Shown piece after piece: positions 1 through 62,870 of a stretch of 62,870 nucleotides of DNA. This stretch comes from Oceanospirillaceae bacterium (GTDB lineage Bacteria; Pseudomonadota; Gammaproteobacteria; Pseudomonadales; Balneatricaceae). The stretch lies in assembly GCA_013373085.1 (NCBI GenBank), contig JABXIM010000002.1, forward strand, positions 1 through 62,870, written 5' to 3'. A program made the translations under genes and the position numbers. The notes under the pieces are model-generated. The model did not search any database, was not told the origin of the DNA, and saw nothing but the letters and a program-made list of their open reading frames with translations. Numbering within the stretch: position 1 is the stretch's first letter; each line of letters begins with the position of its first letter.

Positions 1-418
1 CCGGGATATTGAGGCGCATCGCGGCCATCAGCATCCCCGGAGTGATCTTGTCGCAGTTGGAGATGCACACCAGCGCATCGGCGCAGTGGGCGTTGACCAT
101 GTACTCGACGGAGTCGGCGATGATGTCGCGGCTCGGCAGCGAGTAGAGCATGCCATCGTGACCCATGGCGATACCGTCGTCGACTGCGATGGTATTGAAC
201 TCCTTGGCCACGCCACCGGCCTTCTCGATCTCCCGTGCCACCAGCTGGCCCAGATCCTTCAGGTGCACGTGGCCGGGCACGAACTGGGTGAAGGAGTTGG
301 CGATGGCGATGATCGGCTTGTGGAAATCGTCGTCTTTCATTCCGGTGGCGCGCCAGAGTGCGCGGGCACCGGCCATATTGCGTCCGGCGGTCGAGGTCTT
401 GGAACGGTATTGCGGCAT
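1..418 (-). CDS. ilvD: Dihydroxy-acid dehydratase, N-terminal part (cut by window edge)
   Basis: This is the first 139 codons of IlvD, the Fe-S dehydratase that converts 2,3-dihydroxy-3-methyl acids to 2-keto acids in valine, isoleucine and leucine synthesis. The N-terminus reads [17 protein letters not shown], followed by the family-typical stretches [39 protein letters not shown] and [16 protein letters not shown]. The last of these carries a cysteine that ligates the Fe-S cluster in this family. The gene runs off the left edge, so the C-terminal half is not visible. The start at 418 matches the usual N-terminus of the family. The gene lies apart from ilvE, which is about 14 kb away in this window. 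Confidence 0.96.
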
Positions 419-461
419 GGCCTGAAATCCTCGGCTAGGGAAGCCTCTGAATGCTTGTAAT

Positions 462-744
462 GGAGCCTGCGAACAAGTCCCAGTTGGCCTCTGCGGGCCC
501 TGAAGCGTGCAGATACGCGACGCAGTGCGCAGGGAATACCCAGAAGGGCACTTTGGCAATAGTCCTTTCCAAGTGCTGCAACTATGTAGATGCAAGCTTC
601 AGGACCCGCCCTATGGGGCTATCGGCGCGATCCGACCTCTTTGTTGCAGCTTCTCGACAGGCCATCAGCATGTCTTCGAAGCTGCGCCGCGATTTCGGCT
701 CGCGCTGAAAGCCAGAGACTCGTTGGGATTTGTCCGCAGGCTCC
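462..744. repeat. Non-coding segment bounded by 21-base inverted repeats
   Basis: The stretch between ilvD and the first plus-strand gene (419-941) contains no convincing gene. Bases 462-482 (starting GGAGCCTGCG) and 724-744 (ending CGCAGGCTCC) are reverse complements at 19 of 21 positions. They enclose about 240 bases, and weaker complementarity continues inward from each arm (a CTCTG match). No transposase is encoded. The short open frames inside have no recognisable motif and overlap on both strands. It could be a MITE-like or REP-derived element, or a long structured leader. Only the inverted arms are directly seen. Confidence 0.6.
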
Positions 745-941
745 TAATGCGAAGAGCCCGAGTATAACAGAGCCGGATGTCCTCAGGCAGCTGTTGGCTG
801 TGCTCTCATATCGCCAGCGGCGGGTGTGATGTCGCCTGTCGCGAGTGCTGGCCCGCAGCCCAAAGTTCATGCCGGATTCAGCCGCTCCCGCCTAGAGTGA
901 ACGCTATGATCGACAAGTCCCTGAACTGGAGAAGGCCGGCG

Positions 942-1214
942 ATGAACATTCGACTGAGTGCCGGGCTGGTGGCCCTGGCGCTGCTGCCCGGTTTGTCCTG
1001 GGCTGACCATCGTCATCATGATCATGACGATCGCCGCTACGTCACCGAGCGCCGCTGTGCCGTCGAGCCTGATTTTGAGTATCATGAGGCCGTCATCGGT
1101 TATGAGGTCAGTTACCGTTATCGCGGACGGGTCTATCATACCCGTACCGACCACCGCCCGGGCAAGCGTATCCGGGTGCGGGTCGATGTAACGCCGACGC
1201 GCTGGCAGGGTTGA
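942..1214 (+). CDS. Small secreted protein with a histidine-rich N-terminus, of the glycine-zipper surface-antigen C-terminal type
   Basis: This gene encodes 90 residues. A signal peptide (MNIRLSAG followed by a hydrophobic run ending LSWA) is followed by HRHHDHDD, which may bind metal. The rest, including VIGYEVSYRYRGRVY and a basic RIRVRVDVTPTRW tail, resembles the C-terminal part of glycine-zipper 17-kDa-antigen-type envelope proteins, but the glycine zipper itself is missing. The ATG at 942 has a GGAGAAGG ribosome site; an upstream in-frame ATG at 906 would bury the signal peptide. It is 45 bases upstream of a PepSY gene and a two-component system, so it may be a target or partner of that system. 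Its function is unknown. Confidence 0.7.
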   Translation: MNIRLSAGLVALALLPGLSWADHRHHDHDDRRYVTERRCAVEPDFEYHEAVIGYEVSYRYRGRVYHTRTDHRPGKRIRVRVDVTPTRWQG

Positions 1215-1259
1215 GAATCCTGCCCCGGACCGAGTTCTGAACGAGAGGAGCACAACCCG

Positions 1260-1601
1260 ATGTTGCGAAAGACGCACAGGTCTCGCCCATCGCTGCTTTG
1301 GCGGGCCGCAGGTGTCGGCCTCCTTTTGCTGCTGTCGCCATTATCCTTCGCCGCTGCGGGCCAGCCGATCTGGCTGCTGACCCGGGCTCCGGATGCCCAG
1401 GAGCATCTGCTGCAGGTGGCGCAGGACGGGATCAGTCTGCAGCAGGCGGTCGAACAGGTGCGCAAACGTTATCAGGGGCAGGTAATCAAGGCGACGGCTG
1501 CTGACCTGCAGGGTCGCCCCGTCTACAGAATACGACTGGTGCATGAAGGGCGGGTGCGCGAGGTACTCGTCGATGCCCAGTCAGGACAGATACTCAACTA
1601 G
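1260..1601 (+). CDS. PepSY-domain periplasmic protein
   Basis: This 113-residue protein has a long N-terminal signal or anchor (residues about 12-33, AAGVGLLLLLSPLSFAAAG). A single PepSY domain follows: ISLQQAVEQVRKRYQGQVIKA and then YRIRLVHEGRVREVLVDAQSG. PepSY domains are small periplasmic modules linked to peptidase inhibition or to envelope stress sensing. The gene ends 28 bases before the response regulator, so the three genes are probably one transcript. PepSY genes beside PhoP/PhoQ-like pairs are known in pseudomonads (the bqs/car operon of P. aeruginosa, from memory), where the system responds to cations. A similar accessory role here is inference. Confidence 0.8.
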   Translation: MLRKTHRSRPSLLWRAAGVGLLLLLSPLSFAAAGQPIWLLTRAPDAQEHLLQVAQDGISLQQAVEQVRKRYQGQVIKATAADLQGRPVYRIRLVHEGRVREVLVDAQSGQILN

Positions 1602-1628
1602 ATTAACCGGTCAACAAGGTGTTACCGA

Positions 1629-2315
1629 ATGAAAGTACTGATCGTCGAGGATGACAACGACCTGCGGCGCCAGCTGAAGACAGCGCTGGAAAGCCGCGGC
1701 TACACCGTCGAGGAGAGTGCGGACGGCGAGGACGCCGAATTCATGGGCCAGGAGTATCCCTACGACCTCGCTATCGTCGACCTAGGGCTGCCGAAGCTGC
1801 CGGGTGTCGAAGTGATCCGGCGCTGGCGGGATGCGCAGAAAACCTTTCCGGTGCTGATACTGACTGCGCGCGGTGACTGGCAGGACAAGGTCGAAGGCCT
1901 CGAGGCGGGAGCGGACGATTACCTGGTGAAACCCTTCCATATCGAGGAGCTGGTGGCGCGCCTGAACGCGTTGCTGCGCCGTGCCGCCGGCCACGCTACA
2001 CCGGTGATGCGCTATGGTCCGATCACCCTGGACACCGCAGGGCGTGTGGTGACCCTCAATGAGCGTCCGGTAAAGCTGACCAGCTACGAATACCGAACGC
2101 TTGAATACCTGATCCTAAATGCCGGCAAGACGATCTCCAAGACCGAGCTGACCGAGCATCTCTATCATCAGGACTTCGACCGTGACAGCAACGTGCTCGA
2201 GGTCTTCATTCGCCGCCTGCGGCAGAAGCTGGATCCGGAGCAGACCCTGCAGCCAATCACCACGGTACGCGGCCTGGGCTATCGTTTCGACCTGGCGCCG
2301 GCAGAAGAGGCTTAA
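1629..2315 (+). CDS. PhoP-like OmpR-family response regulator
   Basis: This 228-residue protein has a receiver domain at residues 1-120. The acidic pocket is EDD near residue 8, the phospho-acceptor aspartate sits in IVDLGLPK, and the lysine is in VKPFHIEE. A C-terminal winged-helix DNA-binding domain follows, with LTSYEYRTLEYLI and the recognition region VLEVFIRRLRQKL, ending ITTVRGLGYRF. The stretch RGDWQDKVEGLEAGADDYLV is strikingly close to PhoP of enterics. The gene ends at 2315 with TAATG, so its stop codon touches the kinase start and translation is probably coupled. Likely signals are divalent cations or envelope stress, inferred from family resemblance only. Confidence 0.93.
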   Translation: MKVLIVEDDNDLRRQLKTALESRGYTVEESADGEDAEFMGQEYPYDLAIVDLGLPKLPGVEVIRRWRDAQKTFPVLILTARGDWQDKVEGLEAGADDYLVKPFHIEELVARLNALLRRAAGHATPVMRYGPITLDTAGRVVTLNERPVKLTSYEYRTLEYLILNAGKTISKTELTEHLYHQDFDRDSNVLEVFIRRLRQKLDPEQTLQPITTVRGLGYRFDLAPAEEA

Positions 2316-3679
2316 TGCGGCTGCGCTGGCCCCGCGTGCGTTCGCTGCGGGCGCGGCTGCTGGTGTTCTCCTGCAGCCTGCTGCCCGTGGTGTTCTTCAG
2401 TGCCTGGTTCGCGCTGCAGAATGCCTTTCTGCACAGCCTCGAAACCGCCGAGCGGGAACAGCTCAAACTGCAGGTCTACCTGCTGCTCGGCGCCGCCGAA
2501 TTTCAGGATGGCCGGCTCAGTATTCCGCAGGCATTGCGCGAGCCGCGTTTCGGCCAGCTCGAGTCGGGGCTTTATGGCGTCATCCAGAGCCAGAGCGGCG
2601 CCCTGCAGTGGCGCTCCGAGTCCAGCATGCTGTTGCCGGCCGGGCTGCTGCTGGCGCTCGACGACACCCCGCTGGCGCCCGGCGACGTACTCTTCGCCCA
2701 CCTGCCGGAGCATGGCCTCTACCTGTATCAGTATCCGGTGGTCTGGGAAGGTGGCGGTCGCGAACACCATTACCTGATCAACGTGCTCGAAACCGACGCG
2801 CCGCTGCTGACCGAGCTGCGCACCTACCGCAACCAGCTGGTTGGCTGGCTCAGCCTGCTGTTCCTGCTGGCGCTGCTGGTGCAGTACGTGATTCTGCGCT
2901 GGAGCCTGAAACCGCTCGACGGTCTGGCACGGGACATCAAGCGCATCGAAAGCGGCGAGGCCGACGCCCTCGGTGGACGTTATCCGCTCGAGGTACAGCC
3001 GGTGACAGCCAACCTGAACCTGTTGCTCGACAGCGAGCGGCGGCAGCGCGAGCGCTATCGCAATACCCTGGGCGATCTGGCCCATAGCCTGAAAACGCCG
3101 CTGGCGGTGATCCGCGGCAGCGCCGAGGAGGAGCTGCCACTGGCGGAGTACCGCTCCGTGGTCGACGAACAGGTCCAGCGCATGGACCAGATCGTGCAGT
3201 ACCAGCTCGCCCGGGCGGTCAAGAGCCAGGGGCGGGCGATGACCGCCGGCGTCGAGATCGGTCCCGCGCTGCAGCGTATCACCGGCGCTTTGAGGAAGGT
3301 CTACCGCGACAAGGGCACCGAAATCGAAGTCGAGCACCCGCCGGGGCTCCGGTTCGCCGGCGACGAGCGTGATCTGATGGAGCTGCTGGGCAATCTGCTG
3401 GAGAACGCCTGCAAATATGGACAGCGGCGTGTGCAGGTGCGGGCGGTGCGCGACGGGAGCGACCTCTGTATCGACATCGATGATGACGGTCCCGGCGTGG
3501 CGCCTGAGCGGCGGGACACCGTGTTGCAGCGTGGTGCCCGTCTCGATACCTCCGCGCCCGGCCAGGGGATAGGTCTGGCGGTGGCGGTGGATATTCTCAG
3601 CAGCTACGACGGCGAGCTGAGCATCGACACTTCGCCGCTTGGCGGGGCCCGTTTTCGGGTGCTGCTGCCGGCCATGTGA
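2315..3679 (+). CDS. PhoQ-like sensor histidine kinase
   Basis: This 454-residue inner-membrane kinase has a first membrane segment near residues 14-34 (LLVFSCSLLPVVFFSAWF). A periplasmic sensor domain of about 140 residues follows, then a second membrane segment (LVGWLSLLFLLALLVQYVIL) and a HAMP linker. The H-box is DLAHSLKTPLAVI. The catalytic domain shows NLLENACKYG (N box), DDDGPGV (G1) and PGQGIGLAVAV (G2). The H-box and the RGARLDTSAPGQGIGLAVA region match PhoQ closely. The dense acidic patch that binds Mg2+ in enteric PhoQ is not evident, so the ligand may differ. It overlaps the regulator gene by one base, which identifies its partner. Confidence 0.92.
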   Translation: MRLRWPRVRSLRARLLVFSCSLLPVVFFSAWFALQNAFLHSLETAEREQLKLQVYLLLGAAEFQDGRLSIPQALREPRFGQLESGLYGVIQSQSGALQWRSESSMLLPAGLLLALDDTPLAPGDVLFAHLPEHGLYLYQYPVVWEGGGREHHYLINVLETDAPLLTELRTYRNQLVGWLSLLFLLALLVQYVILRWSLKPLDGLARDIKRIESGEADALGGRYPLEVQPVTANLNLLLDSERRQRERYRNTLGDLAHSLKTPLAVIRGSAEEELPLAEYRSVVDEQVQRMDQIVQYQLARAVKSQGRAMTAGVEIGPALQRITGALRKVYRDKGTEIEVEHPPGLRFAGDERDLMELLGNLLENACKYGQRRVQVRAVRDGSDLCIDIDDDGPGVAPERRDTVLQRGARLDTSAPGQGIGLAVAVDILSSYDGELSIDTSPLGGARFRVLLPAM

Positions 3680-3752
3680 TCCTGAGACCCCTTGGTCAGT
3701 TGCCGACTACCACAAGGTTCATGTCCTTGGATGAATTGACCTCTCCAGCCCG

Positions 3753-4754
3753 TTACTTCGTCTGCAGAAGCGTTTGCCGTTCCTCGGTGCCGGGATGTGA
3801 CTGTAACCAGGCGGGAACAGCGGCGCCGGCTTCGGTTTGTCGACTCTCGAGCCGGCGCAGCAGTTCGGCAAGTTGTGCCGGATCACGCTCCCTGGCCTGT
3901 AGAAGCGCCAGGGCGAAGCGGTCGGCCTCGCGTTCGAAGGAGCGCGAGTAATGACTTTCGATCAGCATCGTCGGTAAAGCCGCCAGGACCGAGCTGGCGG
4001 CCGTCAGATCACCGGTGGCTGCGATGATCAGCAGTGGCAGCGCACTGCTCTGCAGTACCCGTCGCAGGCCATGGCGTTGCTGCACATGGCCGATTTCGTG
4101 CGCCAGCACGCCGGCGACGGCGTCAGGGTGCGGGCTCAGCCGCACCAGTTGGTCGGTCAGAATGATCTCGCCCGACGGCAGTGCAAAGGCGTTGGCGTCC
4201 AGAGCCCCTCCATCGCGAAAATACAGCCTGTAGTCGAACCCGTCGGGTTGATCATTCGTCAGTTCGGTGAACAGCGCCTGCAGGGCTTGTTGCCGGGCCT
4301 GTGGCAGTTGCGTCGAGGCGAACACCCAGCGATCCAGCGTGGCCAGCGTCTGGCGACTGCTGTGCTCGCTGATGCTGGCCGGCAGCGCGAATGCCACCGC
4401 CTTCGCCAGCGCCGGCAGTCCATAGCGTACCCCCGCCCCGCCCCCCAGAATGACCAGCAGCACCGATAACAGCACCCAGCGCCAGCGACTTTCCAGACGC
4501 TGGCCGCCGGAACCGTAACGCCAGCGCCGGTCGAGGTTGTCGACGTCAGTGTGCTGGCGGGTCTCGAAACGTTTCCCGTCGGGTAGTTCGAGATAGCGGG
4601 GCCCGCTGCCCAGGGGGGCGCCAACGCTCAGTGACCGCCAGGACAGCAAGGTACCGTCCGGCAGCCGCACGCGCCCCCCATCGTCCACCTGCAGGCGCAC
4701 CTGCAGTCTTGCCGAACTCTGGCCATCGTACAGGTAGCCCTCGAGCTCGGTCAC
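3753..4754 (-). CDS. M48-family membrane-anchored metallopeptidase
   Basis: This 333-residue protein has a novel N-terminal domain of about 85 residues rich in beta-type sequence. One membrane anchor (WRWVLLSVLLVILGGGAGV, about 92-110) is followed by an M48 (Ste24/HtpX-like) peptidase domain. The zinc site is HEIGH at 219-223, with the third ligand E276 in EREAD. The peptidase domain probably faces the periplasm and degrades damaged envelope proteins. The GTG start at 4754 overlaps the stop of the DUF898 gene by four bases (GTGA); a longer upstream reading is antisense to that gene and was not used. The pairing with DUF898 (YjgN) suggests the two products work together. Confidence 0.88.
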   Translation of the reverse strand: MTELEGYLYDGQSSARLQVRLQVDDGGRVRLPDGTLLSWRSLSVGAPLGSGPRYLELPDGKRFETRQHTDVDNLDRRWRYGSGGQRLESRWRWVLLSVLLVILGGGAGVRYGLPALAKAVAFALPASISEHSSRQTLATLDRWVFASTQLPQARQQALQALFTELTNDQPDGFDYRLYFRDGGALDANAFALPSGEIILTDQLVRLSPHPDAVAGVLAHEIGHVQQRHGLRRVLQSSALPLLIIAATGDLTAASSVLAALPTMLIESHYSRSFEREADRFALALLQARERDPAQLAELLRRLESRQTEAGAAVPAWLQSHPGTEERQTLLQTK

Positions 4755-5392
4755 AGGCCGACTTCGATATCGAGCGCCTCGCCCAGTTCCTCTCCGAAGG
4801 CGCCTTGTTCGGCTTCGCGGACCTGGATGTAGCGGTCGGGCTCGCCGTTGAGCAGCACATCGGTACAGTCGGCGCGATATCGGGCCATTCTGACCTGGGC
4901 CCAGGGGATCAGCAGGCCGAGCGAGAGGAGGATGCCCAGCGTGTTGGTGATCAGCAGCCGACACATCGCGCCGGTTTTCATGCGGCTTTCGAAGCGGTGC
5001 TCGTCCAGCCGGGAGTGGTTGAGGGTCAGGTTGGTCATCTGTGTGCGCACGAAGACGAACGCCAGACCGAACAGCAGCACGGTCATTGGGAAATAGCGGC
5101 TGACGAGGCTGTATAGCACCAGCACCGCGAATGCCAGCAAGCGGCCCTTGAGAATGGTGACAGGGCTGGCGGTGTATTCGAAACTGCTGTCGTCGAGCCG
5201 GGTATGGCCATAGAAATAGCGTTCTGAGCGAACCTTGGCCCAGGCTGAATAGATGCCGAGTCTCAGCAGTGACAGGCAGAGGTTGACGATCCAGATGCGA
5301 AAGTACTCGCGGCTGTCGCCGCTGAACTCGAACGTCAGGCGCCGGGGCTGTTGATGCCCGGCATCGTGCCGAGTAAGGGCTGTGCTGTCCAT
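4751..5392 (-). CDS. DUF898 (YjgN-like) multi-pass membrane protein
   Basis: This 213-residue protein has the N-terminal LTFEFSGDSREYFRIWIVN signature of the YjgN/DUF898 family. This is followed by SAWAKVRSERYFYGHT and three or four hydrophobic segments. It ends with IPWAQVRMARYRADCT and an acidic soluble tail. The family has no established biochemical function. The ATG at 5392 was chosen because a good GGGAAGG ribosome site precedes it; a longer start at 5437 lacks one. Its stop overlaps the start of the M48 peptidase, a pairing also seen in other gammaproteobacteria, so a role in supporting or presenting substrates to that peptidase is plausible but unproven. Confidence 0.85.
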   Translation of the reverse strand: MDSTALTRHDAGHQQPRRLTFEFSGDSREYFRIWIVNLCLSLLRLGIYSAWAKVRSERYFYGHTRLDDSSFEYTASPVTILKGRLLAFAVLVLYSLVSRYFPMTVLLFGLAFVFVRTQMTNLTLNHSRLDEHRFESRMKTGAMCRLLITNTLGILLSLGLLIPWAQVRMARYRADCTDVLLNGEPDRYIQVREAEQGAFGEELGEALDIEVGL

Positions 5393-5499
5393 GGTGAAAC
5401 CTTCCCTGGTTGCTTGGACGAATGTAACAGTCGCCATCCGGCGACTGATTTAGTCTGGACCAGGGATGGGGGGATTGCCAGCGGTCGGGAGATTCCAAT

Positions 5500-6843
5500 C
5501 TACAACCGCTTGATAAACACCTTGGAATTGCGCTGGTAGTTGTACAGCTCCTGGCGCTTGCCGGGCAGCTGGTCGAGGGTGGCTTCGGCGAAGCCGCGCT
5601 CGATGAACCAGTGGGCGGTGCGGGTGGTCAGCACGAAGAGCCGGTCCAGTCCCTGTTCGCGGGCGCTTTCCGCGATGGCCTGGAGCAGCATGTCGCCGCG
5701 CTCGCCGCCGCGGTAGAGGCCCGAGACCGCAACGCAGGCGAGTTCGCCGATGCGCTCCTCGGGAAAGGGGTAGAGCGCGGCGCAGGCGATGATAGCGCCA
5801 TCGCGCTCGACGATGGTGAACTGCTCTATCTCCGCCTCGAGCAGTTCGCGGGAGCGGCGTACCAGGATGCCCGCCTTTTCCAATGGGGCGATGAGCTCCA
5901 GAATGCCGCCGACGTCCTCGATGCTGGCCTGTCGCACCTGCTCGTAGGATTCGCGAATCACCATGGTACCGGAGCCGTCTCGGGTGAAGAGTTCGCCGAT
6001 CAGGGCACCGTCCTCCTGATAACTGATCAGGTGGCAGCGGGGGATGCCGATGTTGCAGGCCTCGACCGCGGCTTCGAGCTGGCGCGCCAGATCCGAGTAT
6101 TCACGGTCCGGCGCCTCGGACTCCATCCGGTGCATGTACTGGTTCACCAGCCGTTCGGCGGTGCGGGCCAGCAGTTCGCTGCGCAGCTCGCCGCGGCTGT
6201 CGAAAACCCCCTTGTCGGCACCGAACAGAATCAGTTTTTCCGCGTCCAGGGCCTTCGCGGCGGCGGTGGCGACCTCCTCGATGGCGAGGTTGAACATTTC
6301 GCCGGTCGGGGAGTAGCCGATGTTGGACAGCAACACGATCTCGCCCTGGTCCAGGTGGCGGGCGATCGCCTTGCTGTCGACGCGCCGCACCTCGCCGGTA
6401 TGCAACAGATCCACGCCCTCGTAGACGCCATAGGGCCTCGCGGTGACAAAATTGCCGGAACAGGTGCGGATGCGGGCGCCATGCATCGGCGTATTGGCCA
6501 GGCCCATCGACAGCCGGGCTTCGATCTGCGCGCGTTGGTAGCCGCAGGCCTCGATGACGCACTCCAGGGTTTCGCTGTCGGTAATGCGCATGTCGTGGTG
6601 CAGTCGCGACTCCAGGTTGCGCGCCCTCAGGCGCTGCTCGATCTGCAGTCTTGAGCCGTAGACCAGCACCAGGCGCACGCCGAGGCTGTTGAGCAGCGCG
6701 ATATCGTGGACGATATTGGCGAAGTTAGGGTCTACCACCGCGTCGCCACCGAACATCAGCACGAAGGTCTTGCCGCGGTGGGCGTTGATATAGGGTGATG
6801 AGTGGCGGAACCAGTTAACGTATTGCTGGAGTTCGTTTGTCAC
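5500..6843 (-). CDS. argA: N-acetylglutamate synthase
   Basis: This 447-residue enzyme acetylates glutamate with acetyl-CoA, the first step of arginine synthesis. Residues 1 to about 290 form an amino-acid-kinase-like domain (TFVLMFGGDAVVD, LLNSLGVRLVLVYGSR, IVLLSNIGYSPTGE) that usually binds arginine as feedback inhibitor. The C-terminal 150 residues form a GNAT domain with the acetyl-CoA region YRGGERGDMLLQAI and a final YNYQRNSKVFIKRL. The start is GTG, one base after the argE stop, with little ribosome-site sequence of its own, so translation probably depends on argE. Length and ending match the classical ArgA family. Confidence 0.96.
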   Translation of the reverse strand: MTNELQQYVNWFRHSSPYINAHRGKTFVLMFGGDAVVDPNFANIVHDIALLNSLGVRLVLVYGSRLQIEQRLRARNLESRLHHDMRITDSETLECVIEACGYQRAQIEARLSMGLANTPMHGARIRTCSGNFVTARPYGVYEGVDLLHTGEVRRVDSKAIARHLDQGEIVLLSNIGYSPTGEMFNLAIEEVATAAAKALDAEKLILFGADKGVFDSRGELRSELLARTAERLVNQYMHRMESEAPDREYSDLARQLEAAVEACNIGIPRCHLISYQEDGALIGELFTRDGSGTMVIRESYEQVRQASIEDVGGILELIAPLEKAGILVRRSRELLEAEIEQFTIVERDGAIIACAALYPFPEERIGELACVAVSGLYRGGERGDMLLQAIAESAREQGLDRLFVLTTRTAHWFIERGFAEATLDQLPGKRQELYNYQRNSKVFIKRL

Positions 6844-6844
6844 G

Positions 6845-8011
6845 TCAGGCGTCCGGGTTGTCCTGCAGGCAGTACTTCTGAATCAGTTGTTCGAGGATTT
6901 CGACGGTGGGTTTGATCTGGTCGAAGCCCAGGTACTCGTCCGGCTGATGCGCCTGGTCGATAAAGCCGGGTCCCATGACGATGGTGTCCATGCCCAGGTC
7001 CTTGAGGAAGGGGGCTTCGGTGCCGAACGCGACCGCTTCGGCGCGATGTCCGGTCAGACGCTCGGCGGTTCGCACCAGGTCCGAGGTGCGCTCGTTCTGG
7101 AACGACGGGATGCCGGGGAACAGCGCCTCGACCTCGATCTTCACGCCATAGGGCTGCTGCAGCGGCGCCAGACGCTTGTGGATCGCCTCGCGCAGCACGT
7201 CGATGCTCATGCCCGGCAGCGGTCGCAGGTCGAACTCCAGTTCGCAGCGGCCGCAGATGCGGTTGGGATTGTCGCCGCCATGGATGCAGCCGAGGTTCAG
7301 CGTCGGCACGGCGACGGCGAAGTCGCTCTGGCGATACTGCTGCTGCAGCTCCCGGCGGAAGGCGATCAGCTCGCCCATGACGCCGTGCATGGCCTCCAGC
7401 GCGTTGGCGCCCAGGCTCGGGTCCGACGAATGTCCGGCCCGACCCGTGACACGCACCGCCTCCATCATGATGCCCTTGTGCATGTAGATCGGTTTCATGC
7501 CGGTGGGCTCGCCGATCACGGCATAGCGGGCGCGGGGTTTGCCGGCTTCGGCCAGCGCGCGTGCGCCGGACATCGAGCTTTCCTCGTCGGCCGTCGCCAG
7601 GATGATCAGCGGTTGCTTCAGTGGCTGGTCGACGAAGCGGCGCGCGGCCTCGATGGCGAGCGGAAAGAACCCTTTCATGTCGCAGGTGCCAAGGCCGTAG
7701 AAGCGATTGTCACGCTCGTCGAGCCGGAACGGGTCGCTGTGCCAGAGTTCGTCGTTGCAGGGTACGGTGTCGGTATGACCCGACAGCACCAGACCGCCGG
7801 GACCGCTACCCAGGGTGGCGATCAGATTGGCTTTGCCGGGTGCGCCCTCGATCGGCATGACTTCGGTGCTGAAGCCGAGGGTGGCAAGCCAGCTTTCGAG
7901 CTTTTCGATAACGCCGAGGTTGCTCTGGTCCCAGCCCGGGGAGGTGCAGCTGATTGACGGTTGGGCAATCAGCTCGCGGAGCATGGTTACCAGATCGGGG
8001 ATGGCGGACAT
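6845..8011 (-). CDS. argE: Acetylornithine deacetylase
   Basis: This 388-residue M20-family zinc hydrolase releases ornithine from N-acetylornithine in arginine synthesis. Metal-site motifs are SGHTDTVP, GLGTCDMKGF and ATADEESSMSG, where the paired glutamates include the general base. A dimerisation domain follows, containing GRAGHSSDPSLGANALEAM. The ATG at 8011 has a TTGAGG ribosome site; the reading extends further upstream but has no better start. It directly precedes argA, so the two form an arginine operon. Having both argA and argE here implies the linear acetyl-group route, although a bifunctional argJ elsewhere cannot be excluded. Confidence 0.94.
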   Translation of the reverse strand: MSAIPDLVTMLRELIAQPSISCTSPGWDQSNLGVIEKLESWLATLGFSTEVMPIEGAPGKANLIATLGSGPGGLVLSGHTDTVPCNDELWHSDPFRLDERDNRFYGLGTCDMKGFFPLAIEAARRFVDQPLKQPLIILATADEESSMSGARALAEAGKPRARYAVIGEPTGMKPIYMHKGIMMEAVRVTGRAGHSSDPSLGANALEAMHGVMGELIAFRRELQQQYRQSDFAVAVPTLNLGCIHGGDNPNRICGRCELEFDLRPLPGMSIDVLREAIHKRLAPLQQPYGVKIEVEALFPGIPSFQNERTSDLVRTAERLTGHRAEAVAFGTEAPFLKDLGMDTIVMGPGFIDQAHQPDEYLGFDQIKPTVEILEQLIQKYCLQDNPDA

Positions 8012-8080
8012 GGTCGACCTCAAGCAAAGGCAGATGACGATGGCACTATTGTGCAGCCTTTGAGGAGCGTAATCCATGAT

Positions 8081-8150
8081 TGTGGAAGCGGCGCCTCGCC
8101 GCGAACGGCTTGGCTCCATGCCAAGCAGGCTCGCACCGTGGCGCCGCTCC
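8081..8150. repeat. REP-like nested palindrome between argE and pit
   Basis: Outer arms GCGGCGCC (8088-8095) and GGCGCCGC (8140-8147) are perfect reverse complements. Inside them GCTTGGC (8108-8114) pairs with GCCAAGC (8120-8126) around the loop TCCAT. The flanks resemble the GGAGCGGCGCC-type intergenic repeats common in pseudomonads and relatives. Such elements may bind gyrase or IHF, or stabilise message ends. I see related but not identical palindromes at 11627 and 61450. Confidence 0.6.
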
Positions 8151-8160
8151 TGCAGTAGGC

Positions 8161-8182
8161 AGGATGGGCGCGAGCCCATCCT
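8161..8182 (-). terminator. Hairpin downstream of pit, terminator-like
   Basis: AGGATGGGC (8161-8169) pairs perfectly with GCCCATCCT (8174-8182) around a four-base loop, 13 bases after the pit stop codon. No uridine run follows on the pit strand, so it may act as a message stabiliser or a weak or Rho-assisted terminator rather than a classical intrinsic one. Confidence 0.45.
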
Positions 8183-8194
8183 TATCCTCATCTC

Positions 8195-9460
8195 TTAACC
8201 GAACATGCCCTTGAACATGAAGAAGAACATGATCGCCAGTAGCGCACCTGCCGGCAGCGTCACGATCCAGGAGATGAAGATGGTGCCGACGACGCGCATG
8301 TTCAGCGCGGCGAGGCCCCGAGCGATACCGACGCCGAGTACCGCCCCCACCAGGGTATGGGTGGTGGAAATCGGCAGACCGGTACCGGATGCAACGACCA
8401 CGGTGGTGGCGGCTGCGAGCGTAGCGGCGAAACCGCGGCTCGGCGTCAGTTCGGTAATATTGTTGCCCACAGTGGCGATGACCTTGTGTCCGTACATGAT
8501 CAGGCCGGCGACGATACCGCCGCCACCGAGCAGCAGGATCCAGGCCGGCATCGCGGTTTTCTGCGCCACCTCGCCGCCGGCGGCGACAACACCGACCACG
8601 GCAGCCAGCGGGCCGACGGCGTTGGCAACGTCATTGGAACCGTGGGCGAACGCCATGGCACAGGCGGTGAACATCATCAGGATGCCGAAGATTTTTTCGA
8701 CACTGGAGAAGTGATAGTCGCGATCGGCCTTGGCGTTGGGCTTGATGTTCCGCTGCAACATCATGCCGACCAGCATGGTCAGAATGCCGATGCCGACCGA
8801 GAACAGCGCGCTCTGGCCCCAGCTCAGGTGCAGACCGATATGCTTGAGGCCCTTGGTGAAGGTCACCATCGCCACAATGAAGCCCACCAGGAAAATGTAC
8901 ACCGGCACATATTTCTTGGCATTGGCGAAGGGATCATCGGTATCGAGGATGAGTTTCTGCACGCTCTTGAACAGGAAAAAGGCGATAAGCCCGGCCGTCA
9001 ACGGCGAGACCACCCAGCTCGCGACGATGCTGCTCACCTTGCCCCACTGTACCGCTTCCGCGGAGATCCCCACCGCCGCAAAACCGACGATGGCGCCGAC
9101 GATGGAGTGCGTGGTCGATACCGGCCAGCCATAGTGGGTGGCGATCAACAACCAAAGGCCGGCGGCCAGCAGCGAGGCGAGCATGCCGTAAACCAGCAAC
9201 TCGGGCGAGCCGGTTAACAGGGCCGGGTCTATGATCCCCTTGCGGATCGTCGCGGTGACGGCACCGCCGGCAAGATAAGCGCCGGCGAATTCGAACAGGA
9301 TGGCGATGATAATCGCCTGTTTCAGGGTCAGGGCCTTTGAGCCGACCGAGGTGCCCATGGCGTTGGCCACGTCGTTGGCGCCTACGCCCCAGGCCATGAA
9401 GAAACCGAAGATGCAGGCGAGGATGATGATGATATCGCCGTACTGCGCGATTATGCTCAT
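8195..9460 (-). CDS. pit: Low-affinity inorganic phosphate transporter of the Pit family
   Basis: This 421-residue inner-membrane protein has about ten membrane segments. It has the duplicated Pit signature GANDVANAMGTSVGSKAL near the N-terminus and GSNDVANAVGPLAAV in the second half. Each repeat is followed by a paired motif, VSTTHSIVGAIVG and ISTTHTLVGAVLG. The family takes up metal-phosphate complexes using the proton gradient. It starts 25 bases after the DUF47 gene, the usual Pit partner, so the two are cotranscribed. The motif repetition shows the internal duplication clearly. Confidence 0.95.
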   Translation of the reverse strand: MSIIAQYGDIIIILACIFGFFMAWGVGANDVANAMGTSVGSKALTLKQAIIIAILFEFAGAYLAGGAVTATIRKGIIDPALLTGSPELLVYGMLASLLAAGLWLLIATHYGWPVSTTHSIVGAIVGFAAVGISAEAVQWGKVSSIVASWVVSPLTAGLIAFFLFKSVQKLILDTDDPFANAKKYVPVYIFLVGFIVAMVTFTKGLKHIGLHLSWGQSALFSVGIGILTMLVGMMLQRNIKPNAKADRDYHFSSVEKIFGILMMFTACAMAFAHGSNDVANAVGPLAAVVGVVAAGGEVAQKTAMPAWILLLGGGGIVAGLIMYGHKVIATVGNNITELTPSRGFAATLAAATTVVVASGTGLPISTTHTLVGAVLGVGIARGLAALNMRVVGTIFISWIVTLPAGALLAIMFFFMFKGMFG

Positions 9461-9485
9461 GTTGGAATCCTTGACGGGGAAGCGT

Positions 9486-10166
9486 TTAGCGAGCCAGCAG
9501 CAGCTGCAGTCGGGAGCCTACTTGCTGTGCACGGTCGGCAATGTCGCCGATCCAGTTGATCACTTTGTAGAGGAACATCGCATCGATGGGATGCATGTCC
9601 TTCTCGACCTGGAACAGCGCGTGGCGGATCTCGCGCTCGAGGTCGTCGGCATCGTGCTCCAGGTCGTCAATATCGTGGATCATGTCCTCGACGGCATGGA
9701 CTTCATGGCCACCGAAGCCGGAGCTGATCAGTTCGTCAATTTCGTTCAGCGCGGTCATTGCCTGCGCCGAAGTTTTCAACGCACTGCGCACGAACGACGC
9801 CATCTGCGGCTTGATTGTCTCTGGAACCGTCATCTGGCGACCGAGCATCAGGCCGGCGATATCCTTGGAACGGTTGGCGATCTTGTCCTGCATGCGCAGA
9901 AGTTCCAGCAGGTCGGAGCGGGGGACCGGCAGGAAGATGCTGTTGGGCAAATGGGCGCGAACATCCTTTTTCAACGCATCCGCTTCATGCTCCAGCTGGG
10001 TGATCCGCTGCTGGGCGGCCTCGGCTTTTCCCCAGTCCTCCGCCATCACGGCATCGAAAAAGGGGATCAGCTCAAGGGCGCAGGCCTGCGCCTTGGCAAT
10101 GTGTTCCTGCATCGGTTTGAACGGCGAACGCGCGAACATTTGCAGGATCGGATTGTTGGTTACCAT
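9486..10166 (-). CDS. DUF47 (PhoU-like) accessory protein of the Pit transporter
   Basis: This 226-residue, almost entirely helical cytoplasmic protein belongs to the TIGR00153/DUF47 family, which is distantly related to PhoU. Recognisable stretches are MFARSPFKPMQEHIAKAQAC, ITQLEHEADALKKDVRAHLP and DIDDLEHDADDLEREIRHAL. The ExxxD-type acidic helical repeats are those that bind metal clusters in PhoU. Its conserved position immediately upstream of pit indicates a role in controlling phosphate import through Pit. The intergenic region to the divergent CYTH gene (10167-10370) must hold the promoters of both. I see no clear PHO box in it. Confidence 0.92.
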   Translation of the reverse strand: MVTNNPILQMFARSPFKPMQEHIAKAQACALELIPFFDAVMAEDWGKAEAAQQRITQLEHEADALKKDVRAHLPNSIFLPVPRSDLLELLRMQDKIANRSKDIAGLMLGRQMTVPETIKPQMASFVRSALKTSAQAMTALNEIDELISSGFGGHEVHAVEDMIHDIDDLEHDADDLEREIRHALFQVEKDMHPIDAMFLYKVINWIGDIADRAQQVGSRLQLLLAR

Positions 10167-10370
10167 CGGTTTCCCTGTTGGTTGTCACGACTTCGCGCGC
10201 AAGTATAAGGGCGCATCTGGCCGGGTTGTAGTCAAACCTTAACTTTTTTTTAACGCAAACATGGGTCAAATCGGTCGCCCTGGTGGCTGCGCCACAGTGG
10301 TTGAGCCGGTTACACTTGCGGTGATCATTGATGGCAGGACCGCTGTACGGTCGATAGGAGAGTCGGGGTT

Positions 10371-11492
10371 ATGGCACGGGAGATCGAACTTAAGCTCAGT
10401 CTGGCCGAAGAGGGCGTATCGGCGCTGCGGGCGCTGCCGCTGTTGGCGAGCGAGGCGGACTTTCGCGGCACGTCGAGGCTGCACAACCGGTATTTCGATA
10501 CCGCATCGCAGGCGCTGGCGGCCAACCGGGTGGCGCTGCGCATCCGCGAAGACGACGGGCGTTTCGTACAGACGCTGAAAACCCGGGGCGCCAGCCAGGG
10601 CGGGCTGCACCAGCGCAATGAATGGGAGTGGGAACTGTCGCAACCGGCCCTCGACTACAGTCTGCTGGCCGACGCGAGCTGGCCGGTGAGTCTTGACGAC
10701 CCGGCGCTGCTGCAGCAGATCGTGCCCGCCTTTCGTACCGATTTCGAGCGCAGCACCTGGTTGCTGCGTCGACCGTCCGTGGCCGACGGCGAGGCGGTGA
10801 TCGAACTGGTGTTGGATCGAGGCGAGGTCACGACCGCGGCCGGTGGGCGCGACGCCCTCTGCGAAGTCGAGCTGGAGCTCAAGGCCGGTACCGCCGAGGA
10901 TCTCTACGGGGTGGCCTTGGAGCTGGCTGCGGCGGTACCGCTGCTGGTCAGCGATATCAGCAAGGCCGAGCGCGGCTACCGGCTGCTGGCCCGGGAACCA
11001 CTGCCCGAGACTGTCGGCCCGCGGGTGGCGGATGGGATGAGCAGCGGCGATGCCTTCCAGGCGCTGGTCGAAGAAAGCCTCAACGATCTCAGCCGGGGAC
11101 TGGAACTCTGGCGCGAAGCCGCCGACTGGCTCGCCGTCACCCGGACGGCACTGGCGTTGCAGCGGTTGCGGGCCACTCTGGCCTGTTTCGGTGCCTTGCT
11201 TCCGAGTGAGAGTAAGTCCTTGCTTACGCAACTGGGACATCTCAATTGCGAGCTCGACCAGGCGTTGGCCTGGCGGACGCTGCTGCCGGAGATCGGCGAG
11301 GATCAGGTCGCGGGCTGGGCGGCGCAGCAGGCACCGGTCGCACGGCGCCGTCTCGATGCCCTGTTGCGGTCGCCGGAGCCCGGTTTGTTGCTGCTTCGGT
11401 GCAGCCGGTTGCTGCTCGATACGGAAGACGCCGCCGACGCCCGGCAGCCATTGGCGTTTTTCACCCCGGAACTTGATAAGCTGCCACTATAA
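10371..11492 (+). CDS. CYTH-domain triphosphatase-like protein with a short, histidine-poor CHAD-like tail
   Basis: This 373-residue protein starts with AREIELKLSL, containing the ExExK signature of CYTH phosphatases. NRYFDTASQALAANRVALRIR, FVQTLKTRG, CEVELELK and SDISKAERGYRLL follow. Together these form the tunnel that binds triphosphate and metal in YgiF/inorganic triphosphatase proteins. From about residue 210 the sequence is helical and sits where a CHAD domain is expected. It is shorter than usual and nearly lacks the histidines that define CHAD, so polyphosphate binding by this half is doubtful. The start has an AGGAGAG ribosome site. It lies upstream of glnE, as ygiF-like genes do in several gammaproteobacteria. 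Confidence 0.85.
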   Translation: MAREIELKLSLAEEGVSALRALPLLASEADFRGTSRLHNRYFDTASQALAANRVALRIREDDGRFVQTLKTRGASQGGLHQRNEWEWELSQPALDYSLLADASWPVSLDDPALLQQIVPAFRTDFERSTWLLRRPSVADGEAVIELVLDRGEVTTAAGGRDALCEVELELKAGTAEDLYGVALELAAAVPLLVSDISKAERGYRLLAREPLPETVGPRVADGMSSGDAFQALVEESLNDLSRGLELWREAADWLAVTRTALALQRLRATLACFGALLPSESKSLLTQLGHLNCELDQALAWRTLLPEIGEDQVAGWAAQQAPVARRRLDALLRSPEPGLLLLRCSRLLLDTEDAADARQPLAFFTPELDKLPL

Positions 11493-11626
11493 CCCGCCGC
11501 GCCCGCGGCCAGGGTGGAAGTCGTGCTTTGCTCCGCCTTGCACAGACCGACTCCTGTGGGGGCTGATGATCGTCACGGACGGCGGGAATCCGGGCATTGC
11601 AGGATTTAATACCCGGGCAGCGAAGC

Positions 11627-11664
11627 GCATCGCACCGCTGCGGCAATGGTGCGGTTCGCGATGC
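11627..11664. repeat. REP-like palindrome upstream of glnE
   Basis: GCATCGC (11627-11633) plus ACCGC pairs with GCGGT, a two-base bulge, then GCGATGC (11658-11664). The 215-base CYTH-glnE gap holds this element and no gene. The sequence resembles intergenic repeats widespread in pseudomonads. It could slow transcription entering glnE. Confidence 0.5.
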
Positions 11665-11707
11665 TCACCAGCACCCTGCAGTTTCACCTTAAGGTAGAGG
11701 ACCGATA

Positions 11708-14617
11708 ATGCCAGAACCGCAACTTGCGCAGATCCCGCAACCGCTGCATGACCTGATCCGCCAGCGCTGGCGGAAACTCGAAAGCTGCCTGGACCTGCTG
11801 GATTCGCTGCCGGACCACCTGGCCGGCGAGCTGACCCGGGTGCTGGTCGGCAGCGACTACGTCGCCGACCAGCTGGTGCAGCGCTCAGGGCTCCTGGGAG
11901 ATCTGCTTGGCAGCGGCGACCTGCACCGCGACTACTCGGAGCGGGACTACCGGCAGGCACTGTCCGGTCGGTTGCAGCAGCAGGGCGACGAACCGGGCCT
12001 GCATCGCGAACTGCGCCGGTTTCGTCAGCGCGAGATGGTCCGCATCATATGGCGCGACCTGAATCGGCTCGCCGACATGCGCCAGACCACTCGCGAGCTG
12101 TCCTGGCTCGCCGACGCCTGTATCGACGGCGCGCTGGACTGGCTGTACAGCACTGCCTGCGAAAAATGGGGAACACCCCACTCCCGCACCGATGCCCGCG
12201 GCCAGCGGCAACCGCAAAAAATGGTGGTGCTGGGGATGGGCAAGCTTGGCGCCCACGAACTGAACCTGTCGTCCGATATCGACCTGATGTTCGTCTACCC
12301 CAAAAATGGCGAGACCGAAGGCGCCCGTCGCAGTCTCGAGAATCAGGACTTCTTCATCCGTCTCGGACAAAAACTGATTCAGGCCCTCGACAACGTTACC
12401 GTCGACGGCTTTGTGTTCCGCGTCGACATGCGGCTGCGCCCCTTCGGCTCGGCCGGCCCGCTGGCGGTCAGCTTCGATGCCATGGAGGGGTACTACCAGG
12501 ATCAGGGCCGGGAGTGGGAACGCTACGCCATGATCAAGGCGCGGGTGGTGGCCGGCGACAAGGCTCAGGGCGCCCGCCTGCAGGAGCTGCTGCGGCCCTT
12601 CGTCTACCGCAAGTACATTGACTTCAGCGCCTTCGAGTCGCTGCGCGAAATGAAAGAGATGATCAATCGCGAAGTACGGCGCAAGGGGCTGGAGCAGAAC
12701 GTCAAGCTGGGGTCCGGCGGCATCCGCGAAGTGGAGTTCATTGCCCAGGCGTTCCAGCTGATAAGGGGGGGCCGCGATACGCGGCTGCAGCAGCGCGAAC
12801 TGCTCAACGTTCTGCCGCTGTTGGCGGAGTTCGGCATGCCGCAGCAGGCGATCGACGAGCTGCTTTCCGCCTATGAATATCTGCGAAATGTCGAACACGG
12901 GATACAAGCGCTGCATGACCAGCAAACCCAGGAGTTGCCGCTGGACGAGCAGGCGCGCCTGCGCCTGGCCACGGTCATGGGCTGCGCTGACTGGCCGGCT
13001 TTTATGACTGTGCTGGATCGGCACAGGAGCGCAGTGCGTGCTCACTTCGACGATGTCATCGCCCCGGCAAAGGAGGGCAGAGCCAAAACGGTCGACGGTG
13101 CCGCGGACTGGCTGGCCCTCTGGGATGGCGCCTGGGAGGAGGATGCTGCCGAACGCTTTCTTGCCAGTCATGGTTACGACGACCCGGCGCGTGCCTGGAA
13201 GCTGCTCGACGACCTGCGACGTTCGCGGACGGTCATGGTGCTGCAGGCCGTGGGCCTCGAACGTCTGAAGGCCGTACTGCCGGCATTACTGATCCAGGTG
13301 GCCTCGGTCGACAATTCCGCCGAGACGCTGGCGCGGGTGCTGCAGCTGATTCAGGCGGTGCTACGCCGCTCGGCGTATCTGGTACTGCTGGCGGAAAACC
13401 CGGATGCGATGCGCCAACTGGTGCACCTTTGCTCGGCCAGTCCGTGGTTTTCGGGGCAGCTGTCAAAACTGCCGATCCTGCTCGACGAGCTGATCGATCC
13501 ACGTACCCTCTATGCGCCGCCGGACAAGCAGGCGCTGCAGCACGAGCTGCGCCAGCAGCTGCTGCGTATTCCGCAGGAGGATACCGAGCAGTTGATGGAG
13601 GCACTGCGTTACTTCAAGAATGCCCATGTGCTGCGGGTTGCAGCGTCGGACATCACCGGCGTGCTGCCGTTGATGAAGGTCAGCGACTACCTGACCTGGA
13701 CCGCCGAAACCGTGCTCGATAGCGTACTGGAAGCAGCCTGGCGGCAGCTGACTGAAAAGCACGGCCTGCCGCAGAAAGCGCCCGGCGAGCCCTGCGATCC
13801 GGATTTCATCATCCTTGGCTACGGCAAGCTTGGCGGTATCGAACTGTCCTATGGTTCGGACCTCGATCTGGTGTTCATCCACGACGCCGATCCGAATCTC
13901 TCGACCGATGGCGAAAAACAGCTGGTCAACAGCGTGTTTTTCACCCGTCTCGGGCAGCGCATCATCCATATGCTCAACACCTTTACCGCAGGAGGCCTGC
14001 TGTACGAGGTCGATATGCGGTTGCGACCGTCCGGCAACTCCGGGTTGCTGGTGAGTTCGCTGAAGGCGTTTCGTGAATATCAGCTCAAGGAAGCCTGGAC
14101 CTGGGAGCACCAGGCCCTGACCCGCGCCCGGGTGGTGAGCGGCTGTCCGAAGCTGGCGCAGCGTTTCGAGGCCGTGCGCGCGGAAATCCTCGGGCAGGCG
14201 CGCGAAATCGAAACGCTCCGCGACGAAGTGGTGGAGATGCGCCGCAAGATGCGCGAACACCTGGGCAGCAAGCCGGCTGCCGACGATGCCGAGGCGGTAT
14301 TCAACCTCAAGCAGGACGCGGGCGGTATCGTCGATATCGAGTTTCTGGTGCAGTACCAGGTGCTGGCCCACGCCAGCCGGTATCCGGAGCTGCTGGAGTT
14401 CACCGACAATATCCGCATTCTCGACGCGGTCGAGCGGGTCGGGCTGCTGCCGCCGCAGGATGCGGACCTGCTGCGCGAGGCCTACAAGGCGTATCGCTCC
14501 GTCGGCCACCGCCTCAGCCTGCAGGAACAGTCGAGCGTGATCCCCGACTCCGAGATGCAGGACTACCGTGAGGGCGTTGGCCGCATCTGGGAGCAGGTGA
14601 TGGGGCCTAAAAGCTGA
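11708..14617 (+). CDS. glnE: Bifunctional glutamine synthetase adenylyltransferase/deadenylase
   Basis: This 969-residue protein regulates glutamine synthetase by adding and removing AMP. Both nucleotidyltransferase domains are visible. The N-terminal deadenylase shows MGKLGAHELNLSSDIDLMFV near residue 180. The C-terminal adenylylase shows GYGKLGGIELSYGSDLDLVF near residue 705. Each GSD/SSD motif with DxD holds the metal-binding aspartates. FVYRKYIDFSAFESLREMK and the C-terminal QLKEAWTWEHQALTRARVV are also typical. Length fits the family. The gene is followed by a strong terminator and then convergent ilvE, the same neighbour as in Pseudomonas. Confidence 0.97.
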   Translation: MPEPQLAQIPQPLHDLIRQRWRKLESCLDLLDSLPDHLAGELTRVLVGSDYVADQLVQRSGLLGDLLGSGDLHRDYSERDYRQALSGRLQQQGDEPGLHRELRRFRQREMVRIIWRDLNRLADMRQTTRELSWLADACIDGALDWLYSTACEKWGTPHSRTDARGQRQPQKMVVLGMGKLGAHELNLSSDIDLMFVYPKNGETEGARRSLENQDFFIRLGQKLIQALDNVTVDGFVFRVDMRLRPFGSAGPLAVSFDAMEGYYQDQGREWERYAMIKARVVAGDKAQGARLQELLRPFVYRKYIDFSAFESLREMKEMINREVRRKGLEQNVKLGSGGIREVEFIAQAFQLIRGGRDTRLQQRELLNVLPLLAEFGMPQQAIDELLSAYEYLRNVEHGIQALHDQQTQELPLDEQARLRLATVMGCADWPAFMTVLDRHRSAVRAHFDDVIAPAKEGRAKTVDGAADWLALWDGAWEEDAAERFLASHGYDDPARAWKLLDDLRRSRTVMVLQAVGLERLKAVLPALLIQVASVDNSAETLARVLQLIQAVLRRSAYLVLLAENPDAMRQLVHLCSASPWFSGQLSKLPILLDELIDPRTLYAPPDKQALQHELRQQLLRIPQEDTEQLMEALRYFKNAHVLRVAASDITGVLPLMKVSDYLTWTAETVLDSVLEAAWRQLTEKHGLPQKAPGEPCDPDFIILGYGKLGGIELSYGSDLDLVFIHDADPNLSTDGEKQLVNSVFFTRLGQRIIHMLNTFTAGGLLYEVDMRLRPSGNSGLLVSSLKAFREYQLKEAWTWEHQALTRARVVSGCPKLAQRFEAVRAEILGQAREIETLRDEVVEMRRKMREHLGSKPAADDAEAVFNLKQDAGGIVDIEFLVQYQVLAHASRYPELLEFTDNIRILDAVERVGLLPPQDADLLREAYKAYRSVGHRLSLQEQSSVIPDSEMQDYREGVGRIWEQVMGPKS

Positions 14618-14636
14618 GGTTCGGAACGGCTGCAAC

Positions 14637-14669
14637 AAAAAAAGCCAGGCGACAATGCCTGGCTTTTTT
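14637..14669. terminator. Bidirectional intrinsic terminator between glnE and ilvE
   Basis: AAAGCCAGGC (14641-14650) and GCCTGGCTTT (14657-14666) form a perfect ten-base stem. The loop is six bases, with an A run before the stem and a T run after it. It can therefore end both plus-strand glnE and minus-strand ilvE transcripts. It is the best classical terminator in the window. Confidence 0.92.
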
Positions 14670-14685
14670 CGTAACGGCTTGCGGA

Positions 14686-15681
14686 TCAGATGCTGGTGAG
14701 CCAGCCGTGGGTGTCTTCGGCCTTGCCCCACTGGATATCGTTGAGGGCCTGGCGCAGCTTCAGGGTCGTGGCGCCGATGCTGCCGTCGCCGACCGAGTAC
14801 TCCTGTCCCTTGTAGATCAGGGTGCCGACCGGCGCCAGTACTGCGGCGGTGCCGGACAGCGCCGCTTCGCAGCCGGGCTTGGCCGCACGCTCGAGCAGTT
14901 CGTCGACGGTCAGGTCGCGCTCGGAGACCTTCATGCCCTGGTCGCGGGCCAGAGTCAGGATGGAGTCGCGCGTGACGCCGTGGAGGAAGCACTCATCCAG
15001 ACCCTTGGTGACGATTTCGTCGCCATCGATCAGCAGGAAGTTGGCGGCACCGGTTTCCTGAACGTCGCCGCCCGGGCAGAACAGCACCTGGTCGGCCTGG
15101 TATTCGGCACGGGCCTTCATGATCGGGCGCAGCGCACCGGCGTAGTTGCCGCCACTCTTGACCATGCCCATGTGCGGCGGGCAGCGCATGCCCTCGTCGT
15201 CGACCAGCAGGCGCAGGGCCTTGTCGCCACCGGCAAAGTAATCGCCGACCGGGGACAGCAGCACATACTGGCAGGACGTCAGTGAAGGCACGGCGGCCTT
15301 GCCTATGGCCGGCTCGGTGCCGAAATGGGTTGGGCGGATGTACATGGATCCCGGCGGTGCCGGTACTTCCTCTGCAAAACGTGTGACGATGTCGCGAATC
15401 ATCTTGGCCGTGGCGTCGCGATCGATTTCCGGCAGCGCCAGCAGATGGGAGCTCTGGGCGAAGCGATCGAGGTTGCGGTCCATACGGAAGATCTTGATCG
15501 AACCGTCCTCGTGACGAAATGCCTTCAGGCCCTCGAAGCAGGTGCTGGAATAATGCAGCACGTGCGCACCCGGATGCAGCTGGATGCTGTCGCTCGGCAC
15601 GACCTCTGTCTCGCTCCAGTTGGAACCGTCAAACCAGGAGATTGCCATTTCAGGCATAAATACAGAGCCGAAAGCCGCCAT
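14686..15681 (-). CDS. ilvE: Branched-chain amino acid aminotransferase
   Basis: This 331-residue, PLP-dependent class IV aminotransferase makes leucine, isoleucine and valine from their keto acids. Key stretches are HYSSTCFEGLKAFRHEDGS and MYIRPTHFGTEP. The pyridoxal lysine lies in MGMVKSGGNYAGAL. GDVQETGAANFLLIDGDEI and LSGTAAVLAPVG follow. The start is uncertain: ATG 15681 has a GGGA ribosome site, while internal ATGs at 15657 and 15647 (MAISWFDG) fit many homologues. It is divergent from the ELM1-like gene, marking the start of the glycan locus. Confidence 0.94.
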   Translation of the reverse strand: MAAFGSVFMPEMAISWFDGSNWSETEVVPSDSIQLHPGAHVLHYSSTCFEGLKAFRHEDGSIKIFRMDRNLDRFAQSSHLLALPEIDRDATAKMIRDIVTRFAEEVPAPPGSMYIRPTHFGTEPAIGKAAVPSLTSCQYVLLSPVGDYFAGGDKALRLLVDDEGMRCPPHMGMVKSGGNYAGALRPIMKARAEYQADQVLFCPGGDVQETGAANFLLIDGDEIVTKGLDECFLHGVTRDSILTLARDQGMKVSERDLTVDELLERAAKPGCEAALSGTAAVLAPVGTLIYKGQEYSVGDGSIGATTLKLRQALNDIQWGKAEDTHGWLTSI

Positions 15682-15855
15682 ACTGAGTATCCCAAACAGA
15701 TTGTGAACAGGCCCCGACGGACGCGGGACAGGAGTCATACACCCGGGGTGTAAGGGTATTGGACCGTAGATTGTAAGCATCCGTGCCGAAAATGGAATTG
15801 TCTGAGGCGGAAATTTCGCCGTATTGCGTGGGTCTGGGGCTCGAATTTGCTTATC

Positions 15856-16797
15856 ATGGACGCGCTAGGGGCCAATCCGGACAAGATATCGGTGTCAGAA
15901 ATCTGCATTATCAGTGACGGCAAACCGGGACATCTCAACCAGTCGCGCGGTCTGGCGGAGGCGCTGCGGCGCCGTCGTCCCGGGATAGGGGTGCGCGAAT
16001 GCTCGCCGCTCGATCGTATAGGCGCGTTACGTACCTGGCTCAGCGGGCAGCTGTCGCCGGGCGTACTGGACGGCGCACCGGACGCGCCTCCTGCTCTGCT
16101 GGTCGGGGCCGGTCACGCCACGCACGCCACGCTGCTGGCCTTGAAGCGGGCCTGGCGAAGGCCTGCCGTCGTGCTGATGAAACCCTCGCTGCCGCTTGGC
16201 TGCTTCGATCTGTGCCTGATGCCGCAGCATGACAACCCGCCCGAGCGCGACAATGTGATCGCCACCCGGGGCGCGCTGAACCTGATGCAGCCGGGACGTA
16301 AACAGGCGGACCTGGGCCTGATCCTGATCGGCGGACCGTCTCGCCACAGCGGTTGGGACGAGTCGGCGCTGCTGACACAGCTCGAGCGCATTCTGGCCTC
16401 GGGTGACCGACGCTGGCGCATGACCAGCTCGAGGCGTACGCCGGCGTCGACCGAACGCTTGCTGGCGGCCCTGCCCGGGGTCGACTTCGTGCCGGCCAGT
16501 GCAACCGGTCGTGACTGGCTGCCGGCTCAGCTGGCCGCTGCTGAGACCTGCTGGGTGACTGAAGACAGTGTGTCGATGGTGTACGAGGCGCTGAGCGCCG
16601 GCTGCGGCGTGGGCATCCTGTCGGTGCCCCAGAATCGCGACAATCGTCTGCAGCGGGGACTGCAGCAGTTGGCGGAGAAGGGGCTGGTGACAGCCTTCGC
16701 TGACTGGCGCGGAGACGCGCTGGCCCCGCCGGCCACCGGTTTCGACGAGGCGGGCCGCTGCGCCGAGCTGATACTGGCGCGCGGCTGGCTGGATTGA
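15856..16797 (+). CDS. ELM1/GtrOC1-type putative glycosyltransferase (mitochondrial fission ELM1 family)
   Basis: This 313-residue protein begins with ICIISDGKPGHLNQSRGLAEAL, the hallmark of this family. LLVGAGHATHATLLALKRAW, the phosphate-binding-like LILIGGPSRHSGWDES, and TCWVTEDSVSMVYEALSAG follow. The fold is GT-B-like, and bacterial members sit in LPS core loci. In Acinetobacter the homologous gene gtrOC1 also lies next to ilvE. The acceptor and donor are not known from sequence. The start at ATG 15856 has no good ribosome site; GTG 15892 is an alternative. It is the only plus-strand gene at this end and meets a minus-strand operon 13 bases after its stop. Confidence 0.8.
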   Translation: MDALGANPDKISVSEICIISDGKPGHLNQSRGLAEALRRRRPGIGVRECSPLDRIGALRTWLSGQLSPGVLDGAPDAPPALLVGAGHATHATLLALKRAWRRPAVVLMKPSLPLGCFDLCLMPQHDNPPERDNVIATRGALNLMQPGRKQADLGLILIGGPSRHSGWDESALLTQLERILASGDRRWRMTSSRRTPASTERLLAALPGVDFVPASATGRDWLPAQLAAAETCWVTEDSVSMVYEALSAGCGVGILSVPQNRDNRLQRGLQQLAEKGLVTAFADWRGDALAPPATGFDEAGRCAELILARGWLD

Positions 16798-16810
16798 CGC
16801 CGGTGCGGAC

Positions 16811-17857
16811 TCAGTCGCGGCGGATCCGGTGGTAGAACTCGTTGTACTGCTCGACGATACGCGCCTTGCTGTAGCCGTTGGCGTATACCTCGCTGGCGCC
16901 TTCGATCAGACGCTGGCGCAGCTCGTCGCTTTTCAGTACCGAGTCGATCGCTTTCGCCAGTGCAGCCGCATCGTCGACCGGGGTGATCAGGCCGCTGACG
17001 CCATCGGTGATCGCCTCGCCCGGTCCCTGGGAGTTGGTGGCGACAATCGGGCATCGGTGCGCCCAGGATTCCATCACGATCGATCCCAGACCCTCGTGCC
17101 GCGACGGGCAGACAAACAGGTCCGCTGTGCGCATCAGTGCCGTGACATCGGTGCGCCAGCCGAGGAAGCGTACCCGTGACTCCAGTCCCAGTTTCCGGCA
17201 CAGGGCTTTCAGGTTCTGCTCCTCCGGGCCGGAGCCGGCAAGCCAGAGGGTCACGCCCGGCAGTTCGGCAAGGCTGTGCAGCAGTACATCGAAGGCTTTG
17301 TTGACGTGCAGCCGTCCGGCGGTCAGGATCAGCGGCTTGTCCACCGGGGTGTCGAAACTGTCGCGGGGCAGCGGCGTCACCTCGCGCTCGTCGGCGAAAT
17401 TGGGAATGTGCACCACTCGCTCGGCCGGGAAGCCGCCATCGATCATGTGCTTGCAGATCCCCTTGCTGATGCCGACCCAGTAGTCGGCGTGACTGTAGTA
17501 TTTCAGCTTGTAGTAGTGCCCGAGCCGGTTGACCAGTACATAGCGGCTCGAATGCGGGGTATAGATGCTGGCTCGTCCCATCCAGGTCATGACGATTTCG
17601 GGTGCGTAGTCCAGCAGCGCCTTGCGGTAGTGGTGACGATCGATCATGTCCACCGGGGAGCCGAAACGAAAGCCCTGGGTGTTGACGCCGGCCTGGCGCA
17701 GCGAGTCGATGCGGTGGGCATGATCGCGGATAAATGCCTTAACCTCCAGCTCCGGATGCTCGTGCAGTCCGGACACCAGTCGGACAAAGAAATTTTCCGC
17801 GCCGCCCTGTGCGGCTCCTGCCAATACTTGAGCAATGCGGATCGGTGAGTCTGTCAT
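16811..17857 (-). CDS. GT4-family glycosyltransferase (GGAENFF type)
   Basis: This 348-residue GT-B protein begins RIAQVLAGAAQGGAENFFVRL, with the glycine-rich loop typical of GT4 enzymes. The C-terminal nucleotide-sugar site is LILTAGRLHVNKAFDVLLHS, then LFVCPSRHEGLGSIVMESWA, an E-x7-E-type motif. It lacks membrane segments and probably works at the inner face of the membrane on the lipid A-core. It is last in a tight four-gene operon (20788 to 16811), starting four bases after the YrbL-like gene. It resembles the gene at 25322-26386 (SxAxAGAETYF and the same domain order), so the two are probably paralogues adding different residues. Confidence 0.88.
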   Translation of the reverse strand: MTDSPIRIAQVLAGAAQGGAENFFVRLVSGLHEHPELEVKAFIRDHAHRIDSLRQAGVNTQGFRFGSPVDMIDRHHYRKALLDYAPEIVMTWMGRASIYTPHSSRYVLVNRLGHYYKLKYYSHADYWVGISKGICKHMIDGGFPAERVVHIPNFADEREVTPLPRDSFDTPVDKPLILTAGRLHVNKAFDVLLHSLAELPGVTLWLAGSGPEEQNLKALCRKLGLESRVRFLGWRTDVTALMRTADLFVCPSRHEGLGSIVMESWAHRCPIVATNSQGPGEAITDGVSGLITPVDDAAALAKAIDSVLKSDELRQRLIEGASEVYANGYSKARIVEQYNEFYHRIRRD

Positions 17858-17861
17858 ATTT

Positions 17862-18569
17862 TCAGCCTTGGGATTCCGGGGAGGTTGAGCGGGGGCGTGC
17901 TGTGGCCATGCCGTGATTGCCGGGCTTTTCGCCACGCGCCTTTTTCGCCAGCGTCTGTTCGATTCGGTGGCGCAGGTTGGCGATCTTGCGGTCCACCTTG
18001 CGCTCTCGCAGGGCTGCCGGCAGCCAGTTGAAAGGCAGGATATTGGGGCTGCCGAGCCCGTCGATCACCACCAGCCGACAGATCCGGCCGCTCTCGTCTC
18101 GCTGTACCAAAATGTTATGCATCAAAAGGTCCCGTGACGGGATCTGCAGTTCTCGCCAGCGCGCGCAGAAACGCTCGACGGCGTCGCGACAGTCGGGAGT
18201 ATAGCCTTCGAACCAAAGGTGGGCCTTGAGCGTCTGCGAGATGGCGCCATCGGCATCCCGAACCAGTTCCAGCACCAGACCCGGGCCGAGATCCGTGTCC
18301 TCGAAGCCGAAGCAGCGGCTGACGTGCTCGAAGGCAGCTTCGCCGAGATTGCGCGCGAGGCTGCTGATGACCTCGAACTCCTCGCGATTGTCATCGAAGC
18401 GGCTCAGCGGCAGCAGCGTCTTGGGAAAGCCTTTCTTGCGTCGCAGGTCCTCCAGGGGGAAGTCCGGCCGGCGTACCTTGATGCAGCGTTGCGGGTCTTG
18501 CGGATGCACGAAGCAGAGCCGGTGGCCGCCCTGCGCGAAGGGCTTTTCTGTTTTCAGCGCCAGTGTCAT
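17862..18569 (-). CDS. YrbL-like putative small-molecule or sugar kinase
   Basis: This 235-residue protein resembles YrbL, a protein-kinase-fold family of unknown substrate named for its PhoP control in enterics. PFAQGGHRLCFVHPQDPQRCIKV carries the probable ATP lysine. SRDLLMHNILVQRDESG fits a catalytic loop, and RLVVIDGLGSPN fits the metal-binding loop, with D-G-L replacing D-F-G. The C-terminal 25 residues are basic. The gene overlaps its upstream neighbour by four bases (ATGA). In core-LPS loci such kinases may phosphorylate inner-core sugars, as WaaP does; that role is inference. A PhoP-like system at 1.6 kb makes PhoP control worth testing. Confidence 0.75.
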   Translation of the reverse strand: MTLALKTEKPFAQGGHRLCFVHPQDPQRCIKVRRPDFPLEDLRRKKGFPKTLLPLSRFDDNREEFEVISSLARNLGEAAFEHVSRCFGFEDTDLGPGLVLELVRDADGAISQTLKAHLWFEGYTPDCRDAVERFCARWRELQIPSRDLLMHNILVQRDESGRICRLVVIDGLGSPNILPFNWLPAALRERKVDRKIANLRHRIEQTLAKKARGEKPGNHGMATARPRSTSPESQG

Positions 18570-19612
18570 TTCAGGGTGCCGTCCAGGTTGATGTCCTGGG
18601 CCCAGCAATAGGGATGGCTGAAGGGGATCTGCAGGCCGGCTTCGAGGATGTACTGGGCATAGAGAGTCGAGTTGATCTCGCGGTGGAAGAAATCCCGCGC
18701 GGCTCCGGCCCAGGCACGGCGCTTGTCGTCATCGGCGTGGAATTCGCGGATTTTTGCGATCAGGTCCTCTTCCTCGTTGAAGTAAACCAGTGTTTCCGGC
18801 GGTAGAAGCTCGTCGAAGCGGCCGGAATCATGGGTGAACTGCAGAATACCGTTGCCGGCGAGCTGGGCCATGCGCGCCGAGGAGTACCAGTGCAGCCCCT
18901 CCTGGCGGTTGAAGTTAAGTCCCATCTTGCTCGACTGCAGCGCGCGGTCATAGGCGCGACCCCAAACCGGCGGCTCGTTGAAGCTGCCGAAGGTTTTGAA
19001 ATTCATGATCGGGTCCAGCTGCTCCTTCATGCGGCCGACCATTTCCAGGCGCTTGGTGAAGTTCTGACTGTTGCTGCAGAAGATCAGGTCGATAGGCAGC
19101 TCGGATGTGGGACGGGTCGAGTTGTCGAAACATTCGACAGACGGCTCAACCGGATTCGGCATATGGTAGACGCGGGCTCTCGAGCCCTCGAACTGGGTCA
19201 GCTCGCGACGCCCTGTGGAAACGAAAACGGCGTCGGTCACTTCGGCCCGGTGCTTGATGCGCTCGACATTGGATGGCACGAACAGCGGATCGTTATTGCA
19301 GTGAACGATGGCGCAGTTGGGCATCATGCCGCGGATCGCTTCCAGCGTCTCGTTGCTGATCATGTCGCAGTGACCGGCAATCACCAGGTCCGGTTCGAAC
19401 GCCTCAACTGTCTCCAGCAGGCGCCGGTTGGCCTTTTTTTTGCCCAAGTCGCGAATGCCCAGCGGTGCTTCAAACGCCGCCACGTCACGGTCGCTGAATG
19501 ATTGTACCAGGTGATCATTCTTGATCAGACCATAGGTAAGTTTCTGTGCCCAGCTGACGCGCGTGTGGCCGTAACGTTTCAGTTGCAGGTAGGCGACGTG
19601 GAGTACTCTCAT
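18566..19612 (-). CDS. CgeB-like glycosyltransferase
   Basis: This 348-residue protein shows RVLHVAYLQLKRYGHTRVSWAQ at the N-terminus and a pattern of CgeB/DUF3880-like GT-B enzymes: IVHCNNDPLFVPSN, DAVFVSTGRRELTQF, DLIFCSNSQNFTKR, MGLNFNRQEGLHWYSSARMA and YFNEEEDLIAKIREF. The last two form the C-terminal site that recognises the sugar nucleotide. No membrane segment is present. It lies in the four-gene minus-strand operon that also encodes the YrbL-like kinase and two GT4 enzymes. Its specificity cannot be read from the sequence. Confidence 0.8.
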   Translation of the reverse strand: MRVLHVAYLQLKRYGHTRVSWAQKLTYGLIKNDHLVQSFSDRDVAAFEAPLGIRDLGKKKANRRLLETVEAFEPDLVIAGHCDMISNETLEAIRGMMPNCAIVHCNNDPLFVPSNVERIKHRAEVTDAVFVSTGRRELTQFEGSRARVYHMPNPVEPSVECFDNSTRPTSELPIDLIFCSNSQNFTKRLEMVGRMKEQLDPIMNFKTFGSFNEPPVWGRAYDRALQSSKMGLNFNRQEGLHWYSSARMAQLAGNGILQFTHDSGRFDELLPPETLVYFNEEEDLIAKIREFHADDDKRRAWAGAARDFFHREINSTLYAQYILEAGLQIPFSHPYCWAQDINLDGTLK

Positions 19613-19666
19613 TCTGATCTGACCCTGTTAGGTGATGTTCAAGCGCACCTGTGTGTCCGGCATGAC

Positions 19667-20788
19667 TCAGCGCTGGTTCAACAGCCGGCGGTAAACGTCC
19701 AGCGTCGCTTCTGCCTGGTGCTGCAGGTAGAACTGATCCGGGAGCCGGATATCGGCGTTGTCGCGACGTAACAGTTCGTCGGCGCGCCGGGCGAATGCAT
19801 TCACATCGTCCGCCTCGACCAGCCCGTCAGGAAAGGCCGCGTGCAGCGACTCGCTCGCGCCCCCGCGATCATACGCGATGACAGGACATCCGCAAGCCAG
19901 AGCTTCGGGCACCGTGCGGCCGAAGGGTTCCGCCTTGTTCGACAGGTGGCAGCACAGGTCGGCCAGACGATAGAACGACTGGATATCGGATCGGTGACCG
20001 ACGAAAGTGACCTGATCGTCCAATCCCAGCGCATGGCGCTTGTCGAGCAACTCCTGCAGGTAGTGTTGCTTGTTCGCTTCGGCTTCGCCAATCACGATGC
20101 CGTGGCAGTCCTGACGCAGTTCGCTCAAGCGCTGCATCACGTCGAGGAAGGCTTCCTGCCCTTTCCAGCGGGACAGGCGACCCGGCATCACCAGCAGGCG
20201 CTTGCCCCTGAACTGCGGATAGTCACTGAACAGCTGATCACGCCAGGCGCTGTCATCCCACTCCTGTTTGAAGATAGCAGGGTCGAGACCCCGGTAGATG
20301 CGAGTGATACGTTCTTCCGGTACCCGGTAGTTGTGCCGGATATAGTCGTGCACGCAGTCGGAAATGGCGATAATGTGCTCGGCCTTTGTCATAATGGCGC
20401 TGTAAGCGTTGACCGAGTACATGCCATGCACAGTACTGACCAGATGAGGGCGCGAATGCGGGGGCATCTTGCGCCAGGCCAGCCAGACGATCCAGGCCGG
20501 CGCGCGGGAGCGCACATGCACGATATCCGGTTTCAGCTCGGTCAGCAGCCGGCGCATCGGCCGCACCTGGGCCAGCGAGCGCAGCGACTTGCGATGTACC
20601 GGCATCTGGATATGGCGCGAGCCCTCGGCCTCGAGTCGTTCGATCTGGCGGCCGCCGTTGGAGATCACGATCGATTCGTGCCCCCGGGCGACCAGTTCCC
20701 GGGCAAACTCGACGGTGCCGCGCTCGACGCCGCCGGCGTCCAGGGCTGGGAGGATCTGGATGACTTTCAACGAAGTTCCGGCTTCCAT
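19667..20788 (-). CDS. GT4-family LPS/core glycosyltransferase
   Basis: This 373-residue GT-B enzyme opens with KVIQILPALDAGGVERGTVEFAREL. DIVHVRSRAPAWIVWLAW, RITRIYRGLDPAIF, LLVMPGRLSRWKGQEAFLDV and NKAEPFGRTVPEALACGCPVIAYDRGG follow. The E-x7-E donor site (EPFGRTVPEAL) is intact. It resembles glycosyltransferases of the LPS core operons of pseudomonads and alphaproteobacteria. It is first in the minus-strand operon ending at 16811. The operon's promoter must lie in 20789-20912, which it shares with the divergent acyltransferase gene. Confidence 0.88.
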   Translation of the reverse strand: MEAGTSLKVIQILPALDAGGVERGTVEFARELVARGHESIVISNGGRQIERLEAEGSRHIQMPVHRKSLRSLAQVRPMRRLLTELKPDIVHVRSRAPAWIVWLAWRKMPPHSRPHLVSTVHGMYSVNAYSAIMTKAEHIIAISDCVHDYIRHNYRVPEERITRIYRGLDPAIFKQEWDDSAWRDQLFSDYPQFRGKRLLVMPGRLSRWKGQEAFLDVMQRLSELRQDCHGIVIGEAEANKQHYLQELLDKRHALGLDDQVTFVGHRSDIQSFYRLADLCCHLSNKAEPFGRTVPEALACGCPVIAYDRGGASESLHAAFPDGLVEADDVNAFARRADELLRRDNADIRLPDQFYLQHQAEATLDVYRRLLNQR

Positions 20789-20912
20789 TTAGTTCTGTTA
20801 GAGGGCAGTATGCGATTCTGGTGCGTCAGAATAACAAATAATGCCAACCCTGTATCCTGCCGGAAGTGCCTGATGACCACCGCGCCACAAACGGAATCAT
20901 TGTGACCCCGAC

Positions 20913-21467
20913 ATGAAAATTCTCGAGAAAATCAGAAAAGCCGGCCTAGTACTCTCAGTGCTGATGAATAACCGCCTGAAAGGAAATTTGGCGGTTTGTG
21001 AGCTGTCTTCCTCCTGCCGATTACAGAAGGGTGTTACGGTTAGCTTCGGGAAGAAGGGTGAGTTAAAACTGCGCGACAACGTAAAAGTAAAGACTGGTGC
21101 CGTCTTTGAGTGCCTGGGTATGATCGATATTGGAGCCGGATCTGTCGTAGGCGTTTATAACTGGTTTCAGGGAGGTGGCAGTATCACTTTTGGCAGGAAT
21201 GTAATTGTCGGGTCACACTGTAATTTTATTGCCTCGACACATTCCTTTAATGAGAAGTATACGGATTTCAAAAAACAGCCATTGGTCAAAGGCGATATCG
21301 AAATCGGTGACAATGTCTGGATAGGCAGTCACGTGACGATTTTGAATAATGTGAAAATTGGCGATAATGTCATAATCGGTGCGCACAGTTTGGTCAATGC
21401 CGATATCGAGAGCAACTCGATAGCGGTGGGTACGCCCGCACGGGTGATGAAGAAAGTGTGGGAGTGA
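20913..21467 (+). CDS. Hexapeptide-repeat O-acetyltransferase (WbbJ/WcaF type)
   Basis: This 184-residue left-handed beta-helix acyltransferase shows repeating hexapeptides: GDIEIGDNVWIGSHVTI, NNVKIGDNVIIGAHSLV and SNSIAVGTPARVMKKV. The conserved ASTHSFNE segment carries the probable catalytic histidine. Such enzymes acetylate sugar residues of surface glycans using acetyl-CoA. Bases here are visibly AT-richer than in neighbouring genes, and the codon choice (many AAA, AAT, GTA) differs too. This suggests that this gene and the next were acquired by transfer. The gene is 4 bases upstream of the KpsS-like gene. Confidence 0.87.
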   Translation: MKILEKIRKAGLVLSVLMNNRLKGNLAVCELSSSCRLQKGVTVSFGKKGELKLRDNVKVKTGAVFECLGMIDIGAGSVVGVYNWFQGGGSITFGRNVIVGSHCNFIASTHSFNEKYTDFKKQPLVKGDIEIGDNVWIGSHVTILNNVKIGDNVIIGAHSLVNADIESNSIAVGTPARVMKKVWE

Positions 21468-21471
21468 GGCC

Positions 21472-22524
21472 TTGAGTAAGAAGATACTGTTTACAGTCGC
21501 GGCCTATGTTACAGACCGTCCGGGACGATGGAAGCATGTTGCGAAAGCTTATCTCATGCTGGCGAAAGGACTGGCGAAGTTGGGTTATGACAGTTGTTTC
21601 TACGTTCATCCAGAAGCAGTGCATGGACGTATGAAACAAGGCCGGTATATACTGACCAGTGACGAGGAATTGCCGCTACTACTGAAGCGTGAAAAGCCGG
21701 ATTTTTGTTTTATCTGGGGCGGTAGGACGGAAGCTGATCGAAAAACCGCACAGCAGGTAAAAGAATATAGCTCTCGTTGCAGGATTATCTATTCTGAAGC
21801 CGGTTGGTTCCCTCAGCGCGATCGGATTTATTTCGACCTAGAAGGCACCAATGCGGATGCTAGTTTCAGCAAGCGCCTGACGGGTGAAGATAACATCCAG
21901 GATCGGGAACGGGCGAATTTTATTCGAATGCGAAACCGCATAGTCAGACGTGATCTTGGGCTGAATCCATTTGCCCGGGTTAGTCCGTTCAGAATAGAGC
22001 CGCCAGATATCAGAAAAAAGATACTGGTACCACTTCAGGATGAGCAGGACACCAATATTATTTGCTCATCTCCCTTTAAAACAATGCGGGCCTTCGTTGA
22101 GTATTTGTCGGCAACCTATCCGCAGTACCGATTTGTGGTAAGGCAGCACCCACGGGCCCCGGTAAGCAACCTTCCTGCTCTCGATAATGTTGAATATCAG
22201 GATAAGAGTGTGGACCTGTTTCGGCAGTTCGATGACATTGGTTTGGTAATCGGAATTAATTCTACCGTGCTGTTACAGGCGGCGATGCACAATAAGACGG
22301 TCATTGCGCTGGGCGAGGGCATTGCATCGGCCGGAGGCTGTGTCTATCCGATGGATGTTGACAATCCCCTGCCTGAGTTTGACTGTCCCCTGGTCGATAC
22401 CGACGCCGCCGAACGGCGGCTGGCGTTTCTGCTGGTGGAAAGACAGATGAATCGCAGAAAACTGGCTAGCAAACGCTATCTGCAGCAGTCCTATTTGTAT
22501 GAGTTGATGACTGACGATGCTTGA
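21472..22524 (+). CDS. Capsule_synth/KpsS-like glycosyltransferase
   Basis: This 350-residue protein starts at TTG (21472) with SKKILFTVAAYVTDRPGRW. It has the C-terminal block of capsule polysaccharide synthesis proteins: YPQYRFVVRQHPRAPV and LVIGINSTVLLQAAMHNKTVIALGEG. Family members (KpsS/KpsC, GT99 and relatives) transfer Kdo or similar sugars to phospholipids or core acceptors. IIYSEAGWFPQRDRIYFD fits the substrate cleft. It is AT-rich like the preceding gene and overlaps the following GT2 gene by eight bases, so the three form an operon. A Kdo or Kdo-like donor is inference from distant resemblance. Confidence 0.72.
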   Translation: MSKKILFTVAAYVTDRPGRWKHVAKAYLMLAKGLAKLGYDSCFYVHPEAVHGRMKQGRYILTSDEELPLLLKREKPDFCFIWGGRTEADRKTAQQVKEYSSRCRIIYSEAGWFPQRDRIYFDLEGTNADASFSKRLTGEDNIQDRERANFIRMRNRIVRRDLGLNPFARVSPFRIEPPDIRKKILVPLQDEQDTNIICSSPFKTMRAFVEYLSATYPQYRFVVRQHPRAPVSNLPALDNVEYQDKSVDLFRQFDDIGLVIGINSTVLLQAAMHNKTVIALGEGIASAGGCVYPMDVDNPLPEFDCPLVDTDAAERRLAFLLVERQMNRRKLASKRYLQQSYLYELMTDDA

Positions 22525-23374
22525 TTTGACAATTATTATCGTCTCCTACAACAGCGCTGCGGTCATTATCGATTGCCTGAGCGGGCTTATTGAGGCATTG
22601 CCACATCAGATCCGGGTCGTCGATAACGCCAGCCGACCTGGCGATGTCGAGCTGCTCGAAAAGCGCTTTCCACAACTCGAAATTATGCGCCTGGATCACA
22701 ATCTCGGCTATGGGCGGGCGGCTAATGTGGCGCTGAATGCGGTGCAGAGTCGTTATGCTCTGCTGATCAACCCGGATATCCTAGTCGATGCGCCGCGGCT
22801 GGCAGAGTTGCTGCAGCAGGCGGCCAGCTATCCAGAGGCGGCCATCTTCGGCCCGGCGACCAGCCGCAAGCATCGTCAGATTGTCGAGTCTGCTGAAGAA
22901 AAGGAGGCTATCAGTGGCTCCTGTATGCTATTCGACATGGAGAAGTTGCGCCCGCTGGGGGGCTTCGACGAGAATATCTTCCTGTTTTCCGAAGAGGTTG
23001 ACCTTTGTTGGCGCGCACGAGAAGCGGGGCATAAGGTACTGTTGCTGCCGCGGATATATGTCGAGCACCTGGCGGGGCGCTCATCGGGCAGTTCAGATGC
23101 GGTCGAGTACATGAAAAATTGGCACTTCGGCTGGTCCCGTTCCTATTTCTACCGCAAGCACAGTCGCGATCGCGGAAAGCACGCGCTGAGACGACGTTTC
23201 TGGTTGTACAGCTGGAAAGCACTCATCGCCCGCAGGCATTATGATAAGGTGAAGTTCCGAGCGATCCGCGATGGCATACGGGCTTTCCAGGCCGGGGAGG
23301 CCGCCTTTCTTGCCGATGGCCGGACGCCGCAGGCCTCCCCGGATAGCCCGGAAAACCCCTACGCCGGTTCTTGA
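22517..23374 (+). CDS. GT2-family (rhamnosyltransferase-like) glycosyltransferase
   Basis: This 285-residue GT-A enzyme begins LTIIIVSYNSAAVIIDCL. VVDNASRPGDVELLEKRF, LDHNLGYGRAANVALN and ALLINPDILVDAPRLAEL follow, with the DxD-equivalent in NPDI. GSCMLFDMEKLRPLGGFDENIFLFSEEVD has the ED-type catalytic base region. This is the WbbL/rhamnosyltransferase pattern. Since a dTDP-rhamnose pathway lies at 28.8-32.3 kb, rhamnose is the best guess for its donor. Its 3' end overlaps the convergent GT-D gene by 16 bases. Confidence 0.88.
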   Translation: MLDLTIIIVSYNSAAVIIDCLSGLIEALPHQIRVVDNASRPGDVELLEKRFPQLEIMRLDHNLGYGRAANVALNAVQSRYALLINPDILVDAPRLAELLQQAASYPEAAIFGPATSRKHRQIVESAEEKEAISGSCMLFDMEKLRPLGGFDENIFLFSEEVDLCWRAREAGHKVLLLPRIYVEHLAGRSSGSSDAVEYMKNWHFGWSRSYFYRKHSRDRGKHALRRRFWLYSWKALIARRHYDKVKFRAIRDGIRAFQAGEAAFLADGRTPQASPDSPENPYAGS

Positions 23375-24267
23375 TCGGTTGATGGAAGCAGTAGTTCTTC
23401 GATCTGGTACTCTTCGTTGCCAAAGAGCTTGCGTTTGGCACGGCGGAAAGTCCCGGGCATCTGTCCGAAGTCGATTGCCTGATACCCCATTCTTGCGAGG
23501 TCGAACGCGAGAATGGTGGCGGTCGGGCCCAAGACCGGCATGATCAGGTACTCGTCCTTGTCATACTCTGAAATGCGCCTGACGATATCGTCGTATTCGT
23601 CGAATGCGTTTTTGGCCGGAGCATGGAGGAAGTCGACGGAACGGGCATTGTTGAACAGTTCCGGTTCGAAGGTGAAGCGGCTGTTGGTGCCAACCACCAG
23701 TAGCACCTTGCGGTCCTCCCAGACCTGCTTGATCAATTTGATACGAGCAATCAGGGCTTCGGCGCTCTGGTCCGGCAGTACGCGGAAAGCGCCCATCGAC
23801 GGGTAGTCCCGCCCGGGCTCGAGCAGCGCCAGTACCTCGTTGCCGATACGGATGATGAACTTCTGCCAGATCCGGCCCAGGCCATCAAAATCCCGTACCG
23901 GGTGGATGGCGATAAGAATATTGGGCTCGTGACTGTGCAGCACCTCCAGCAGGCGGGCATTCAGTGCCTGATTGACATCCTGGAAAGATTTATGTCGTTC
24001 GCCGACCATCAGCTTGAGTTCGCCGTCGCCGAAACGGCAGATGCTGGAGCGATGCTTGACCAGGTACTGAATGGTGTCCTCTTCGCTCCAGACTGTTGGG
24101 TAGTGCCTGACGAAGTCTTCGATATCGTCCCGGTAGAGCTCGATGATACGTTTATCGAAATATTCGCGGTAACGGGTACGGCGGTTGGCGCTTAACATAA
24201 AAGGCGCACCTAAAATCGCTGTTTTCCGATACAGGGCGCGCAGTAATTTCTTTTTCAGGGGCGACAT
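23359..24267 (-). CDS. GT-D fold glycosyltransferase (DUF1792/SP_1767 family)
   Basis: This 302-residue protein carries the GT-D signature SSICRFGDGELKLM, in which the D-x-E metal site (DGE) defines the fold. RLLEVLHSHEPNILIAIHPV, KVLLVVGTNSRFTFEPELF and VLGPTATILAFDLARMGYQAIDFGQ follow. The first 30 residues are basic and hydrophobic and may attach to the membrane. GT-D enzymes are known mostly from Gram-positive adhesin glycosylation and are also seen in LPS loci; the donor is often glucose. It is last of a minus-strand series with the epimerase and a GT4 gene. Confidence 0.82.
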   Translation of the reverse strand: MSPLKKKLLRALYRKTAILGAPFMLSANRRTRYREYFDKRIIELYRDDIEDFVRHYPTVWSEEDTIQYLVKHRSSICRFGDGELKLMVGERHKSFQDVNQALNARLLEVLHSHEPNILIAIHPVRDFDGLGRIWQKFIIRIGNEVLALLEPGRDYPSMGAFRVLPDQSAEALIARIKLIKQVWEDRKVLLVVGTNSRFTFEPELFNNARSVDFLHAPAKNAFDEYDDIVRRISEYDKDEYLIMPVLGPTATILAFDLARMGYQAIDFGQMPGTFRRAKRKLFGNEEYQIEELLLPSTDQEPA

Positions 24268-24309
24268 ACAGGCGCTTTTCCTTCATTCATGACAATGGCC
24301 TACTCTGGC

Positions 24310-25296
24310 TCAATGATAATAGCTTCGGTACCAATCCACGAACCGTTCTATCCCCTTTTCGATGGTGGTTTGGGGGCTGTAGTCCAGTGTTTCAACCAAG
24401 TCGTCAATATCGGCATAGGTTACGGGTACGTCCCCCGGCTGCATGGGTAGCAATTTCTTTATCGCTTGCTTGCCGCAGGCCGATTCTATTGCCTCGATAA
24501 ACCGGGTCAGCGTAATGGGAGAATGGTTGCCGATATTGAACAGCTGATAGGGCGCCTGGGCATTGCTGCCGGCAGGGCGAGAGACGGCCGGTGTTTTAGC
24601 GATCAGCAGTTTCAGGCAGTGCACTATGTCATCGATATAGGTGAAGTCACGTTGCATTTGCCCGTTGTTGTATACGTCTATCGGTGTGCCTGTCAGGATA
24701 GCGCGGGTGAACTTGAAATAGGCCATGTCCGGTCGTCCCCAGGGGCCGTAGACGGTAAAAAACCTGAGACCCGTCGTGGGCAGGCCATACAGGTGGCTGT
24801 AGCTGTAGGCGAGGAGCTCGTTGGACTTTTTGGTTGCGGCATAGAGACTGACCGGATGATCGGTGCGGTCCCGAGTGCCGAACGGACATTTGGTATTCAT
24901 GCCATAGACCGAACTCGATGATGCGAACATGAAATGTCCGACCTGCTTTCGGCGACAGCCTTCCAGGATATTCATGAAGCCGACCAGGTTCGCATCCACG
25001 TAGGACTGCGGATGGTCGATCGAATAGCGGACACCGGCCTGCGCCGCAAGGTGAATGACGGCGTCAAAGCGGTTGTTTTCGAAAAGCTCCGCCGTGGCCT
25101 GACGGTCGGCGATATCCAGCTGAATAAAGCGCAGCTCCTGATGCCGTGCCAGCCGCTCGAGACGAGCCTGTTTGAGGTCGACGGCATAGTAGTCGTTGAG
25201 GTTGTCGACGGCGGTTACCTGGACGCCTGTGGCCAACAGAGCCTCGGTCAGGTGATAGCCGATAAAGCCGGCGCCGCCGGTGACCAGTACGTGCAT
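24310..25296 (-). CDS. UDP-glucuronate 4-epimerase-like SDR enzyme
   Basis: This 328-residue extended SDR has the NAD loop [19 protein letters not shown] and the epimerase signature VDNLNDYYAVDLKQARLERL, close to GlcA 4-epimerases (LspL/Cap1J/WbnF group). The catalytic SSSSVYG and YAATK (Y-x3-K) motifs follow, then RFFTVYGPWGRPDMAYFKFT. It would make UDP-galacturonate from UDP-glucuronate, the product of Ugd encoded at 27.6 kb. The ATG at 25296 has an excellent AGGAAGG ribosome site; a longer reading lacks one. The gene begins 25 bases after its GT4 neighbour. Confidence 0.88.
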   Translation of the reverse strand: MHVLVTGGAGFIGYHLTEALLATGVQVTAVDNLNDYYAVDLKQARLERLARHQELRFIQLDIADRQATAELFENNRFDAVIHLAAQAGVRYSIDHPQSYVDANLVGFMNILEGCRRKQVGHFMFASSSSVYGMNTKCPFGTRDRTDHPVSLYAATKKSNELLAYSYSHLYGLPTTGLRFFTVYGPWGRPDMAYFKFTRAILTGTPIDVYNNGQMQRDFTYIDDIVHCLKLLIAKTPAVSRPAGSNAQAPYQLFNIGNHSPITLTRFIEAIESACGKQAIKKLLPMQPGDVPVTYADIDDLVETLDYSPQTTIEKGIERFVDWYRSYYH

Positions 25297-25321
25297 GTGA
25301 ACCTTCCTGTTGAAAAGACGC

Positions 25322-26386
25322 TTAGCTTCGCGAATCCGCCAGCGAGCCTGCACGCCGTGCCGCAACCAACTCGGCGAACAGTTTCTTGTACTGCGACAGA
25401 ATGACCGGTTCCGAAAACTCGCGCTGGTATTTTTCGGCGCCGTGCCGGGCCAGTTCGGCCGCCAGTTGCTTGTCGCTCAGCACTCGGTTGACTTCGGCGG
25501 CACATCCGTCGACATCGTCGATCGGGAACAGCAACCCGGTCTGTCCATGCTCGATCAGCCAGGCCGGGCCGGTACTGGCGGCAGCCACGAGCGGCGTTTG
25601 GGTCGCCCAGGCTTCCAGCACGACGTTGCCAAGAGGTTCGAAGCGAGATGGAAACAGGCAAAGGTCGGCGAGTTGGAACAGTTGCCGGATATCCTTGCGC
25701 AGTCCCAGGAACTGCACCCGGTCGGAGACGCCTTCGGTGCGTGCCAGCGCCTCGAGCTCCTTGCGCAAATCACCGCTGCCGGCAATCAGAAGGGTGGCAT
25801 CTGGAATCCTGGCGAGCGCCCTGATCGCTGTATCCTGGGCCTTTTTCTGATGCAGGCGACCCAGTGTCAGCAGCACCTTGTGGCCGGCCGGGATCTGTGG
25901 CAACGGGTCACTGACGTCCAGCGCCGATGGCAATTCGCCGAAGTTGGAAATCATCGATACCCGGTCCGCCGGCCAGTCATTTTCCGTGACATGTCTCACC
26001 AGATCGGGCGTATTGACGATCAGATGATCGCATTTGCGATAGTTGTTGATGTCATAATAGCCGCCCAGTCGGCCCACCACGACGGCATCGGTGGGAGGGC
26101 ACATACGGGACGCGCGATTGACCCAGGTGACGATCAGGTCGGGCGAATAAGCGTCGACATAACGTTTCAGAAGAAACCTGTAGAGCAGAGGCTTGCTGAT
26201 AATCCCCATCGGCAGCGTGCGATAGTCGACGCCTGCGTTCCTGAGCCGCGCTTCCCGCGACGGCAGGGCTTCGATGATCAGCTGCTGCTCCAGGTCCGGA
26301 TCGGACGCAAAGCCCGTCGCCACCTTTTCGAAATAGGTTTCGGCGCCAGCTTCCGCCTGCGACAGCAGAATCTGCATTATCTTCAT
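25322..26386 (-). CDS. GT4-family glycosyltransferase (paralogue of the 16.8 kb gene)
   Basis: This 354-residue GT-B enzyme begins KIMQILLSQAEAGAETYFEK. DLIVTWVNRASRMCPP, VVVGRLGGYYDINNYRKCDH, HKVLLTLGRLHQKKAQDTAI and LCLFPSRFEPLGNVVLEAWA follow. The donor-site glutamates are conserved. Its domain order and several motifs parallel the enzyme at 16811-17857 (SRYVLVNRLGHYYKLKYYSH there). The two probably act on similar acceptors. Position next to the GlcA epimerase makes galacturonate a candidate donor, by inference. Confidence 0.86.
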   Translation of the reverse strand: MKIMQILLSQAEAGAETYFEKVATGFASDPDLEQQLIIEALPSREARLRNAGVDYRTLPMGIISKPLLYRFLLKRYVDAYSPDLIVTWVNRASRMCPPTDAVVVGRLGGYYDINNYRKCDHLIVNTPDLVRHVTENDWPADRVSMISNFGELPSALDVSDPLPQIPAGHKVLLTLGRLHQKKAQDTAIRALARIPDATLLIAGSGDLRKELEALARTEGVSDRVQFLGLRKDIRQLFQLADLCLFPSRFEPLGNVVLEAWATQTPLVAAASTGPAWLIEHGQTGLLFPIDDVDGCAAEVNRVLSDKQLAAELARHGAEKYQREFSEPVILSQYKKLFAELVAARRAGSLADSRS

Positions 26387-26469
26387 CGGTACACGTGCTC
26401 CATTTTCGCCTGAGCGGCCTAATTATTGTTGGAGTTTGCGACAAACAACGTGTCAGGTGCTGCAGATTC

Positions 26470-27405
26470 TCAGGATTCCCGTGATTCTTTGTACAGGTGG
26501 TTCTTGCCCTTGGGGTGTGTCTTGAAACGTCGATGAACCCACATGTATTGCGTCGGGTCCTTACGGATCGCCCGTTCCAGCTCGGCATTGATGCGAGCTG
26601 CGTCCTGTTCGTCATCCCCGGTCGGGAAAGGTTCGATTATCGGGTACAGCTCCAGTTCGTAGCGGCCATCGGGGAGCCTGTGCTGGGCCAGCATCAGGAT
26701 CGGTGAACCGTTGAGCTTGGCCAGACGCGCGGTTGCCGTGATGGTAGCGGCCGGGACTCCAAAGAAAGGTGCATAGACGGACTGCTTTCTACCGAAATCC
26801 TGATCCGGCGCGTACCAGATGATGTGATTCTTGCGCAGGGCGCGGATCACGGAGCGGATATCCGAGCGCTCAATGGACTGGCCGAAATAGCGGCTGCGAC
26901 CCTTCTTGATGATCTCTTCCATCAAAGGGTTGTTGTGACGTCTGTACATCGCATCGACGGGGAAAAACTCGGAAAACAGTAGTCCACCCAGGTCGAGGGT
27001 GGAAAAGTGTGCGCCGAGCAGCAGCACACCCTTGCCCTTTTCAAGTGCGGCTTCGAGGTGTTTCTGGCCCTTGAAAACGATTCGCTCCCGAAAAACTTCC
27101 CGTGGTGTCCACCAGGCCATCGCGGTCTCGAATACGCCTATGCCATTGTTGATGAAAACGTTCCGGACGAAGCGCTGATGCTCAGCCGGACTCAATTCGG
27201 GAAAGCACAGGCGGATATTCACATCGACGACATGGCGCCGGCCTGATGCCAGCCGGAAGAGGGCCAGCCCCAGCCATTTACCCAGCTGTAGCTGCCAGCT
27301 CCATGGCAGGCGATTCAGCAGCCAAAGGGTGCCGGTACCGAGCCAGTTGGGCCAGAACATTGGATGCCAGAATGGCCGTTGTTGAACTTTCCGTCTTCGT
27401 GCCAT
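26470..27405 (-). CDS. lpxL: Lipid A lauroyl-type late acyltransferase
   Basis: This 311-residue, membrane-associated LpxL/HtrB-family enzyme adds a secondary acyl chain to Kdo-lipid IVA. The catalytic H-x4-D motif is GAHFSTLD (H133, D138). An N-terminal hydrophobic anchor precedes it (about residues 18-50). FPVDAMYRRHNNPLMEE and WYAPDQDFGRKQSVYAPFFG match the family, as does the C-terminal YMWVHRRFKTHPKG. It lies between core glycosyltransferases and the Ugd gene. LpxL and LpxM are hard to separate by eye, so the exact acyl position is not certain. Confidence 0.88.
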   Translation of the reverse strand: MARRRKVQQRPFWHPMFWPNWLGTGTLWLLNRLPWSWQLQLGKWLGLALFRLASGRRHVVDVNIRLCFPELSPAEHQRFVRNVFINNGIGVFETAMAWWTPREVFRERIVFKGQKHLEAALEKGKGVLLLGAHFSTLDLGGLLFSEFFPVDAMYRRHNNPLMEEIIKKGRSRYFGQSIERSDIRSVIRALRKNHIIWYAPDQDFGRKQSVYAPFFGVPAATITATARLAKLNGSPILMLAQHRLPDGRYELELYPIIEPFPTGDDEQDAARINAELERAIRKDPTQYMWVHRRFKTHPKGKNHLYKESRES

Positions 27406-27545
27406 AACGTCCGCCTTGAGTTGGCCGGCTATTTTAAGGGCTCCCCGAATAAACGGTAAACCCTGAGGGCCAGCCCGCCGCTACTTTGCCCAAGGATACT
27501 CGCGCCGTCTTTCAGTGCGTTTGCGCGTGGGGTTTCGGTAACAGG

Positions 27546-27573
27546 GCCGGCCGCTCCAAAGGGGCTGGCCGGC
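27546..27573 (-). terminator. GC-rich hairpin after ugd
   Basis: GCCGGCC (27546-27552) pairs with GGCCGGC (27567-27573). The inner GCTCC and GGGGC extend the stem around the loop AAA, with one bulge. It lies nine bases past the ugd stop codon. No uridine run follows on the transcribed strand, so it may be Rho-assisted or a 3' stabiliser. Confidence 0.5.
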
Positions 27574-27581
27574 TCATCTGA

Positions 27582-28751
27582 TCAGGCGTCGCCGCCGAAC
27601 AGGTCGCGGGTATACACCTTGGCTTCGACATCACGAATATCATCCGTCATCCGGTTCGCGATGATCAGATCGGATCGGGATTTAAACGCTTCGAGATCGT
27701 TTACCACTTCGGAGTGGTAGAACTCGCCATCCTGCAGTACCGGTTCGTAAACGATAACCTCGACGCCTTTTGCCTTGATGCGTTTCATCACGCCCTGTAT
27801 GGCAGAGGCGCGGAAATTATCGGAGTCGGCTTTCATGACCAGACGGTAGATTCCGACAGTCTTCGGAGCGCGCCGCAGGATCGACTCTGCGATAAAATCC
27901 TTGCGGGTGGTATTCGAATCGACGATCGCGCGGATCAGATTGCTGGGTACATCGGCATAGTTGGCCAGCAGCTGCTTGGTATCCTTGGGCAGGCAGTAGC
28001 CACCGTAGCCGAAGGAGGGGTTGTTGTAGTGGCTGCCGATGCGGGGGTCGAGACCGACGCCCTCGATGATCTGGCGGCTGTCCAGGCCATGGCTTTCGGC
28101 ATAGGTGTCCAGCTCGTTGAAATAGGCGACGCGCATCGCCAGATAGGTGTTGGCGAACAGCTTGATCGCTTCGGCCTCGGTGCTGTCGGTGAACAGTGTC
28201 GGGATATCCTGCTTGATCGCGCCCTGCTGGAGCAGCCCGGCAAAGGTCCTGGCGCGATCGCTACGCTCTCCGACGATGATGCGTGACGGATAGAGGTTGT
28301 CATGCAGAGCCTTGCCTTCGCGCAGGAATTCCGGCGAGAAGATCAGGTTGTCGGTGCCACAGGAGGCCTTCAGTTCCCGGGTGTAACCGACGGGTATGGT
28401 CGACTTGATCACCATGACAGCATGGGGATTGACGGCCATGACATCGTGAATCACGGCCTCCACGCTGGCGGTGTTGAAATAGTTTGTCTGCGGATCGTAA
28501 TCGGTCGGTGTCGCGATGACGACGAAGTCCGCATTCCGGTAGGCTTCATCCTTGTCCAGAGTGGCGCGCAGATTGAGCGTTTTTTCCTGCAGGTACGACT
28601 CTATTTCGGCATCGACGATCGGCGAGTGGCGATTGTTGATCTGGGCGACCTTTTCCTCAACGATATCGACGGCCACGACTTCGTTGTGTTGTGCCAGCAA
28701 TACGGCGTTTGATAGTCCGACATAACCGGTTCCGGCAACTGCGATTTTCAT
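27582..28751 (-). CDS. ugd: UDP-glucose 6-dehydrogenase
   Basis: This 389-residue enzyme oxidises UDP-glucose twice to UDP-glucuronate using NAD. It has the N-terminal Rossmann loop [36 protein letters not shown], and [13 protein letters not shown]. The catalytic cysteine sits in [19 protein letters not shown]. Length matches the short bacterial UgdH type seen in capsule loci. It supplies UDP-GlcA for the epimerase at 24.3 kb. It follows the rml operon on the same strand after an 83-base gap and may be co-transcribed with it. Confidence 0.95.
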
Positions 28752-28834
28752 GGTTGATCTGAGCCTGTTGATAACCTTGTTCTGTGAATAATAACAGCAC
28801 TGCGCTCTCTGCGTGCTGCCAGCGTAAGCTGCCT

Positions 28835-29716
28835 TCAGTCCGTCTTAAGCTCTTTCAATACGGAGCGAAGTTCTACTCGCCAATCCGGCTGAGAAATACC
28901 TAGGGCTAGCTTTATTTTCGAACAATCCAGTTCCGAGTTGGCCGGGCGTTTGGCGGTCGTCGGATACTGCTCGGTCGTGATGGGAGCGACGCGTGGTGGT
29001 GCTGTCAGCAGGCCCTCCTGTGTGGCCTGTGCAAAAACTTCCACTGCAAACTCATTCCAGCTGCAGGCGGGAGCGCCGCTAAAATGATAAATACCCCAGG
29101 GCAAACTGGCATTTTCCGCGTAGTGTCGAGCAAGTCGCCACAGTGCTTCTGCAATACTGCGTGCGGAGGTAGGTCCGCCGCGTTGATCTGCGACGACGCT
29201 CAGTTCATCTCGCTCTCGGCCGAGCCGCAGCATCGTTTTGACAAAATTATTGCCCGAGGCTCCGAATACCCAACTGGTGCGCAGGATCATATGACGACTG
29301 CAATGCTCGGCGAGCACTCGTTCACCTGCCAGCTTGCTGGCCCCGTAGACGCTTTTCGGCGCAGGGCTGTCGCTCTCTGAATAAGGGCCTCTCGACGTTC
29401 CGGGGAACACATAGTCGGTGGACAGGTGAAATATGGGGATTTCTGCTTTCTCGGCGGCCTGGGCAAGGTACAGCACAGCTTCCTGGTTTACCGCATAGGC
29501 TCGGTCGCTGTCGCTTTCTGCCTTGTCGACGGCCGTGTAAGCGGCGGCGTTGATGATGAGTTCCGGCCTCAAGCGCTCCAGCATGCGAGCGACTTCGTCC
29601 GCATTGCTGATGTCGAGATCGGCGGATCCCATTCCTGTGGTTTCGAATACTGCAGGCGATTGCCGCAGCAGCTCGCTGCCTACCTGGCCTTTTGCGCCGG
29701 TGATCAGGACTCGCAT
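28835..29716 (-). CDS. rfbD: dTDP-4-dehydrorhamnose reductase
   Basis: This 293-residue SDR enzyme performs the last step of dTDP-L-rhamnose synthesis. The NAD(P) loop is [55 protein letters not shown] and the Y-x3-K site [11 protein letters not shown] are typical, as is [19 protein letters not shown]. The ATG at 29716 lies two bases after the rfbC stop codon; a longer reading into rfbC is less likely. It is fourth in the rfbBACD order (on the minus strand). Confidence 0.95.
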
Positions 29717-29718
29717 GC

Positions 29719-30261
29719 TCAGTGGTTCCCCGCTAGCAGTTCGCGCAATGTTGGGTTGATCTGGTCTTTTTCGGAGAGCCTCGGTGATTCGATCGGCCAT
29801 TCGATGCCGACATCGGGATCGTTCCAGACCAGCCCGCCTTCATCGTCCGGGTGGTAATAGTCAGTGCACTTGTACTGGAAGTCGGCTACTTCGCTCAGCA
29901 CGCAAAAACCGTGGGCATATCCCGGCGGAACCCAGAGCTGACGATGATTTTCATCGTTCAATTCGACACCGACAAACTGCCCGCAGGTTGCCGATTCAGG
30001 ATTGATATCGACGGCTACATCGTAGACGGCGCCGCGGCTGACGCTAACCAGTTTTCCCTGGGGGCGAGTCTTCTGGAAATGGAGACCGCGAAGTACGCCA
30101 TGTTGCGAGCGCGAATGGTTGTCCTGAACGAAGGGCAGTCCAATGCCGGCCTCGCGATAACGCTCGGCCTGAAAGCTTTCGAGAAAAAAACCACGATGGT
30201 CGCCGAAGACCTTGGGTTCGATGATCAGGACGCCGGGCAGTGCGGTTTCAATAACCTTCAT
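29719..30261 (-). CDS. rfbC: dTDP-4-dehydrorhamnose 3,5-epimerase
   Basis: This 180-residue cupin epimerase inverts two carbons of the keto-sugar intermediate of dTDP-rhamnose synthesis. It has [18 protein letters not shown], then [16 protein letters not shown] with the catalytic histidine, [18 protein letters not shown] and [20 protein letters not shown]. Length is exactly that of the RmlC family. Its start overlaps the rfbA stop by four bases, so translation is coupled. Confidence 0.96.
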
Positions 30262-31136
30262 TTGCTGTTCACCTGGCCGAGCAACCTTTTTAGATACTGG
30301 CCGTAGCCGGTCTTTCCAAGCGCTTCGGCCTGTTTCGATAGCTGCTGTTCGGTTAACCAGCCCTGGTTGAAGGCAATTTCCTCAAGACAAGCGACTTTCA
30401 GTCCTTGCCGGGCTTCGATGGTCTGAACGAAGTGACTGGCCTCCATCAGCGAATCGTGGGTGCCGGTATCGAGCCAGGCGAAACCGCGGCCAAACATGCA
30501 GACGTGCAGGTGGTCACGCTCGAGGTAAGCGTTGTTGACATCGGTGATCTCCAGCTCGCCCCGAGCAGACGGCTTGACCTGCTTCGCAATCTCTACAACA
30601 GAATTGTCGTAAAAATAGAGGCCGGTGACTGCATAGTTGGATTTCGGATGCTGCGGCTTTTCTTCGATCGATACCGCTTTGCCACTCGCATCGAACTCCA
30701 CTACGCCGAAACGCTCGGGGTCGGAGACATGGTAGCCGAATACAGTGGCGCCTGTTTCGCGGGCCGCCGCCTGCTTCAACATGGCGCTGAAGCCGTAGCC
30801 GTAAAAGATATTGTCGCCCAGAATCAGGCACACGTTGCTATCGCCAATAAATTCCTCGCCAATCAGGAAAGCCTGCGCCAGACCATCCGGCGATGGCTGT
30901 TCGGCATAGGAGAGCTGGATGCCAAAGTCGCTGCCGTCACCCAGCAGTTTGCGGAAACTGGGTAGGTCTTCGGGTGTGGAAATAACCAGTACGTCACGGA
31001 TCCCTGCGAGCATCAGCACAGACAGCGGATAGTAGATCATCGGCTTGTCGTAGATTGGCAGCAGTTGCTTGGATACGCCGCGGGTAATCGGGTGCAGCCT
31101 GGTGCCGGAGCCCCCGGCCAGAATTATTCCTTTCAT
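30258..31136 (-). CDS. rfbA: Glucose-1-phosphate thymidylyltransferase
   Basis: This 292-residue nucleotidyltransferase makes dTDP-glucose. It begins [20 protein letters not shown] with the G-x-G-T-R nucleotide loop. [29 protein letters not shown] with the metal aspartate, and [20 protein letters not shown] follow. It is usually inhibited by dTDP-rhamnose, a property of the family. An 82-base gap with a small hairpin separates it from rfbB upstream. Confidence 0.97.
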
Positions 31137-31218
31137 TTGCTCAGGCCTCCTACGTCACTGAGGTTGCGTCCTGTGGGGCAGGACGCTGAAATAGTCGATG
31201 CAGAGTCGTATGGGTCGG

Positions 31219-32301
31219 TTAGCCAATGCGGTTCAGCCGGTAGTCGCCGTTAAGCACCCGCTGCCACCAGTCGCGGTTGTCCAGGTACCACTGAACCGTC
31301 TTGCGTATCCCACTCTCGAAGGTTTCTTCGGGAACCCAGCCCAGCTCCCGCTCGACTTTCGAGGCATCGATGGCGTAGCGTCGATCGTGCCCGGGCCTGT
31401 CCCGAACGAAGGTGATCAGATCACTATAACGTGCGAGGTTCCCGGGCTTTTCCGGAGCAAGCTCTTCGAGCAGGTCGCAGAGGGTTTCGACCACTTCCAG
31501 GTTGCGTTTTTCATTGTGCCCGCCGATGTTATAGGTTTCGCCGACTCGGCCTTCGGTGGCGACCTTCACCAGTGCCCGTGCATGGTCCTCGACGTAGAGC
31601 CAGTCGCGAATCTGGGCACCATCTCCGTAGACCGGTAGTGGCTTTCCGGCCAGGGCGTTGAGGATCATGTGCGGAATCAGCTTTTCCGGAAAATGGTAGG
31701 GACCGTAGTTATTGGAGCAGTTGGTGATCAGTGTCGGGAGCCCGTAGGTTCGCTGCCAGGCCCGAACGAGGTGATCGGAGCTCGCCTTGGACGCGGAGTA
31801 GGGAGAGCTCGGCGCATACGGGGTTGTTTCGGTGAACAGGTCACTGGTGCTTTCGAGGTCGCCGTAGACTTCATCGGTGGAAATATGGTGAAAGCGAAAG
31901 GATGCCTGTGCCGGCTCCGGAAGCCCGCTCCAGTAGTGTCGGGCGGCTTCGAGCAGATTGTAAGTGCCGATGATATTGGTCTGCATGAAGTCCGCAGGTC
32001 CATCGATCGAACGGTCGACGTGCGACTCTGCTGCCAGGTGCATGATCGTCGAGGGCTCGAACTCGGCGATGATGTCGTCCAGCGCAGTCCGGTCGCGGAT
32101 ATCCGCCCGGTAGAAACGATAACGCGGAGAGTCGCTGACTGGCGCCAGAGACTCGAGATTGCCGGCGTAGGTAAGCGCATCGACATTCACCACCTCGTGC
32201 GAGGTATGTGAAATCAGGTGGCGAATAACGGCTGAGCCGATGAAGCCCGCCCCTCCGGTTACTAAAATCTTGTGGTTCAACGGAAGCCTCTGATTGTTCA
32301 A
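31219..32301 (-). CDS. rfbB: dTDP-glucose 4,6-dehydratase
   Basis: This 360-residue SDR enzyme converts dTDP-glucose to the 4-keto-6-deoxy form. It has the NAD loop [20 protein letters not shown], the D-E active-site motif [14 protein letters not shown], and the YSASK site (Y-x3-K). [20 protein letters not shown] and [20 protein letters not shown] complete the family pattern. It is the first gene of the rml cluster and is divergent from msbA across a 210-base gap. Its substrate pathway ends in dTDP-L-rhamnose, presumably used by the GT2 enzyme at 22.5 kb. Confidence 0.96.
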
Positions 32302-32473
32302 ACCAGGAAAGGCCGGAATCCTGAGCCAAGGCGCTGAAGATTAACAATCAAGGACCGCAGCTCCTGCCCGGTTATCCGGCTACGGCGTAAGCCTATCCGA
32401 AGCATGGGGTTTTTTCGACCTGAAGCGTCGCTCCCAGGCCGGTCGATGTCACCCCGAGTAGTACCCATCCATG

Positions 32474-32479
32474 TATAAT
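32474..32479 (+). promoter_or_regulatory. Probable sigma-70 -10 box for msbA
   Basis: A perfect TATAAT lies 32 bases before the msbA ATG in a GC-rich setting. No good -35 hexamer is visible 16-18 bases upstream, so an activator or a weak -35 is implied. The rest of the rfbB-msbA gap (32302-32511) holds no gene. Confidence 0.45.
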
Positions 32480-32511
32480 GTGCGCCGAACTAAGGAAAAG
32501 CACGGTCTTTG

Positions 32512-34272
32512 ATGAATAAACAACAGGTACCGGCAATACAGTCCAGCGGTTGGATGCTTTACAAGCGTCTGCTGGTTTACGTCAAACCTTACTGGTTCGC
32601 TTTTTTGGTCAGTATCGGCGCGTTCGGTTTGTTCGGCGCGTCGCAGGCGCTGTCGGCCAAGTGGCTCGAGCATGTGGTCAATGCGATCGAACAGGGTGCG
32701 CTCGATAAGCGGGGCCTTCTGGCGCTGGCGGTACTGGGTATCTTTGCCATGCGCGGGGTCGGCACCTTCATCGGCAACTACAGTATCAGCCATGTCGCGC
32801 GTCAGGTGGTGCACAATCTGCGTACCGACCTGTTCGACCGCATGCTGACGTTGCCCAGCAGCTATTACCACCAGAGCTCCAGCGGCGAACTGCTGGCCAA
32901 ATTGACGTATAACGTCGAGCAGGTAACGGGGGCCGTGACCAACGCGGTCAAGACGGCTCTGCGGGAGGGGCTGACGGTAATTGGACTGTTCGGGTACCTG
33001 TTCTATCTCAACTGGAAACTGACCCTGATCTTCGTGGCGGCTGCGCCCTTTATCGCGGTCGTGGTGTCGGTGGCTTCGAAACGCATGCGCAAGCTGAGCC
33101 GCAAGCTGCAGCAGTCGGTCGGCGACATTACCAGTGCGGCGTCGGAAACCATCAAGGGTTACCAGATCGTAAGGATCTTCGGTGGCACCGAGTTCGAGCG
33201 CAATCGTTTTCATGCCGCCAGCGAACGCAATCGCCGCCAGTTTATGAAGATGGTGGTGACACAGTCGCTCAATACACCGACAGTTCAGTTCCTGATTGCG
33301 CTGGCTTTGGCCGGCTTGCTCTACATCGCCATGCACCCCACGGTGATGGGCGGCATGAGCACCGGTGAGTTCGTGGCGTTTCTGACCGCGGCGGGGATGG
33401 TCACCAAGCCGTTGCGGCAGCTCACCGATCTGAGTACCACAGTTCAGAAGGGAATCGCCGCGTCTGAATCGCTGTTTGCGGTGATCGACGAGCCTCCGGA
33501 GCAGGATAACGGCCAACATGCCGTCGAACGCGTCAAGGGCGAGCTCCGCTTCGAGCGTGTCGGTTTCAGTTATCGTGGCGAAGACGAGATCGTGTTGCAC
33601 GACCTCGATCTCGATATAGCGCCGGGCCAGACGGTGGCCCTGGTCGGGCGTTCGGGCAGCGGCAAATCAACCCTTGCGTCGCTGCTGCCGCGTTTCAATG
33701 CCGGCTGGAGCGGGCGGATCCTGCTCGATGGCGTGCCGCTGGAGGACTATCAGCTGGAGAACCTGCGCCAGCAGATAGCGCTGGTGAATCAGCAGGTGGT
33801 GCTGTTCAACGGCACCATCGCCGAGAATATTGCCTACGGTGCCATGGCCAGCTGCAGTGAGGCGCAAATAGGTGCCGCGGCCGAGGCCGCCCACGTAATG
33901 GAGTTCGCCGAGCGATTGCCGCGGGGGCTCAGGACCGAGGTCGGCGAAAGCGGTCTGCTGCTGTCCGGCGGTCAGCGGCAACGCATCGCGATTGCCCGGG
34001 CGATACTCAAGGACGCGCCAATCCTGATTCTCGACGAGGCCACTTCGGCGCTGGATACCGAGTCCGAACGGCATATCCAGGCGGCGCTCGAGCAGGTGAT
34101 GAAGAACCGCACCACTCTGGTGATTGCGCACCGCCTTTCCACCGTCGAGAAGGCCGATCAGATTCTGGTGCTGGATCAGGGACGGATCGTCGAAAAGGGC
34201 ACCCACCGGGAGTTGCTCGAGCAAAACGGCGCTTACGCGGCACTTTACCGGATGCAGTTTGCGGACAGCTGA
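32512..34272 (+). CDS. msbA: Lipid A export ATP-binding/permease
   Basis: This 586-residue ABC half-transporter flips lipid A-core across the inner membrane. Six membrane segments lie in residues about 25-320. The nucleotide domain has Walker A GRSGSGKST, LVNQQVVLFNGTIAENIAYG, the signature LLSGGQRQRIAIARAIL, Walker B ILILDEATSALD and the H-loop VIAHRLST. Length fits MsbA. The start is uncertain: ATG 32512 and TTG 32509 are both far from the nearest AAGGA. waaA follows after three bases, making an export-plus-Kdo-transfer operon. Confidence 0.95.
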   Translation: MNKQQVPAIQSSGWMLYKRLLVYVKPYWFAFLVSIGAFGLFGASQALSAKWLEHVVNAIEQGALDKRGLLALAVLGIFAMRGVGTFIGNYSISHVARQVVHNLRTDLFDRMLTLPSSYYHQSSSGELLAKLTYNVEQVTGAVTNAVKTALREGLTVIGLFGYLFYLNWKLTLIFVAAAPFIAVVVSVASKRMRKLSRKLQQSVGDITSAASETIKGYQIVRIFGGTEFERNRFHAASERNRRQFMKMVVTQSLNTPTVQFLIALALAGLLYIAMHPTVMGGMSTGEFVAFLTAAGMVTKPLRQLTDLSTTVQKGIAASESLFAVIDEPPEQDNGQHAVERVKGELRFERVGFSYRGEDEIVLHDLDLDIAPGQTVALVGRSGSGKSTLASLLPRFNAGWSGRILLDGVPLEDYQLENLRQQIALVNQQVVLFNGTIAENIAYGAMASCSEAQIGAAAEAAHVMEFAERLPRGLRTEVGESGLLLSGGQRQRIAIARAILKDAPILILDEATSALDTESERHIQAALEQVMKNRTTLVIAHRLSTVEKADQILVLDQGRIVEKGTHRELLEQNGAYAALYRMQFADS

Positions 34273-34275
34273 CGG

Positions 34276-35547
34276 ATGCTGCGGGTGATCTACACACTGC
34301 TTTTCTATCTCGCCCTACCGGTGGTGCTGATGCGCCTTTGGTGGCGTGGCCGGCGGGCGCCGGCCTACCGACAGCGCTGGCGCGAGCGTCTCGGGCATGT
34401 CGCGTCCGGACCGGAGGCGCCTCTGTGGATACACGCGGTGTCGGTCGGGGAAACTGTCGCCATCGCACCCCTGGTCGAACTCCTGCTGCGCCGCTGCCCG
34501 GAACAGCCAATCGTGCTGACGACGATGACGCCAACCGGTGCCGAGCGCGCTCGAACACTGTTCGGTGACCGGGTGCGCCATCTCTACTGCCCCTGGGACC
34601 TGCCGCATGCACTGGCGCGCTTTCACCGGCGGATCAGGCCCTGCGCGCTGGTCGTTGTCGAGACCGAACTCTGGCCCAACCTGATCAAAAGCTGTGCCGA
34701 CCGGAATGTGCCGGTACTGATTGCCAATGCCCGGTTGTCGGCCAGGTCGGCCCGCGGATATCGGCGTTTCGGCGCCCTGACAGGGCCAATGCTACAGCGA
34801 CTGCACCTTGTCGCGGCGCAACATGACGCGGATGGTGAGCGCTTCATCGAGCTGGGTCTGCCGCGGGAAAAGCTTCGGGTGACCGGCAGCATCAAGTTCG
34901 ATATCGAGGTAAAAGACGAGTGGCGACAGGGCGGGTTGCGGCTGCGGCAGCGCTGGGGCCGGGAGCGTCCGGTGCTGGTGGCGGGCAGTACCCACGAGGG
35001 TGAGGACAGAATCCTGCTGGAGGTTCTGAAAACCTTGCGCAGGCATCATCCGCAGTTGTTGCTGGTGTTGGTGCCGCGCCATCCCGAACGCTTTGCTACG
35101 GTCTGGCAGCAGTGTCGCGATGCCGGGCTTGCGGTCGCCCGGCACAGTCTGGGAGAGCCCGTTACCAATGAAGTGTCGGTTTATCTCGGCGACACCATGG
35201 GTGAGCTGATGGCCTTCTACGCTGCTGCCGATATCGCCTTCGTCGGCGGCAGTCTTGTACCACGGGGCGGGCACAATCCGCTGGAGCCGGCAGCGTTGGG
35301 CAAACCGGTATTGATGGGGAACGAGGTATTCAATTTCCAATCCATCTGCGACGCCCTCGAAGCCTCGGGGGGGCTGCAGAAGGTGGCCGATACACAACGG
35401 CTGGAGTTGGAACTGGAGAAGCTGCTCTCGGATGAGCATTTGCGCAAAAAGCAGGGCGAGGCTGCGCGGACCTTTGTCGAGCAGAACAGAGGCGCCTTGG
35501 AGCGGCTGTATCAGGAGGTCGATGCAATGATCGGCAGGGCTGAATAA
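34276..35547 (+). CDS. waaA: 3-deoxy-D-manno-octulosonic acid (Kdo) transferase
   Basis: This 423-residue GT30 enzyme attaches Kdo to lipid IVA. An N-terminal membrane anchor is followed by the catalytic-glutamate segment WIHAVSVGETVAIAPLVELL. VVVETELWPNLIKSCADRNV, KFDIEVKDEW, LVAGSTHEGEDRILLEV, YLGDTMGELMAFYAAADIAF and VGGSLVPRGGHNPLEPAALG follow. It is the only clear Kdo transferase here besides the KpsS-like protein. It comes right after msbA, as in Pseudomonas. No Kdo kinase or heptosyltransferase is adjacent. Confidence 0.96.
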   Translation: MLRVIYTLLFYLALPVVLMRLWWRGRRAPAYRQRWRERLGHVASGPEAPLWIHAVSVGETVAIAPLVELLLRRCPEQPIVLTTMTPTGAERARTLFGDRVRHLYCPWDLPHALARFHRRIRPCALVVVETELWPNLIKSCADRNVPVLIANARLSARSARGYRRFGALTGPMLQRLHLVAAQHDADGERFIELGLPREKLRVTGSIKFDIEVKDEWRQGGLRLRQRWGRERPVLVAGSTHEGEDRILLEVLKTLRRHHPQLLLVLVPRHPERFATVWQQCRDAGLAVARHSLGEPVTNEVSVYLGDTMGELMAFYAAADIAFVGGSLVPRGGHNPLEPAALGKPVLMGNEVFNFQSICDALEASGGLQKVADTQRLELELEKLLSDEHLRKKQGEAARTFVEQNRGALERLYQEVDAMIGRAE

Positions 35548-35557
35548 GCCGGCAGAC

Positions 35558-35576
35558 GCCAACGGAAGCCGTTGGC
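35558..35576 (+). terminator. Perfect hairpin after waaA
   Basis: GCCAACGG (35558-35565) pairs with CCGTTGGC (35569-35576) around the loop AAG, ten bases past the waaA stop. No T run follows on the plus strand. The remaining 118 bases before cyaY (on the opposite strand) hold no gene. Confidence 0.5.
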
Positions 35577-35694
35577 GCCGACCCTGTCAACGTGCTCCGC
35601 ACGACAACCCCGTCCCTATCACCCCATCATTGGCGCAGTCCTGCTTTCGATTCGCGACCGGGTCCCGTGCGCGACGTGGCGCAAGGCCCGCAGG

Positions 35695-36018
35695 TCAGAA
35701 CGGGAAGCTGAAGTCTTCGCCCGCCTGGGCCTGAAAAATCTCGCTCAACACCTCGGCTAGCGGAGCCTGGTCGCTGTCGCGCAACCAGCGCTCGGACGTT
35801 GGGTCGAAATCGAAATGAAAGCCGCCATTGCGGGCCGCGACCCAGAGCTGCGACACTGGCGGCTGGCGGGTAAAGATCACCTGGGTGCCGTTTTCGCACT
35901 TGACGGTCAGCATGCCGCCGTGGCTTTCGTAATCCAGATCGCTTTCGGCGTCGTCCAGTATCTCTTCGACGGCCTCGAGGGTCTCGTCGACGCGGTCGTT
36001 GAATTCGGATTCGGTCAT
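35695..36018 (-). CDS. cyaY: Bacterial frataxin
   Basis: This 107-residue CyaY is an iron-binding protein that modulates Fe-S cluster assembly on the IscS/IscU complex. The acidic first helix (VDETLEAVEEILDDAESDLD) is the iron-binding surface. LTVKCENGTQVIFTRQPPVSQLWVAAR and GGFHFDF form the beta-sheet region typical of frataxin. It is a single gene, divergent from lptM-lysA, the arrangement found in Pseudomonas. Confidence 0.93.
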   Translation of the reverse strand: MTESEFNDRVDETLEAVEEILDDAESDLDYESHGGMLTVKCENGTQVIFTRQPPVSQLWVAARNGGFHFDFDPTSERWLRDSDQAPLAEVLSEIFQAQAGEDFSFPF

Positions 36019-36152
36019 GGGATTCGAACTTTCCTGTCTGAGGGTGGCCGCAGTATATCCGAGTTTTTGCGGTCGCTCATCCAGCTCGGATCTTTCCGCG
36101 CTCAGAGCATAAGTTCCGACGGCGAGGGGAACATTGGCGGTTGAAAAAACTG

Positions 36153-36158
36153 TATAAT
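36153..36158 (+). promoter_or_regulatory. Probable -10 box for the lptM-lysA-dapF-xerC operon
   Basis: TATAAT, preceded by ACTG, lies 36 bases before the lptM start. A clear -35 is not seen at normal spacing; ACATTG at 36131 is the nearest weak match. Its position between divergent cyaY and lptM fits an operon promoter. Confidence 0.5.
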
Positions 36159-36194
36159 CGGGCGTTTGGACCGATTTGGATAAGGGGCATACGG

Positions 36195-36308
36195 ATGACT
36201 CGCAGGATCTGGATAATTCTGGCCGTGCTCGCGGTACTGGCGGGCTGCGGCAACAAAGGGCCGCTGTACCTGCCCGATCAAGCCCCGCAGGCGTCCGAGC
36301 AGCAATAA
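36195..36308 (+). CDS. lptM: Small LPS-assembly lipoprotein LptM (YifL-like)
   Basis: This 37-residue lipoprotein has a basic start (MTRR), a hydrophobic core, and the lipobox LAGC with the lipidated cysteine at position 18. Then comes the conserved GNKGPLYLP, the LptM/YifL signature. In Escherichia, LptM binds the LptD/LptE translocon and aids its disulfide maturation. The gene is 22 bases before lysA, the conserved neighbour in gammaproteobacteria. The tail (DQAPQASEQQ) is short. This gene is easily missed because of its size. Confidence 0.9.
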   Translation: MTRRIWIILAVLAVLAGCGNKGPLYLPDQAPQASEQQ

Positions 36309-36330
36309 TTCAATTTTCACGGGATCTTTG

Positions 36331-37590
36331 ATGGACAGTTTTGAATACCGCAACGGTCGCCTCCATTGCGAGGAGATGAGCCTCGAACGGATCGCCGACG
36401 ATTACGGGACGCCGCTTTACGTGTATTCCCGCGATGCCCTCGAGCGCGCCTACATGAACTACGCCCAGGCAGTGGAGGGACGCGATGCGCTGATCTGCTA
36501 CGCGGTCAAGGCCAACAGCAATATCGCCGTGCTCAATGTGCTGGCGCGCCTGGGGGCCGGTTTCGATATCGTCTCCCAGGGCGAGCTGGAACGTGTGCTC
36601 AAGGCCGGCGGTGATCCGTCCAAGGTGGTCTTCTCGGGCGTTGGCAAGCAGCCGCAGGAAATCCTGCGCGCGCTGGAAGTGGGGATTCACTGCTTCAATA
36701 TCGAATCCGAAGCGGAACTCGAGCGTGTCAACGCCGTGGCGGCCGAAGTCGGCAAGGTGGCGCCGGTGTCCTTCCGCGTCAATCCGGATGTCGATGCCGG
36801 CACCCATCCGTACATTTCCACGGGTCTCAAGGAAAACAAGTTCGGTATCGCCATCGAACGCGCTGGCGATGTCTACCGTCGTGCGGCGCAGCTGCCGAAC
36901 GTCGAGGTGGTCGGTATGGACTGTCACATCGGCAGCCAGCTGACGGAGATCCGCCCGTTTCTCGATGCCCTCGATCGCTTGCTGGTGCTGGTCGATGAGC
37001 TCGAGGCCGATGGTATCCGTATCCGTCATCTCGACCTCGGCGGCGGTCTCGGCGTCTGCTACACCGATGAGCAGCCGCCGTCGCCCCAGGCCTACATCGA
37101 GGCGGTGCTCGCAAAGCTCGGCGATCGTCAGCTTGGCCTGATTTTCGAGCCGGGCCGCTCGATTGCCGCCAACGCGGGCGTCATGCTGACCCGTGTCGAG
37201 TTCCTCAAGAGCAACGGCGACAAGCACTTCGCCATCATCGACGGGGCCATGAACGATCTGATCCGACCGTCGCTGTACGGCGCTTACCAGGAAATTGTCC
37301 CGGTCAATCTGCGCGAGGACGGTGAACGTCGCCCCTACGATCTGGTGGGCCCGGTCTGCGAAACCGGCGACTTCCTCGGCAAGGACCGGGAGCTGGCTCT
37401 CGAGCCCGGCGATCTGCTGGCGGTATGTTCCGCAGGGGCCTATGGTTTCGTCATGAGCTCCAACTACAACACCCGGCCCCGCCCGGCCGAAGTGATGGTG
37501 CAGGACAACCAGGCCTACCTGGTGCGCAAGCGCGAGAGTATCGGCGATCTACTGCACGGCGAGCAGCTGCTGCCCAAGGACCCGCACTAA
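36331..37590 (+). CDS. lysA: Diaminopimelate decarboxylase
   Basis: This 419-residue, PLP-dependent fold-III decarboxylase makes lysine from meso-diaminopimelate. The PLP lysine is in LICYAVKANSNIAVL. GAGFDIVSQGELERVLKAG, HIGSQLTEIRPF, DLGGGLGVCY and EPGRSIAANAGVML follow. The active-site VCETGDFLGKDREL and GAYGFVMSSNYNTRPRPAEV complete the pattern. The ATG at 36331 starts MDSFEYRNG. It is followed by dapF after nine bases, placing the last two lysine-branch enzymes together. Confidence 0.97.
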   Translation: MDSFEYRNGRLHCEEMSLERIADDYGTPLYVYSRDALERAYMNYAQAVEGRDALICYAVKANSNIAVLNVLARLGAGFDIVSQGELERVLKAGGDPSKVVFSGVGKQPQEILRALEVGIHCFNIESEAELERVNAVAAEVGKVAPVSFRVNPDVDAGTHPYISTGLKENKFGIAIERAGDVYRRAAQLPNVEVVGMDCHIGSQLTEIRPFLDALDRLLVLVDELEADGIRIRHLDLGGGLGVCYTDEQPPSPQAYIEAVLAKLGDRQLGLIFEPGRSIAANAGVMLTRVEFLKSNGDKHFAIIDGAMNDLIRPSLYGAYQEIVPVNLREDGERRPYDLVGPVCETGDFLGKDRELALEPGDLLAVCSAGAYGFVMSSNYNTRPRPAEVMVQDNQAYLVRKRESIGDLLHGEQLLPKDPH

Positions 37591-37599
37591 GGAGCGACT

Positions 37600-38430
37600 A
37601 TGCTGGTACGCTTTACCAAGATGCATGGCCTGGGCAACGATTTCATGGTGATCGACCTGGTGACCCAGCGTGCGAAGATCAACCCGGGGATCGTCCGCCG
37701 TCTGGCCGACCGTCACGTCGGCATCGGCTTCGATCAGCTGTTGCTGGTGGAGCCGCCGACAGATCCGTCGATGGATTTCCGCTACCGTATCTACAACGCC
37801 GATGGTTCCGAAGTCGAGCACTGCGGCAACGGCGCGCGCTGCTTCGCCAAGTTCGTGCGGGACAAGCGCCTGACCATCAAGCCGGAAATCGCGGTGGAAA
37901 CCGCCAAGGGCAAGGCGGTACTGAAGGTGCGCGAGGACCGTCAGATCGAGGTCGATATGGGCGCGCCGGAACTGGAGCCGGCGGAAATCCCGTTCGAGGC
38001 CGCGGAACGGGCCATTACCTACGACATAGATGTCGACGGCGAACGCCTGGAGATCGGTGCGGTGTCGATGGGCAACCCCCATGGTGTGCTGCTGGTCGAT
38101 GATGTCGCGAGTGCGCCGGTCGAGGTGCTGGGGCCGGCGCTTGAAAGCCACCCGCGCTTCCCGGCGCGTGCCAATATCGGCTTCATGCAGGTGCTGTCGC
38201 GCAACGAGGTGCGTCTGCGCGTCTACGAGCGCGGAGCCGGCGAAACCCGGGCCTGCGGTACCGGTGCCTGTGCGGCGGTAGTCTCCGGGCGCTTGCGTGG
38301 TCTGCTGGACGAAGAGGTGCGTGTGCACCTTCCGGGTGGCGAGCTGCTGATCCGCTGGGCTGGCGACGGGGCGCCGGTGATCATGACGGGACCGGCAACA
38401 ACGGTATACGAGGGGCAGATCTTCCTATGA
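37600..38430 (+). CDS. dapF: Diaminopimelate epimerase
   Basis: This 276-residue, cofactor-free racemase interconverts LL- and meso-diaminopimelate. Two catalytic cysteines lie in [10 protein letters not shown] and [13 protein letters not shown]. It opens with [17 protein letters not shown], the standard DapF start, and carries [13 protein letters not shown]. An AAGGAG site precedes the ATG. The product feeds both lysA and peptidoglycan. Its stop overlaps the DUF484 start by four bases (ATGA). Confidence 0.97.
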
Positions 38431-39116
38431 GCGAGCGAGCAACGCCGGTGGCGGCACTGGATGAACAGCAGGTTGCGGACTTTCTGGCCGAGACGCCGGA
38501 CTTCTTTTCCCGTCACGCGCAGTTGCTGGAAAAGCTCTACGTTCCTCACGAAACCGGCGCTGCGGTGTCGCTGGTGGCTCGCCAGACAGGAGTGTTGCGG
38601 GAGAAAAACCAGCAATTGCGGACCCACCTTTCGGATCTGATCGACGTCGCGCGTCACAACGATATCCAGTTCGAAAAGACCAAGCGCATGGTGCTGGCCC
38701 TGCTGGGCTGTGAAACACTGGACGACGTCGCGGTCGCGATCGACGAGAGCCTGTGCGGCGACTTCCATGGCGACACCACCTCGCTGCTGCTGATCGCGCC
38801 GTTCGCCGACGAGACGGCGAACCTGCGTCAGCTCGCGGGCGAGGAGCTGCAGGTGCTCGGGCCGCTGCTGGAAACCAGTCTGCCGAGCTGTGGCAGGCTG
38901 GCGGAAAGTCAGCACGCCTGTCTGTTCCAGGAGCAGGCGTTTCGCGTACAGTCCGGTGCAGTGGTGCCGCTGATCCAGGGCGAGACCCTTGGTCTGCTGG
39001 CCATCGGCAGCTATGACCCGCACTACTTCCAGAGCAGTCAGGGTACCCTGTTCCTGAGCTACGTCGGCGAAGTCCTGAGCCGGGTGCTATACCGGATCCT
39101 GAGCCGGGGCCGATGA
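38427..39116 (+). CDS. DUF484-family GAF-like protein
   Basis: This 229-residue protein matches DUF484: the N-terminal [22 protein letters not shown] helix, a coiled segment with [28 protein letters not shown], then a GAF-like domain ending [18 protein letters not shown]. The function is unknown. It is almost always found between dapF and xerC, here with four-base overlaps on both sides, so it may have a role in recombination or cell-division signalling. That is inference from context. Confidence 0.9.
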
Positions 39117-40009
39117 CCGATACCGAGCTGGACGGTTTCCTGCAGAATCTTCGCAGCGAACGCCAGTGTTCAGACCACACCCTGAGCAGCTACCGCCGTG
39201 ACCTGCAACGTCTGCAGCGCTATGCCGAAGCCAATCACCTGGCGGGCTGGGACACGATCCGGGCGCGGGATATCCGCGCCTTCGTGGCCGAAGCCCACCG
39301 CGAGGGGCTGTCCGGCAAAAGCATCCAGCGACTGCTATCGGCGATTCGAACCTTCTATCGTTACCTCAACCGCGAAAGCCTCGCCAGCCAGAACCCGGCA
39401 CTCGGCGTCAGTGCGCCGAAAAGCCCCCGTCGGCTGCCCCGTACCCTCGATGCCGACCAGCTCGGCCAACTACTGGAAATTCCGGTCGAGGATGCCGTCT
39501 CGGCGCGCGATTGCGCCATGATGGAGCTAATCTATTCATCAGGGCTGCGACTGGCGGAGCTGGTCAGTCTCGACCTTGGCGACGTCGATTTCCATGACGC
39601 CAGCCTGGTGGTGACCGGCAAGGGGCGCAAAACGCGCATGTTACCCGTGGGTGGCAAGGCGATCGACGCGCTCGATGTCTGGCTGCGTTGGCGGCCGAGC
39701 CTGATACGGGGCGAAGAGCCGGCGCTGTTCGTCAGTAGCCGCGGTACCCGTATCAGTACCCGTGCGGTGCAGCAGCGGTTGGCACACTGGGGGCGGATAC
39801 AGGCAACGGACGGCCAGGTTCACCCGCACCGCCTCCGCCACAGCTTCGCCAGCCATCTGCTGGAATCGAGCGGCGATCTCAAGGCGGTGCAGGAACTGCT
39901 GGGGCATGCCGATATCGCCACCACCCAGGTGTATACCCACCTGGACTTTCAGCACCTGGCCGATGTCTACGACAGGGCCCATCCTAGAGCGCGAAAGAAA
40001 CATGATTAA
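39113..40009 (+). CDS. xerC: Tyrosine recombinase XerC
   Basis: This 298-residue site-specific recombinase resolves chromosome dimers at dif together with XerD. The core-binding SAM-like domain includes LRSERQCSDHTLSSYRRDLQ and IRTFYRYLNRE. The catalytic set is intact: Arg in YSSGLRLAELV, Lys in VTGKGRKTRM, His-x-x-Arg in HPHRLRHSFASHL, and then LLGHADIATTQVYTHL with the second His and the nucleophilic Tyr. It overlaps the HAD gene by eight bases. Confidence 0.96.
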   Translation: MTDTELDGFLQNLRSERQCSDHTLSSYRRDLQRLQRYAEANHLAGWDTIRARDIRAFVAEAHREGLSGKSIQRLLSAIRTFYRYLNRESLASQNPALGVSAPKSPRRLPRTLDADQLGQLLEIPVEDAVSARDCAMMELIYSSGLRLAELVSLDLGDVDFHDASLVVTGKGRKTRMLPVGGKAIDALDVWLRWRPSLIRGEEPALFVSSRGTRISTRAVQQRLAHWGRIQATDGQVHPHRLRHSFASHLLESSGDLKAVQELLGHADIATTQVYTHLDFQHLADVYDRAHPRARKKHD

Positions 40010-40727
40010 ATGCGTAACCTTTGATCTTGACGACACCCTCTGGGCGGTGGATCCGGTCATCGACGCGGCGAACCGCTCGCTTTTCGACTGGCTGGCGCTC
40101 AACGCCGAGCTCTTCACCCGTCAATTCAGCCTCACCGATCTGCCGCGTCTGCGCCAGGAGGTGCTGCAACGGCATCCTGAAATTGCCCACAGCGTCACCC
40201 AGATCCGCCTGCGCCTGCTGGAGCACGGACTGCTGACCGCCGGTTATGCCCGGGCAGAGGCCGAAGCGCTGGCGCTGCAGGCGTTCGAGGTGTTTCTCGA
40301 TGGCCGCAACAGGGTCGAGTTTTTCGAACATGCCATTACCATGCTGCAGGTGCTGCGCGAGCGCGGACTGCTGATCGGAGCCCTTAGCAACGGCAATGCC
40401 GATGTCAACCGCGTCGGGCTTGGCGACTACTTCGACTTCCAGTTCAATGCCGATGGCACCGGCACCGAGAAACCTCATCCGCTGATGTTCGAGCAGGCGC
40501 TGGAAAAGACCGGGTTGCGACCGGAACAGGTGGTGCACGTCGGGGATAATCCGGTTGCCGATATCGAGGGCGCGCACAATGCTGGTTACTGGACCATCTG
40601 GGTCAACCTGCGTGACGAGCTCTGGCCCGGCGGTCCGGCTCCGGATCAGGTGGTGCACGATCTCAGCCAGGTACCCCAGGCGTTGGTCGAGATCGCCGAG
40701 ATAGCCGCTTCCCGCGTGACACTTTGA
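40002..40727 (+). CDS. HAD-superfamily hydrolase (YigB-like)
   Basis: This 241-residue HAD phosphatase resembles YigB. Motif I is VTFDLDDTLW with the nucleophile aspartate, motif II is LIGALSNGNAD, the lysine is in GTEKPHP, and motif IV is VVHVGDNPVADIEGAHNAG. YigB homologues act on FMN or other small phosphates in vitro; the physiological substrate is uncertain. The start at 40002 overlaps the xerC stop, so it is the last member of the lptM operon. Confidence 0.9.
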   Translation: MIKCVTFDLDDTLWAVDPVIDAANRSLFDWLALNAELFTRQFSLTDLPRLRQEVLQRHPEIAHSVTQIRLRLLEHGLLTAGYARAEAEALALQAFEVFLDGRNRVEFFEHAITMLQVLRERGLLIGALSNGNADVNRVGLGDYFDFQFNADGTGTEKPHPLMFEQALEKTGLRPEQVVHVGDNPVADIEGAHNAGYWTIWVNLRDELWPGGPAPDQVVHDLSQVPQALVEIAEIAASRVTL

Positions 40728-40877
40728 CGGTTAGGCGTAACGCGTGGGAAGGGTGACTGGCATTTACGTCGCCGGGTTTTCCGGGTAGTGCCGGAGTGAA
40801 TGTCGGAAAAGAGCCCGATTCCGGCGCCCCTAACGCCTCGTGAGTCTATTCTGGGAAAAGCCTCATGCCGGTCCCCT

Positions 40878-42011
40878 TCAAAGAAACAGCTCCAGCAGGT
40901 TGTTGAGGAACAGCCGGCCCTGAGCCGTGGGTCTTATGTGGTCGGGATCGGCGGCCAGCAATCCCTGGCGGATGGCGTTCTCGATCTGCGAACGAATCTG
41001 CTGAGGCTCGATCCCGGTGCGTTCGCTGAGCAGATTGCTGGGTACCCCGTCCACGAGCCGCAGGGCGTTGAGCATGAACTCGAACGCCAGTTCGTCCCGT
41101 TCGATGATGTTTTCGCCGCCCAGACGCCGCACCGGATCCATGTAAGCGGCGGGCTGGCGTTGCTTCCAGCGCCGCAGGATCACGCCTTCACCCGGTCGGG
41201 TCTGCTTGCCATGGGCGCCCGCACCGATACCGATGTAGTCGCCGAAACGCCAGTAGTTGAGGTTATGTGCCGCCTGGCGTCCTTCGCGGGCGTATGCGGA
41301 AATCTCGTACTGCCGGAATCCATGCAGCGCCAGCCGTTGCTGCCCCTGTTCCTGGATATCCCACAGCAGCTCGTCGACCGGCAGTGCCGGCGGGCGGGCA
41401 TTGAACTCGGTATTGGGTTCGATCGTTAGCTGGTACCACGACAGATGCTCGGGCTGAAGCGAAATGGCGGTGTCCAGATCGTGCAGGGCGCCGGCAAGGG
41501 TCTGCTGTGGCAGGCCGTGCATCAGGTCCAGGTTGATATTGTCGAAGCCGATGGCGCGGGCGCTGGCGACGGCGCTGTAGGCCTCATCGGCATTGTGGAT
41601 ACGGCCCAGCGCGCTGAGCTGGGTGTCGCTGAAGCTCTGGATGCCGATCGAGAGCCGATTGACGCCCGCTTCGCGGAAGCCGGCGAAACGGGCCTGCTCG
41701 AACGTGCCCGGGTTGGCCTCCATGGTGATTTCGGCACCCGGCGCCAGCGGTGTCCGCTCGGCAACGCCCGACAGAATGCGTTTGAGGGCGTCGGCGGAAA
41801 ACAGGCTCGGCGTGCCGCCGCCGATGAATATCGTCTCGATCTCGCGTCCCTGTATATCCCCCAGTTCCGACTCCAGATCCGCCATCAGGGCTTCGATATA
41901 GTCGTCCTCGGGCAGTTCGCCGCGGGCGGCATGCGAGTTGAAATCGCAGTAGGGGCACTTGCGCACGCACCAGGGGATATGGATGTAGAGGGACAGCGGC
42001 GGCAGTTTCAT
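40878..42011 (-). CDS. hemW: Haem chaperone HemW (radical SAM)
   Basis: This 377-residue radical-SAM-like protein has the 4Fe-4S motif CVRKCPYCDF and starts LPPLSLYIHIPW. GGGTPSLFSADAL, TMEANPGTFE, RLSIGIQSFSDTQL, DLMHGLPQQTLAGAL and DYIGIGAGAHGK follow. It was long called an oxygen-independent coproporphyrinogen oxidase, but HemW proteins bind and deliver haem instead. The start at 42011 fits homologues, though the ribosome site is weak. Convergent with the HAD gene; the 150-base gap holds no gene. Confidence 0.93.
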   Translation of the reverse strand: MKLPPLSLYIHIPWCVRKCPYCDFNSHAARGELPEDDYIEALMADLESELGDIQGREIETIFIGGGTPSLFSADALKRILSGVAERTPLAPGAEITMEANPGTFEQARFAGFREAGVNRLSIGIQSFSDTQLSALGRIHNADEAYSAVASARAIGFDNINLDLMHGLPQQTLAGALHDLDTAISLQPEHLSWYQLTIEPNTEFNARPPALPVDELLWDIQEQGQQRLALHGFRQYEISAYAREGRQAAHNLNYWRFGDYIGIGAGAHGKQTRPGEGVILRRWKQRQPAAYMDPVRRLGGENIIERDELAFEFMLNALRLVDGVPSNLLSERTGIEPQQIRSQIENAIRQGLLAADPDHIRPTAQGRLFLNNLLELFL

Positions 42012-42106
42012 GAATGGCGCGGGGACTCGTACGGGATCGGGCTGACAACGCAGCACGGACTTTCCCATGCTGCGGTGCCTATAGCTTACCGCTTGCGGCT
42101 TTGGGC

Positions 42107-42730
42107 TTATAGCCCCCTGTTGAGGTAGGGGCCGATCTGCTCGACCAACTGCGTGACAGCCTGGCCACGGTGACTGATGCGGTTCTTCTCCTCCGGCACG
42201 AGCTCTGCAGCGCAGCGCCCGAGGTCCGGCACCAGAAACAGCGGGTCGTAACCGAAGCCGCCGTTGCCGCGGGGGGCTTCCAGGATCTGGCCCTCCCAGG
42301 TGCCGATGCTGATCAGTGGCGTCGGGTCCTCGGCATGGCGAAGGAATGCCAGTACGCAGCGGAAACGCGCGCTGCGTGATTGCTGAGGAATCTCGGCCAG
42401 CTGGTGCAGCAGGCGCTCGCAGTTTTCGTCGTCGGTGGCTCCGGGGCCAGCGAAGCGCGCGGAGTAAATGCCGGGGGCGCCGTCGAGGGCATCGACTTCG
42501 AGGCCCGAGTCGTCGGCCAGTGCCGGCAAGCCGGTGCAGCGGCAGGCATGGCGCGCCTTGAGAATGGCGTTTTCGATAAAGCTCAGACCGGTTTCTTCGG
42601 CGTCGGTGACACCTAGCTCCGACTGCGGAATCACCTCGACGTCAAGGGGTGCCAGCACCTGGCGGAATTCACGAAGCTTGCCGGCGTTGCCGCTGGCAAG
42701 CACGATGCGGTGTATGGACTGACTGCTCAT
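42107..42730 (-). CDS. rdgB: dITP/XTP pyrophosphatase
   Basis: This 207-residue Ham1-family enzyme hydrolyses dITP, XTP and related damaged nucleotides. Motifs are VLASGNAGKLREF, ETGLSFIENAILKARHAC, ALADDSGLEVDALDGAPGIY and the substrate region GNGGFGYDPLF. KNRISHRGQA closes the active site. It overlaps the DUF4426 gene by four bases and precedes hemW, the common order in pseudomonads. Confidence 0.95.
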   Translation of the reverse strand: MSSQSIHRIVLASGNAGKLREFRQVLAPLDVEVIPQSELGVTDAEETGLSFIENAILKARHACRCTGLPALADDSGLEVDALDGAPGIYSARFAGPGATDDENCERLLHQLAEIPQQSRSARFRCVLAFLRHAEDPTPLISIGTWEGQILEAPRGNGGFGYDPLFLVPDLGRCAAELVPEEKNRISHRGQAVTQLVEQIGPYLNRGL

Positions 42731-43188
42731 TCGGGGTAAAAAGTCTGCTCGAACTGAATGCTGTAGGGGGCCTGGTTCGGGTCGGGCTGAACATCGAGCG
42801 AGATACGCAAACGCTGCTCGCCGGCGAAGCGCAGACCGCCGATATAGTAAAGGGCGTCAGCTTCACGGATCTCCTTGAAGCTCAGCTCCTCGCTCTGGCC
42901 GATGAGGTTGCTGGCACTGCCGGTCACCACGGCGGTCACCGCCTGCTTGCCGCCATCGGCCTGCTTCTGCAGCACCGAAACATTGATCAGGGCAAGGGTC
43001 TTGCTGCGGGTCAGGCCGTAGCTTTCGGCGACGTCCGGCTCGAGAAAGGTGCTGTTGAAGGCATTGTAATGGACTTCGTAGTCGCCATGGGCGACGAACT
43101 GTTCGGCGTTGACCGCGGGTGCATTAGCCAGAAGGGCCAACAGGCTGCCGGCCATGACCGCGTGCCGGATGTGGGTGGTTGCTCTCAT
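42727..43188 (-). CDS. DUF4426-family secreted protein
   Basis: This 153-residue protein has an N-terminal signal peptide ending near ANAPAVNAEQ. A beta-rich domain of the DUF4426 family follows: GDYEVHYNAFNSTFLEPDVAE, KTLALINVSVLQ and YSIQFEQTFYPE. The function is unknown. It is fixed in the metW-DUF4426-rdgB series in pseudomonads and its relatives. It probably acts in the periplasm, shown only by the signal sequence. Confidence 0.87.
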   Translation of the reverse strand: MRATTHIRHAVMAGSLLALLANAPAVNAEQFVAHGDYEVHYNAFNSTFLEPDVAESYGLTRSKTLALINVSVLQKQADGGKQAVTAVVTGSASNLIGQSEELSFKEIREADALYYIGGLRFAGEQRLRISLDVQPDPNQAPYSIQFEQTFYPE

Positions 43189-43243
43189 GGTTTCTCCTTT
43201 TTTATCAGGCGTTCCGACGGTTCCCGCGTCCGCGACTCACGGC

Positions 43244-43834
43244 TTACCTGGTTATGCGGTAGATGGCGATTTCGCCCAGCATGTTGGGCCAGAGTCGGAG
43301 CCACCAACGGTCGCGATGCTGATGATCCACCACGGTGCGTTCGCGGATGTGAATATTACGTTCAATGCACAGGCGCTCAAAATCCTTGAACGTACAGAAG
43401 TGGATATTCGGCGTGTTGTACCAAGTATAGGGCAGGAACTTCGATACCGGCATCTGGCCGCGGAAGCCGAGGTACCCCCGTGCACGCCAGTGACCGAAGT
43501 TCGGGAAAGTGACGATGCATTCGCGGCCGATCCTGAGCATTTCATCGACGATCAGGTCAGGCCTGTGCATAACCTGGAGCGCTTGCGTCATGACCACCAC
43601 GTCGAAGCTGCCGTCTCGAATCGATGCCAGTCCGTCGTCGATATCCTTTTCGATGACATTGACACCGGCCTCGATGCAGGCGGAGATATTGTCGTGGTTG
43701 ATTTCCAGGCCATATCCCTCGACCTGTTTGTGCTCGGCCAGATAGCACAACAGTTCGCCCTGCCCGCAGCCCAGATCCAGCACCCGGCTGCCGTGTGCGA
43801 TCCAGGCCTGGATGATGTCGAGGTCAGCACGCAT
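43244..43834 (-). CDS. metW: MetW, SAM-dependent methyltransferase-like partner of MetX
   Basis: This 196-residue protein shows the class I methyltransferase glycine loop [61 protein letters not shown] and [13 protein letters not shown] are MetW-typical. Studies of the family link MetW with MetX for homoserine acylation activity. Its start overlaps the metX stop by 11 bases, so the two are translationally coupled. Confidence 0.93.
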
Positions 43835-44990
43835 CGGTGGCCTCCATCGGAACATCGGCAGCGACCCTGCGCATGTAGGCATGAAACACCTCCATGTAAC
43901 GGGGGCTGGGGATCAGGAAGGCATCGTGGCCCTGCTGCGAGTCGATCTCGGCATAGCTGACCGGTTTGCGTGCCTCGACCAGGGCGTCGACGATCTCCCG
44001 TGAGCGCTCGGGTGAGAAACGCCAGTCGGTGGTGAAGGAGATCACCATGAAACGACAGCGGGTATTTGCGAGGGCGTCGGACAGACTGTGCTCGAACGCC
44101 GCTGCGGGGTCGAAGTAGTCCAGCGCCTTGGTCATCAGCAGGTAGGTGTTGGCGTCGAACGCGGTTGAGAAACGTTCGCCCTGGTACTGCAGGTACGACT
44201 CGACCTCGAACTGCGGGTTGAAGTCGAAGTTGAGCGTGCCGCTCCTCATTTCGCGGCCAAATTTCTCGCGCATGCCGCCGTCGGAAAGGTAGGTGATATG
44301 GCCAACCATGCGCGCCAGCATCAGGCCGGTCTTCGGTATGGTGTCCTGTTCGTAGTAGTGGCCATCGTGAAACTGTGGATCTCGCGAAATAGCCTGACGT
44401 GCGACCTCGTTGAAGGCGATGTTCTGGGCGGTCAGCTTCGGTGCCGCGGCGATCACCATGCAATGGCGCAGTCGCTCCGGATAATCGATCGCCCACTGCA
44501 GTGCCTGCATGCCGCCGAGACTGCCGCCGATCACCGCGGCCCACTGCCGGATACCGAGGTGGTCGGCGAGGCGCGCCTGGCTCTCGACCCAGTCGCGTAC
44601 CGTGACGATGGGAAAGTCCGGGCCGTAGGGCTTGCCAGTTTCCGGGTTGGGCCGGTTGGGGCCTGTGGAGCCGTGACAGCCGCCGAGGTTGTTCAGTCCT
44701 ACAACGAAGAATCGGTTGGTGTCGATCGGCTTGCCGGGACCGACCGCCGAGTCCCACCAGCCGGGTTTGCGCTCTTCGGGACTGTGGTAGCCCGCCACGT
44801 GGTGATTGCCGGACAGTGCGTGACAAATGAGGATAGCGTTGCTGCGATCGGCATTGAGGCAGCCATAGGTTTCGATTACCAGGTCGTATTCCGGCAGTGT
44901 CCGCCCGCTGGCCAGCCGCAACGGCTGGTCGAAGTGGATGAGGCGGGGCTCGACGAGCCCGACCGAGTCGTCGGGAAAGAGTGTCGGCAT
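43824..44990 (-). CDS. metX: Homoserine O-succinyltransferase/acetyltransferase (MetX family)
   Basis: This 388-residue alpha/beta hydrolase activates homoserine for methionine synthesis. The nucleophile serine lies in [35 protein letters not shown] is the oxyanion-side motif, and the acid and histidine are in FTTDWRFSP and GHDAFLI. Pseudomonas MetX of this type uses succinyl-CoA (family knowledge), so the succinyl donor is likely but not readable with certainty. The leader region to yggT (44991-45204) has no gene. Confidence 0.93.
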
Positions 44991-45170
44991 CTGCGCGCGT
45001 TCCGGGTAGCAGCGGCGATCGTGTTAATAGCGTAGACGGATCAGGCCGGGAGTTCGATTTTCAATGATTCCCAGGCCCTGGCAGCGAGAAGACTCCAACT
45101 GTTTCCGGCTTGCGAATCGAGCCCGGCGACAGTGCAGGCATTGGCGGGACGACGCTTTGACGGGCGTTGT

Positions 45171-45194
45171 CGAGTCCCGCTGCGGCAGGACTCG
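45171..45194 (-). terminator. Hairpin after yggT
   Basis: CGAGTCC (45171-45177) pairs with GGACTCG (45188-45194), ten bases past the yggT stop. No uridine run follows. It may separate the proC-yggT and metX transcripts. Confidence 0.4.
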
Positions 45195-45204
45195 ATGCTT
45201 TCCA

Positions 45205-45747
45205 TCACATCACCAGGCGGCCGATCTGGGACTGGACGATCTGAATGACCAGGAAAATCAGGATCGGAGACAGGTCCAGCCCGCCGATCGGCGGTATCAC
45301 CTTGCGTGCCAGCGCGAACAGGGGCTCGGTGAGCTGCAGCAGCAGTTGCGGCGCCGGATGGTAGCTGTTGGGGGCGACCCAACTGATGATCACCGCGCCG
45401 ATCACGGCCCAGAAATAGATCGTCAGTATGGTGTTGAGCAGACCGACCAGCGCATAGATCAGCAGGCTCGGCAGCCCGATACTGTGGCCGGCGACCGAGA
45501 TCATCGCAAACAGGGTGATCAGCTTGACGACGAAGGCCAGGAACAGCGGCGAGAAGTCAACGCGCCCGGCGCGCGGAATGATCCGTTGCAACGGCCGCAG
45601 CGGCGGGTTGGTCAGGCGGGCCACGGCCTGGGAGATCGGGTTGTAATAATCCGCTTTTGCCAGTTGCAGCAGAAAACGCAACACGACGATAAAGGCGTAA
45701 AGCTCGCCGACCGTGCGGATGATCAGAAGGATCGGGTCCTGTCCCAT
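45205..45747 (-). CDS. YggT-family membrane protein
   Basis: This 180-residue protein carries two YggT domains. Each has a long hydrophobic stretch followed by a PP-containing loop: ARLTNPPLRPLQRIIPRAGRVD and LARKVIPPIGGLDLSPIL. There are about four or five membrane segments. The function is not established; roles in osmotic adaptation or division have been proposed for relatives. It follows proC on the same strand after 80 bases. Confidence 0.9.
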   Translation of the reverse strand: MGQDPILLIIRTVGELYAFIVVLRFLLQLAKADYYNPISQAVARLTNPPLRPLQRIIPRAGRVDFSPLFLAFVVKLITLFAMISVAGHSIGLPSLLIYALVGLLNTILTIYFWAVIGAVIISWVAPNSYHPAPQLLLQLTEPLFALARKVIPPIGGLDLSPILIFLVIQIVQSQIGRLVM

Positions 45748-45827
45748 GGCTTTTCGTTGCCTTCCATTTGGTTAAACCTTTGATTGGCGGAAAGTATAGA
45801 GCCTTTCGTTGGTTGAATGAACAGCCC

Positions 45828-46652
45828 CTAGTCCTTCAGCAGCTCGGCCAGTTCCTGAGAGCGCCGTGCGCAGGCCTGCATCGCCTGCTCGACGATGGAC
45901 TCGAGTCCGGCGTCCTGGAACGACAGGATCGCCTGCTCGGTGGTCCCCTTCGGCGAGGTGACATTGCGGCGTAGCTGAGCCGGGTCCAGGTTGCTGGATT
46001 CCGCCATGCGTGCAGCCCCTAGCGCGGTTTGCAGGGTCAGTCGGCGGGCGACCTCCTGGCTCAGACCGAGCTTTTCGCCGGCGGCGATCATCGCTTCCAT
46101 GAACAGGAAATAGTAGGCCGGCCCGGAGCCTGAGACGGCTGTGACGGCGTGCAGCTGTTCTTCGTGCTCGACCCAGAGCGCTAAACCTACGCTGCCTATC
46201 AGCGTTTCGGTCAGCGTCTTCTGTTCGGCGCTGACAAGCGCATTGGCGAACAGCCCGCTGGCACCCGCCTGCAGCTGCGACGGCGTATTGGGCATGCAGC
46301 GCACGACGGCGTTGTTGCCGCCAAGCCAGCGGTCGAGGCTGTCGCTGCCGATACCGGCGGCAACCGATACGATCAGCGGCCGCTTGTCTTTGACAGCGGA
46401 TGCCATCCCCTCGCAGACCTGTTTCATCACCTGTGGCTTGACCGCAAGCACCAGGATGTCTGCTTTGCGCGCCGCCGCCGCATTGTCGGTGCCGGTTTGC
46501 AGCCCTTGGGTCTGAAGATCGGCGAGCTTCTCGATGCGGGTGCCGGTGGCGTGGATGCGATCGGCCGGATAACCGTTTTCCAGCAGGCCTCCGATAATGG
46601 CGCGAGCCATGTTGCCGGAGCCGATAAAGGCGACGTTGGGATGAGTAGTCAT
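45828..46652 (-). CDS. proC: Pyrroline-5-carboxylate reductase
   Basis: This 274-residue NAD(P)-dependent enzyme makes proline. It has the N-terminal loop AFIGSGNMARAIIGGLLENG, VLAVKPQVMKQVCEGM, RCMPNTPSQLQAGASGLFAN and AVSGSGPAYYFLFMEAMI. The C-terminal VTSPKGTTEQAILSFQ is the family signature. It overlaps yggS by four bases, the conserved yggS-proC-yggT order. Confidence 0.96.
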   Translation of the reverse strand: MTTHPNVAFIGSGNMARAIIGGLLENGYPADRIHATGTRIEKLADLQTQGLQTGTDNAAAARKADILVLAVKPQVMKQVCEGMASAVKDKRPLIVSVAAGIGSDSLDRWLGGNNAVVRCMPNTPSQLQAGASGLFANALVSAEQKTLTETLIGSVGLALWVEHEEQLHAVTAVSGSGPAYYFLFMEAMIAAGEKLGLSQEVARRLTLQTALGAARMAESSNLDPAQLRRNVTSPKGTTEQAILSFQDAGLESIVEQAMQACARRSQELAELLKD

Positions 46653-47353
46653 GGGGATTCCTTTTGCTTGGTCGGTCGCGGGCCGAACAGGGCGGTACCG
46701 ATGCGCACGATGGTGGCGCCTTCGCGGATGGCGGCTTCCATGTCATTGGACATGCCCATCGACAGTGTATCCAGCGCCGGATGTTCGGATTGCAGCTGCT
46801 CCAGCAACTGGCGCAGGGCTGCCAGCGGACGGCGCTGTTCGAGTGGATCGTCGCTGGCGGCCGGAATGGCCATGAGGCCGCGCAAACGCAGATTCGGCAG
46901 TACCGCGATTTCACGTGCCAGGGTCGGCACCTCCTGTGGCAGGCAGCCGGATTTGCTGGGTTCTTCGCTGATATTGACCTGCAGACAGATGTTGAGCGGC
47001 GGCAGGTGGGGTGGGCGCTGCTCCGACAGTCGACGGGCTACCTTGGCGCGGTCGACGCTGTGCACCCAATCGAAGTGCTCCGCGATCGGACGTGTTTTAT
47101 TGGACTGGATCGGGCCGATGAAATGCCACTCTATCTCCTGGTCCTGCAAGGCTGCGACTTTGTCCAGTGCTTCCTGAAGGTAGTTTTCGCCGAAGGCGCG
47201 CAGTCCCGCCTCGATTGCCTGGCGCAACTCGTCGGCTGAACGCGTCTTGCTTACTGCCAGCAGTTGCACGCTGTCGGGGTCTCGCCCGCAGTTGGCGGCA
47301 ATCCCGGCAATCTGCTGGCGCATTGCACAAATATTGTCTGCTATGCTTCTCAT
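46649..47353 (-). CDS. PLP homeostasis protein YggS
   Basis: This 234-residue, TIM-barrel PLP-binding protein carries the PLP lysine in LLAVSKTRSADELR. GENYLQEALDKV, EWHFIGPIQSNKTR, LQVNISEEPSKSG and LSMGMSNDMEAAIREGATIVRIG are all standard. It keeps free pyridoxal phosphate and amino-acid pools balanced and has no known catalytic reaction. The ATG at 47353 fits homologues; an upstream ATG at 47380 lacks a ribosome site. It is divergent from pilT. Confidence 0.94.
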   Translation of the reverse strand: MRSIADNICAMRQQIAGIAANCGRDPDSVQLLAVSKTRSADELRQAIEAGLRAFGENYLQEALDKVAALQDQEIEWHFIGPIQSNKTRPIAEHFDWVHSVDRAKVARRLSEQRPPHLPPLNICLQVNISEEPSKSGCLPQEVPTLAREIAVLPNLRLRGLMAIPAASDDPLEQRRPLAALRQLLEQLQSEHPALDTLSMGMSNDMEAAIREGATIVRIGTALFGPRPTKQKESP

Positions 47354-47447
47354 TACTCTGCTTTCGGCGGCCCCGGTCATTGGATTGACCGGGGTATTCT
47401 GCTAGAAATAGGGTCTTGAATGGAAGTAGTAGCGGGTCGCGAGCAAA

Positions 47448-48482
47448 ATGGACATAACCGAACTCTTATCGTTTACGGTGCAGCAAGGAGCTTCCGACCT
47501 GCATATCACCGCGGGCATGCCGCCGGTGATCCGCGTCGACGGCGACGTGCGTCGCATAAAGCTGCCGGCGCTGGACCACAAGGCCGTACAAGCCCTTGTC
47601 TACGACATCATGAACGACAAGGTGCGCAAGGAGTACGAGGACAACCTCGAGGTCGATTTCTCGATCGAGGTGCCGTCCCTGGCCCGCTTCCGTGTCAACG
47701 CCTTCAACCAGAACCGCGGTGCCGCCGCGGTGTTCCGTACCATCCCGAGCCGCGTGCTGACGCTGGAGGACCTGGGGATGGGCAAGGTGTTTCAGGATAT
47801 GGCCGAAAAGCCCCGTGGTCTGGTGCTGGTGACCGGGCCGACCGGTTCCGGTAAAAGTACCACCCTGGCGGCGATGGTCGACTACATCAACGATAACCGC
47901 ACCGACCATATCCTCACTATCGAGGATCCGATCGAATTCGTGCACGAAAGCAAGAAGTGTCTGATCAACCAGCGCGAGGTGCACCGCGATACCCACAGCT
48001 TTGCCAACGCGCTGCGTTCGGCACTGCGTGAGGACCCGGACGTCATCCTGGTCGGCGAAATGCGTGACCTGGAAACCATTCGCCTGGCGCTGACTGCGGC
48101 GGAAACCGGTCACCTGGTATTCGGCACCCTGCATACCACTTCCGCGGCCAAGACTATCGACCGTGTGATCGACGTCTTTCCGGCGGCGGAGAAGGATATG
48201 GTGCGCTCGATGCTGTCCGAGTCTTTGCAGGGTGTTATTTCCCAGACCCTGTTGAAGAAAACCAATGGCGGCCGGGTGGCGGCGCATGAGATCATGGTCG
48301 GCACGCCGGCCATCCGCAACCTGATCCGCGAGGACAAGGTGGCACAGATGTATTCAGCGATTCAGACCGGTGCGGCCTTCGGCATGAAGACACTCGATCA
48401 GAGTCTGCTGGAATTGCTGCAGAAAGGATTGATCTCGCGCGAAGCCGCGCGGGAAAAAGCAAAGAGTCCGCAGAGTTTCTGA
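47448..48482 (+). CDS. pilT: Type IV pilus retraction ATPase PilT
   Basis: This 344-residue hexameric ATPase disassembles type IV pili for twitching. PAS-like N-domain (residues 1-100), Walker A GPTGSGKST, Asp-box DHILTIEDPIEFVH, Walker B VILVGEMRDLETIRLAL, His box ETGHLVFGTLHT. The AIRNLIRE motif, essential for retraction, is present as PAIRNLIREDK. In contrast to the usual short gap, pilU begins 298 bases later. Confidence 0.97.
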   Translation: MDITELLSFTVQQGASDLHITAGMPPVIRVDGDVRRIKLPALDHKAVQALVYDIMNDKVRKEYEDNLEVDFSIEVPSLARFRVNAFNQNRGAAAVFRTIPSRVLTLEDLGMGKVFQDMAEKPRGLVLVTGPTGSGKSTTLAAMVDYINDNRTDHILTIEDPIEFVHESKKCLINQREVHRDTHSFANALRSALREDPDVILVGEMRDLETIRLALTAAETGHLVFGTLHTTSAAKTIDRVIDVFPAAEKDMVRSMLSESLQGVISQTLLKKTNGGRVAAHEIMVGTPAIRNLIREDKVAQMYSAIQTGAAFGMKTLDQSLLELLQKGLISREAAREKAKSPQSF

Positions 48483-48635
48483 CGGGCATCAGGTGGGTGT
48501 ACTGTTTCATGCTAGCTAGATGGTGCTATCAGAGCCTCCCAAATTGTTCACGGTAAGGCGCAGCTTGAAGGGAACGGTTGTTCCATTTTCGAAAGCTGCA
48601 ACACAGCTGTGGGCAATTTGAGAGGTTCCCTTCGG

Positions 48636-48734
48636 GCGGGCCGCCAAGCGGTCATCTGCTGCGTTGCACTTGCTTGACATAGAACCACTATTCCTGCTCA
48701 AGCGCGCCTTGCATCTGACTGCTTGGCGGCCCGC
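48636..48734. repeat. 99-base imperfect palindrome between pilT and pilU
   Basis: Bases 48636-48649 (GCGGGCCGCCAAGC) and 48721-48734 (GCTTGGCGGCCCGC) are perfect 14-base reverse complements. Inside them GTCA/TGAC, GCTTGA/TCAAGC and a central ATAG-AACCA-CTAT continue the symmetry with small bulges. A second inverted pair lies just upstream: GAAGGGAAC (48567-48575) and GTTCCCTTC (48625-48633). The whole 298-base gap (48483-48780) has no supportable gene; a 61-codon minus-strand frame covers the palindrome and is probably chance. It may be a mobile palindrome or a stem that separates pilT and pilU expression. Confidence 0.8.
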
Positions 48735-48780
48735 TGAACGTACTATCTAGCACGAGACAGTACACTGGAGGTAACAGACC

Positions 48781-49947
48781 GTGGACTTTACACAATTACT
48801 CAAGGTGGTCATCGATCGCGATGCATCCGACCTCTTCGTCACTGCCGGCGCCCGTCCGAGCATCAAGGTGGATGGCACCATCAAACCGCTGACCAAGGAA
48901 CCGCTGACGCCGTCTCAGGTGCGTTCGCTGGTCTACAGTACCATGAACGACAAGCAGCTGGCGGAGTTCGAAGGCACCAACGAGTGCAACTTCGCCATCA
49001 GTGCCCGGGGCATGGGGCGTTTCCGTGTCAGCGCCTTCATGCAGCGGAACTCGCCGGGCATGGTATTGCGCCGCATCGCCACGCGTATCCCGTCGATGGA
49101 AGAACTGAACCTGCCGCCGGTACTGAAAGACCTGTCGATGACCAAGCGCGGCCTGATCCTCTTCGTCGGTGGTACCTCGACCGGTAAGTCCACCTCGCTG
49201 GCGTCGATGATCGATTACCGCAACATGCACAGCCGCGGTCACATCATCACCATCGAGGACCCGATCGAGTACGTCCACGATCACAAGGAAAGCATCATCA
49301 CCCAGCGAGAGGTGGGGATCGATACCGAATCCTTCGATGTGGCGCTGAAGAACACCCTTCGCCAGGCACCCGATGTCATCCTGATGGGGGAGATCCGCTC
49401 CAAGGACACCATGCAGTACGGCCTGGCGTTCGCCGAGACCGGTCACCTTTGCATGGCGACGCTGCACGCCAACAACGCCAACCAGGCGCTGGACCGCATC
49501 ATCAGCTTCTTCCCGCCGGAGCACCACAACCAGATCTGGATGGACATGTCGCTGAACCTCAAGGCAATCGTCGCGCAGCAACTGCTGCCGACCAAGGACG
49601 GCAAAGGCCGTCGTGCCGCCATCGAGGTGATGATCAACACCCCGCTGATCCAGGATCTCATCCGCAAGGCCGAGGTCCACGAGATCAAGGACGTCATCAA
49701 GAAGTCCACCAACCTCGGCATGCAGACCTTCGATCAGGCGCTGTTCGAGCTCTACAAGCAGGGCGTCATCACCTACGACGTGGCGCTGGCTCATGCCGAC
49801 TCGGCCAACGACCTGCGCCTGATGATCAAGCTCAGTGCCGAAACCAACCCGGATCTGGCCGCGCCGCCGGAGGACAATTCCTTCCTGCTGCAGGAGGAGG
49901 ACGACTACCTCAACGAGCGGGGCGATATCGACATCAAGAGCATGTGA
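48781..49947 (+). CDS. pilU: PilT-dependent retraction ATPase PilU
   Basis: This 388-residue PilT paralogue begins with GTG after a GGAGG site. Walker A is the variant GGTSTGKSTS. HIITIEDPIEYVHDHKESII, DVILMGEIRSKDTMQYGLAF and ETGHLCMATLHANNANQALD follow. It ends in an acidic tail (EEDDYLNERGDIDIKSM), typical of PilU. PilU assists PilT under load rather than retracting alone. The terminator 40 bases after its stop closes the unit. Confidence 0.96.
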   Translation: MDFTQLLKVVIDRDASDLFVTAGARPSIKVDGTIKPLTKEPLTPSQVRSLVYSTMNDKQLAEFEGTNECNFAISARGMGRFRVSAFMQRNSPGMVLRRIATRIPSMEELNLPPVLKDLSMTKRGLILFVGGTSTGKSTSLASMIDYRNMHSRGHIITIEDPIEYVHDHKESIITQREVGIDTESFDVALKNTLRQAPDVILMGEIRSKDTMQYGLAFAETGHLCMATLHANNANQALDRIISFFPPEHHNQIWMDMSLNLKAIVAQQLLPTKDGKGRRAAIEVMINTPLIQDLIRKAEVHEIKDVIKKSTNLGMQTFDQALFELYKQGVITYDVALAHADSANDLRLMIKLSAETNPDLAAPPEDNSFLLQEEDDYLNERGDIDIKSM

Positions 49948-49987
49948 TTCCGCCTCGGGCGCCAGTCGCCCGGCTGATACTTGATAG

Positions 49988-50014
49988 ACGGGGCCCTTCG
50001 GGCCCCGTTGTTAT
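49988..50014 (+). terminator. Intrinsic terminator after pilU
   Basis: ACGGGGCCC (49988-49996) pairs perfectly with GGGCCCCGT (50000-50008) around the loop TTC, followed by TGTTATT. It is a stable stem with a modest T-rich tail, 40 bases past pilU. Confidence 0.8.
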
Positions 50015-50038
50015 TCACAAGGCCGCTTGTTTACACGC

Positions 50039-51253
50039 ATGCATAACAATAAAAACAAAGCCACCGCCTTTTCGTCCCCCGACTTCAACCGCTACTTCGC
50101 CGCTAGCGCTTTCCTGACCCTCGCTACCTGGATGACCCGTTTCCTGGTCGGCTGGATGACCTGGGACCTGACCGCTTCGGCGTTGTGGGTCGGAGTGGTC
50201 AGTGCTTCGATGCTGGTGCCGACACTGTTCCTCTCACCCTATTTCGGTGTGCTCGCCGACCGGGTGAACGCCCGCAATGGGATGGTGTTGATCCATATGA
50301 GCGAGGCTTTGTTGGCGCTCGCCACGTCGCTGGCGTCTGTTTTCGGTTACTTCTCCCTGCATTGGCTGCTGCTGCTGGCGCTGTTGCTGGGCGGTCTCTC
50401 AGCCGCGCAGCATCCGATGCGTCTGGTGCTGTTGCCGAAACTGGTGGATCGAGAACTGTTTCCCAGCGCAATCGGTCTCGCCTCCACCACCTACAACGCC
50501 TCCCGTGTGCTGGGGCCGGCCCTTGCCGCCTGGCTGCTGCTGACGGTTGGCGTTGCCGCGGCCTTTCTTGCCGTGGCCGCATTGCTTCTGGCCGGTCTGT
50601 TGCTGATCCTGCGGCTGAAGGTAACGTCCAGCCCGTCGTTCGACTGCAGTCAGCCGGTGCTTCAGGCGCTGTTGCAGGGCTTCAGAGTGGCGCTAATGAC
50701 GCCTCTGATTCGTCTTGTGCTGATCCTGACCATGATTGACGGACTGCTCGGTCGGAGCGTGATGGAGCTGTTACCGGCCATATCGGGGCAACTGATAGGC
50801 GGGAATGCGGCAACGCTCGCCAAGCTTACTGCTCTGGCCGGGGCGGGTTCGATTCTGGGCGGAGTGCTCGTATCCCGGTTGCGCGGCAAGGAGGCTCGGC
50901 TGCTGAGACTGGTACTGGCCGCTTTGCTGGGGTGTTCGCTGATACTGTTGTCGGTCATGGCAGTACGAGAACTGGTCGGCCTGGGGGGGATGATCATGCT
51001 GCTAAGCCTGGCGGTCACCATGATAGGCACAGGCTGCCAGGCGTTGATTCAGCTCTGTATCGCTGATCAGTATCGGGGGCGGGTACTGAGTATCTGGACT
51101 GTCGTCAGCCTTGGGGTTCCGGCCCTGGGGGCCTTCGTGATTGGCGCTGCAGCCGATGCTTTTGGTTTTCGCACGGTTTTATTGTGCGCGGCTTTGCTTG
51201 GCGCGGCCTCGGTATTGGCAACCGTCAATAAGTATCGGCTGGTGCGGCCCTGA
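50039..51253 (+). CDS. Major-facilitator (EntS/MFS_3-type) exporter
   Basis: This 404-residue membrane protein has about twelve hydrophobic helices and the MFS A-like loop GVLADRVNARNGMVLIH between helices 2 and 3. It also has LSAAQHPMRLVLLPKLVDRELFPSAIGL and a matching second-half loop ADQYRGRVLSIWTVVSLGVPALGAFVIG. These are features of the MFS_3 group that includes the enterobactin exporter EntS. No siderophore genes lie nearby, so the substrate is unknown. The ATG at 50039 was chosen over TTG 50027. It is followed by a 212-base AT-rich gap with no gene. Confidence 0.85.
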   Translation: MHNNKNKATAFSSPDFNRYFAASAFLTLATWMTRFLVGWMTWDLTASALWVGVVSASMLVPTLFLSPYFGVLADRVNARNGMVLIHMSEALLALATSLASVFGYFSLHWLLLLALLLGGLSAAQHPMRLVLLPKLVDRELFPSAIGLASTTYNASRVLGPALAAWLLLTVGVAAAFLAVAALLLAGLLLILRLKVTSSPSFDCSQPVLQALLQGFRVALMTPLIRLVLILTMIDGLLGRSVMELLPAISGQLIGGNAATLAKLTALAGAGSILGGVLVSRLRGKEARLLRLVLAALLGCSLILLSVMAVRELVGLGGMIMLLSLAVTMIGTGCQALIQLCIADQYRGRVLSIWTVVSLGVPALGAFVIGAAADAFGFRTVLLCAALLGAASVLATVNKYRLVRP

Positions 51254-51408
51254 AGGTATTCAGCGGTTATGGATTCCGTTTCAAGCATGTGTTTGAATGT
51301 CTGAAGAAAGTCCCGACATTTAAAGCGGGCTTTCACGTTAATCAAGAAACGGTATTGGGAAGAACAAAAGCGGAAAAATCGGAAATATATATTCTGTTAA
51401 TTCCGATA

Positions 51409-51436
51409 TTGCTGAACTTATCCTAATAACTATAAT
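51409..51436 (+). promoter_or_regulatory. Probable sigma-70 promoter for folK
   Basis: TTGCTG (51409-51414) and TATAAT (51431-51436) are separated by 16 bases, within an AT-rich stretch unlike the surrounding sequence. The predicted start is about 25 bases before the folK ATG, which has a GAGG ribosome site. Confidence 0.55.
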
Positions 51437-51465
51437 CCAGATATGTTTCAGGAGCCTGAGGCAAC

Positions 51466-51957
51466 ATGTACCACTATCTGTCCATTGGCTCGAATATTGA
51501 TCCCGAGGTCAATATCGCTAAATGTATCGAGCGACTGCTGACCCACTTCAATATCGTGCACCTTTTTCCATGTACCTATACCGCACCTGAAAAGATCAAT
51601 AGCGATCACATTTTTCTCAATACGCTGATGATCATCAAGAGCGATCTGGGTGCGGCAGAGCTTAAACGTCTGTTCTGTCAGATCGAGGAGTCTCTGGGGC
51701 GTGACCGGTCGGACAAGGATCGCAGTCGCAAGGACCGGACCTGCGACATCGATCTTATATTCAGTGACGAAAATTGCCATCCGGATTATTTTCGGCGCTG
51801 TAACGAAACCTATCTCCGGCAGGTATTGTCGCACACTTCCGAAAAAGCAGAAGTGTGCATCTTTGGCTCAAAGTTTTCCGATCGACCGGCCTCCGTCTAT
51901 TTTGAGGGTGCTGCCGGTGACAAAGCCGTTATCGAGTATAAAGCGGATACCTTTTAG
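51466..51957 (+). CDS. folK: HPPK-like 6-hydroxymethyl-dihydropterin pyrophosphokinase
   Basis: This 163-residue protein has the HPPK pattern: YHYLSIGSNIDPEVNIAK at the start and LFCQIEESLGRDRSDKDRSR in the middle. The signature RKDRTCDIDLI carries the metal-binding D-x-D. HPPK transfers pyrophosphate from ATP to the pterin in folate synthesis. The tail is divergent, so it may be a paralogue rather than the main folate enzyme. Its last 30 codons lie on the opposite strand of the end of folM, an unusual 90-base convergent overlap. Bases are AT-richer than in the surroundings. Confidence 0.82.
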   Translation: MYHYLSIGSNIDPEVNIAKCIERLLTHFNIVHLFPCTYTAPEKINSDHIFLNTLMIIKSDLGAAELKRLFCQIEESLGRDRSDKDRSRKDRTCDIDLIFSDENCHPDYFRRCNETYLRQVLSHTSEKAEVCIFGSKFSDRPASVYFEGAAGDKAVIEYKADTF

Positions 51958-52581
51958 GATCGGTTCGAAACCCGACTCCATCTTGATCAGGGTTTCGTTG
52001 AAAACGGCGGCTTTTTCCTCTTCCTTGTGGCTGGGCAGGAACATCAGCGGCCCGGGTGCGATGGCATTGACGCGCACCCCGGGGGCGAGCCGCTTGGCAT
52101 AGGTTTTGGCCAGATTTTCCAGCCCCGCCTTGGTGCTGCAATAGAGTCCGAAGGCGGGATTGGGGTTTTCGGCATAGATATCCGTGATATGTACAATGCA
52201 GCCTGCGTCGGTTTCGGACTGCAGCAGATCGCCGAGCTGCTCGTTGAGGTAGGCCGGCATGCGCATGTGAACTTGGTACAGCTCGTCGTAGAAGCTGCAG
52301 AAATCATTCTGGTGCAGTTCGTCCTTCTCGAACAGAGAGGCGTTGTGAACCAGCAGTCGAAGCGGGCGCCCCAACGCCCTTATCTGTGTGGCGGCCGCCT
52401 CCAGTGAGGCCATGCTACCGTAGTCGGCCTCGATGATATGCAACCCTTTGCCGGTTTCGGCGTTCAGTTCGTCGCTCGCTCTGCGGGTCAGTGCGATGAC
52501 CTCGTAGCCGTCGCGGAGGAAGGCCTGGGTCAGATAGAGGCCGAGCCGGCGGCTGGCTCCGGTAATCAGTACGGTCTGCAT
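51868..52581 (-). CDS. folM: Dihydromonapterin reductase / short-chain dehydrogenase FolM
   Basis: This 237-residue SDR has the NADP loop TVLITGASRRLGLYLTQAFL, in which SRR selects NADPH. LVHNASLFEKDE and the catalytic IVHITDIYAENPNPAFGLYCSTKAGL (Y-x3-K) follow, then APGVRVNAIAPGPLMFLP. FolM reduces dihydromonapterin to tetrahydromonapterin, a phenylalanine-hydroxylase cofactor in pseudomonads, and can act on dihydrofolate. The 3' end overlaps folK by 90 bases on the opposite strand. The full SDR C-terminus (STLKIDGGRSIGKL) is intact, so neither gene looks truncated. Confidence 0.88.
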   Translation of the reverse strand: MQTVLITGASRRLGLYLTQAFLRDGYEVIALTRRASDELNAETGKGLHIIEADYGSMASLEAAATQIRALGRPLRLLVHNASLFEKDELHQNDFCSFYDELYQVHMRMPAYLNEQLGDLLQSETDAGCIVHITDIYAENPNPAFGLYCSTKAGLENLAKTYAKRLAPGVRVNAIAPGPLMFLPSHKEEEKAAVFNETLIKMESGFEPILKGIRFILDNGFVTGSTLKIDGGRSIGKL

Positions 52582-52607
52582 GGCTGGGATCTCGGGTTGC
52601 CGGGCTG

Positions 52608-54560
52608 TCAGTGGACCAGTAAACGTCCGGTTGCTGTTTTCAGGTAATTGTCGAAGGCAGCTGCCGGCATCGGCCGGGCGAAGAGATAGCCCTGGCCGTA
52701 GTCGCAGCCGGTCGTGTTAAGCAGTGCCTGCTGAACGGGAGTTTCGATGCCCTCGGCGATGACCTTGAGGTCGAGCTTGTGCGCCATCACGATCATCGCC
52801 TCGCAAAGTGCCAGATCGCTGCTGCCGGCCTGGAGGTTGCGGACAAAGGACTTGTCTATTTTCAGATAGTCGATATCGAACTTCTTAAGGTAGGACATGG
52901 AGGAGTAGCCGGTGCCGAAATCGTCGAGGGAGACCTCGATGCCCAGTTGCTGAATTTCCATCAGGCGACAGGCAAAGTCGTTGTCCATCAGCAGCCCTTC
53001 GGTGATCTCGATGGCGATCGCGGATCCTGGCAGGTTAAGGGACTGCAGGTGTTCGAGCCATTCCCGTATATCGATGCCCTCGGGATGCAACTGGACCGGC
53101 GACGTGTTGATACTGATCTGAAAGTCCGGTCTATGGGCTTGACGCCAGATTTTCGCCTGACGCGCGGCTTCACGGAAAACCCAGTCGCCGATGTCGATAA
53201 TCAGGCCGGTCTCCTCCGCCAGCGGAATGAAATCCATCGGACTGATCGGGCCCCGCTCGGGATGGTGCCAGCGGATCAGCGCCTCGGCCTTCACCACGGC
53301 ACCGCTGCCGCTGTCCACTATGGGCTGGTAGAGCAGTTGGAACTGCTGCTGCTTGAGGGCGTTGCGCAGGTCGTTGATCAACTCGACCCGTGCCTGGGCC
53401 GCTCGCTGCATCGATGCGGTGAAATAGTGGAACCGGTTACGTCCCTGTTCCTTGGCAACGTACATCGCCTGATCGGCGTTCTTCAGCAGGGTATTGACGT
53501 CGCCGGCGTCATCCGGATAGAAGGTGATGCCGATGCTGGCAGAGATGTAGTCCTTGCGGCCAGCGAGCTGAAACGGCTCATTGAAAGTGCGCAGGATCTG
53601 CTGGCTGATCGGAGCGACGGTGTCGGTATCGTCCAGGTCGCCGAGAATGATGGTGAACTCGTCACCACCGAGTCGGGCAACGGTATCGGATTCGCGTACA
53701 CAGCGCTCCAGTCGTCGTGCTGCCTCCTTCAGCAGAATGTCGCCGATATCGTGGCCCTGGGTATCGTTGATGTCCTTGAAGCGGTCCAGGTCGAGGTACA
53801 GCAGCGCCAGCCGTCCGTTGCTTCGGTGCGCTTTCTTGATTTCCTGTTCCAGGCGGTCGCGGAACAGGCGCCGGTTGGGCAGGCCGGTCAGCGGATCGAA
53901 GTTGGCGAGGTTGCTGAATTGTGAACGGCTGGCTTGCAACTGGCGGATCTGCCGAATAACGATGCCAAAGAACAGCAGTGTCAACAGTAGCTGGAAGATG
54001 ATCAGAGCGGTACTGATGAGAATCTGCCTTTCGACCTCGGCGGCACGAACCTCGGAGTGCATGCCTGAGCGCTGAACCGAATTCAGGGACAGGTCATGCA
54101 GCTGTTGCTGGATGGGTTTCAGTCGTCGCAGTATCTGACGCAATGAAGCATCGTCCAGGGCGGCGCTGTTGCCGGCTTCGAAATGGGGGGCGACCGTATC
54201 GAGGAAGGCGTAGATGCTTTCCAGGGTGGCGTGGTAATCCCGCTCATCGAGCAGCAGGGGGGCGGCTGGATTGCTTTTCAGAACGTCGACACGGCTGTAG
54301 AAGATGTCATAGCGAAGTTGTAGAAGTTCGATATCCAGCGGCGATTCGCTATCCAGCGATTCATAGAGGCGGTTGCCAAAGCGCAGGGCTTCAGCTTCGA
54401 CCTGAAACACGTTCCAGCTGACATTGCTTTCATTATATTGGACAGTGCTGTTGAGCAAGCGGCTCTGGTGATACTGGATATAGATAACCACCGAGAAAAC
54501 CAGCAGCAGAGCGACGCTGATCAGGATTAGCCAGTACTTCGTGCTTCTGGTTGCCTGCAT
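52608..54560 (-). CDS. Membrane GGDEF-EAL cyclic-di-GMP enzyme
   Basis: This 650-residue protein has a membrane helix at about 9-29, a helical periplasmic sensor (30-175), and a second helix at about 181-203. The GGDEF domain has an intact GGDEF at 298-302 and an I-site R289-E-S-D292. The EAL domain (from about 400) shows EAL at 426-428, EITEGLLMD, LDDFGTGYSSMSYLKKF and DYLKIDKSFV. Both activities look preserved, so it may make and break c-di-GMP depending on its signal. It lies 30 bases after the small molybdopterin-fold gene on the same strand, so that secreted protein is a candidate ligand sensor for it. Confidence 0.92.
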   Translation of the reverse strand: MQATRSTKYWLILISVALLLVFSVVIYIQYHQSRLLNSTVQYNESNVSWNVFQVEAEALRFGNRLYESLDSESPLDIELLQLRYDIFYSRVDVLKSNPAAPLLLDERDYHATLESIYAFLDTVAPHFEAGNSAALDDASLRQILRRLKPIQQQLHDLSLNSVQRSGMHSEVRAAEVERQILISTALIIFQLLLTLLFFGIVIRQIRQLQASRSQFSNLANFDPLTGLPNRRLFRDRLEQEIKKAHRSNGRLALLYLDLDRFKDINDTQGHDIGDILLKEAARRLERCVRESDTVARLGGDEFTIILGDLDDTDTVAPISQQILRTFNEPFQLAGRKDYISASIGITFYPDDAGDVNTLLKNADQAMYVAKEQGRNRFHYFTASMQRAAQARVELINDLRNALKQQQFQLLYQPIVDSGSGAVVKAEALIRWHHPERGPISPMDFIPLAEETGLIIDIGDWVFREAARQAKIWRQAHRPDFQISINTSPVQLHPEGIDIREWLEHLQSLNLPGSAIAIEITEGLLMDNDFACRLMEIQQLGIEVSLDDFGTGYSSMSYLKKFDIDYLKIDKSFVRNLQAGSSDLALCEAMIVMAHKLDLKVIAEGIETPVQQALLNTTGCDYGQGYLFARPMPAAAFDNYLKTATGRLLVH

Positions 54561-54590
54561 CTGTCGTTTGGATCGGTCTCTGTGTTGTTA

Positions 54591-55100
54591 TTATTCGATA
54601 TTGATCGCTTTGAGTTGCCAAATAGCTCGATTGTAGTAGATCTGGGACTGGGTTTCGTGTTGCTGATCAAAGGGGTAGATAATGAACAGCGGTCCCTTGT
54701 TGCGCACCGACATCGGTTCTCCGTCCATCAGTCGGGCAATAATCATATCGAACTTACTGGCGTCTTCGATCGGTATATCGACCTTGTAATCGTTGAGGGC
54801 GATCGCCTGTACGGTATCGCCCTCGGCGCCCACCCGTGCGAGCACTTCCCGCAGCAATGGCCCGCTGAACTCGTGGGCTTCGGGGTGCCACGGCGTGTTG
54901 GTGACAAACCCATACTGCGGCAGGGCCTCGAGCATTTCCATATCGAATACGAAACTGCCGTCCATGTTGGTTTCGCTGATCTGGCCACTGACCGTCAAAA
55001 CGACGTTTCCCGTCGGTGCTTCGCTTGCCATAGTGGACGTCGGCGACAGCAGGCTGGCGGTCAGCCCCAATGCCGGGAGCAGACATTTGAAGATGGGCAT
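54591..55100 (-). CDS. Periplasmic molybdopterin-oxidoreductase-fold protein without the molybdenum cysteine
   Basis: This 169-residue protein has a signal peptide (MPIFKCLLPALGLTASLL, cleavage near TMASEA). A domain follows resembling the sulfite-oxidase/YedY molybdopterin fold: LTVSGQISET, FDMEMLEALPQYGFVTNT, FSGPLLREVLARVGAEGDT, AIALNDYKVDIPIEDASKFD and GPLFIIYPFDQQ. The mature part contains no cysteine, although this fold ligates molybdenum with one. It is thus unlikely to be an oxidoreductase. It is the upstream member of an apparent operon with the GGDEF-EAL gene and may be a ligand-binding sensor. That is inference. Confidence 0.78.
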   Translation of the reverse strand: MPIFKCLLPALGLTASLLSPTSTMASEAPTGNVVLTVSGQISETNMDGSFVFDMEMLEALPQYGFVTNTPWHPEAHEFSGPLLREVLARVGAEGDTVQAIALNDYKVDIPIEDASKFDMIIARLMDGEPMSVRNKGPLFIIYPFDQQHETQSQIYYNRAIWQLKAINIE

Positions 55101-55342
55101 TTGCGAATTCCTTGTGCTTGATCCTTTTTATTGTCCTTTGCCTGGCTCTTCGATCAGGCAGGCTTGCCGCAGATGTTGCGCTCCGGCATGGCTGGCGGCA
55201 GCCTCGCTAGGCCCTAGCCTAGTGGAATCAGAAAGGAAAGCAAAGCCTGGATCCTGCGGTCCCGCCAATAATCTCAAACAAGCGTTTAGGGTGTTTCCGG
55301 AATTGCTGTAAATGCGTGGAGTTTCGGCATTGTCGGTAAGTA

Positions 55343-55364
55343 GGCGGGGCTGGCGAACCCCGCC
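55343..55364 (-). terminator. Hairpin after pyrC'
   Basis: GGCGGGG (55343-55349) pairs with CCCCGCC (55358-55364), eleven bases past the pyrC' stop. No uridine run follows on the minus strand. The rest of the 274-base gap (55101-55374) holds no gene I can support. Confidence 0.5.
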
Positions 55365-55374
55365 CGAAGAGCTG

Positions 55375-56646
55375 TCAGAGCTGGTAGACCAGCTCGCCGC
55401 CAAGCAGCGTATGGGTGACGCGTCCGTGCAGTTCGGTGCCCATGAAGGGGCTGTTGCTGCCACCCGAACGAGTGGTTGCAGCGGTAGGTGTCCAGCGGGC
55501 CTCGGGATCGAAAATGCAGACGTCCGCCGCGCGTCCGGCGCGCAGGGTGCCTGCGTCGATGCCGAGAATGGCCGCGGGCTCGCAGGTCAGCTTGGCGATC
55601 AGTTGCGGCAGCTCGAGCAGATCCTGATCGACCAGCATCAGGCTCAGTGACAGCAGGGTTTCGAGCCCGCTCATGCCGGGCTCGGTTGCCGCGAACGGAG
55701 CCTGCTTGGCGATAGCGTCGTGGGGCTGGTGATCGGAGCAAATCGCCTGGATGCCGTCCGCCAGCAGGGCCTGGCGCAGGCCGGCACGGTCGAGCTGGCT
55801 GCGCAGCGGCGGTATCACGTGATAGTGGCTGTCGAAACCATCGACATTGATATCGCTCAGCAGCAGATGGTGAACGGCGACGTCGGCACTGACGCTGAGG
55901 CCGCGTGCGCGCGCTTCCATGATCATCCGTGCCGACCGTTCGCAGGAAATCTGACCGAAGTGCGCCCGTACGCCGGTCTGCTCGACCAGTATCAGGCAGC
56001 GCGCGACCTCGACGGTTTCCGCCGCTTCCGGAATGCCTGCCAGCCCCAGGCGGGTGCTGGTGCTGTCGTCGTGCATGCAGCCTTTTGCCAGTTCAGCGTC
56101 CTGTGCCTGGAACAGCACCAGCAGGTCGTGGGTCGCGGCGTACTCCAGGCAGCGCATCAGTACCAGGCTGCTGCGGATTGGCTGGCGGCTGTTGCTGAAG
56201 GCGATACAGCCGGAGCTGGCCAGCGCGTGCATCGGCGACAGCTGTTCGCCTTCCAGACCTCGTGTCAGCGCGCCCATCGGCATCACCCGGGCCAGGCCGC
56301 TATCGCGGGCTTTGTCCTGAATCAACTGGGCCACCGCAGGCGTATCGACGATGGGGTTGGTAGTCGGCGGCGTCACCAGGGTGGTGATGCCGCCTGCGGC
56401 GGCCGCGGCGGTTTCCCGGGCGATGCTGCCCTTATGGGTGTAACCGGGCTCGCGCACATGGGCGCAGAGGTCGACGAGACCCGGGCAGACGACCTGTCCA
56501 TTGGCATCCAGCGTCTGTTCGGCTGCGAATCCCGCCGGTGCGGTTCCAATGCCGACGATTTCACCGGCGCCGATATAAAGGTCGGTCACCTGATCGAGCT
56601 GCTGACTCGGGTCGATCACGCGCCCGCCGGTAATCCTGATATTCAT
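55375..56646 (-). CDS. pyrC': Dihydroorotase-like non-catalytic subunit PyrC' (PyrX)
   Basis: This 423-residue, dihydroorotase-fold protein follows pyrB by 20 bases. Active type I enzymes have D-x-H-x-H; here it reads DLCAH (D59-H63), so the first histidine is a cysteine. The second histidine pair is replaced by FGQIS (residues 230-234), the HxED-type motif by FQAQD (179-183), and FSDDG by FSNSR (150-154). SDHQPHD is kept. This matches the Pseudomonas-type PyrC', which stabilises the PyrB dodecamer without hydrolysing dihydroorotate. The real dihydroorotase must be elsewhere. The ATG at 56646 has an AGGAG site. Confidence 0.92.
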   Translation of the reverse strand: MNIRITGGRVIDPSQQLDQVTDLYIGAGEIVGIGTAPAGFAAEQTLDANGQVVCPGLVDLCAHVREPGYTHKGSIARETAAAAAGGITTLVTPPTTNPIVDTPAVAQLIQDKARDSGLARVMPMGALTRGLEGEQLSPMHALASSGCIAFSNSRQPIRSSLVLMRCLEYAATHDLLVLFQAQDAELAKGCMHDDSTSTRLGLAGIPEAAETVEVARCLILVEQTGVRAHFGQISCERSARMIMEARARGLSVSADVAVHHLLLSDINVDGFDSHYHVIPPLRSQLDRAGLRQALLADGIQAICSDHQPHDAIAKQAPFAATEPGMSGLETLLSLSLMLVDQDLLELPQLIAKLTCEPAAILGIDAGTLRAGRAADVCIFDPEARWTPTAATTRSGGSNSPFMGTELHGRVTHTLLGGELVYQL

Positions 56647-56666
56647 CTGTTGAGGCTCCTGTCCGG

Positions 56667-57671
56667 TCACTGCGCCTGTTCGTGGGGATGCTGACGTTCG
56701 ACCGTCTGGCCGCTCATGGCCATCGACATCACGGCCATCCGCACGGCGATGCCGTTGGTGACCTGGTCAAGGATCAGCGACCGCGGACCATCGGCAATCG
56801 CCGATTCGATCTCGACTCCACGATTGATCGGGCCGGGGTGCATCACCACGGCGTCCGGACGGGCGTAGGCCAGCTTCTCGGTGGTCATGCCGTAGAGCCG
56901 GTAGAATTCGGATTCGCTTGGCAGCAGAGCGCTGTTCATGCGTTCTTTCTGCAGTCGCAGCATCATGATGACGTCGACATCCTGCAGGCCGGATCTCATG
57001 TCGGTGAAGACTTTCACGCCCATGGCCTCGATATGACGCGGCAGCAGGGTCTTGGGACCGATGACGCGGACCTCGCTGGCGCCCAGGGTGCGCAGCGCGT
57101 GGATCTGCGAGCGCGCCACCCGCGAGTGCAGGATGTCGCCGACGATAGCGACCTTTAGGGGGGCGAAGTCACCCTTGTGGCGACGGATAGTGAGCATGTC
57201 GAGCATGGCCTGCGTCGGGTGCGCGTGGCGGCCATCGCCGGCGTTGATCACGGCGACGTCCGGCGTGACCCGGCTGGCGATGAAGTGGGCTGCGCCGCTG
57301 TCGGCATGCCGTACCACGAACATGTCGGAGTGCATCGCCTCCAGTGTCATCAGGGTGTCCTTGAGGGTTTCGCCCTTGGACGTCGACGAGGTGCTGATGT
57401 TCAGGTTCAGCACGTCGGCGGACAGCCGCTTGGCGGCAAGCTCGAAGGTGCTGAGGGTGCGCGTGCTGGCCTCGAAAAACAGGTTGACGACGGTGCGACC
57501 GCGCAGCAACGGTACCTTCTTGATCTGCTTGGCCCCCATGTCGATGAAGGAGTCGGCCGTGTCGAGTATTTCGGTCAGCAGTTCCCGCGACAGCCCCTCG
57601 GTGGTGAGGAAGTGTCGCAGCTGGCCCTTGCTGTTCAGTTGGATCCGGTTCGGATCTTGCGGCTCAAACAT
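56667..57671 (-). CDS. pyrB: Aspartate carbamoyltransferase catalytic subunit
   Basis: This 334-residue enzyme joins carbamoyl phosphate and aspartate in pyrimidine synthesis. It has the carbamoyl-phosphate motif [73 protein letters not shown] and [12 protein letters not shown]. The extended N-terminus (about 20 residues more than in E. coli) is found in Pseudomonas-type PyrB, which needs PyrC'. pyrR precedes it by 14 bases, forming a pyrR-pyrB-pyrC' operon. Confidence 0.97.
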
Positions 57672-57685
57672 GGTGTTGGCTTGGC

Positions 57686-58195
57686 TCAGGTTCGTTGACG
57701 GATATTGAGTTCCAGCGGTTCCGGACCGCTGAGCTTGACCACCTGATTGGGGCCGATGGCCAGGGTGCCGCCGACGATATCGGCCTGGATCGGCAGTTCG
57801 CGGCGTTGCAGGTCCAGCAGCGTGACCAGGGTCACCGAGGCCGGGCGGCCGTAGTCGAACAGTTCGTTGAGTGCCGCCCGTACGGTGCGGCCGGACATCA
57901 GTACGTCGTCGATCAGCACGATATGGCGGCCCTCGGTGTCGCCCGGCAGCTGCGAAGGCTGTACGCTCGGGTGCAGTCCCTTCTGGGTGAAGTCGTCGCG
58001 ATAGAAGGAGATGTCGAGGATGCCGATGGGGTCCTCGAAGCCGAGCTGTTGTTGCAGTCGCTCGGCAATCCAGACACCGCCGGTGCGAATGCCGACGATC
58101 AGGGGGTTGTCGATGTGACGCTGTTCCAGCAGCGCTTTGAGCTCAGTGCCCATCTTGTCGAGCAGGGCGTCGACGCTAAGGCTTCCCGATGTCAT
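57686..58195 (-). CDS. pyrR: PyrR-type phosphoribosyltransferase/regulator
   Basis: This 169-residue protein has the PRPP motif [20 protein letters not shown] and [41 protein letters not shown] follows. In Pseudomonas, PyrR influences pyrB expression; in Gram-positive bacteria it binds the operon leader mRNA. I cannot see a classical attenuator here. It overlaps ruvX by 20 bases. Confidence 0.93.
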
Positions 58196-58652
58196 AAATG
58201 TCTTCCAGTTTGGTATGGCTGGGAATGCGGTCTGTAGTCGAAAACCAGCTTTCGAGTATCAGCTGCGCGGCGATGCCGTCGACCGATTCCTTGCGGTAGT
58301 TGGTGCCGCCGCCAGCGGCAAGGTGAATCCGTTTGGCCTCGGCGGTACTGAGGCGTTCGTCTATCAGGTAGCAGGGGCGCTGGTAACGGTCCTGCAGGCG
58401 GTTGGCGAATTTGCGCGCGCGGCGCGCCATCTCGCTGATGCTGCCATCCATGTTGAGCGGAATGCCTACCACCAGGGCGTCGGGCGCCCATTCTGCTATC
58501 AACGGGTCCAGCGCCGTCCAGTCGGGGATGCCGTCCCGGGCGTTGATCGGGGAAAGGGGAGTCGCGGTACCGGTCAGTGCCTGACCCACTGCGACACCGA
58601 TACGGCCGGTGCCGAAATCAAAGGCTAGTGCCTGCTGGCAGTCTGCGCTCAT
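58176..58652 (-). CDS. ruvX: YqgF/RuvX Holliday-junction resolvase-like nuclease
   Basis: This 158-residue RNase-H-fold protein carries the catalytic start [38 protein letters not shown], and [12 protein letters not shown]. It is thought to process rRNA ends or resolve junctions. Length and motifs match YqgF. It sits between yqgE and pyrR as in most gammaproteobacteria. Confidence 0.95.
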
Positions 58653-58661
58653 TCAGTCTCG

Positions 58662-59240
58662 TTATGCATGCCCTGCCTGGGCGGTGAGAAGATCCAGGTT
58701 GATACCCAGTGTGGATGCGGCCGCCTGCAAGCGCTCGTCGGCCGGAATCCGGAATATTATATCCAAATTGGCCGGACAGCTTAACCAGGCATTTTCGCTG
58801 ATTTCCCGTTCCAGCTGGCCGGCGCCCCAGCCGGCATAGCCGAGAGCGATCAGCGCATCGGAGGGACCCGAGCCGCAGGCGATGGCTTCGAGGATGTCGA
58901 TGGATGTGGTGAGGCACACCTCGTCGGTGACCTGATAGGAGGCGAGCCAGGGCGGTGTGGTGCCCTGGGGGGTGCGGTGAAGGACAAAACCCCGTTCGCC
59001 CTGCACCGGGCCGCCGGCATAGATCGGGCGATTGTCCCGCACCTGGATTTCGCGCTCGAGTTCCAGATGTTTGAGCAGGTCGTTGAGCTGCAGGTCGATC
59101 TGCCGGTTGATGACGATACCCATGGCCCCGTACTCGCTGTGGTCGCATATGTAGGTGACCGTTTGCGCGAAGTGCAGGTCGTGCATATGGGGCATCGAGA
59201 TCAGGAAATGATCCCGCAGGCTTGGCTGCTTGGGGGGCAT
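58662..59240 (-). CDS. UPF0301 protein YqgE
   Basis: This 192-residue protein matches YqgE/AlgH: SLRDHFLISMPHMHDLHFAQ, TYICDHSEYGAMGIVINRQ, PIYAGGPVQGERGFVLHRT, SIDILEAIACGSGP and ALGYAGWGAGQLEREISENAWL. The molecular function is unknown; AlgH is linked with alginate control in P. aeruginosa. The ATG at 59240 has a TTAGGA site. A GTG at 59264 would add eight residues. Confidence 0.92.
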   Translation of the reverse strand: MPPKQPSLRDHFLISMPHMHDLHFAQTVTYICDHSEYGAMGIVINRQIDLQLNDLLKHLELEREIQVRDNRPIYAGGPVQGERGFVLHRTPQGTTPPWLASYQVTDEVCLTTSIDILEAIACGSGPSDALIALGYAGWGAGQLEREISENAWLSCPANLDIIFRIPADERLQAAASTLGINLDLLTAQAGHA

Positions 59241-59271
59241 CGGTGTGTGTCCTAAGGGTTTCACCTAAGGA

Positions 59272-60255
59272 TTAGTATAGCCGTGCCTGATTCTCAAATT
59301 TCCAGGTTCTAATTATTTCAAGTACATCGGTAGTCTTGCGCATATCTACCGGAAACGGCTGGAAGGGCGCGGCCAGTCTCACGATTCGAATGGCAGCCTC
59401 GTCGAGTATCCGGTAGCCTGACGAGTGCAGGATTTCGATATCAGCGACACTGCCGTCCGGCAGGATTTTCACCAGCAGTCGCAGGCTGCCATATATGCCC
59501 TTGTCGCGAGCCTCCGTCGGATAGTTGCGATTGCCATAATCCTCGACGCGGCGGCGCCAGTTTTCGAAGTAGGCCGCCTCGCTGTGCTTGAGCGTCGAGG
59601 CGCTGGTGAAGCGCCTGACTTTCGGGCGCTTGGCGTACGCTTCCTGCTGCATGTCCAGTTGTGCCTGCAGACTGGCGATTTCCAGACTGCGGGCCAGCAG
59701 CGAGGAGGAGGCACCCGGTGCCGGAGGCGGTGCGGCCTCCTCCGGTTTCGGTTCGCGGCGGGTCTGCTTGGTTGGCGCCGGTGCCGTCGTCGTGACCACC
59801 TTGGCCGGGCTCGGCTCGGCCTTCACGGAGGGTTGTTCGGCGACCTTGGGCGGGGGCTCCGGTACCGGAGCAGGCTGCACCGTTTCGGCAGGCGCCGGGA
59901 CCGGCTGGCTCTGCTGCATCGCCTGCTGCTTGATCTCTTCGCTCTGGAACGGGGTCTCTTCCCGTGTTGACGGCGCCCGCTTTTCATCCAGGGTACCGCT
60001 GCCCTGCTGATTCGCCTGGGCGATGAAGTCGGCCTGTTCCGGGGCCTTCTCGCTTTCGAAGCGTGCCAGGGTGATATCGATCACTTTGCGCGGAGGTTCG
60101 ATCTTCGGCGCCGTGAAACCGATCCCCAGGGCCAGGATCGCGTGCACCGCGACGGCGAGGAACAGAGTGAAGCCGAAACGATCCATTGCGCCGACGGCAG
60201 GCGCCGGCGGAGCGGTCACCGGTCTGGTGACGGGGGCTTCGGCTGGCCGATTCAC
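59272..60255 (-). CDS. TonB-family energy transducer (TonB3-like)
   Basis: This 327-residue protein has one membrane helix near residues 25-47 and a long proline-, alanine- and glutamine-rich linker. The C-terminal TonB domain reads LRLLVKILPDGSVADIEILHSSGYRILDEAAIRIVRLAAPF. The domain passes the proton-motive energy to outer-membrane receptors. No exbB/exbD lies nearby. In P. aeruginosa the TonB gene next to gshB (tonB3) is linked to twitching rather than iron, so the same may hold here. It overlaps gshB by four bases at that gene's end. Confidence 0.92.
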   Translation of the reverse strand: MNRPAEAPVTRPVTAPPAPAVGAMDRFGFTLFLAVAVHAILALGIGFTAPKIEPPRKVIDITLARFESEKAPEQADFIAQANQQGSGTLDEKRAPSTREETPFQSEEIKQQAMQQSQPVPAPAETVQPAPVPEPPPKVAEQPSVKAEPSPAKVVTTTAPAPTKQTRREPKPEEAAPPPAPGASSSLLARSLEIASLQAQLDMQQEAYAKRPKVRRFTSASTLKHSEAAYFENWRRRVEDYGNRNYPTEARDKGIYGSLRLLVKILPDGSVADIEILHSSGYRILDEAAIRIVRLAAPFQPFPVDMRKTTDVLEIIRTWKFENQARLY

Positions 60256-61211
60256 GCGCTGCGTTCTCCCAGCGACTGCTCGATGGTATCCATCAGTTGC
60301 ATGCCGATATCAAGGCCGAACTGGTCGTCGAGTTCGCGGATGCAGGTTGGGCTGGTGACATTGATTTCGGTAAGGTAGTCACCGATCACATCCAGACCGA
60401 CGAACAGCAGTCCCTGCTCACGCAGCGTCGGTCCGACCTGTTCGCAGATCCAGCGGTCGCGGTCGCTCAGCGGGCGGCCCTCGCCCCTGCCGCCGACGGC
60501 TAGGTTGCCGCGGGTTTCCCCGGCCATCGGAATGCGCGCAAGTGCGTAGGGCACCGGTTCGCCGTTGACCATCAGAATGCGTTTGTCGCCGTCGAGAATC
60601 TCGGGAATGTATTTCTGGGCCATGATGGTTTCGCGGCCGTCCTTGGTCAACGTCTCGATGATGACCCCGAGATTAACGCCATCGTCCTGAATGCGGAAGA
60701 TCTGGCTGCCGCCCATGCCATCGAGGGGCTTAAAAATGACGTCTCGGTGTTCGGCATGGAACTGGCGCAGCAGGTCGGCGCGCCTTGTCACCAGTACCGG
60801 TGGGCAGCATTGCGGGAAGTGGGTGGCAAACAGTTTTTCGTTGAAATCCCGCAGTCGCTGTGGCGGATTTACCACCAGTACGCCCTGCTTTTCGGCTTGT
60901 TCCAGCAGGTGGGTGCTGTAGATGTATTCGTTGTTGAACGGCGGGTCCTTGCGCATCAGGATAACGTCGAGGTCGGCCAGCGGGGCGATGCGATAGTCGC
61001 CGCGGCTGAACCAGTCGTCCGGCTCCATGCGCACGTCCAGCGGCGCCATCTCGGCCATCACCTGGCCGTCGCGTGAGAACAGGTGTTGCTGTTCCATGTA
61101 CCAGAGCTCCCAGCCCTTGCGGCGGGCGGCCCAGAGCATGGCCAGCGAACTGTCTTTCTTGAAGTTGATGGACTCGATAGGGTCCATCACGATGCCAACC
61201 TTGAGGGTCAT
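60252..61211 (-). CDS. gshB: Glutathione synthetase
   Basis: This 319-residue ATP-grasp enzyme joins glutamylcysteine and glycine. It has KVGIVMDPIESINFKKDSSLAML, VILMRKDPPFNNEYIYSTHLLE, NPPQRLRDFNEKLFATHFP, FKPLDGMGGSQIFRI and VGLDVIGDYLTEINVTSPT. The start at 61211 (MTLKVGIVM) fits the family; ATG 61223 adds four residues and has a closer AGGA site. The gene precedes tonB on the minus strand. Confidence 0.95.
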   Translation of the reverse strand: MTLKVGIVMDPIESINFKKDSSLAMLWAARRKGWELWYMEQQHLFSRDGQVMAEMAPLDVRMEPDDWFSRGDYRIAPLADLDVILMRKDPPFNNEYIYSTHLLEQAEKQGVLVVNPPQRLRDFNEKLFATHFPQCCPPVLVTRRADLLRQFHAEHRDVIFKPLDGMGGSQIFRIQDDGVNLGVIIETLTKDGRETIMAQKYIPEILDGDKRILMVNGEPVPYALARIPMAGETRGNLAVGGRGEGRPLSDRDRWICEQVGPTLREQGLLFVGLDVIGDYLTEINVTSPTCIRELDDQFGLDIGMQLMDTIEQSLGERSA

Positions 61212-61449
61212 GTTCGGGTGCATCCTTTTGAATTCCTGCGGATTACCGCCAGTGTACCTCAGGGAGAGTGGTGAGTGGTAAGGCGTAAAGCGTGAGGCGT
61301 AATACCGTCTTTAACCGGAACCACGGCCGGAGGATGGGCAGAGCAATGCATCGGAGCGGAGGCTACAGGTTACGACGTCGTTCGGGCATCGCGAACCCCG
61401 TCAAATCGATCGTATTCCAGATCGATTGGCTTCAGTCGGCACAGCTCTT

Positions 61450-61482
61450 GTTGGGTTACGCGACTTCGTCGCTAGACCCAAC
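61450..61482. repeat. REP-like palindrome in the gshB-rsmE gap
   Basis: GTTGGGT (61450-61456) pairs with ACCCAAC (61476-61482); inner GCGAC and GTCGC form a stem around TTC. The GTTGGGTTACG...CCCAAC pattern recalls intergenic repeats abundant in pseudomonads. The gap 61212-61549 otherwise holds no gene; 61279-61303 has AGGCGTAA repeated with AAGCGTGAGG between the copies, close to a similar fragment at 40732. Confidence 0.6.
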
Positions 61483-61549
61483 CTGTGAAGCGCAGCGGCA
61501 GCGGCAGAGGCAGGTTGGTATCGTTGGCTCGAGGTCGCCCGGTTGCCGC

Positions 61550-62278
61550 TCACGCCCAATCGCCCCAGAGATAATGCAGGATCGCCAGGGCAGCCACCGG
61601 CGCGGTTTCGGTGCGCAGTACCCGGGGGCCGAAACAGACCGGCTGGAAACCGGCGGCGGTGGCGGCTTCGACCTCCGCTTCGCTGAGCCCGCCTTCGGGG
61701 CCGATCAGCAGCGCCACCGAGCTCGGTGCCGGCAATTCGCCAAGCGGGCGGGCACTGTGGTGGTGCAGCACCAGCTTCAGGTCCGCCTCGACATTCTGTA
61801 CCCAGTCCAGCAGTGGCTCCGGTGCGGCGATGTCGGGAACGCTGCAGCGCAGACTCTGTTCGCAGGCGCTGACCGCGACCTGGTGCCAGTGGCGCAGTCG
61901 CTTGTCCTGGCGTTCACTGTTGAGCTTGACCTCGCAGCGTTCCGAGAACAGCGGCGTCATGCGTGACATGCCGGTTTCAGTGGCCTTCTGCACGGCGTAG
62001 TCCATGCGTTCGCCCCGGGACAGGCACTGACCGATATGGACGTGCAGCAGCGGTTCCCGGTGCGAGTCCTCGGCGCCGTCGATCCGCGCCAGTACCCGTC
62101 GCTTGTCGACCTCCAGAAGCGTCGCGGCATAGTCGCGGCCGTCGCCGTTGAACAGTTGCACGGCATCGCCGGCCCGCATGCGGAGCGTCCGTGCCAGGTG
62201 CTGCACATTGCTGTCGCCGAGCAGCAGGCTCTCACCGGTTTGCAGGGGCTGGGGTTCGTAGCATCTCGGTATGCGCAT
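61550..62278 (-). CDS. rsmE: 16S rRNA (uracil-1498-N3)-methyltransferase
   Basis: This 242-residue SPOUT methyltransferase methylates U1498 of 16S rRNA. PUA-like N-terminal domain with HLARTLRMRAGDAVQLFNGDG, then ALLIGPEGGLSEAEVEAATA (SAM-knot) and FGPRVLRTETAPVAALAIL. The ATG at 62278 has a GGAG ribosome site; an ATG at 62293 adds five residues. In P. aeruginosa several pil-chp genes separate gshB and rsmE; here they are adjacent. Confidence 0.95.
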   Translation of the reverse strand: MRIPRCYEPQPLQTGESLLLGDSNVQHLARTLRMRAGDAVQLFNGDGRDYAATLLEVDKRRVLARIDGAEDSHREPLLHVHIGQCLSRGERMDYAVQKATETGMSRMTPLFSERCEVKLNSERQDKRLRHWHQVAVSACEQSLRCSVPDIAAPEPLLDWVQNVEADLKLVLHHHSARPLGELPAPSSVALLIGPEGGLSEAEVEAATAAGFQPVCFGPRVLRTETAPVAALAILHYLWGDWA

Positions 62279-62364
62279 GGTGCCGGGCTCCATCCGGAAA
62301 AACGCTTATTATGCAACGCCGCAGACCGGGACGTAACCGGCGTCCGTGGTGTCTTGTGCCGGGC

Positions 62365-62394
62365 ACAAAAAAGGGCCGCCCGCGGGCGACCCTT
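62365..62394 (-). terminator. Intrinsic terminator of metK
   Basis: On the minus strand, AAGGGTCGCCC pairs with GGGCGGCCCTT (62371-62394), followed by a run of T (plus-strand A at 62367-62372). It lies 20 bases past the metK stop. Confidence 0.88.
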
Positions 62395-62414
62395 CTGGTA
62401 CTTCAGCCGGTGCC

Positions 62415-62870
62415 TCAGAGGCCGGCGGCGTCGCGCAGGGCTTCGGCCTTGTCGGTCTTCTCCCACGGGAAGGCGAGGAAGGTGTCGTTGCCGACGGTCA
62501 TTTCGTACGGCTCGCGACCGAAATGTCCGTATGCCGCGGTAGCGCGGTACATCGGGTGCAGCAGGTCCAGCATCCGGGTGATGGCGTACGGGCGCAGGTC
62601 GAAGTGGTTGCGCACCAGTTCGATGATCTTGTCGTCGGAGATCTTGCCGGTGCCGAAGGTGTTGATCGACACGGATGTCGGCTCGGCGACGCCGATGGCG
62701 TAGGATACCTGGATCTCGCAGCGATCGGCGAGGCCGGCGGCGACGATATTCTTGGCGACGTAACGGCCGGCATAAGCGGCGGAGCGGTCGACCTTGGACG
62801 GGTCCTTGCCGGAGAAGGCGCCGCCGCCGTGGCGGGCCATGCCGCCGTAGGTGTCGACGATGATCTTGCG
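62415..62870 (-). CDS. metK: S-adenosylmethionine synthetase, C-terminal part (cut by window edge)
   Basis: The last 151 residues of MetK are seen. They include the ATP/metal-binding [20 protein letters not shown], the [20 protein letters not shown] phosphate loop, and [20 protein letters not shown]. The C-terminal [32 protein letters not shown] and [13 protein letters not shown] follow. The enzyme makes SAM from methionine and ATP. The N-terminal half lies beyond the right edge. A strong terminator follows. Confidence 0.96.

Follow-up and report, generated by a model that had tools for sequence, protein, structure and literature searches.

A probable heptose-free LPS-core locus in which an ELM1-family protein at the ilvE junction is proposed to act as KdoT

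Kdo and heptose are the constituents generally given for the inner core of LPS, and O-5 of KdoI is the heptose I site in ordinary cores. The core of Acinetobacter is heptose-free. In this genus, gtrOC1 encodes a PF06258 protein, adjoins ilvE and, in the sections of PMC4172580 drawn on here, is the sole gene common to OCL groups A and B. In December 2025, the ELM1 protein encoded at the ilvE junction of Acinetobacter was shown to be KdoT, which transfers a third Kdo residue to position O-5 of KdoI, with a uronic acid added after this step; the R180A mutant of KdoT was impaired and the R179A mutant was not, and a Rickettsia KdoT homologue partly restored an Acinetobacter kdoT mutant (sections of PMC12856342 drawn on here). 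The covered parts of two reviews on marine LPS (PMC4052302 and PMC3210612) give no core structure for the bacterial family analysed here.

The window (the whole 62,870-nucleotide stretch of DNA analysed) contains a 20 kb LPS-core locus between ilvE and msbA-waaA. We consider it probable that this locus is heptose-free, that its ELM1 protein acts as KdoT in place of heptose I transfer and that the genes downstream of ELM1 are exchangeable. The left boundary is ilvE, encoding a branched-chain aminotransferase (14686..15780, −; NF009897 and TIGR01123 above cut-off). The first core-locus gene beside it, at 15847..16797 (+), encodes an ELM1/GtrOC1-family glycosyltransferase, our proposed KdoT; the open reading frame is separated by 66 bases from ilvE, which reaches to 15780, and has an in-frame ATG at 15856. 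Four genes on the − strand form the downstream module, which we call type B: GT4a, a family 4 glycosyltransferase (16811..17935; PF00534), a YrbL-like kinase-like protein (17862..18608; PF10707, 4.5e-34), the glycosyltransferase GT1_2, which is the module marker (18566..19612; PF13524), and the glycosyltransferase GT4b (19667..20788; PF13439 and PF00534; EX7E motif at 287/295). These are followed by genes for a hexapeptide acetyltransferase (20913..21467, +; PF00132), a putative glycosyltransferase with a low GC3 of 0.52 (21472..22524, +; PF05159, 19.7 bits against a cut-off of 20), a GT2 glycosyltransferase (22517..23374, +; PF00535), a GT-D fold glycosyltransferase (23359..24267, −; PF08759, 3.1e-43), a GalE-like sugar-nucleotide epimerase (24310..25365, −; PF01370 and PF16363), the glycosyltransferase GT4c (25322..26386, −; PF00534) and the lipid A acyltransferase LpxL (26470..27405, −; TIGR02207 above cut-off). 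The sugar-nucleotide genes encode the UDP-glucose 6-dehydrogenase Ugd for UDP-GlcA supply (27582..28751, −; TIGR03026 above cut-off; NF011631 at 687.6 bits, under its cut-off of 757), RmlD (28835..29800, −; TIGR01214 above cut-off), RmlC (29719..30261, −; PF00908), RmlA (30258..31136, −; PF00483) and RmlB (31219..32301, −; TIGR01181 above cut-off). MsbA (32509..34272, +; TIGR02203 above cut-off) and, as the right boundary, WaaA, the transferase of the first Kdo residues (34276..35547, +; NF004388 above cut-off), complete the set.

The initial annotation counted eight glycosyltransferase-type proteins, and we arrived at the same number: ELM1 and seven others (GT4a, GT1_2, GT4b, the weak Capsule_synth match just under its cut-off, GT2, GT-D and GT4c). 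Its assignment of UDP-GlcA and dTDP-rhamnose synthesis was borne out by Ugd and RmlABCD. The assignment of UDP-GalA synthesis rests on the epimerase, for which no NCBIfam equivalog reached its cut-off and for which a UDP-uronic acid is possibly the substrate. RmlABCD, a hexapeptide acetyltransferase and genes with low GC3 typify variable surface glycans, as would be expected if this were a capsule or O-antigen locus and the true core genes lay elsewhere. However, lpxL, msbA and waaA are in the locus or bound it, ELM1 occupies the place of waaF/waaC, and none of the locus genes matched a Wzx, Wzy or ligase family. We therefore regard a capsule or O-antigen locus as very improbable.

The family PF01075 (WaaC/WaaF) had no match in the core locus, in the genome of the window or in any of the seven genomes of its genus (this genome and six congeners, two of them single contigs). 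In the same seven genomes, no HldE was above cut-off (the one match in the window's genome scored 32 bits against 345), HldD was represented by many epimerase relatives below cut-off, and GmhA likewise stayed below it (best score 156 bits in the window's genome and 158 in the genus, cut-off 209). Thus, the earlier statement that waaC, waaF and hldE are missing from the locus holds, and heptose genes elsewhere in the genome, which had been named as the refuting test, were not found in the PF01075, HldE and HldD searches. The further statement that no waaG-like gene is present was too strong, because E. coli WaaG matches GT4c at 1.7e-14 and GT4a at 1.6e-12, and these GT4 proteins are therefore distant WaaG relatives. 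It should be mentioned that the assembly consists of 249 contigs and that the protein scoring 156 bits is GmhA-like, so that an ordinary heptose core could have been missed through the unfinished assembly or through divergent enzymes. However, the result was the same in all seven genomes, the single-contig ones included, and of the 99 genomes sampled from the family, 33 matched PF01075 and 31 matched HldE above cut-off, as the E. coli control did for both. Furthermore, the GmhA-like SIS protein is under the GmhA, PRK13936 and DiaA cut-offs and its gene adjoins LppC and YraN, which we take to be the usual place of diaA; it was not counted as a sign of heptose. An overlooked heptose pathway was rejected on these seven genomes as improbable in the extreme, and the core is almost certainly without heptose.

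We then consider what takes the place of heptose. The ELM1 protein matches PF06258 over the full length of the profile (2.3e-65, 221 bits; residues 27-312, profile positions 1-303 of 304); it gave no match to solved structures. The ilvE-ELM1 junction is the same as that in Acinetobacter, as the initial annotation had claimed and as the sections of PMC4172580 used here describe. At residues 195-198 the protein has the SRRT motif of KdoT. The second Arg is kept in all 44 aligned ELM1 homologues and the first in 40, in agreement with the outcomes of the R180A and R179A mutants. Six of the 44 are divergent second copies, five with SRRT and one with SPRT; therefore, the motif marks the family and not the Kdo donor alone. 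Because KdoT of Acinetobacter is encoded at the same junction and the window ELM1 has SRRT, heptose's place is most likely taken by Kdo rather than by uronic acid. The initial annotation had suggested uronic acid in this place; according to the parts of PMC12856342 consulted, KdoT acts on O-5 of KdoI and the uronic acid is added later, and uronic acid itself is probably not the substitute. The related possibility that ELM1 moves a hexose or hexuronic acid straight to Kdo would fit the presence of Ugd and the epimerase in the locus and the breadth of PF06258, a family of which some genomes, and also Acinetobacter OC loci, carry more than a single copy in one locus. We consider it unlikely, given that the assayed family member at the ilvE junction uses CMP-Kdo and given the gene order of the loci described below.

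We fetched 20 ELM1 loci and 12 heptose loci from the window's family. ELM1 adjoins ilvE, at 118-412 bases, in 18 of the 20. In 11 of the 12 heptose loci, a GT9 gene lies 0.2-2.2 kb from ilvE, and 10 of these 11 are WaaF or WaaC homologues, 49-63% identical to those of E. coli. The frame ilvE ... lpxL-msbA ... waaA is common to ELM1-bearing and heptose-bearing members. The initial proposal, in which Pseudomonas-like and Acinetobacter-like ends are joined, was therefore rejected: ELM1 stands where waaF/waaC stand in relatives. A homologue of GT4b (type A) adjoins ELM1, or follows ELM1 and Gna, in 14 of the 20 loci. In six, a TviB/WbpA-type dehydrogenase, the type named for Gna (PMC10936431), is beside ELM1 (all five tested were above cut-off), and the order is ELM1, Gna-type gene, GT4, with a ligase-type gene before GT4 in one. 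This order is as expected if uronic acid comes second, and Gna (UDP-GlcNAc 6-dehydrogenase) is a requirement of the pathway in Acinetobacter. No Gna gene lies in the core locus of the window; TviB-type genes above cut-off are elsewhere in the same genome.

Across the 99 family genomes, ELM1 was found in 53 and HldE above cut-off in 31, and only one genome (G079) has both. Across 244 genomes of the order, ELM1 was found in 65, a number that includes genomes with the long divergent kind alone (for example, all of family f9), and HldE in 134 at E≤1e-60 (129 above cut-off), with both in four (G119, G148, G274 and G294). Fisher values were computed ignoring kinship. Ten families contain ELM1 genomes without HldE as well as HldE genomes without ELM1. 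This near-exclusion across the order, together with the shared place beside ilvE in the family, looks like a new finding. Because 16 of the 99 and 49 of the 244 genomes have neither, a lack of heptose genes does not need ELM1. Moreover, Caulobacter vibrioides, a control outside the order, matches PF06258, PF01075 and HldE; thus, at the widest, the exclusion applies to this order.

The downstream module looks as if it was exchanged beneath a resident ELM1. In genome G031, the trees conflict, with ELM1 resident and GT4b exchanged. GT4a homologues of 64-75% identity are near ELM1 in three families (f24, f29 and f7), and all 28 genomes of the order (244 sampled) with GT1_2 at E≤1e-30 also carry ELM1. 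The kinase-like YrbL gene travels inside this module. To our knowledge, no role of YrbL has been described. In 13 aligned members, the K, N and DG positions are invariant and E is kept in 12. Aligning YrbL in hhalign with WaaY and WaaP of E. coli (P-values 0.68 and 0.011) led nowhere, and matches to solved structures were at chance level only. The WaaP/KdkA family gave just short matches (21.6-27.3 bits, cut-off 21.3) in frames of 461-620 amino acids in six of the seven genus genomes. The idea that uronic acid replaces phosphate is unproven: the WaaP/KdkA matches are short, yet the module holds a kinase-like protein.

We propose the following pathway. WaaA would attach the first Kdo residues to lipid A, and ELM1 would transfer a further Kdo to O-5 of the first Kdo, the hydroxyl that would receive heptose I from WaaC. 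GT4b, in a GnaT-like place, would add the next sugar, probably an acidic one, to the Kdo placed by ELM1. GT1_2, GT4a and the other transferases would extend the chain with uronic acid and rhamnose, and YrbL may act as a kinase on one of the core sugars. Among the family loci, ELM1 sits in the chromosomal place of waaF/waaC with exchangeable genes behind it. For the order as a whole, we lean slightly towards the idea that heptose I from WaaC and the third Kdo from KdoT are alternative occupants of one KdoI hydroxyl, that the order switched between them many times, in the window's family at the same slot, and that modules, including the YrbL-type kinase, were traded between families; the heptose core would then be one of two widespread designs and not a rule with Acinetobacter as its exception. 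If so, heptose-based assumptions about phage receptors, the sensing of ADP-heptose by the innate immune system of hosts and heptose-pathway inhibitors would not hold in roughly one in four genomes of the sample (ELM1 without HldE in 61 of 244), the gene content at the ilvE junction would help to predict the inner-core type, and YrbL would gain a testable function.

The Rickettsia KdoT homologues are likened to the window ELM1 only through their description in the sections of PMC12856342 used here. In the family heptose loci (as in G011 and G015), the order is ilvE, waaF/waaC ... lpxL-msbA-hldE ... waaA, and the frame and flanks are the same as in the window; there, ELM1 and its partner replace waaF/waaC, hldE is absent and the msbA-waaA gap is three bases. 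The A. baumannii OC locus, with KdoT (GtrOC1, A1S_2903) and GnaT (LpsB), likewise has an ELM1-family gene by ilvE. In both, this gene is constant and the genes behind it are variable, the SRRT motif is present, and a GT4 protein is the proposed next step; GtrOC2 and GT1_2 both belong to PF13524. The OC locus extends from ilvE to aspS, whereas the right boundary in the window is msbA-waaA, and a polysaccharide deacetylase match is absent from the window locus. Gna is outside the window locus although it is inside the loci of relatives. Unlike the A. baumannii locus, the window locus holds the GT4 partner, UDP-GlcA supply, YrbL and the rhamnose genes within its own boundaries.

The LPS-core locus, delimited by gene and profile matches in the window, occupies positions 15847-35547. 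Its left end is formed by ilvE (minus strand) and ELM1 (plus strand), the PF06258 gene. A minus-strand block of GT4a, a YrbL-like gene, GT1_2 and GT4b follows, then a plus-strand trio (hexapeptide acetyltransferase, a gene with a weak Capsule_synth match and GT2), a further minus-strand block (GT-D, an epimerase, GT4c, LpxL, Ugd and RmlDCAB) and, on the plus strand, MsbA-WaaA. The trio, also found in genome G031 (L034), comprises an acetyltransferase, a putative transferase and GT2 amid minus-strand genes at 20913-23374. Its third-position GC is low (GC3 of 0.52-0.67 versus 0.76-0.79 from ilvE to GT4b), and it is perhaps a later insertion. The gene list of the initial annotation was correct, including the eight transferase-type proteins. 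Its claim that no waaG-like gene is present was too strong: because E. coli WaaG matches GT4c (~1e-14) and GT4a (~1e-12), the locus does encode WaaG-like proteins in the broad GT4 sense.

No match to PF01075, the WaaC/WaaF heptosyltransferase family, was found across the organism's own whole genome (5.78 Mb in 249 contigs, listed as 100% complete with 3.18% contamination) or in any of the seven genomes of the genus, this one included, two of which are single-contig. HldE, HldD and GmhA were likewise absent over cut-off from these seven genomes; the best HldE score in the own genome was 32 bits against a cut-off of 345. The GmhA-like protein of the genome adjoins LppC and YraN, which we take to be the place of diaA. 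The heptose models work, because the E. coli positive control was detected for both PF01075 and HldE and because genomes of the family score (PF01075 in 33 of 99, HldE over cut-off in 31 of 99). Thus, the heptose-free signature first noticed in the locus is confirmed.

In the same family sample, ELM1 was present in 53 genomes, together with HldE in one (G079), and 16 genomes had neither (Fisher 1e-12, kinship disregarded). Across 244 genomes of the order, ELM1 was present in 65 and HldE at E<=1e-60 in 134 (129 over cut-off), with both in four and neither in 49 (Fisher 4e-22, kinship again disregarded). Ten families (f1, f16, f17, f24, f29, f36, f39, f40, f41 and f47) hold both ELM1-without-HldE and HldE-without-ELM1 genomes. 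This repetition is better evidence for avoidance than Fisher values that ignore kinship. ELM1 and PF01075 occur together in 16 genomes of the order; HldE is missing from 13 of them, and PF01075 is matched just once in 12 of these 13. G079 (L047) keeps ELM1, Gna (UDP-GlcNAc 6-dehydrogenase) and GT4b, has HldE and HldD over cut-off, and gives two divergent matches to PF01075 farther on in that locus (L047 9659-14078); these genes would fit heptose as a later, outer sugar. At ilvE, G274 carries a canonical locus encoding homologues of WaaF, WaaC, WaaG and WaaP; an ELM1-GT4b-GT1_2-YrbL module lies far from it (L094, L095). The cell may combine two designs of core, or the module may serve another glycan. 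Exceptions with ELM1 and HldE also include G119, G148 and G294. Because Caulobacter vibrioides, a control outside the order, has matches for PF06258, PF01075 and HldE, we claim the exclusion for this order only. In G055 (L046), ELM1 lies directly after WaaA and HldE is absent; all eight other genomes sampled from its genus (g16) contain PF01075 and HldE but lack ELM1, which suggests a recent switch.

Of the 20 ELM1 loci fetched from the family, 18 have ELM1 at a distance of 118-412 bases from ilvE, the exceptions being G055 (ELM1 follows WaaA, and the stretch is without ilvE) and G081 (6.5 kb away). In Neptunomonas qingdaonensis the distance is 246 bases. Of the 12 heptose loci fetched from the family, 11 have a PF01075-type gene at 0.2-2.2 kb from ilvE, either as its direct neighbour or separated from it by one gene; the stretch fetched for the remaining locus, L054, does not include ilvE. 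Ten of the 11 genes encode homologues of WaaF or WaaC with 49-63% identity to the E. coli protein; the one in L061 is divergent (20-30%). HldE directly follows MsbA in G011 and G015, at the place where the window's msbA and waaA are three bases apart. Among 17 stretches fetched around an ELM1 gene in other families, the distance to ilvE was 17-120 bases in five (L093, L097, L099, L100, L105), 1-2 kb in L096 and L104 and 4.2 kb in L098; ilvE was not found in nine.

In ordinary cores, heptose I sits at O-5 of the first Kdo. In excerpts of the Acinetobacter baumannii literature, gtrOC1 adjoins ilvE, belongs to PF06258 and is the sole gene common to OCL groups A and B (PMC4172580); its purified product, A1S_2903, is KdoT, a CMP-Kdo transferase forming the KdoIII-(2->5)-KdoI linkage (PMC12856342), after which GlcNAcA is added by GnaT (LpsB, GT4) (PMC12856342; genetics in PMC10936431). 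According to the same KdoT excerpts, the R180A mutant was impaired and R179A was not (PMC12856342). The window ELM1 has SRRT at residues 195-198; its second Arg is kept in 44 of 44 aligned homologues (window ELM1 counted) and its first in 40. Since six divergent second ELM1 copies among the 44 also keep the second Arg, the motif is family-wide. Such copies, ~28-36% identical to the window ELM1, lie within ~7 kb of the first in L032, L035, L036, L039, L045, L099 and L103. Most likely, heptose is replaced by a third Kdo through an ELM1/KdoT-type enzyme in the heptosyltransferase slot. The initial annotation, which proposed that uronic acids replace heptose and phosphate, was right in its observation and partly right in its interpretation; the mechanism is most likely the third Kdo.

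The genes beside ELM1 were also compared. Type-A GT4b homologues (43-48% identical to the window GT4b) directly follow ELM1, often overlapping it, in nine of the 20 family loci, and follow ELM1 and a dehydrogenase in five; in L039, the sixth dehydrogenase locus, an O-antigen-ligase-type gene also precedes GT4b. The remainder are four type-B loci and L046, which is without a type-A homologue. The dehydrogenases stand beside ELM1 in L038, L039, L042, L047, L048 and L049, and all five scored (all but L048) are over cut-off as TviB/WbpA-type UDP-GlcNAc 6-dehydrogenases. KdoT, Gna and GnaT are, in excerpts of PMC10936431, the three proteins that build GlcNAcA-Kdo3-lipid A in E. coli WBB06. By this analogy, the ELM1-Gna-GT4b grouping gives support, separate from the SRRT motif, to a probable KdoT function in the family. 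Among solved structures, the closest to GT4b in sequence is PDB 7mi0 (2e-43), listed under the general name glycosyltransferase. Its source is presumably Rickettsia, and if so the protein would be consistent with a partner of KdoT in that genus.

The window carries a different arrangement, the type-B module (GT4b, GT1_2, YrbL and GT4a). Near ELM1 in families f24, f43, f47, f29 and f7, proteins are 52-78% identical to the window GT4b, GT1_2 and GT4a (GT4a was not recognised near ELM1 in f43) and 43-59% identical to YrbL; ELM1 itself is only 34-39% identical. Family f16 is a looser case. The window ELM1 falls inside its own-family clade (96/96; 22 family rows, one f40 row and one f41 row), and the window GT4b falls outside the type-A clade (100/100) of other family members with f36, f5 and f26. 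The GT4b tree also includes four rows on long branches, taken from heptose loci, which are unlikely to be orthologues. The ELM1 of G031 groups with type-A congeners G002, G044 and G057 (100/100), and its GT4b with the GT4b proteins of the window, G068 and G046 (separated from all others at 98/99); on these trees, G031 appears to show the seam between ELM1 and the exchanged module. Type B occurs in four of the seven genus genomes (G000, G018, G031, G068), and GT1_2 at E<=1e-30 in 28 of the 244 order genomes, all 28 with ELM1. Therefore, from the identities, the tree conflict and the GT1_2 spread, ELM1 is the part that stays constant, and the genes that follow it are exchanged between families.

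Thirteen aligned YrbL-like proteins share an invariant Lys, the Asn of a D/N-x4-N loop and a D-G pair, and 12 of the 13 keep a Glu; we read these positions as putative kinase motifs. When YrbL was compared with E. coli WaaP by profile, the loop aligned as expected, but the match was not significant. The chances that YrbL is the predicted core kinase are about even. Short matches to the WaaP/KdkA family (PF06293), found in six of the seven genus genomes at 21.6-27.3 bits, just over the cut-off of 21.3, sit inside frames of 461-620 amino acids and are read as other kinase-like proteins.

Judging by titles and abstract openings, with subscription journals mostly uncovered, we found no publication on the ELM1/heptose exclusion; on the same basis, none was found that treats KdoT outside Acinetobacter and Rickettsia. 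Subscription journals may contain older core structures of related marine genera, and the JBC KdoT paper describes its own homologue list as nonexhaustive (PMC12856342). A gene for a polysaccharide deacetylase follows ELM1 in L099 and L101, as in Acinetobacter group B pda2 appears to follow gtrOC1, an order inferred from a short ilvE-pda2 product reported in an excerpt of PMC4172580.
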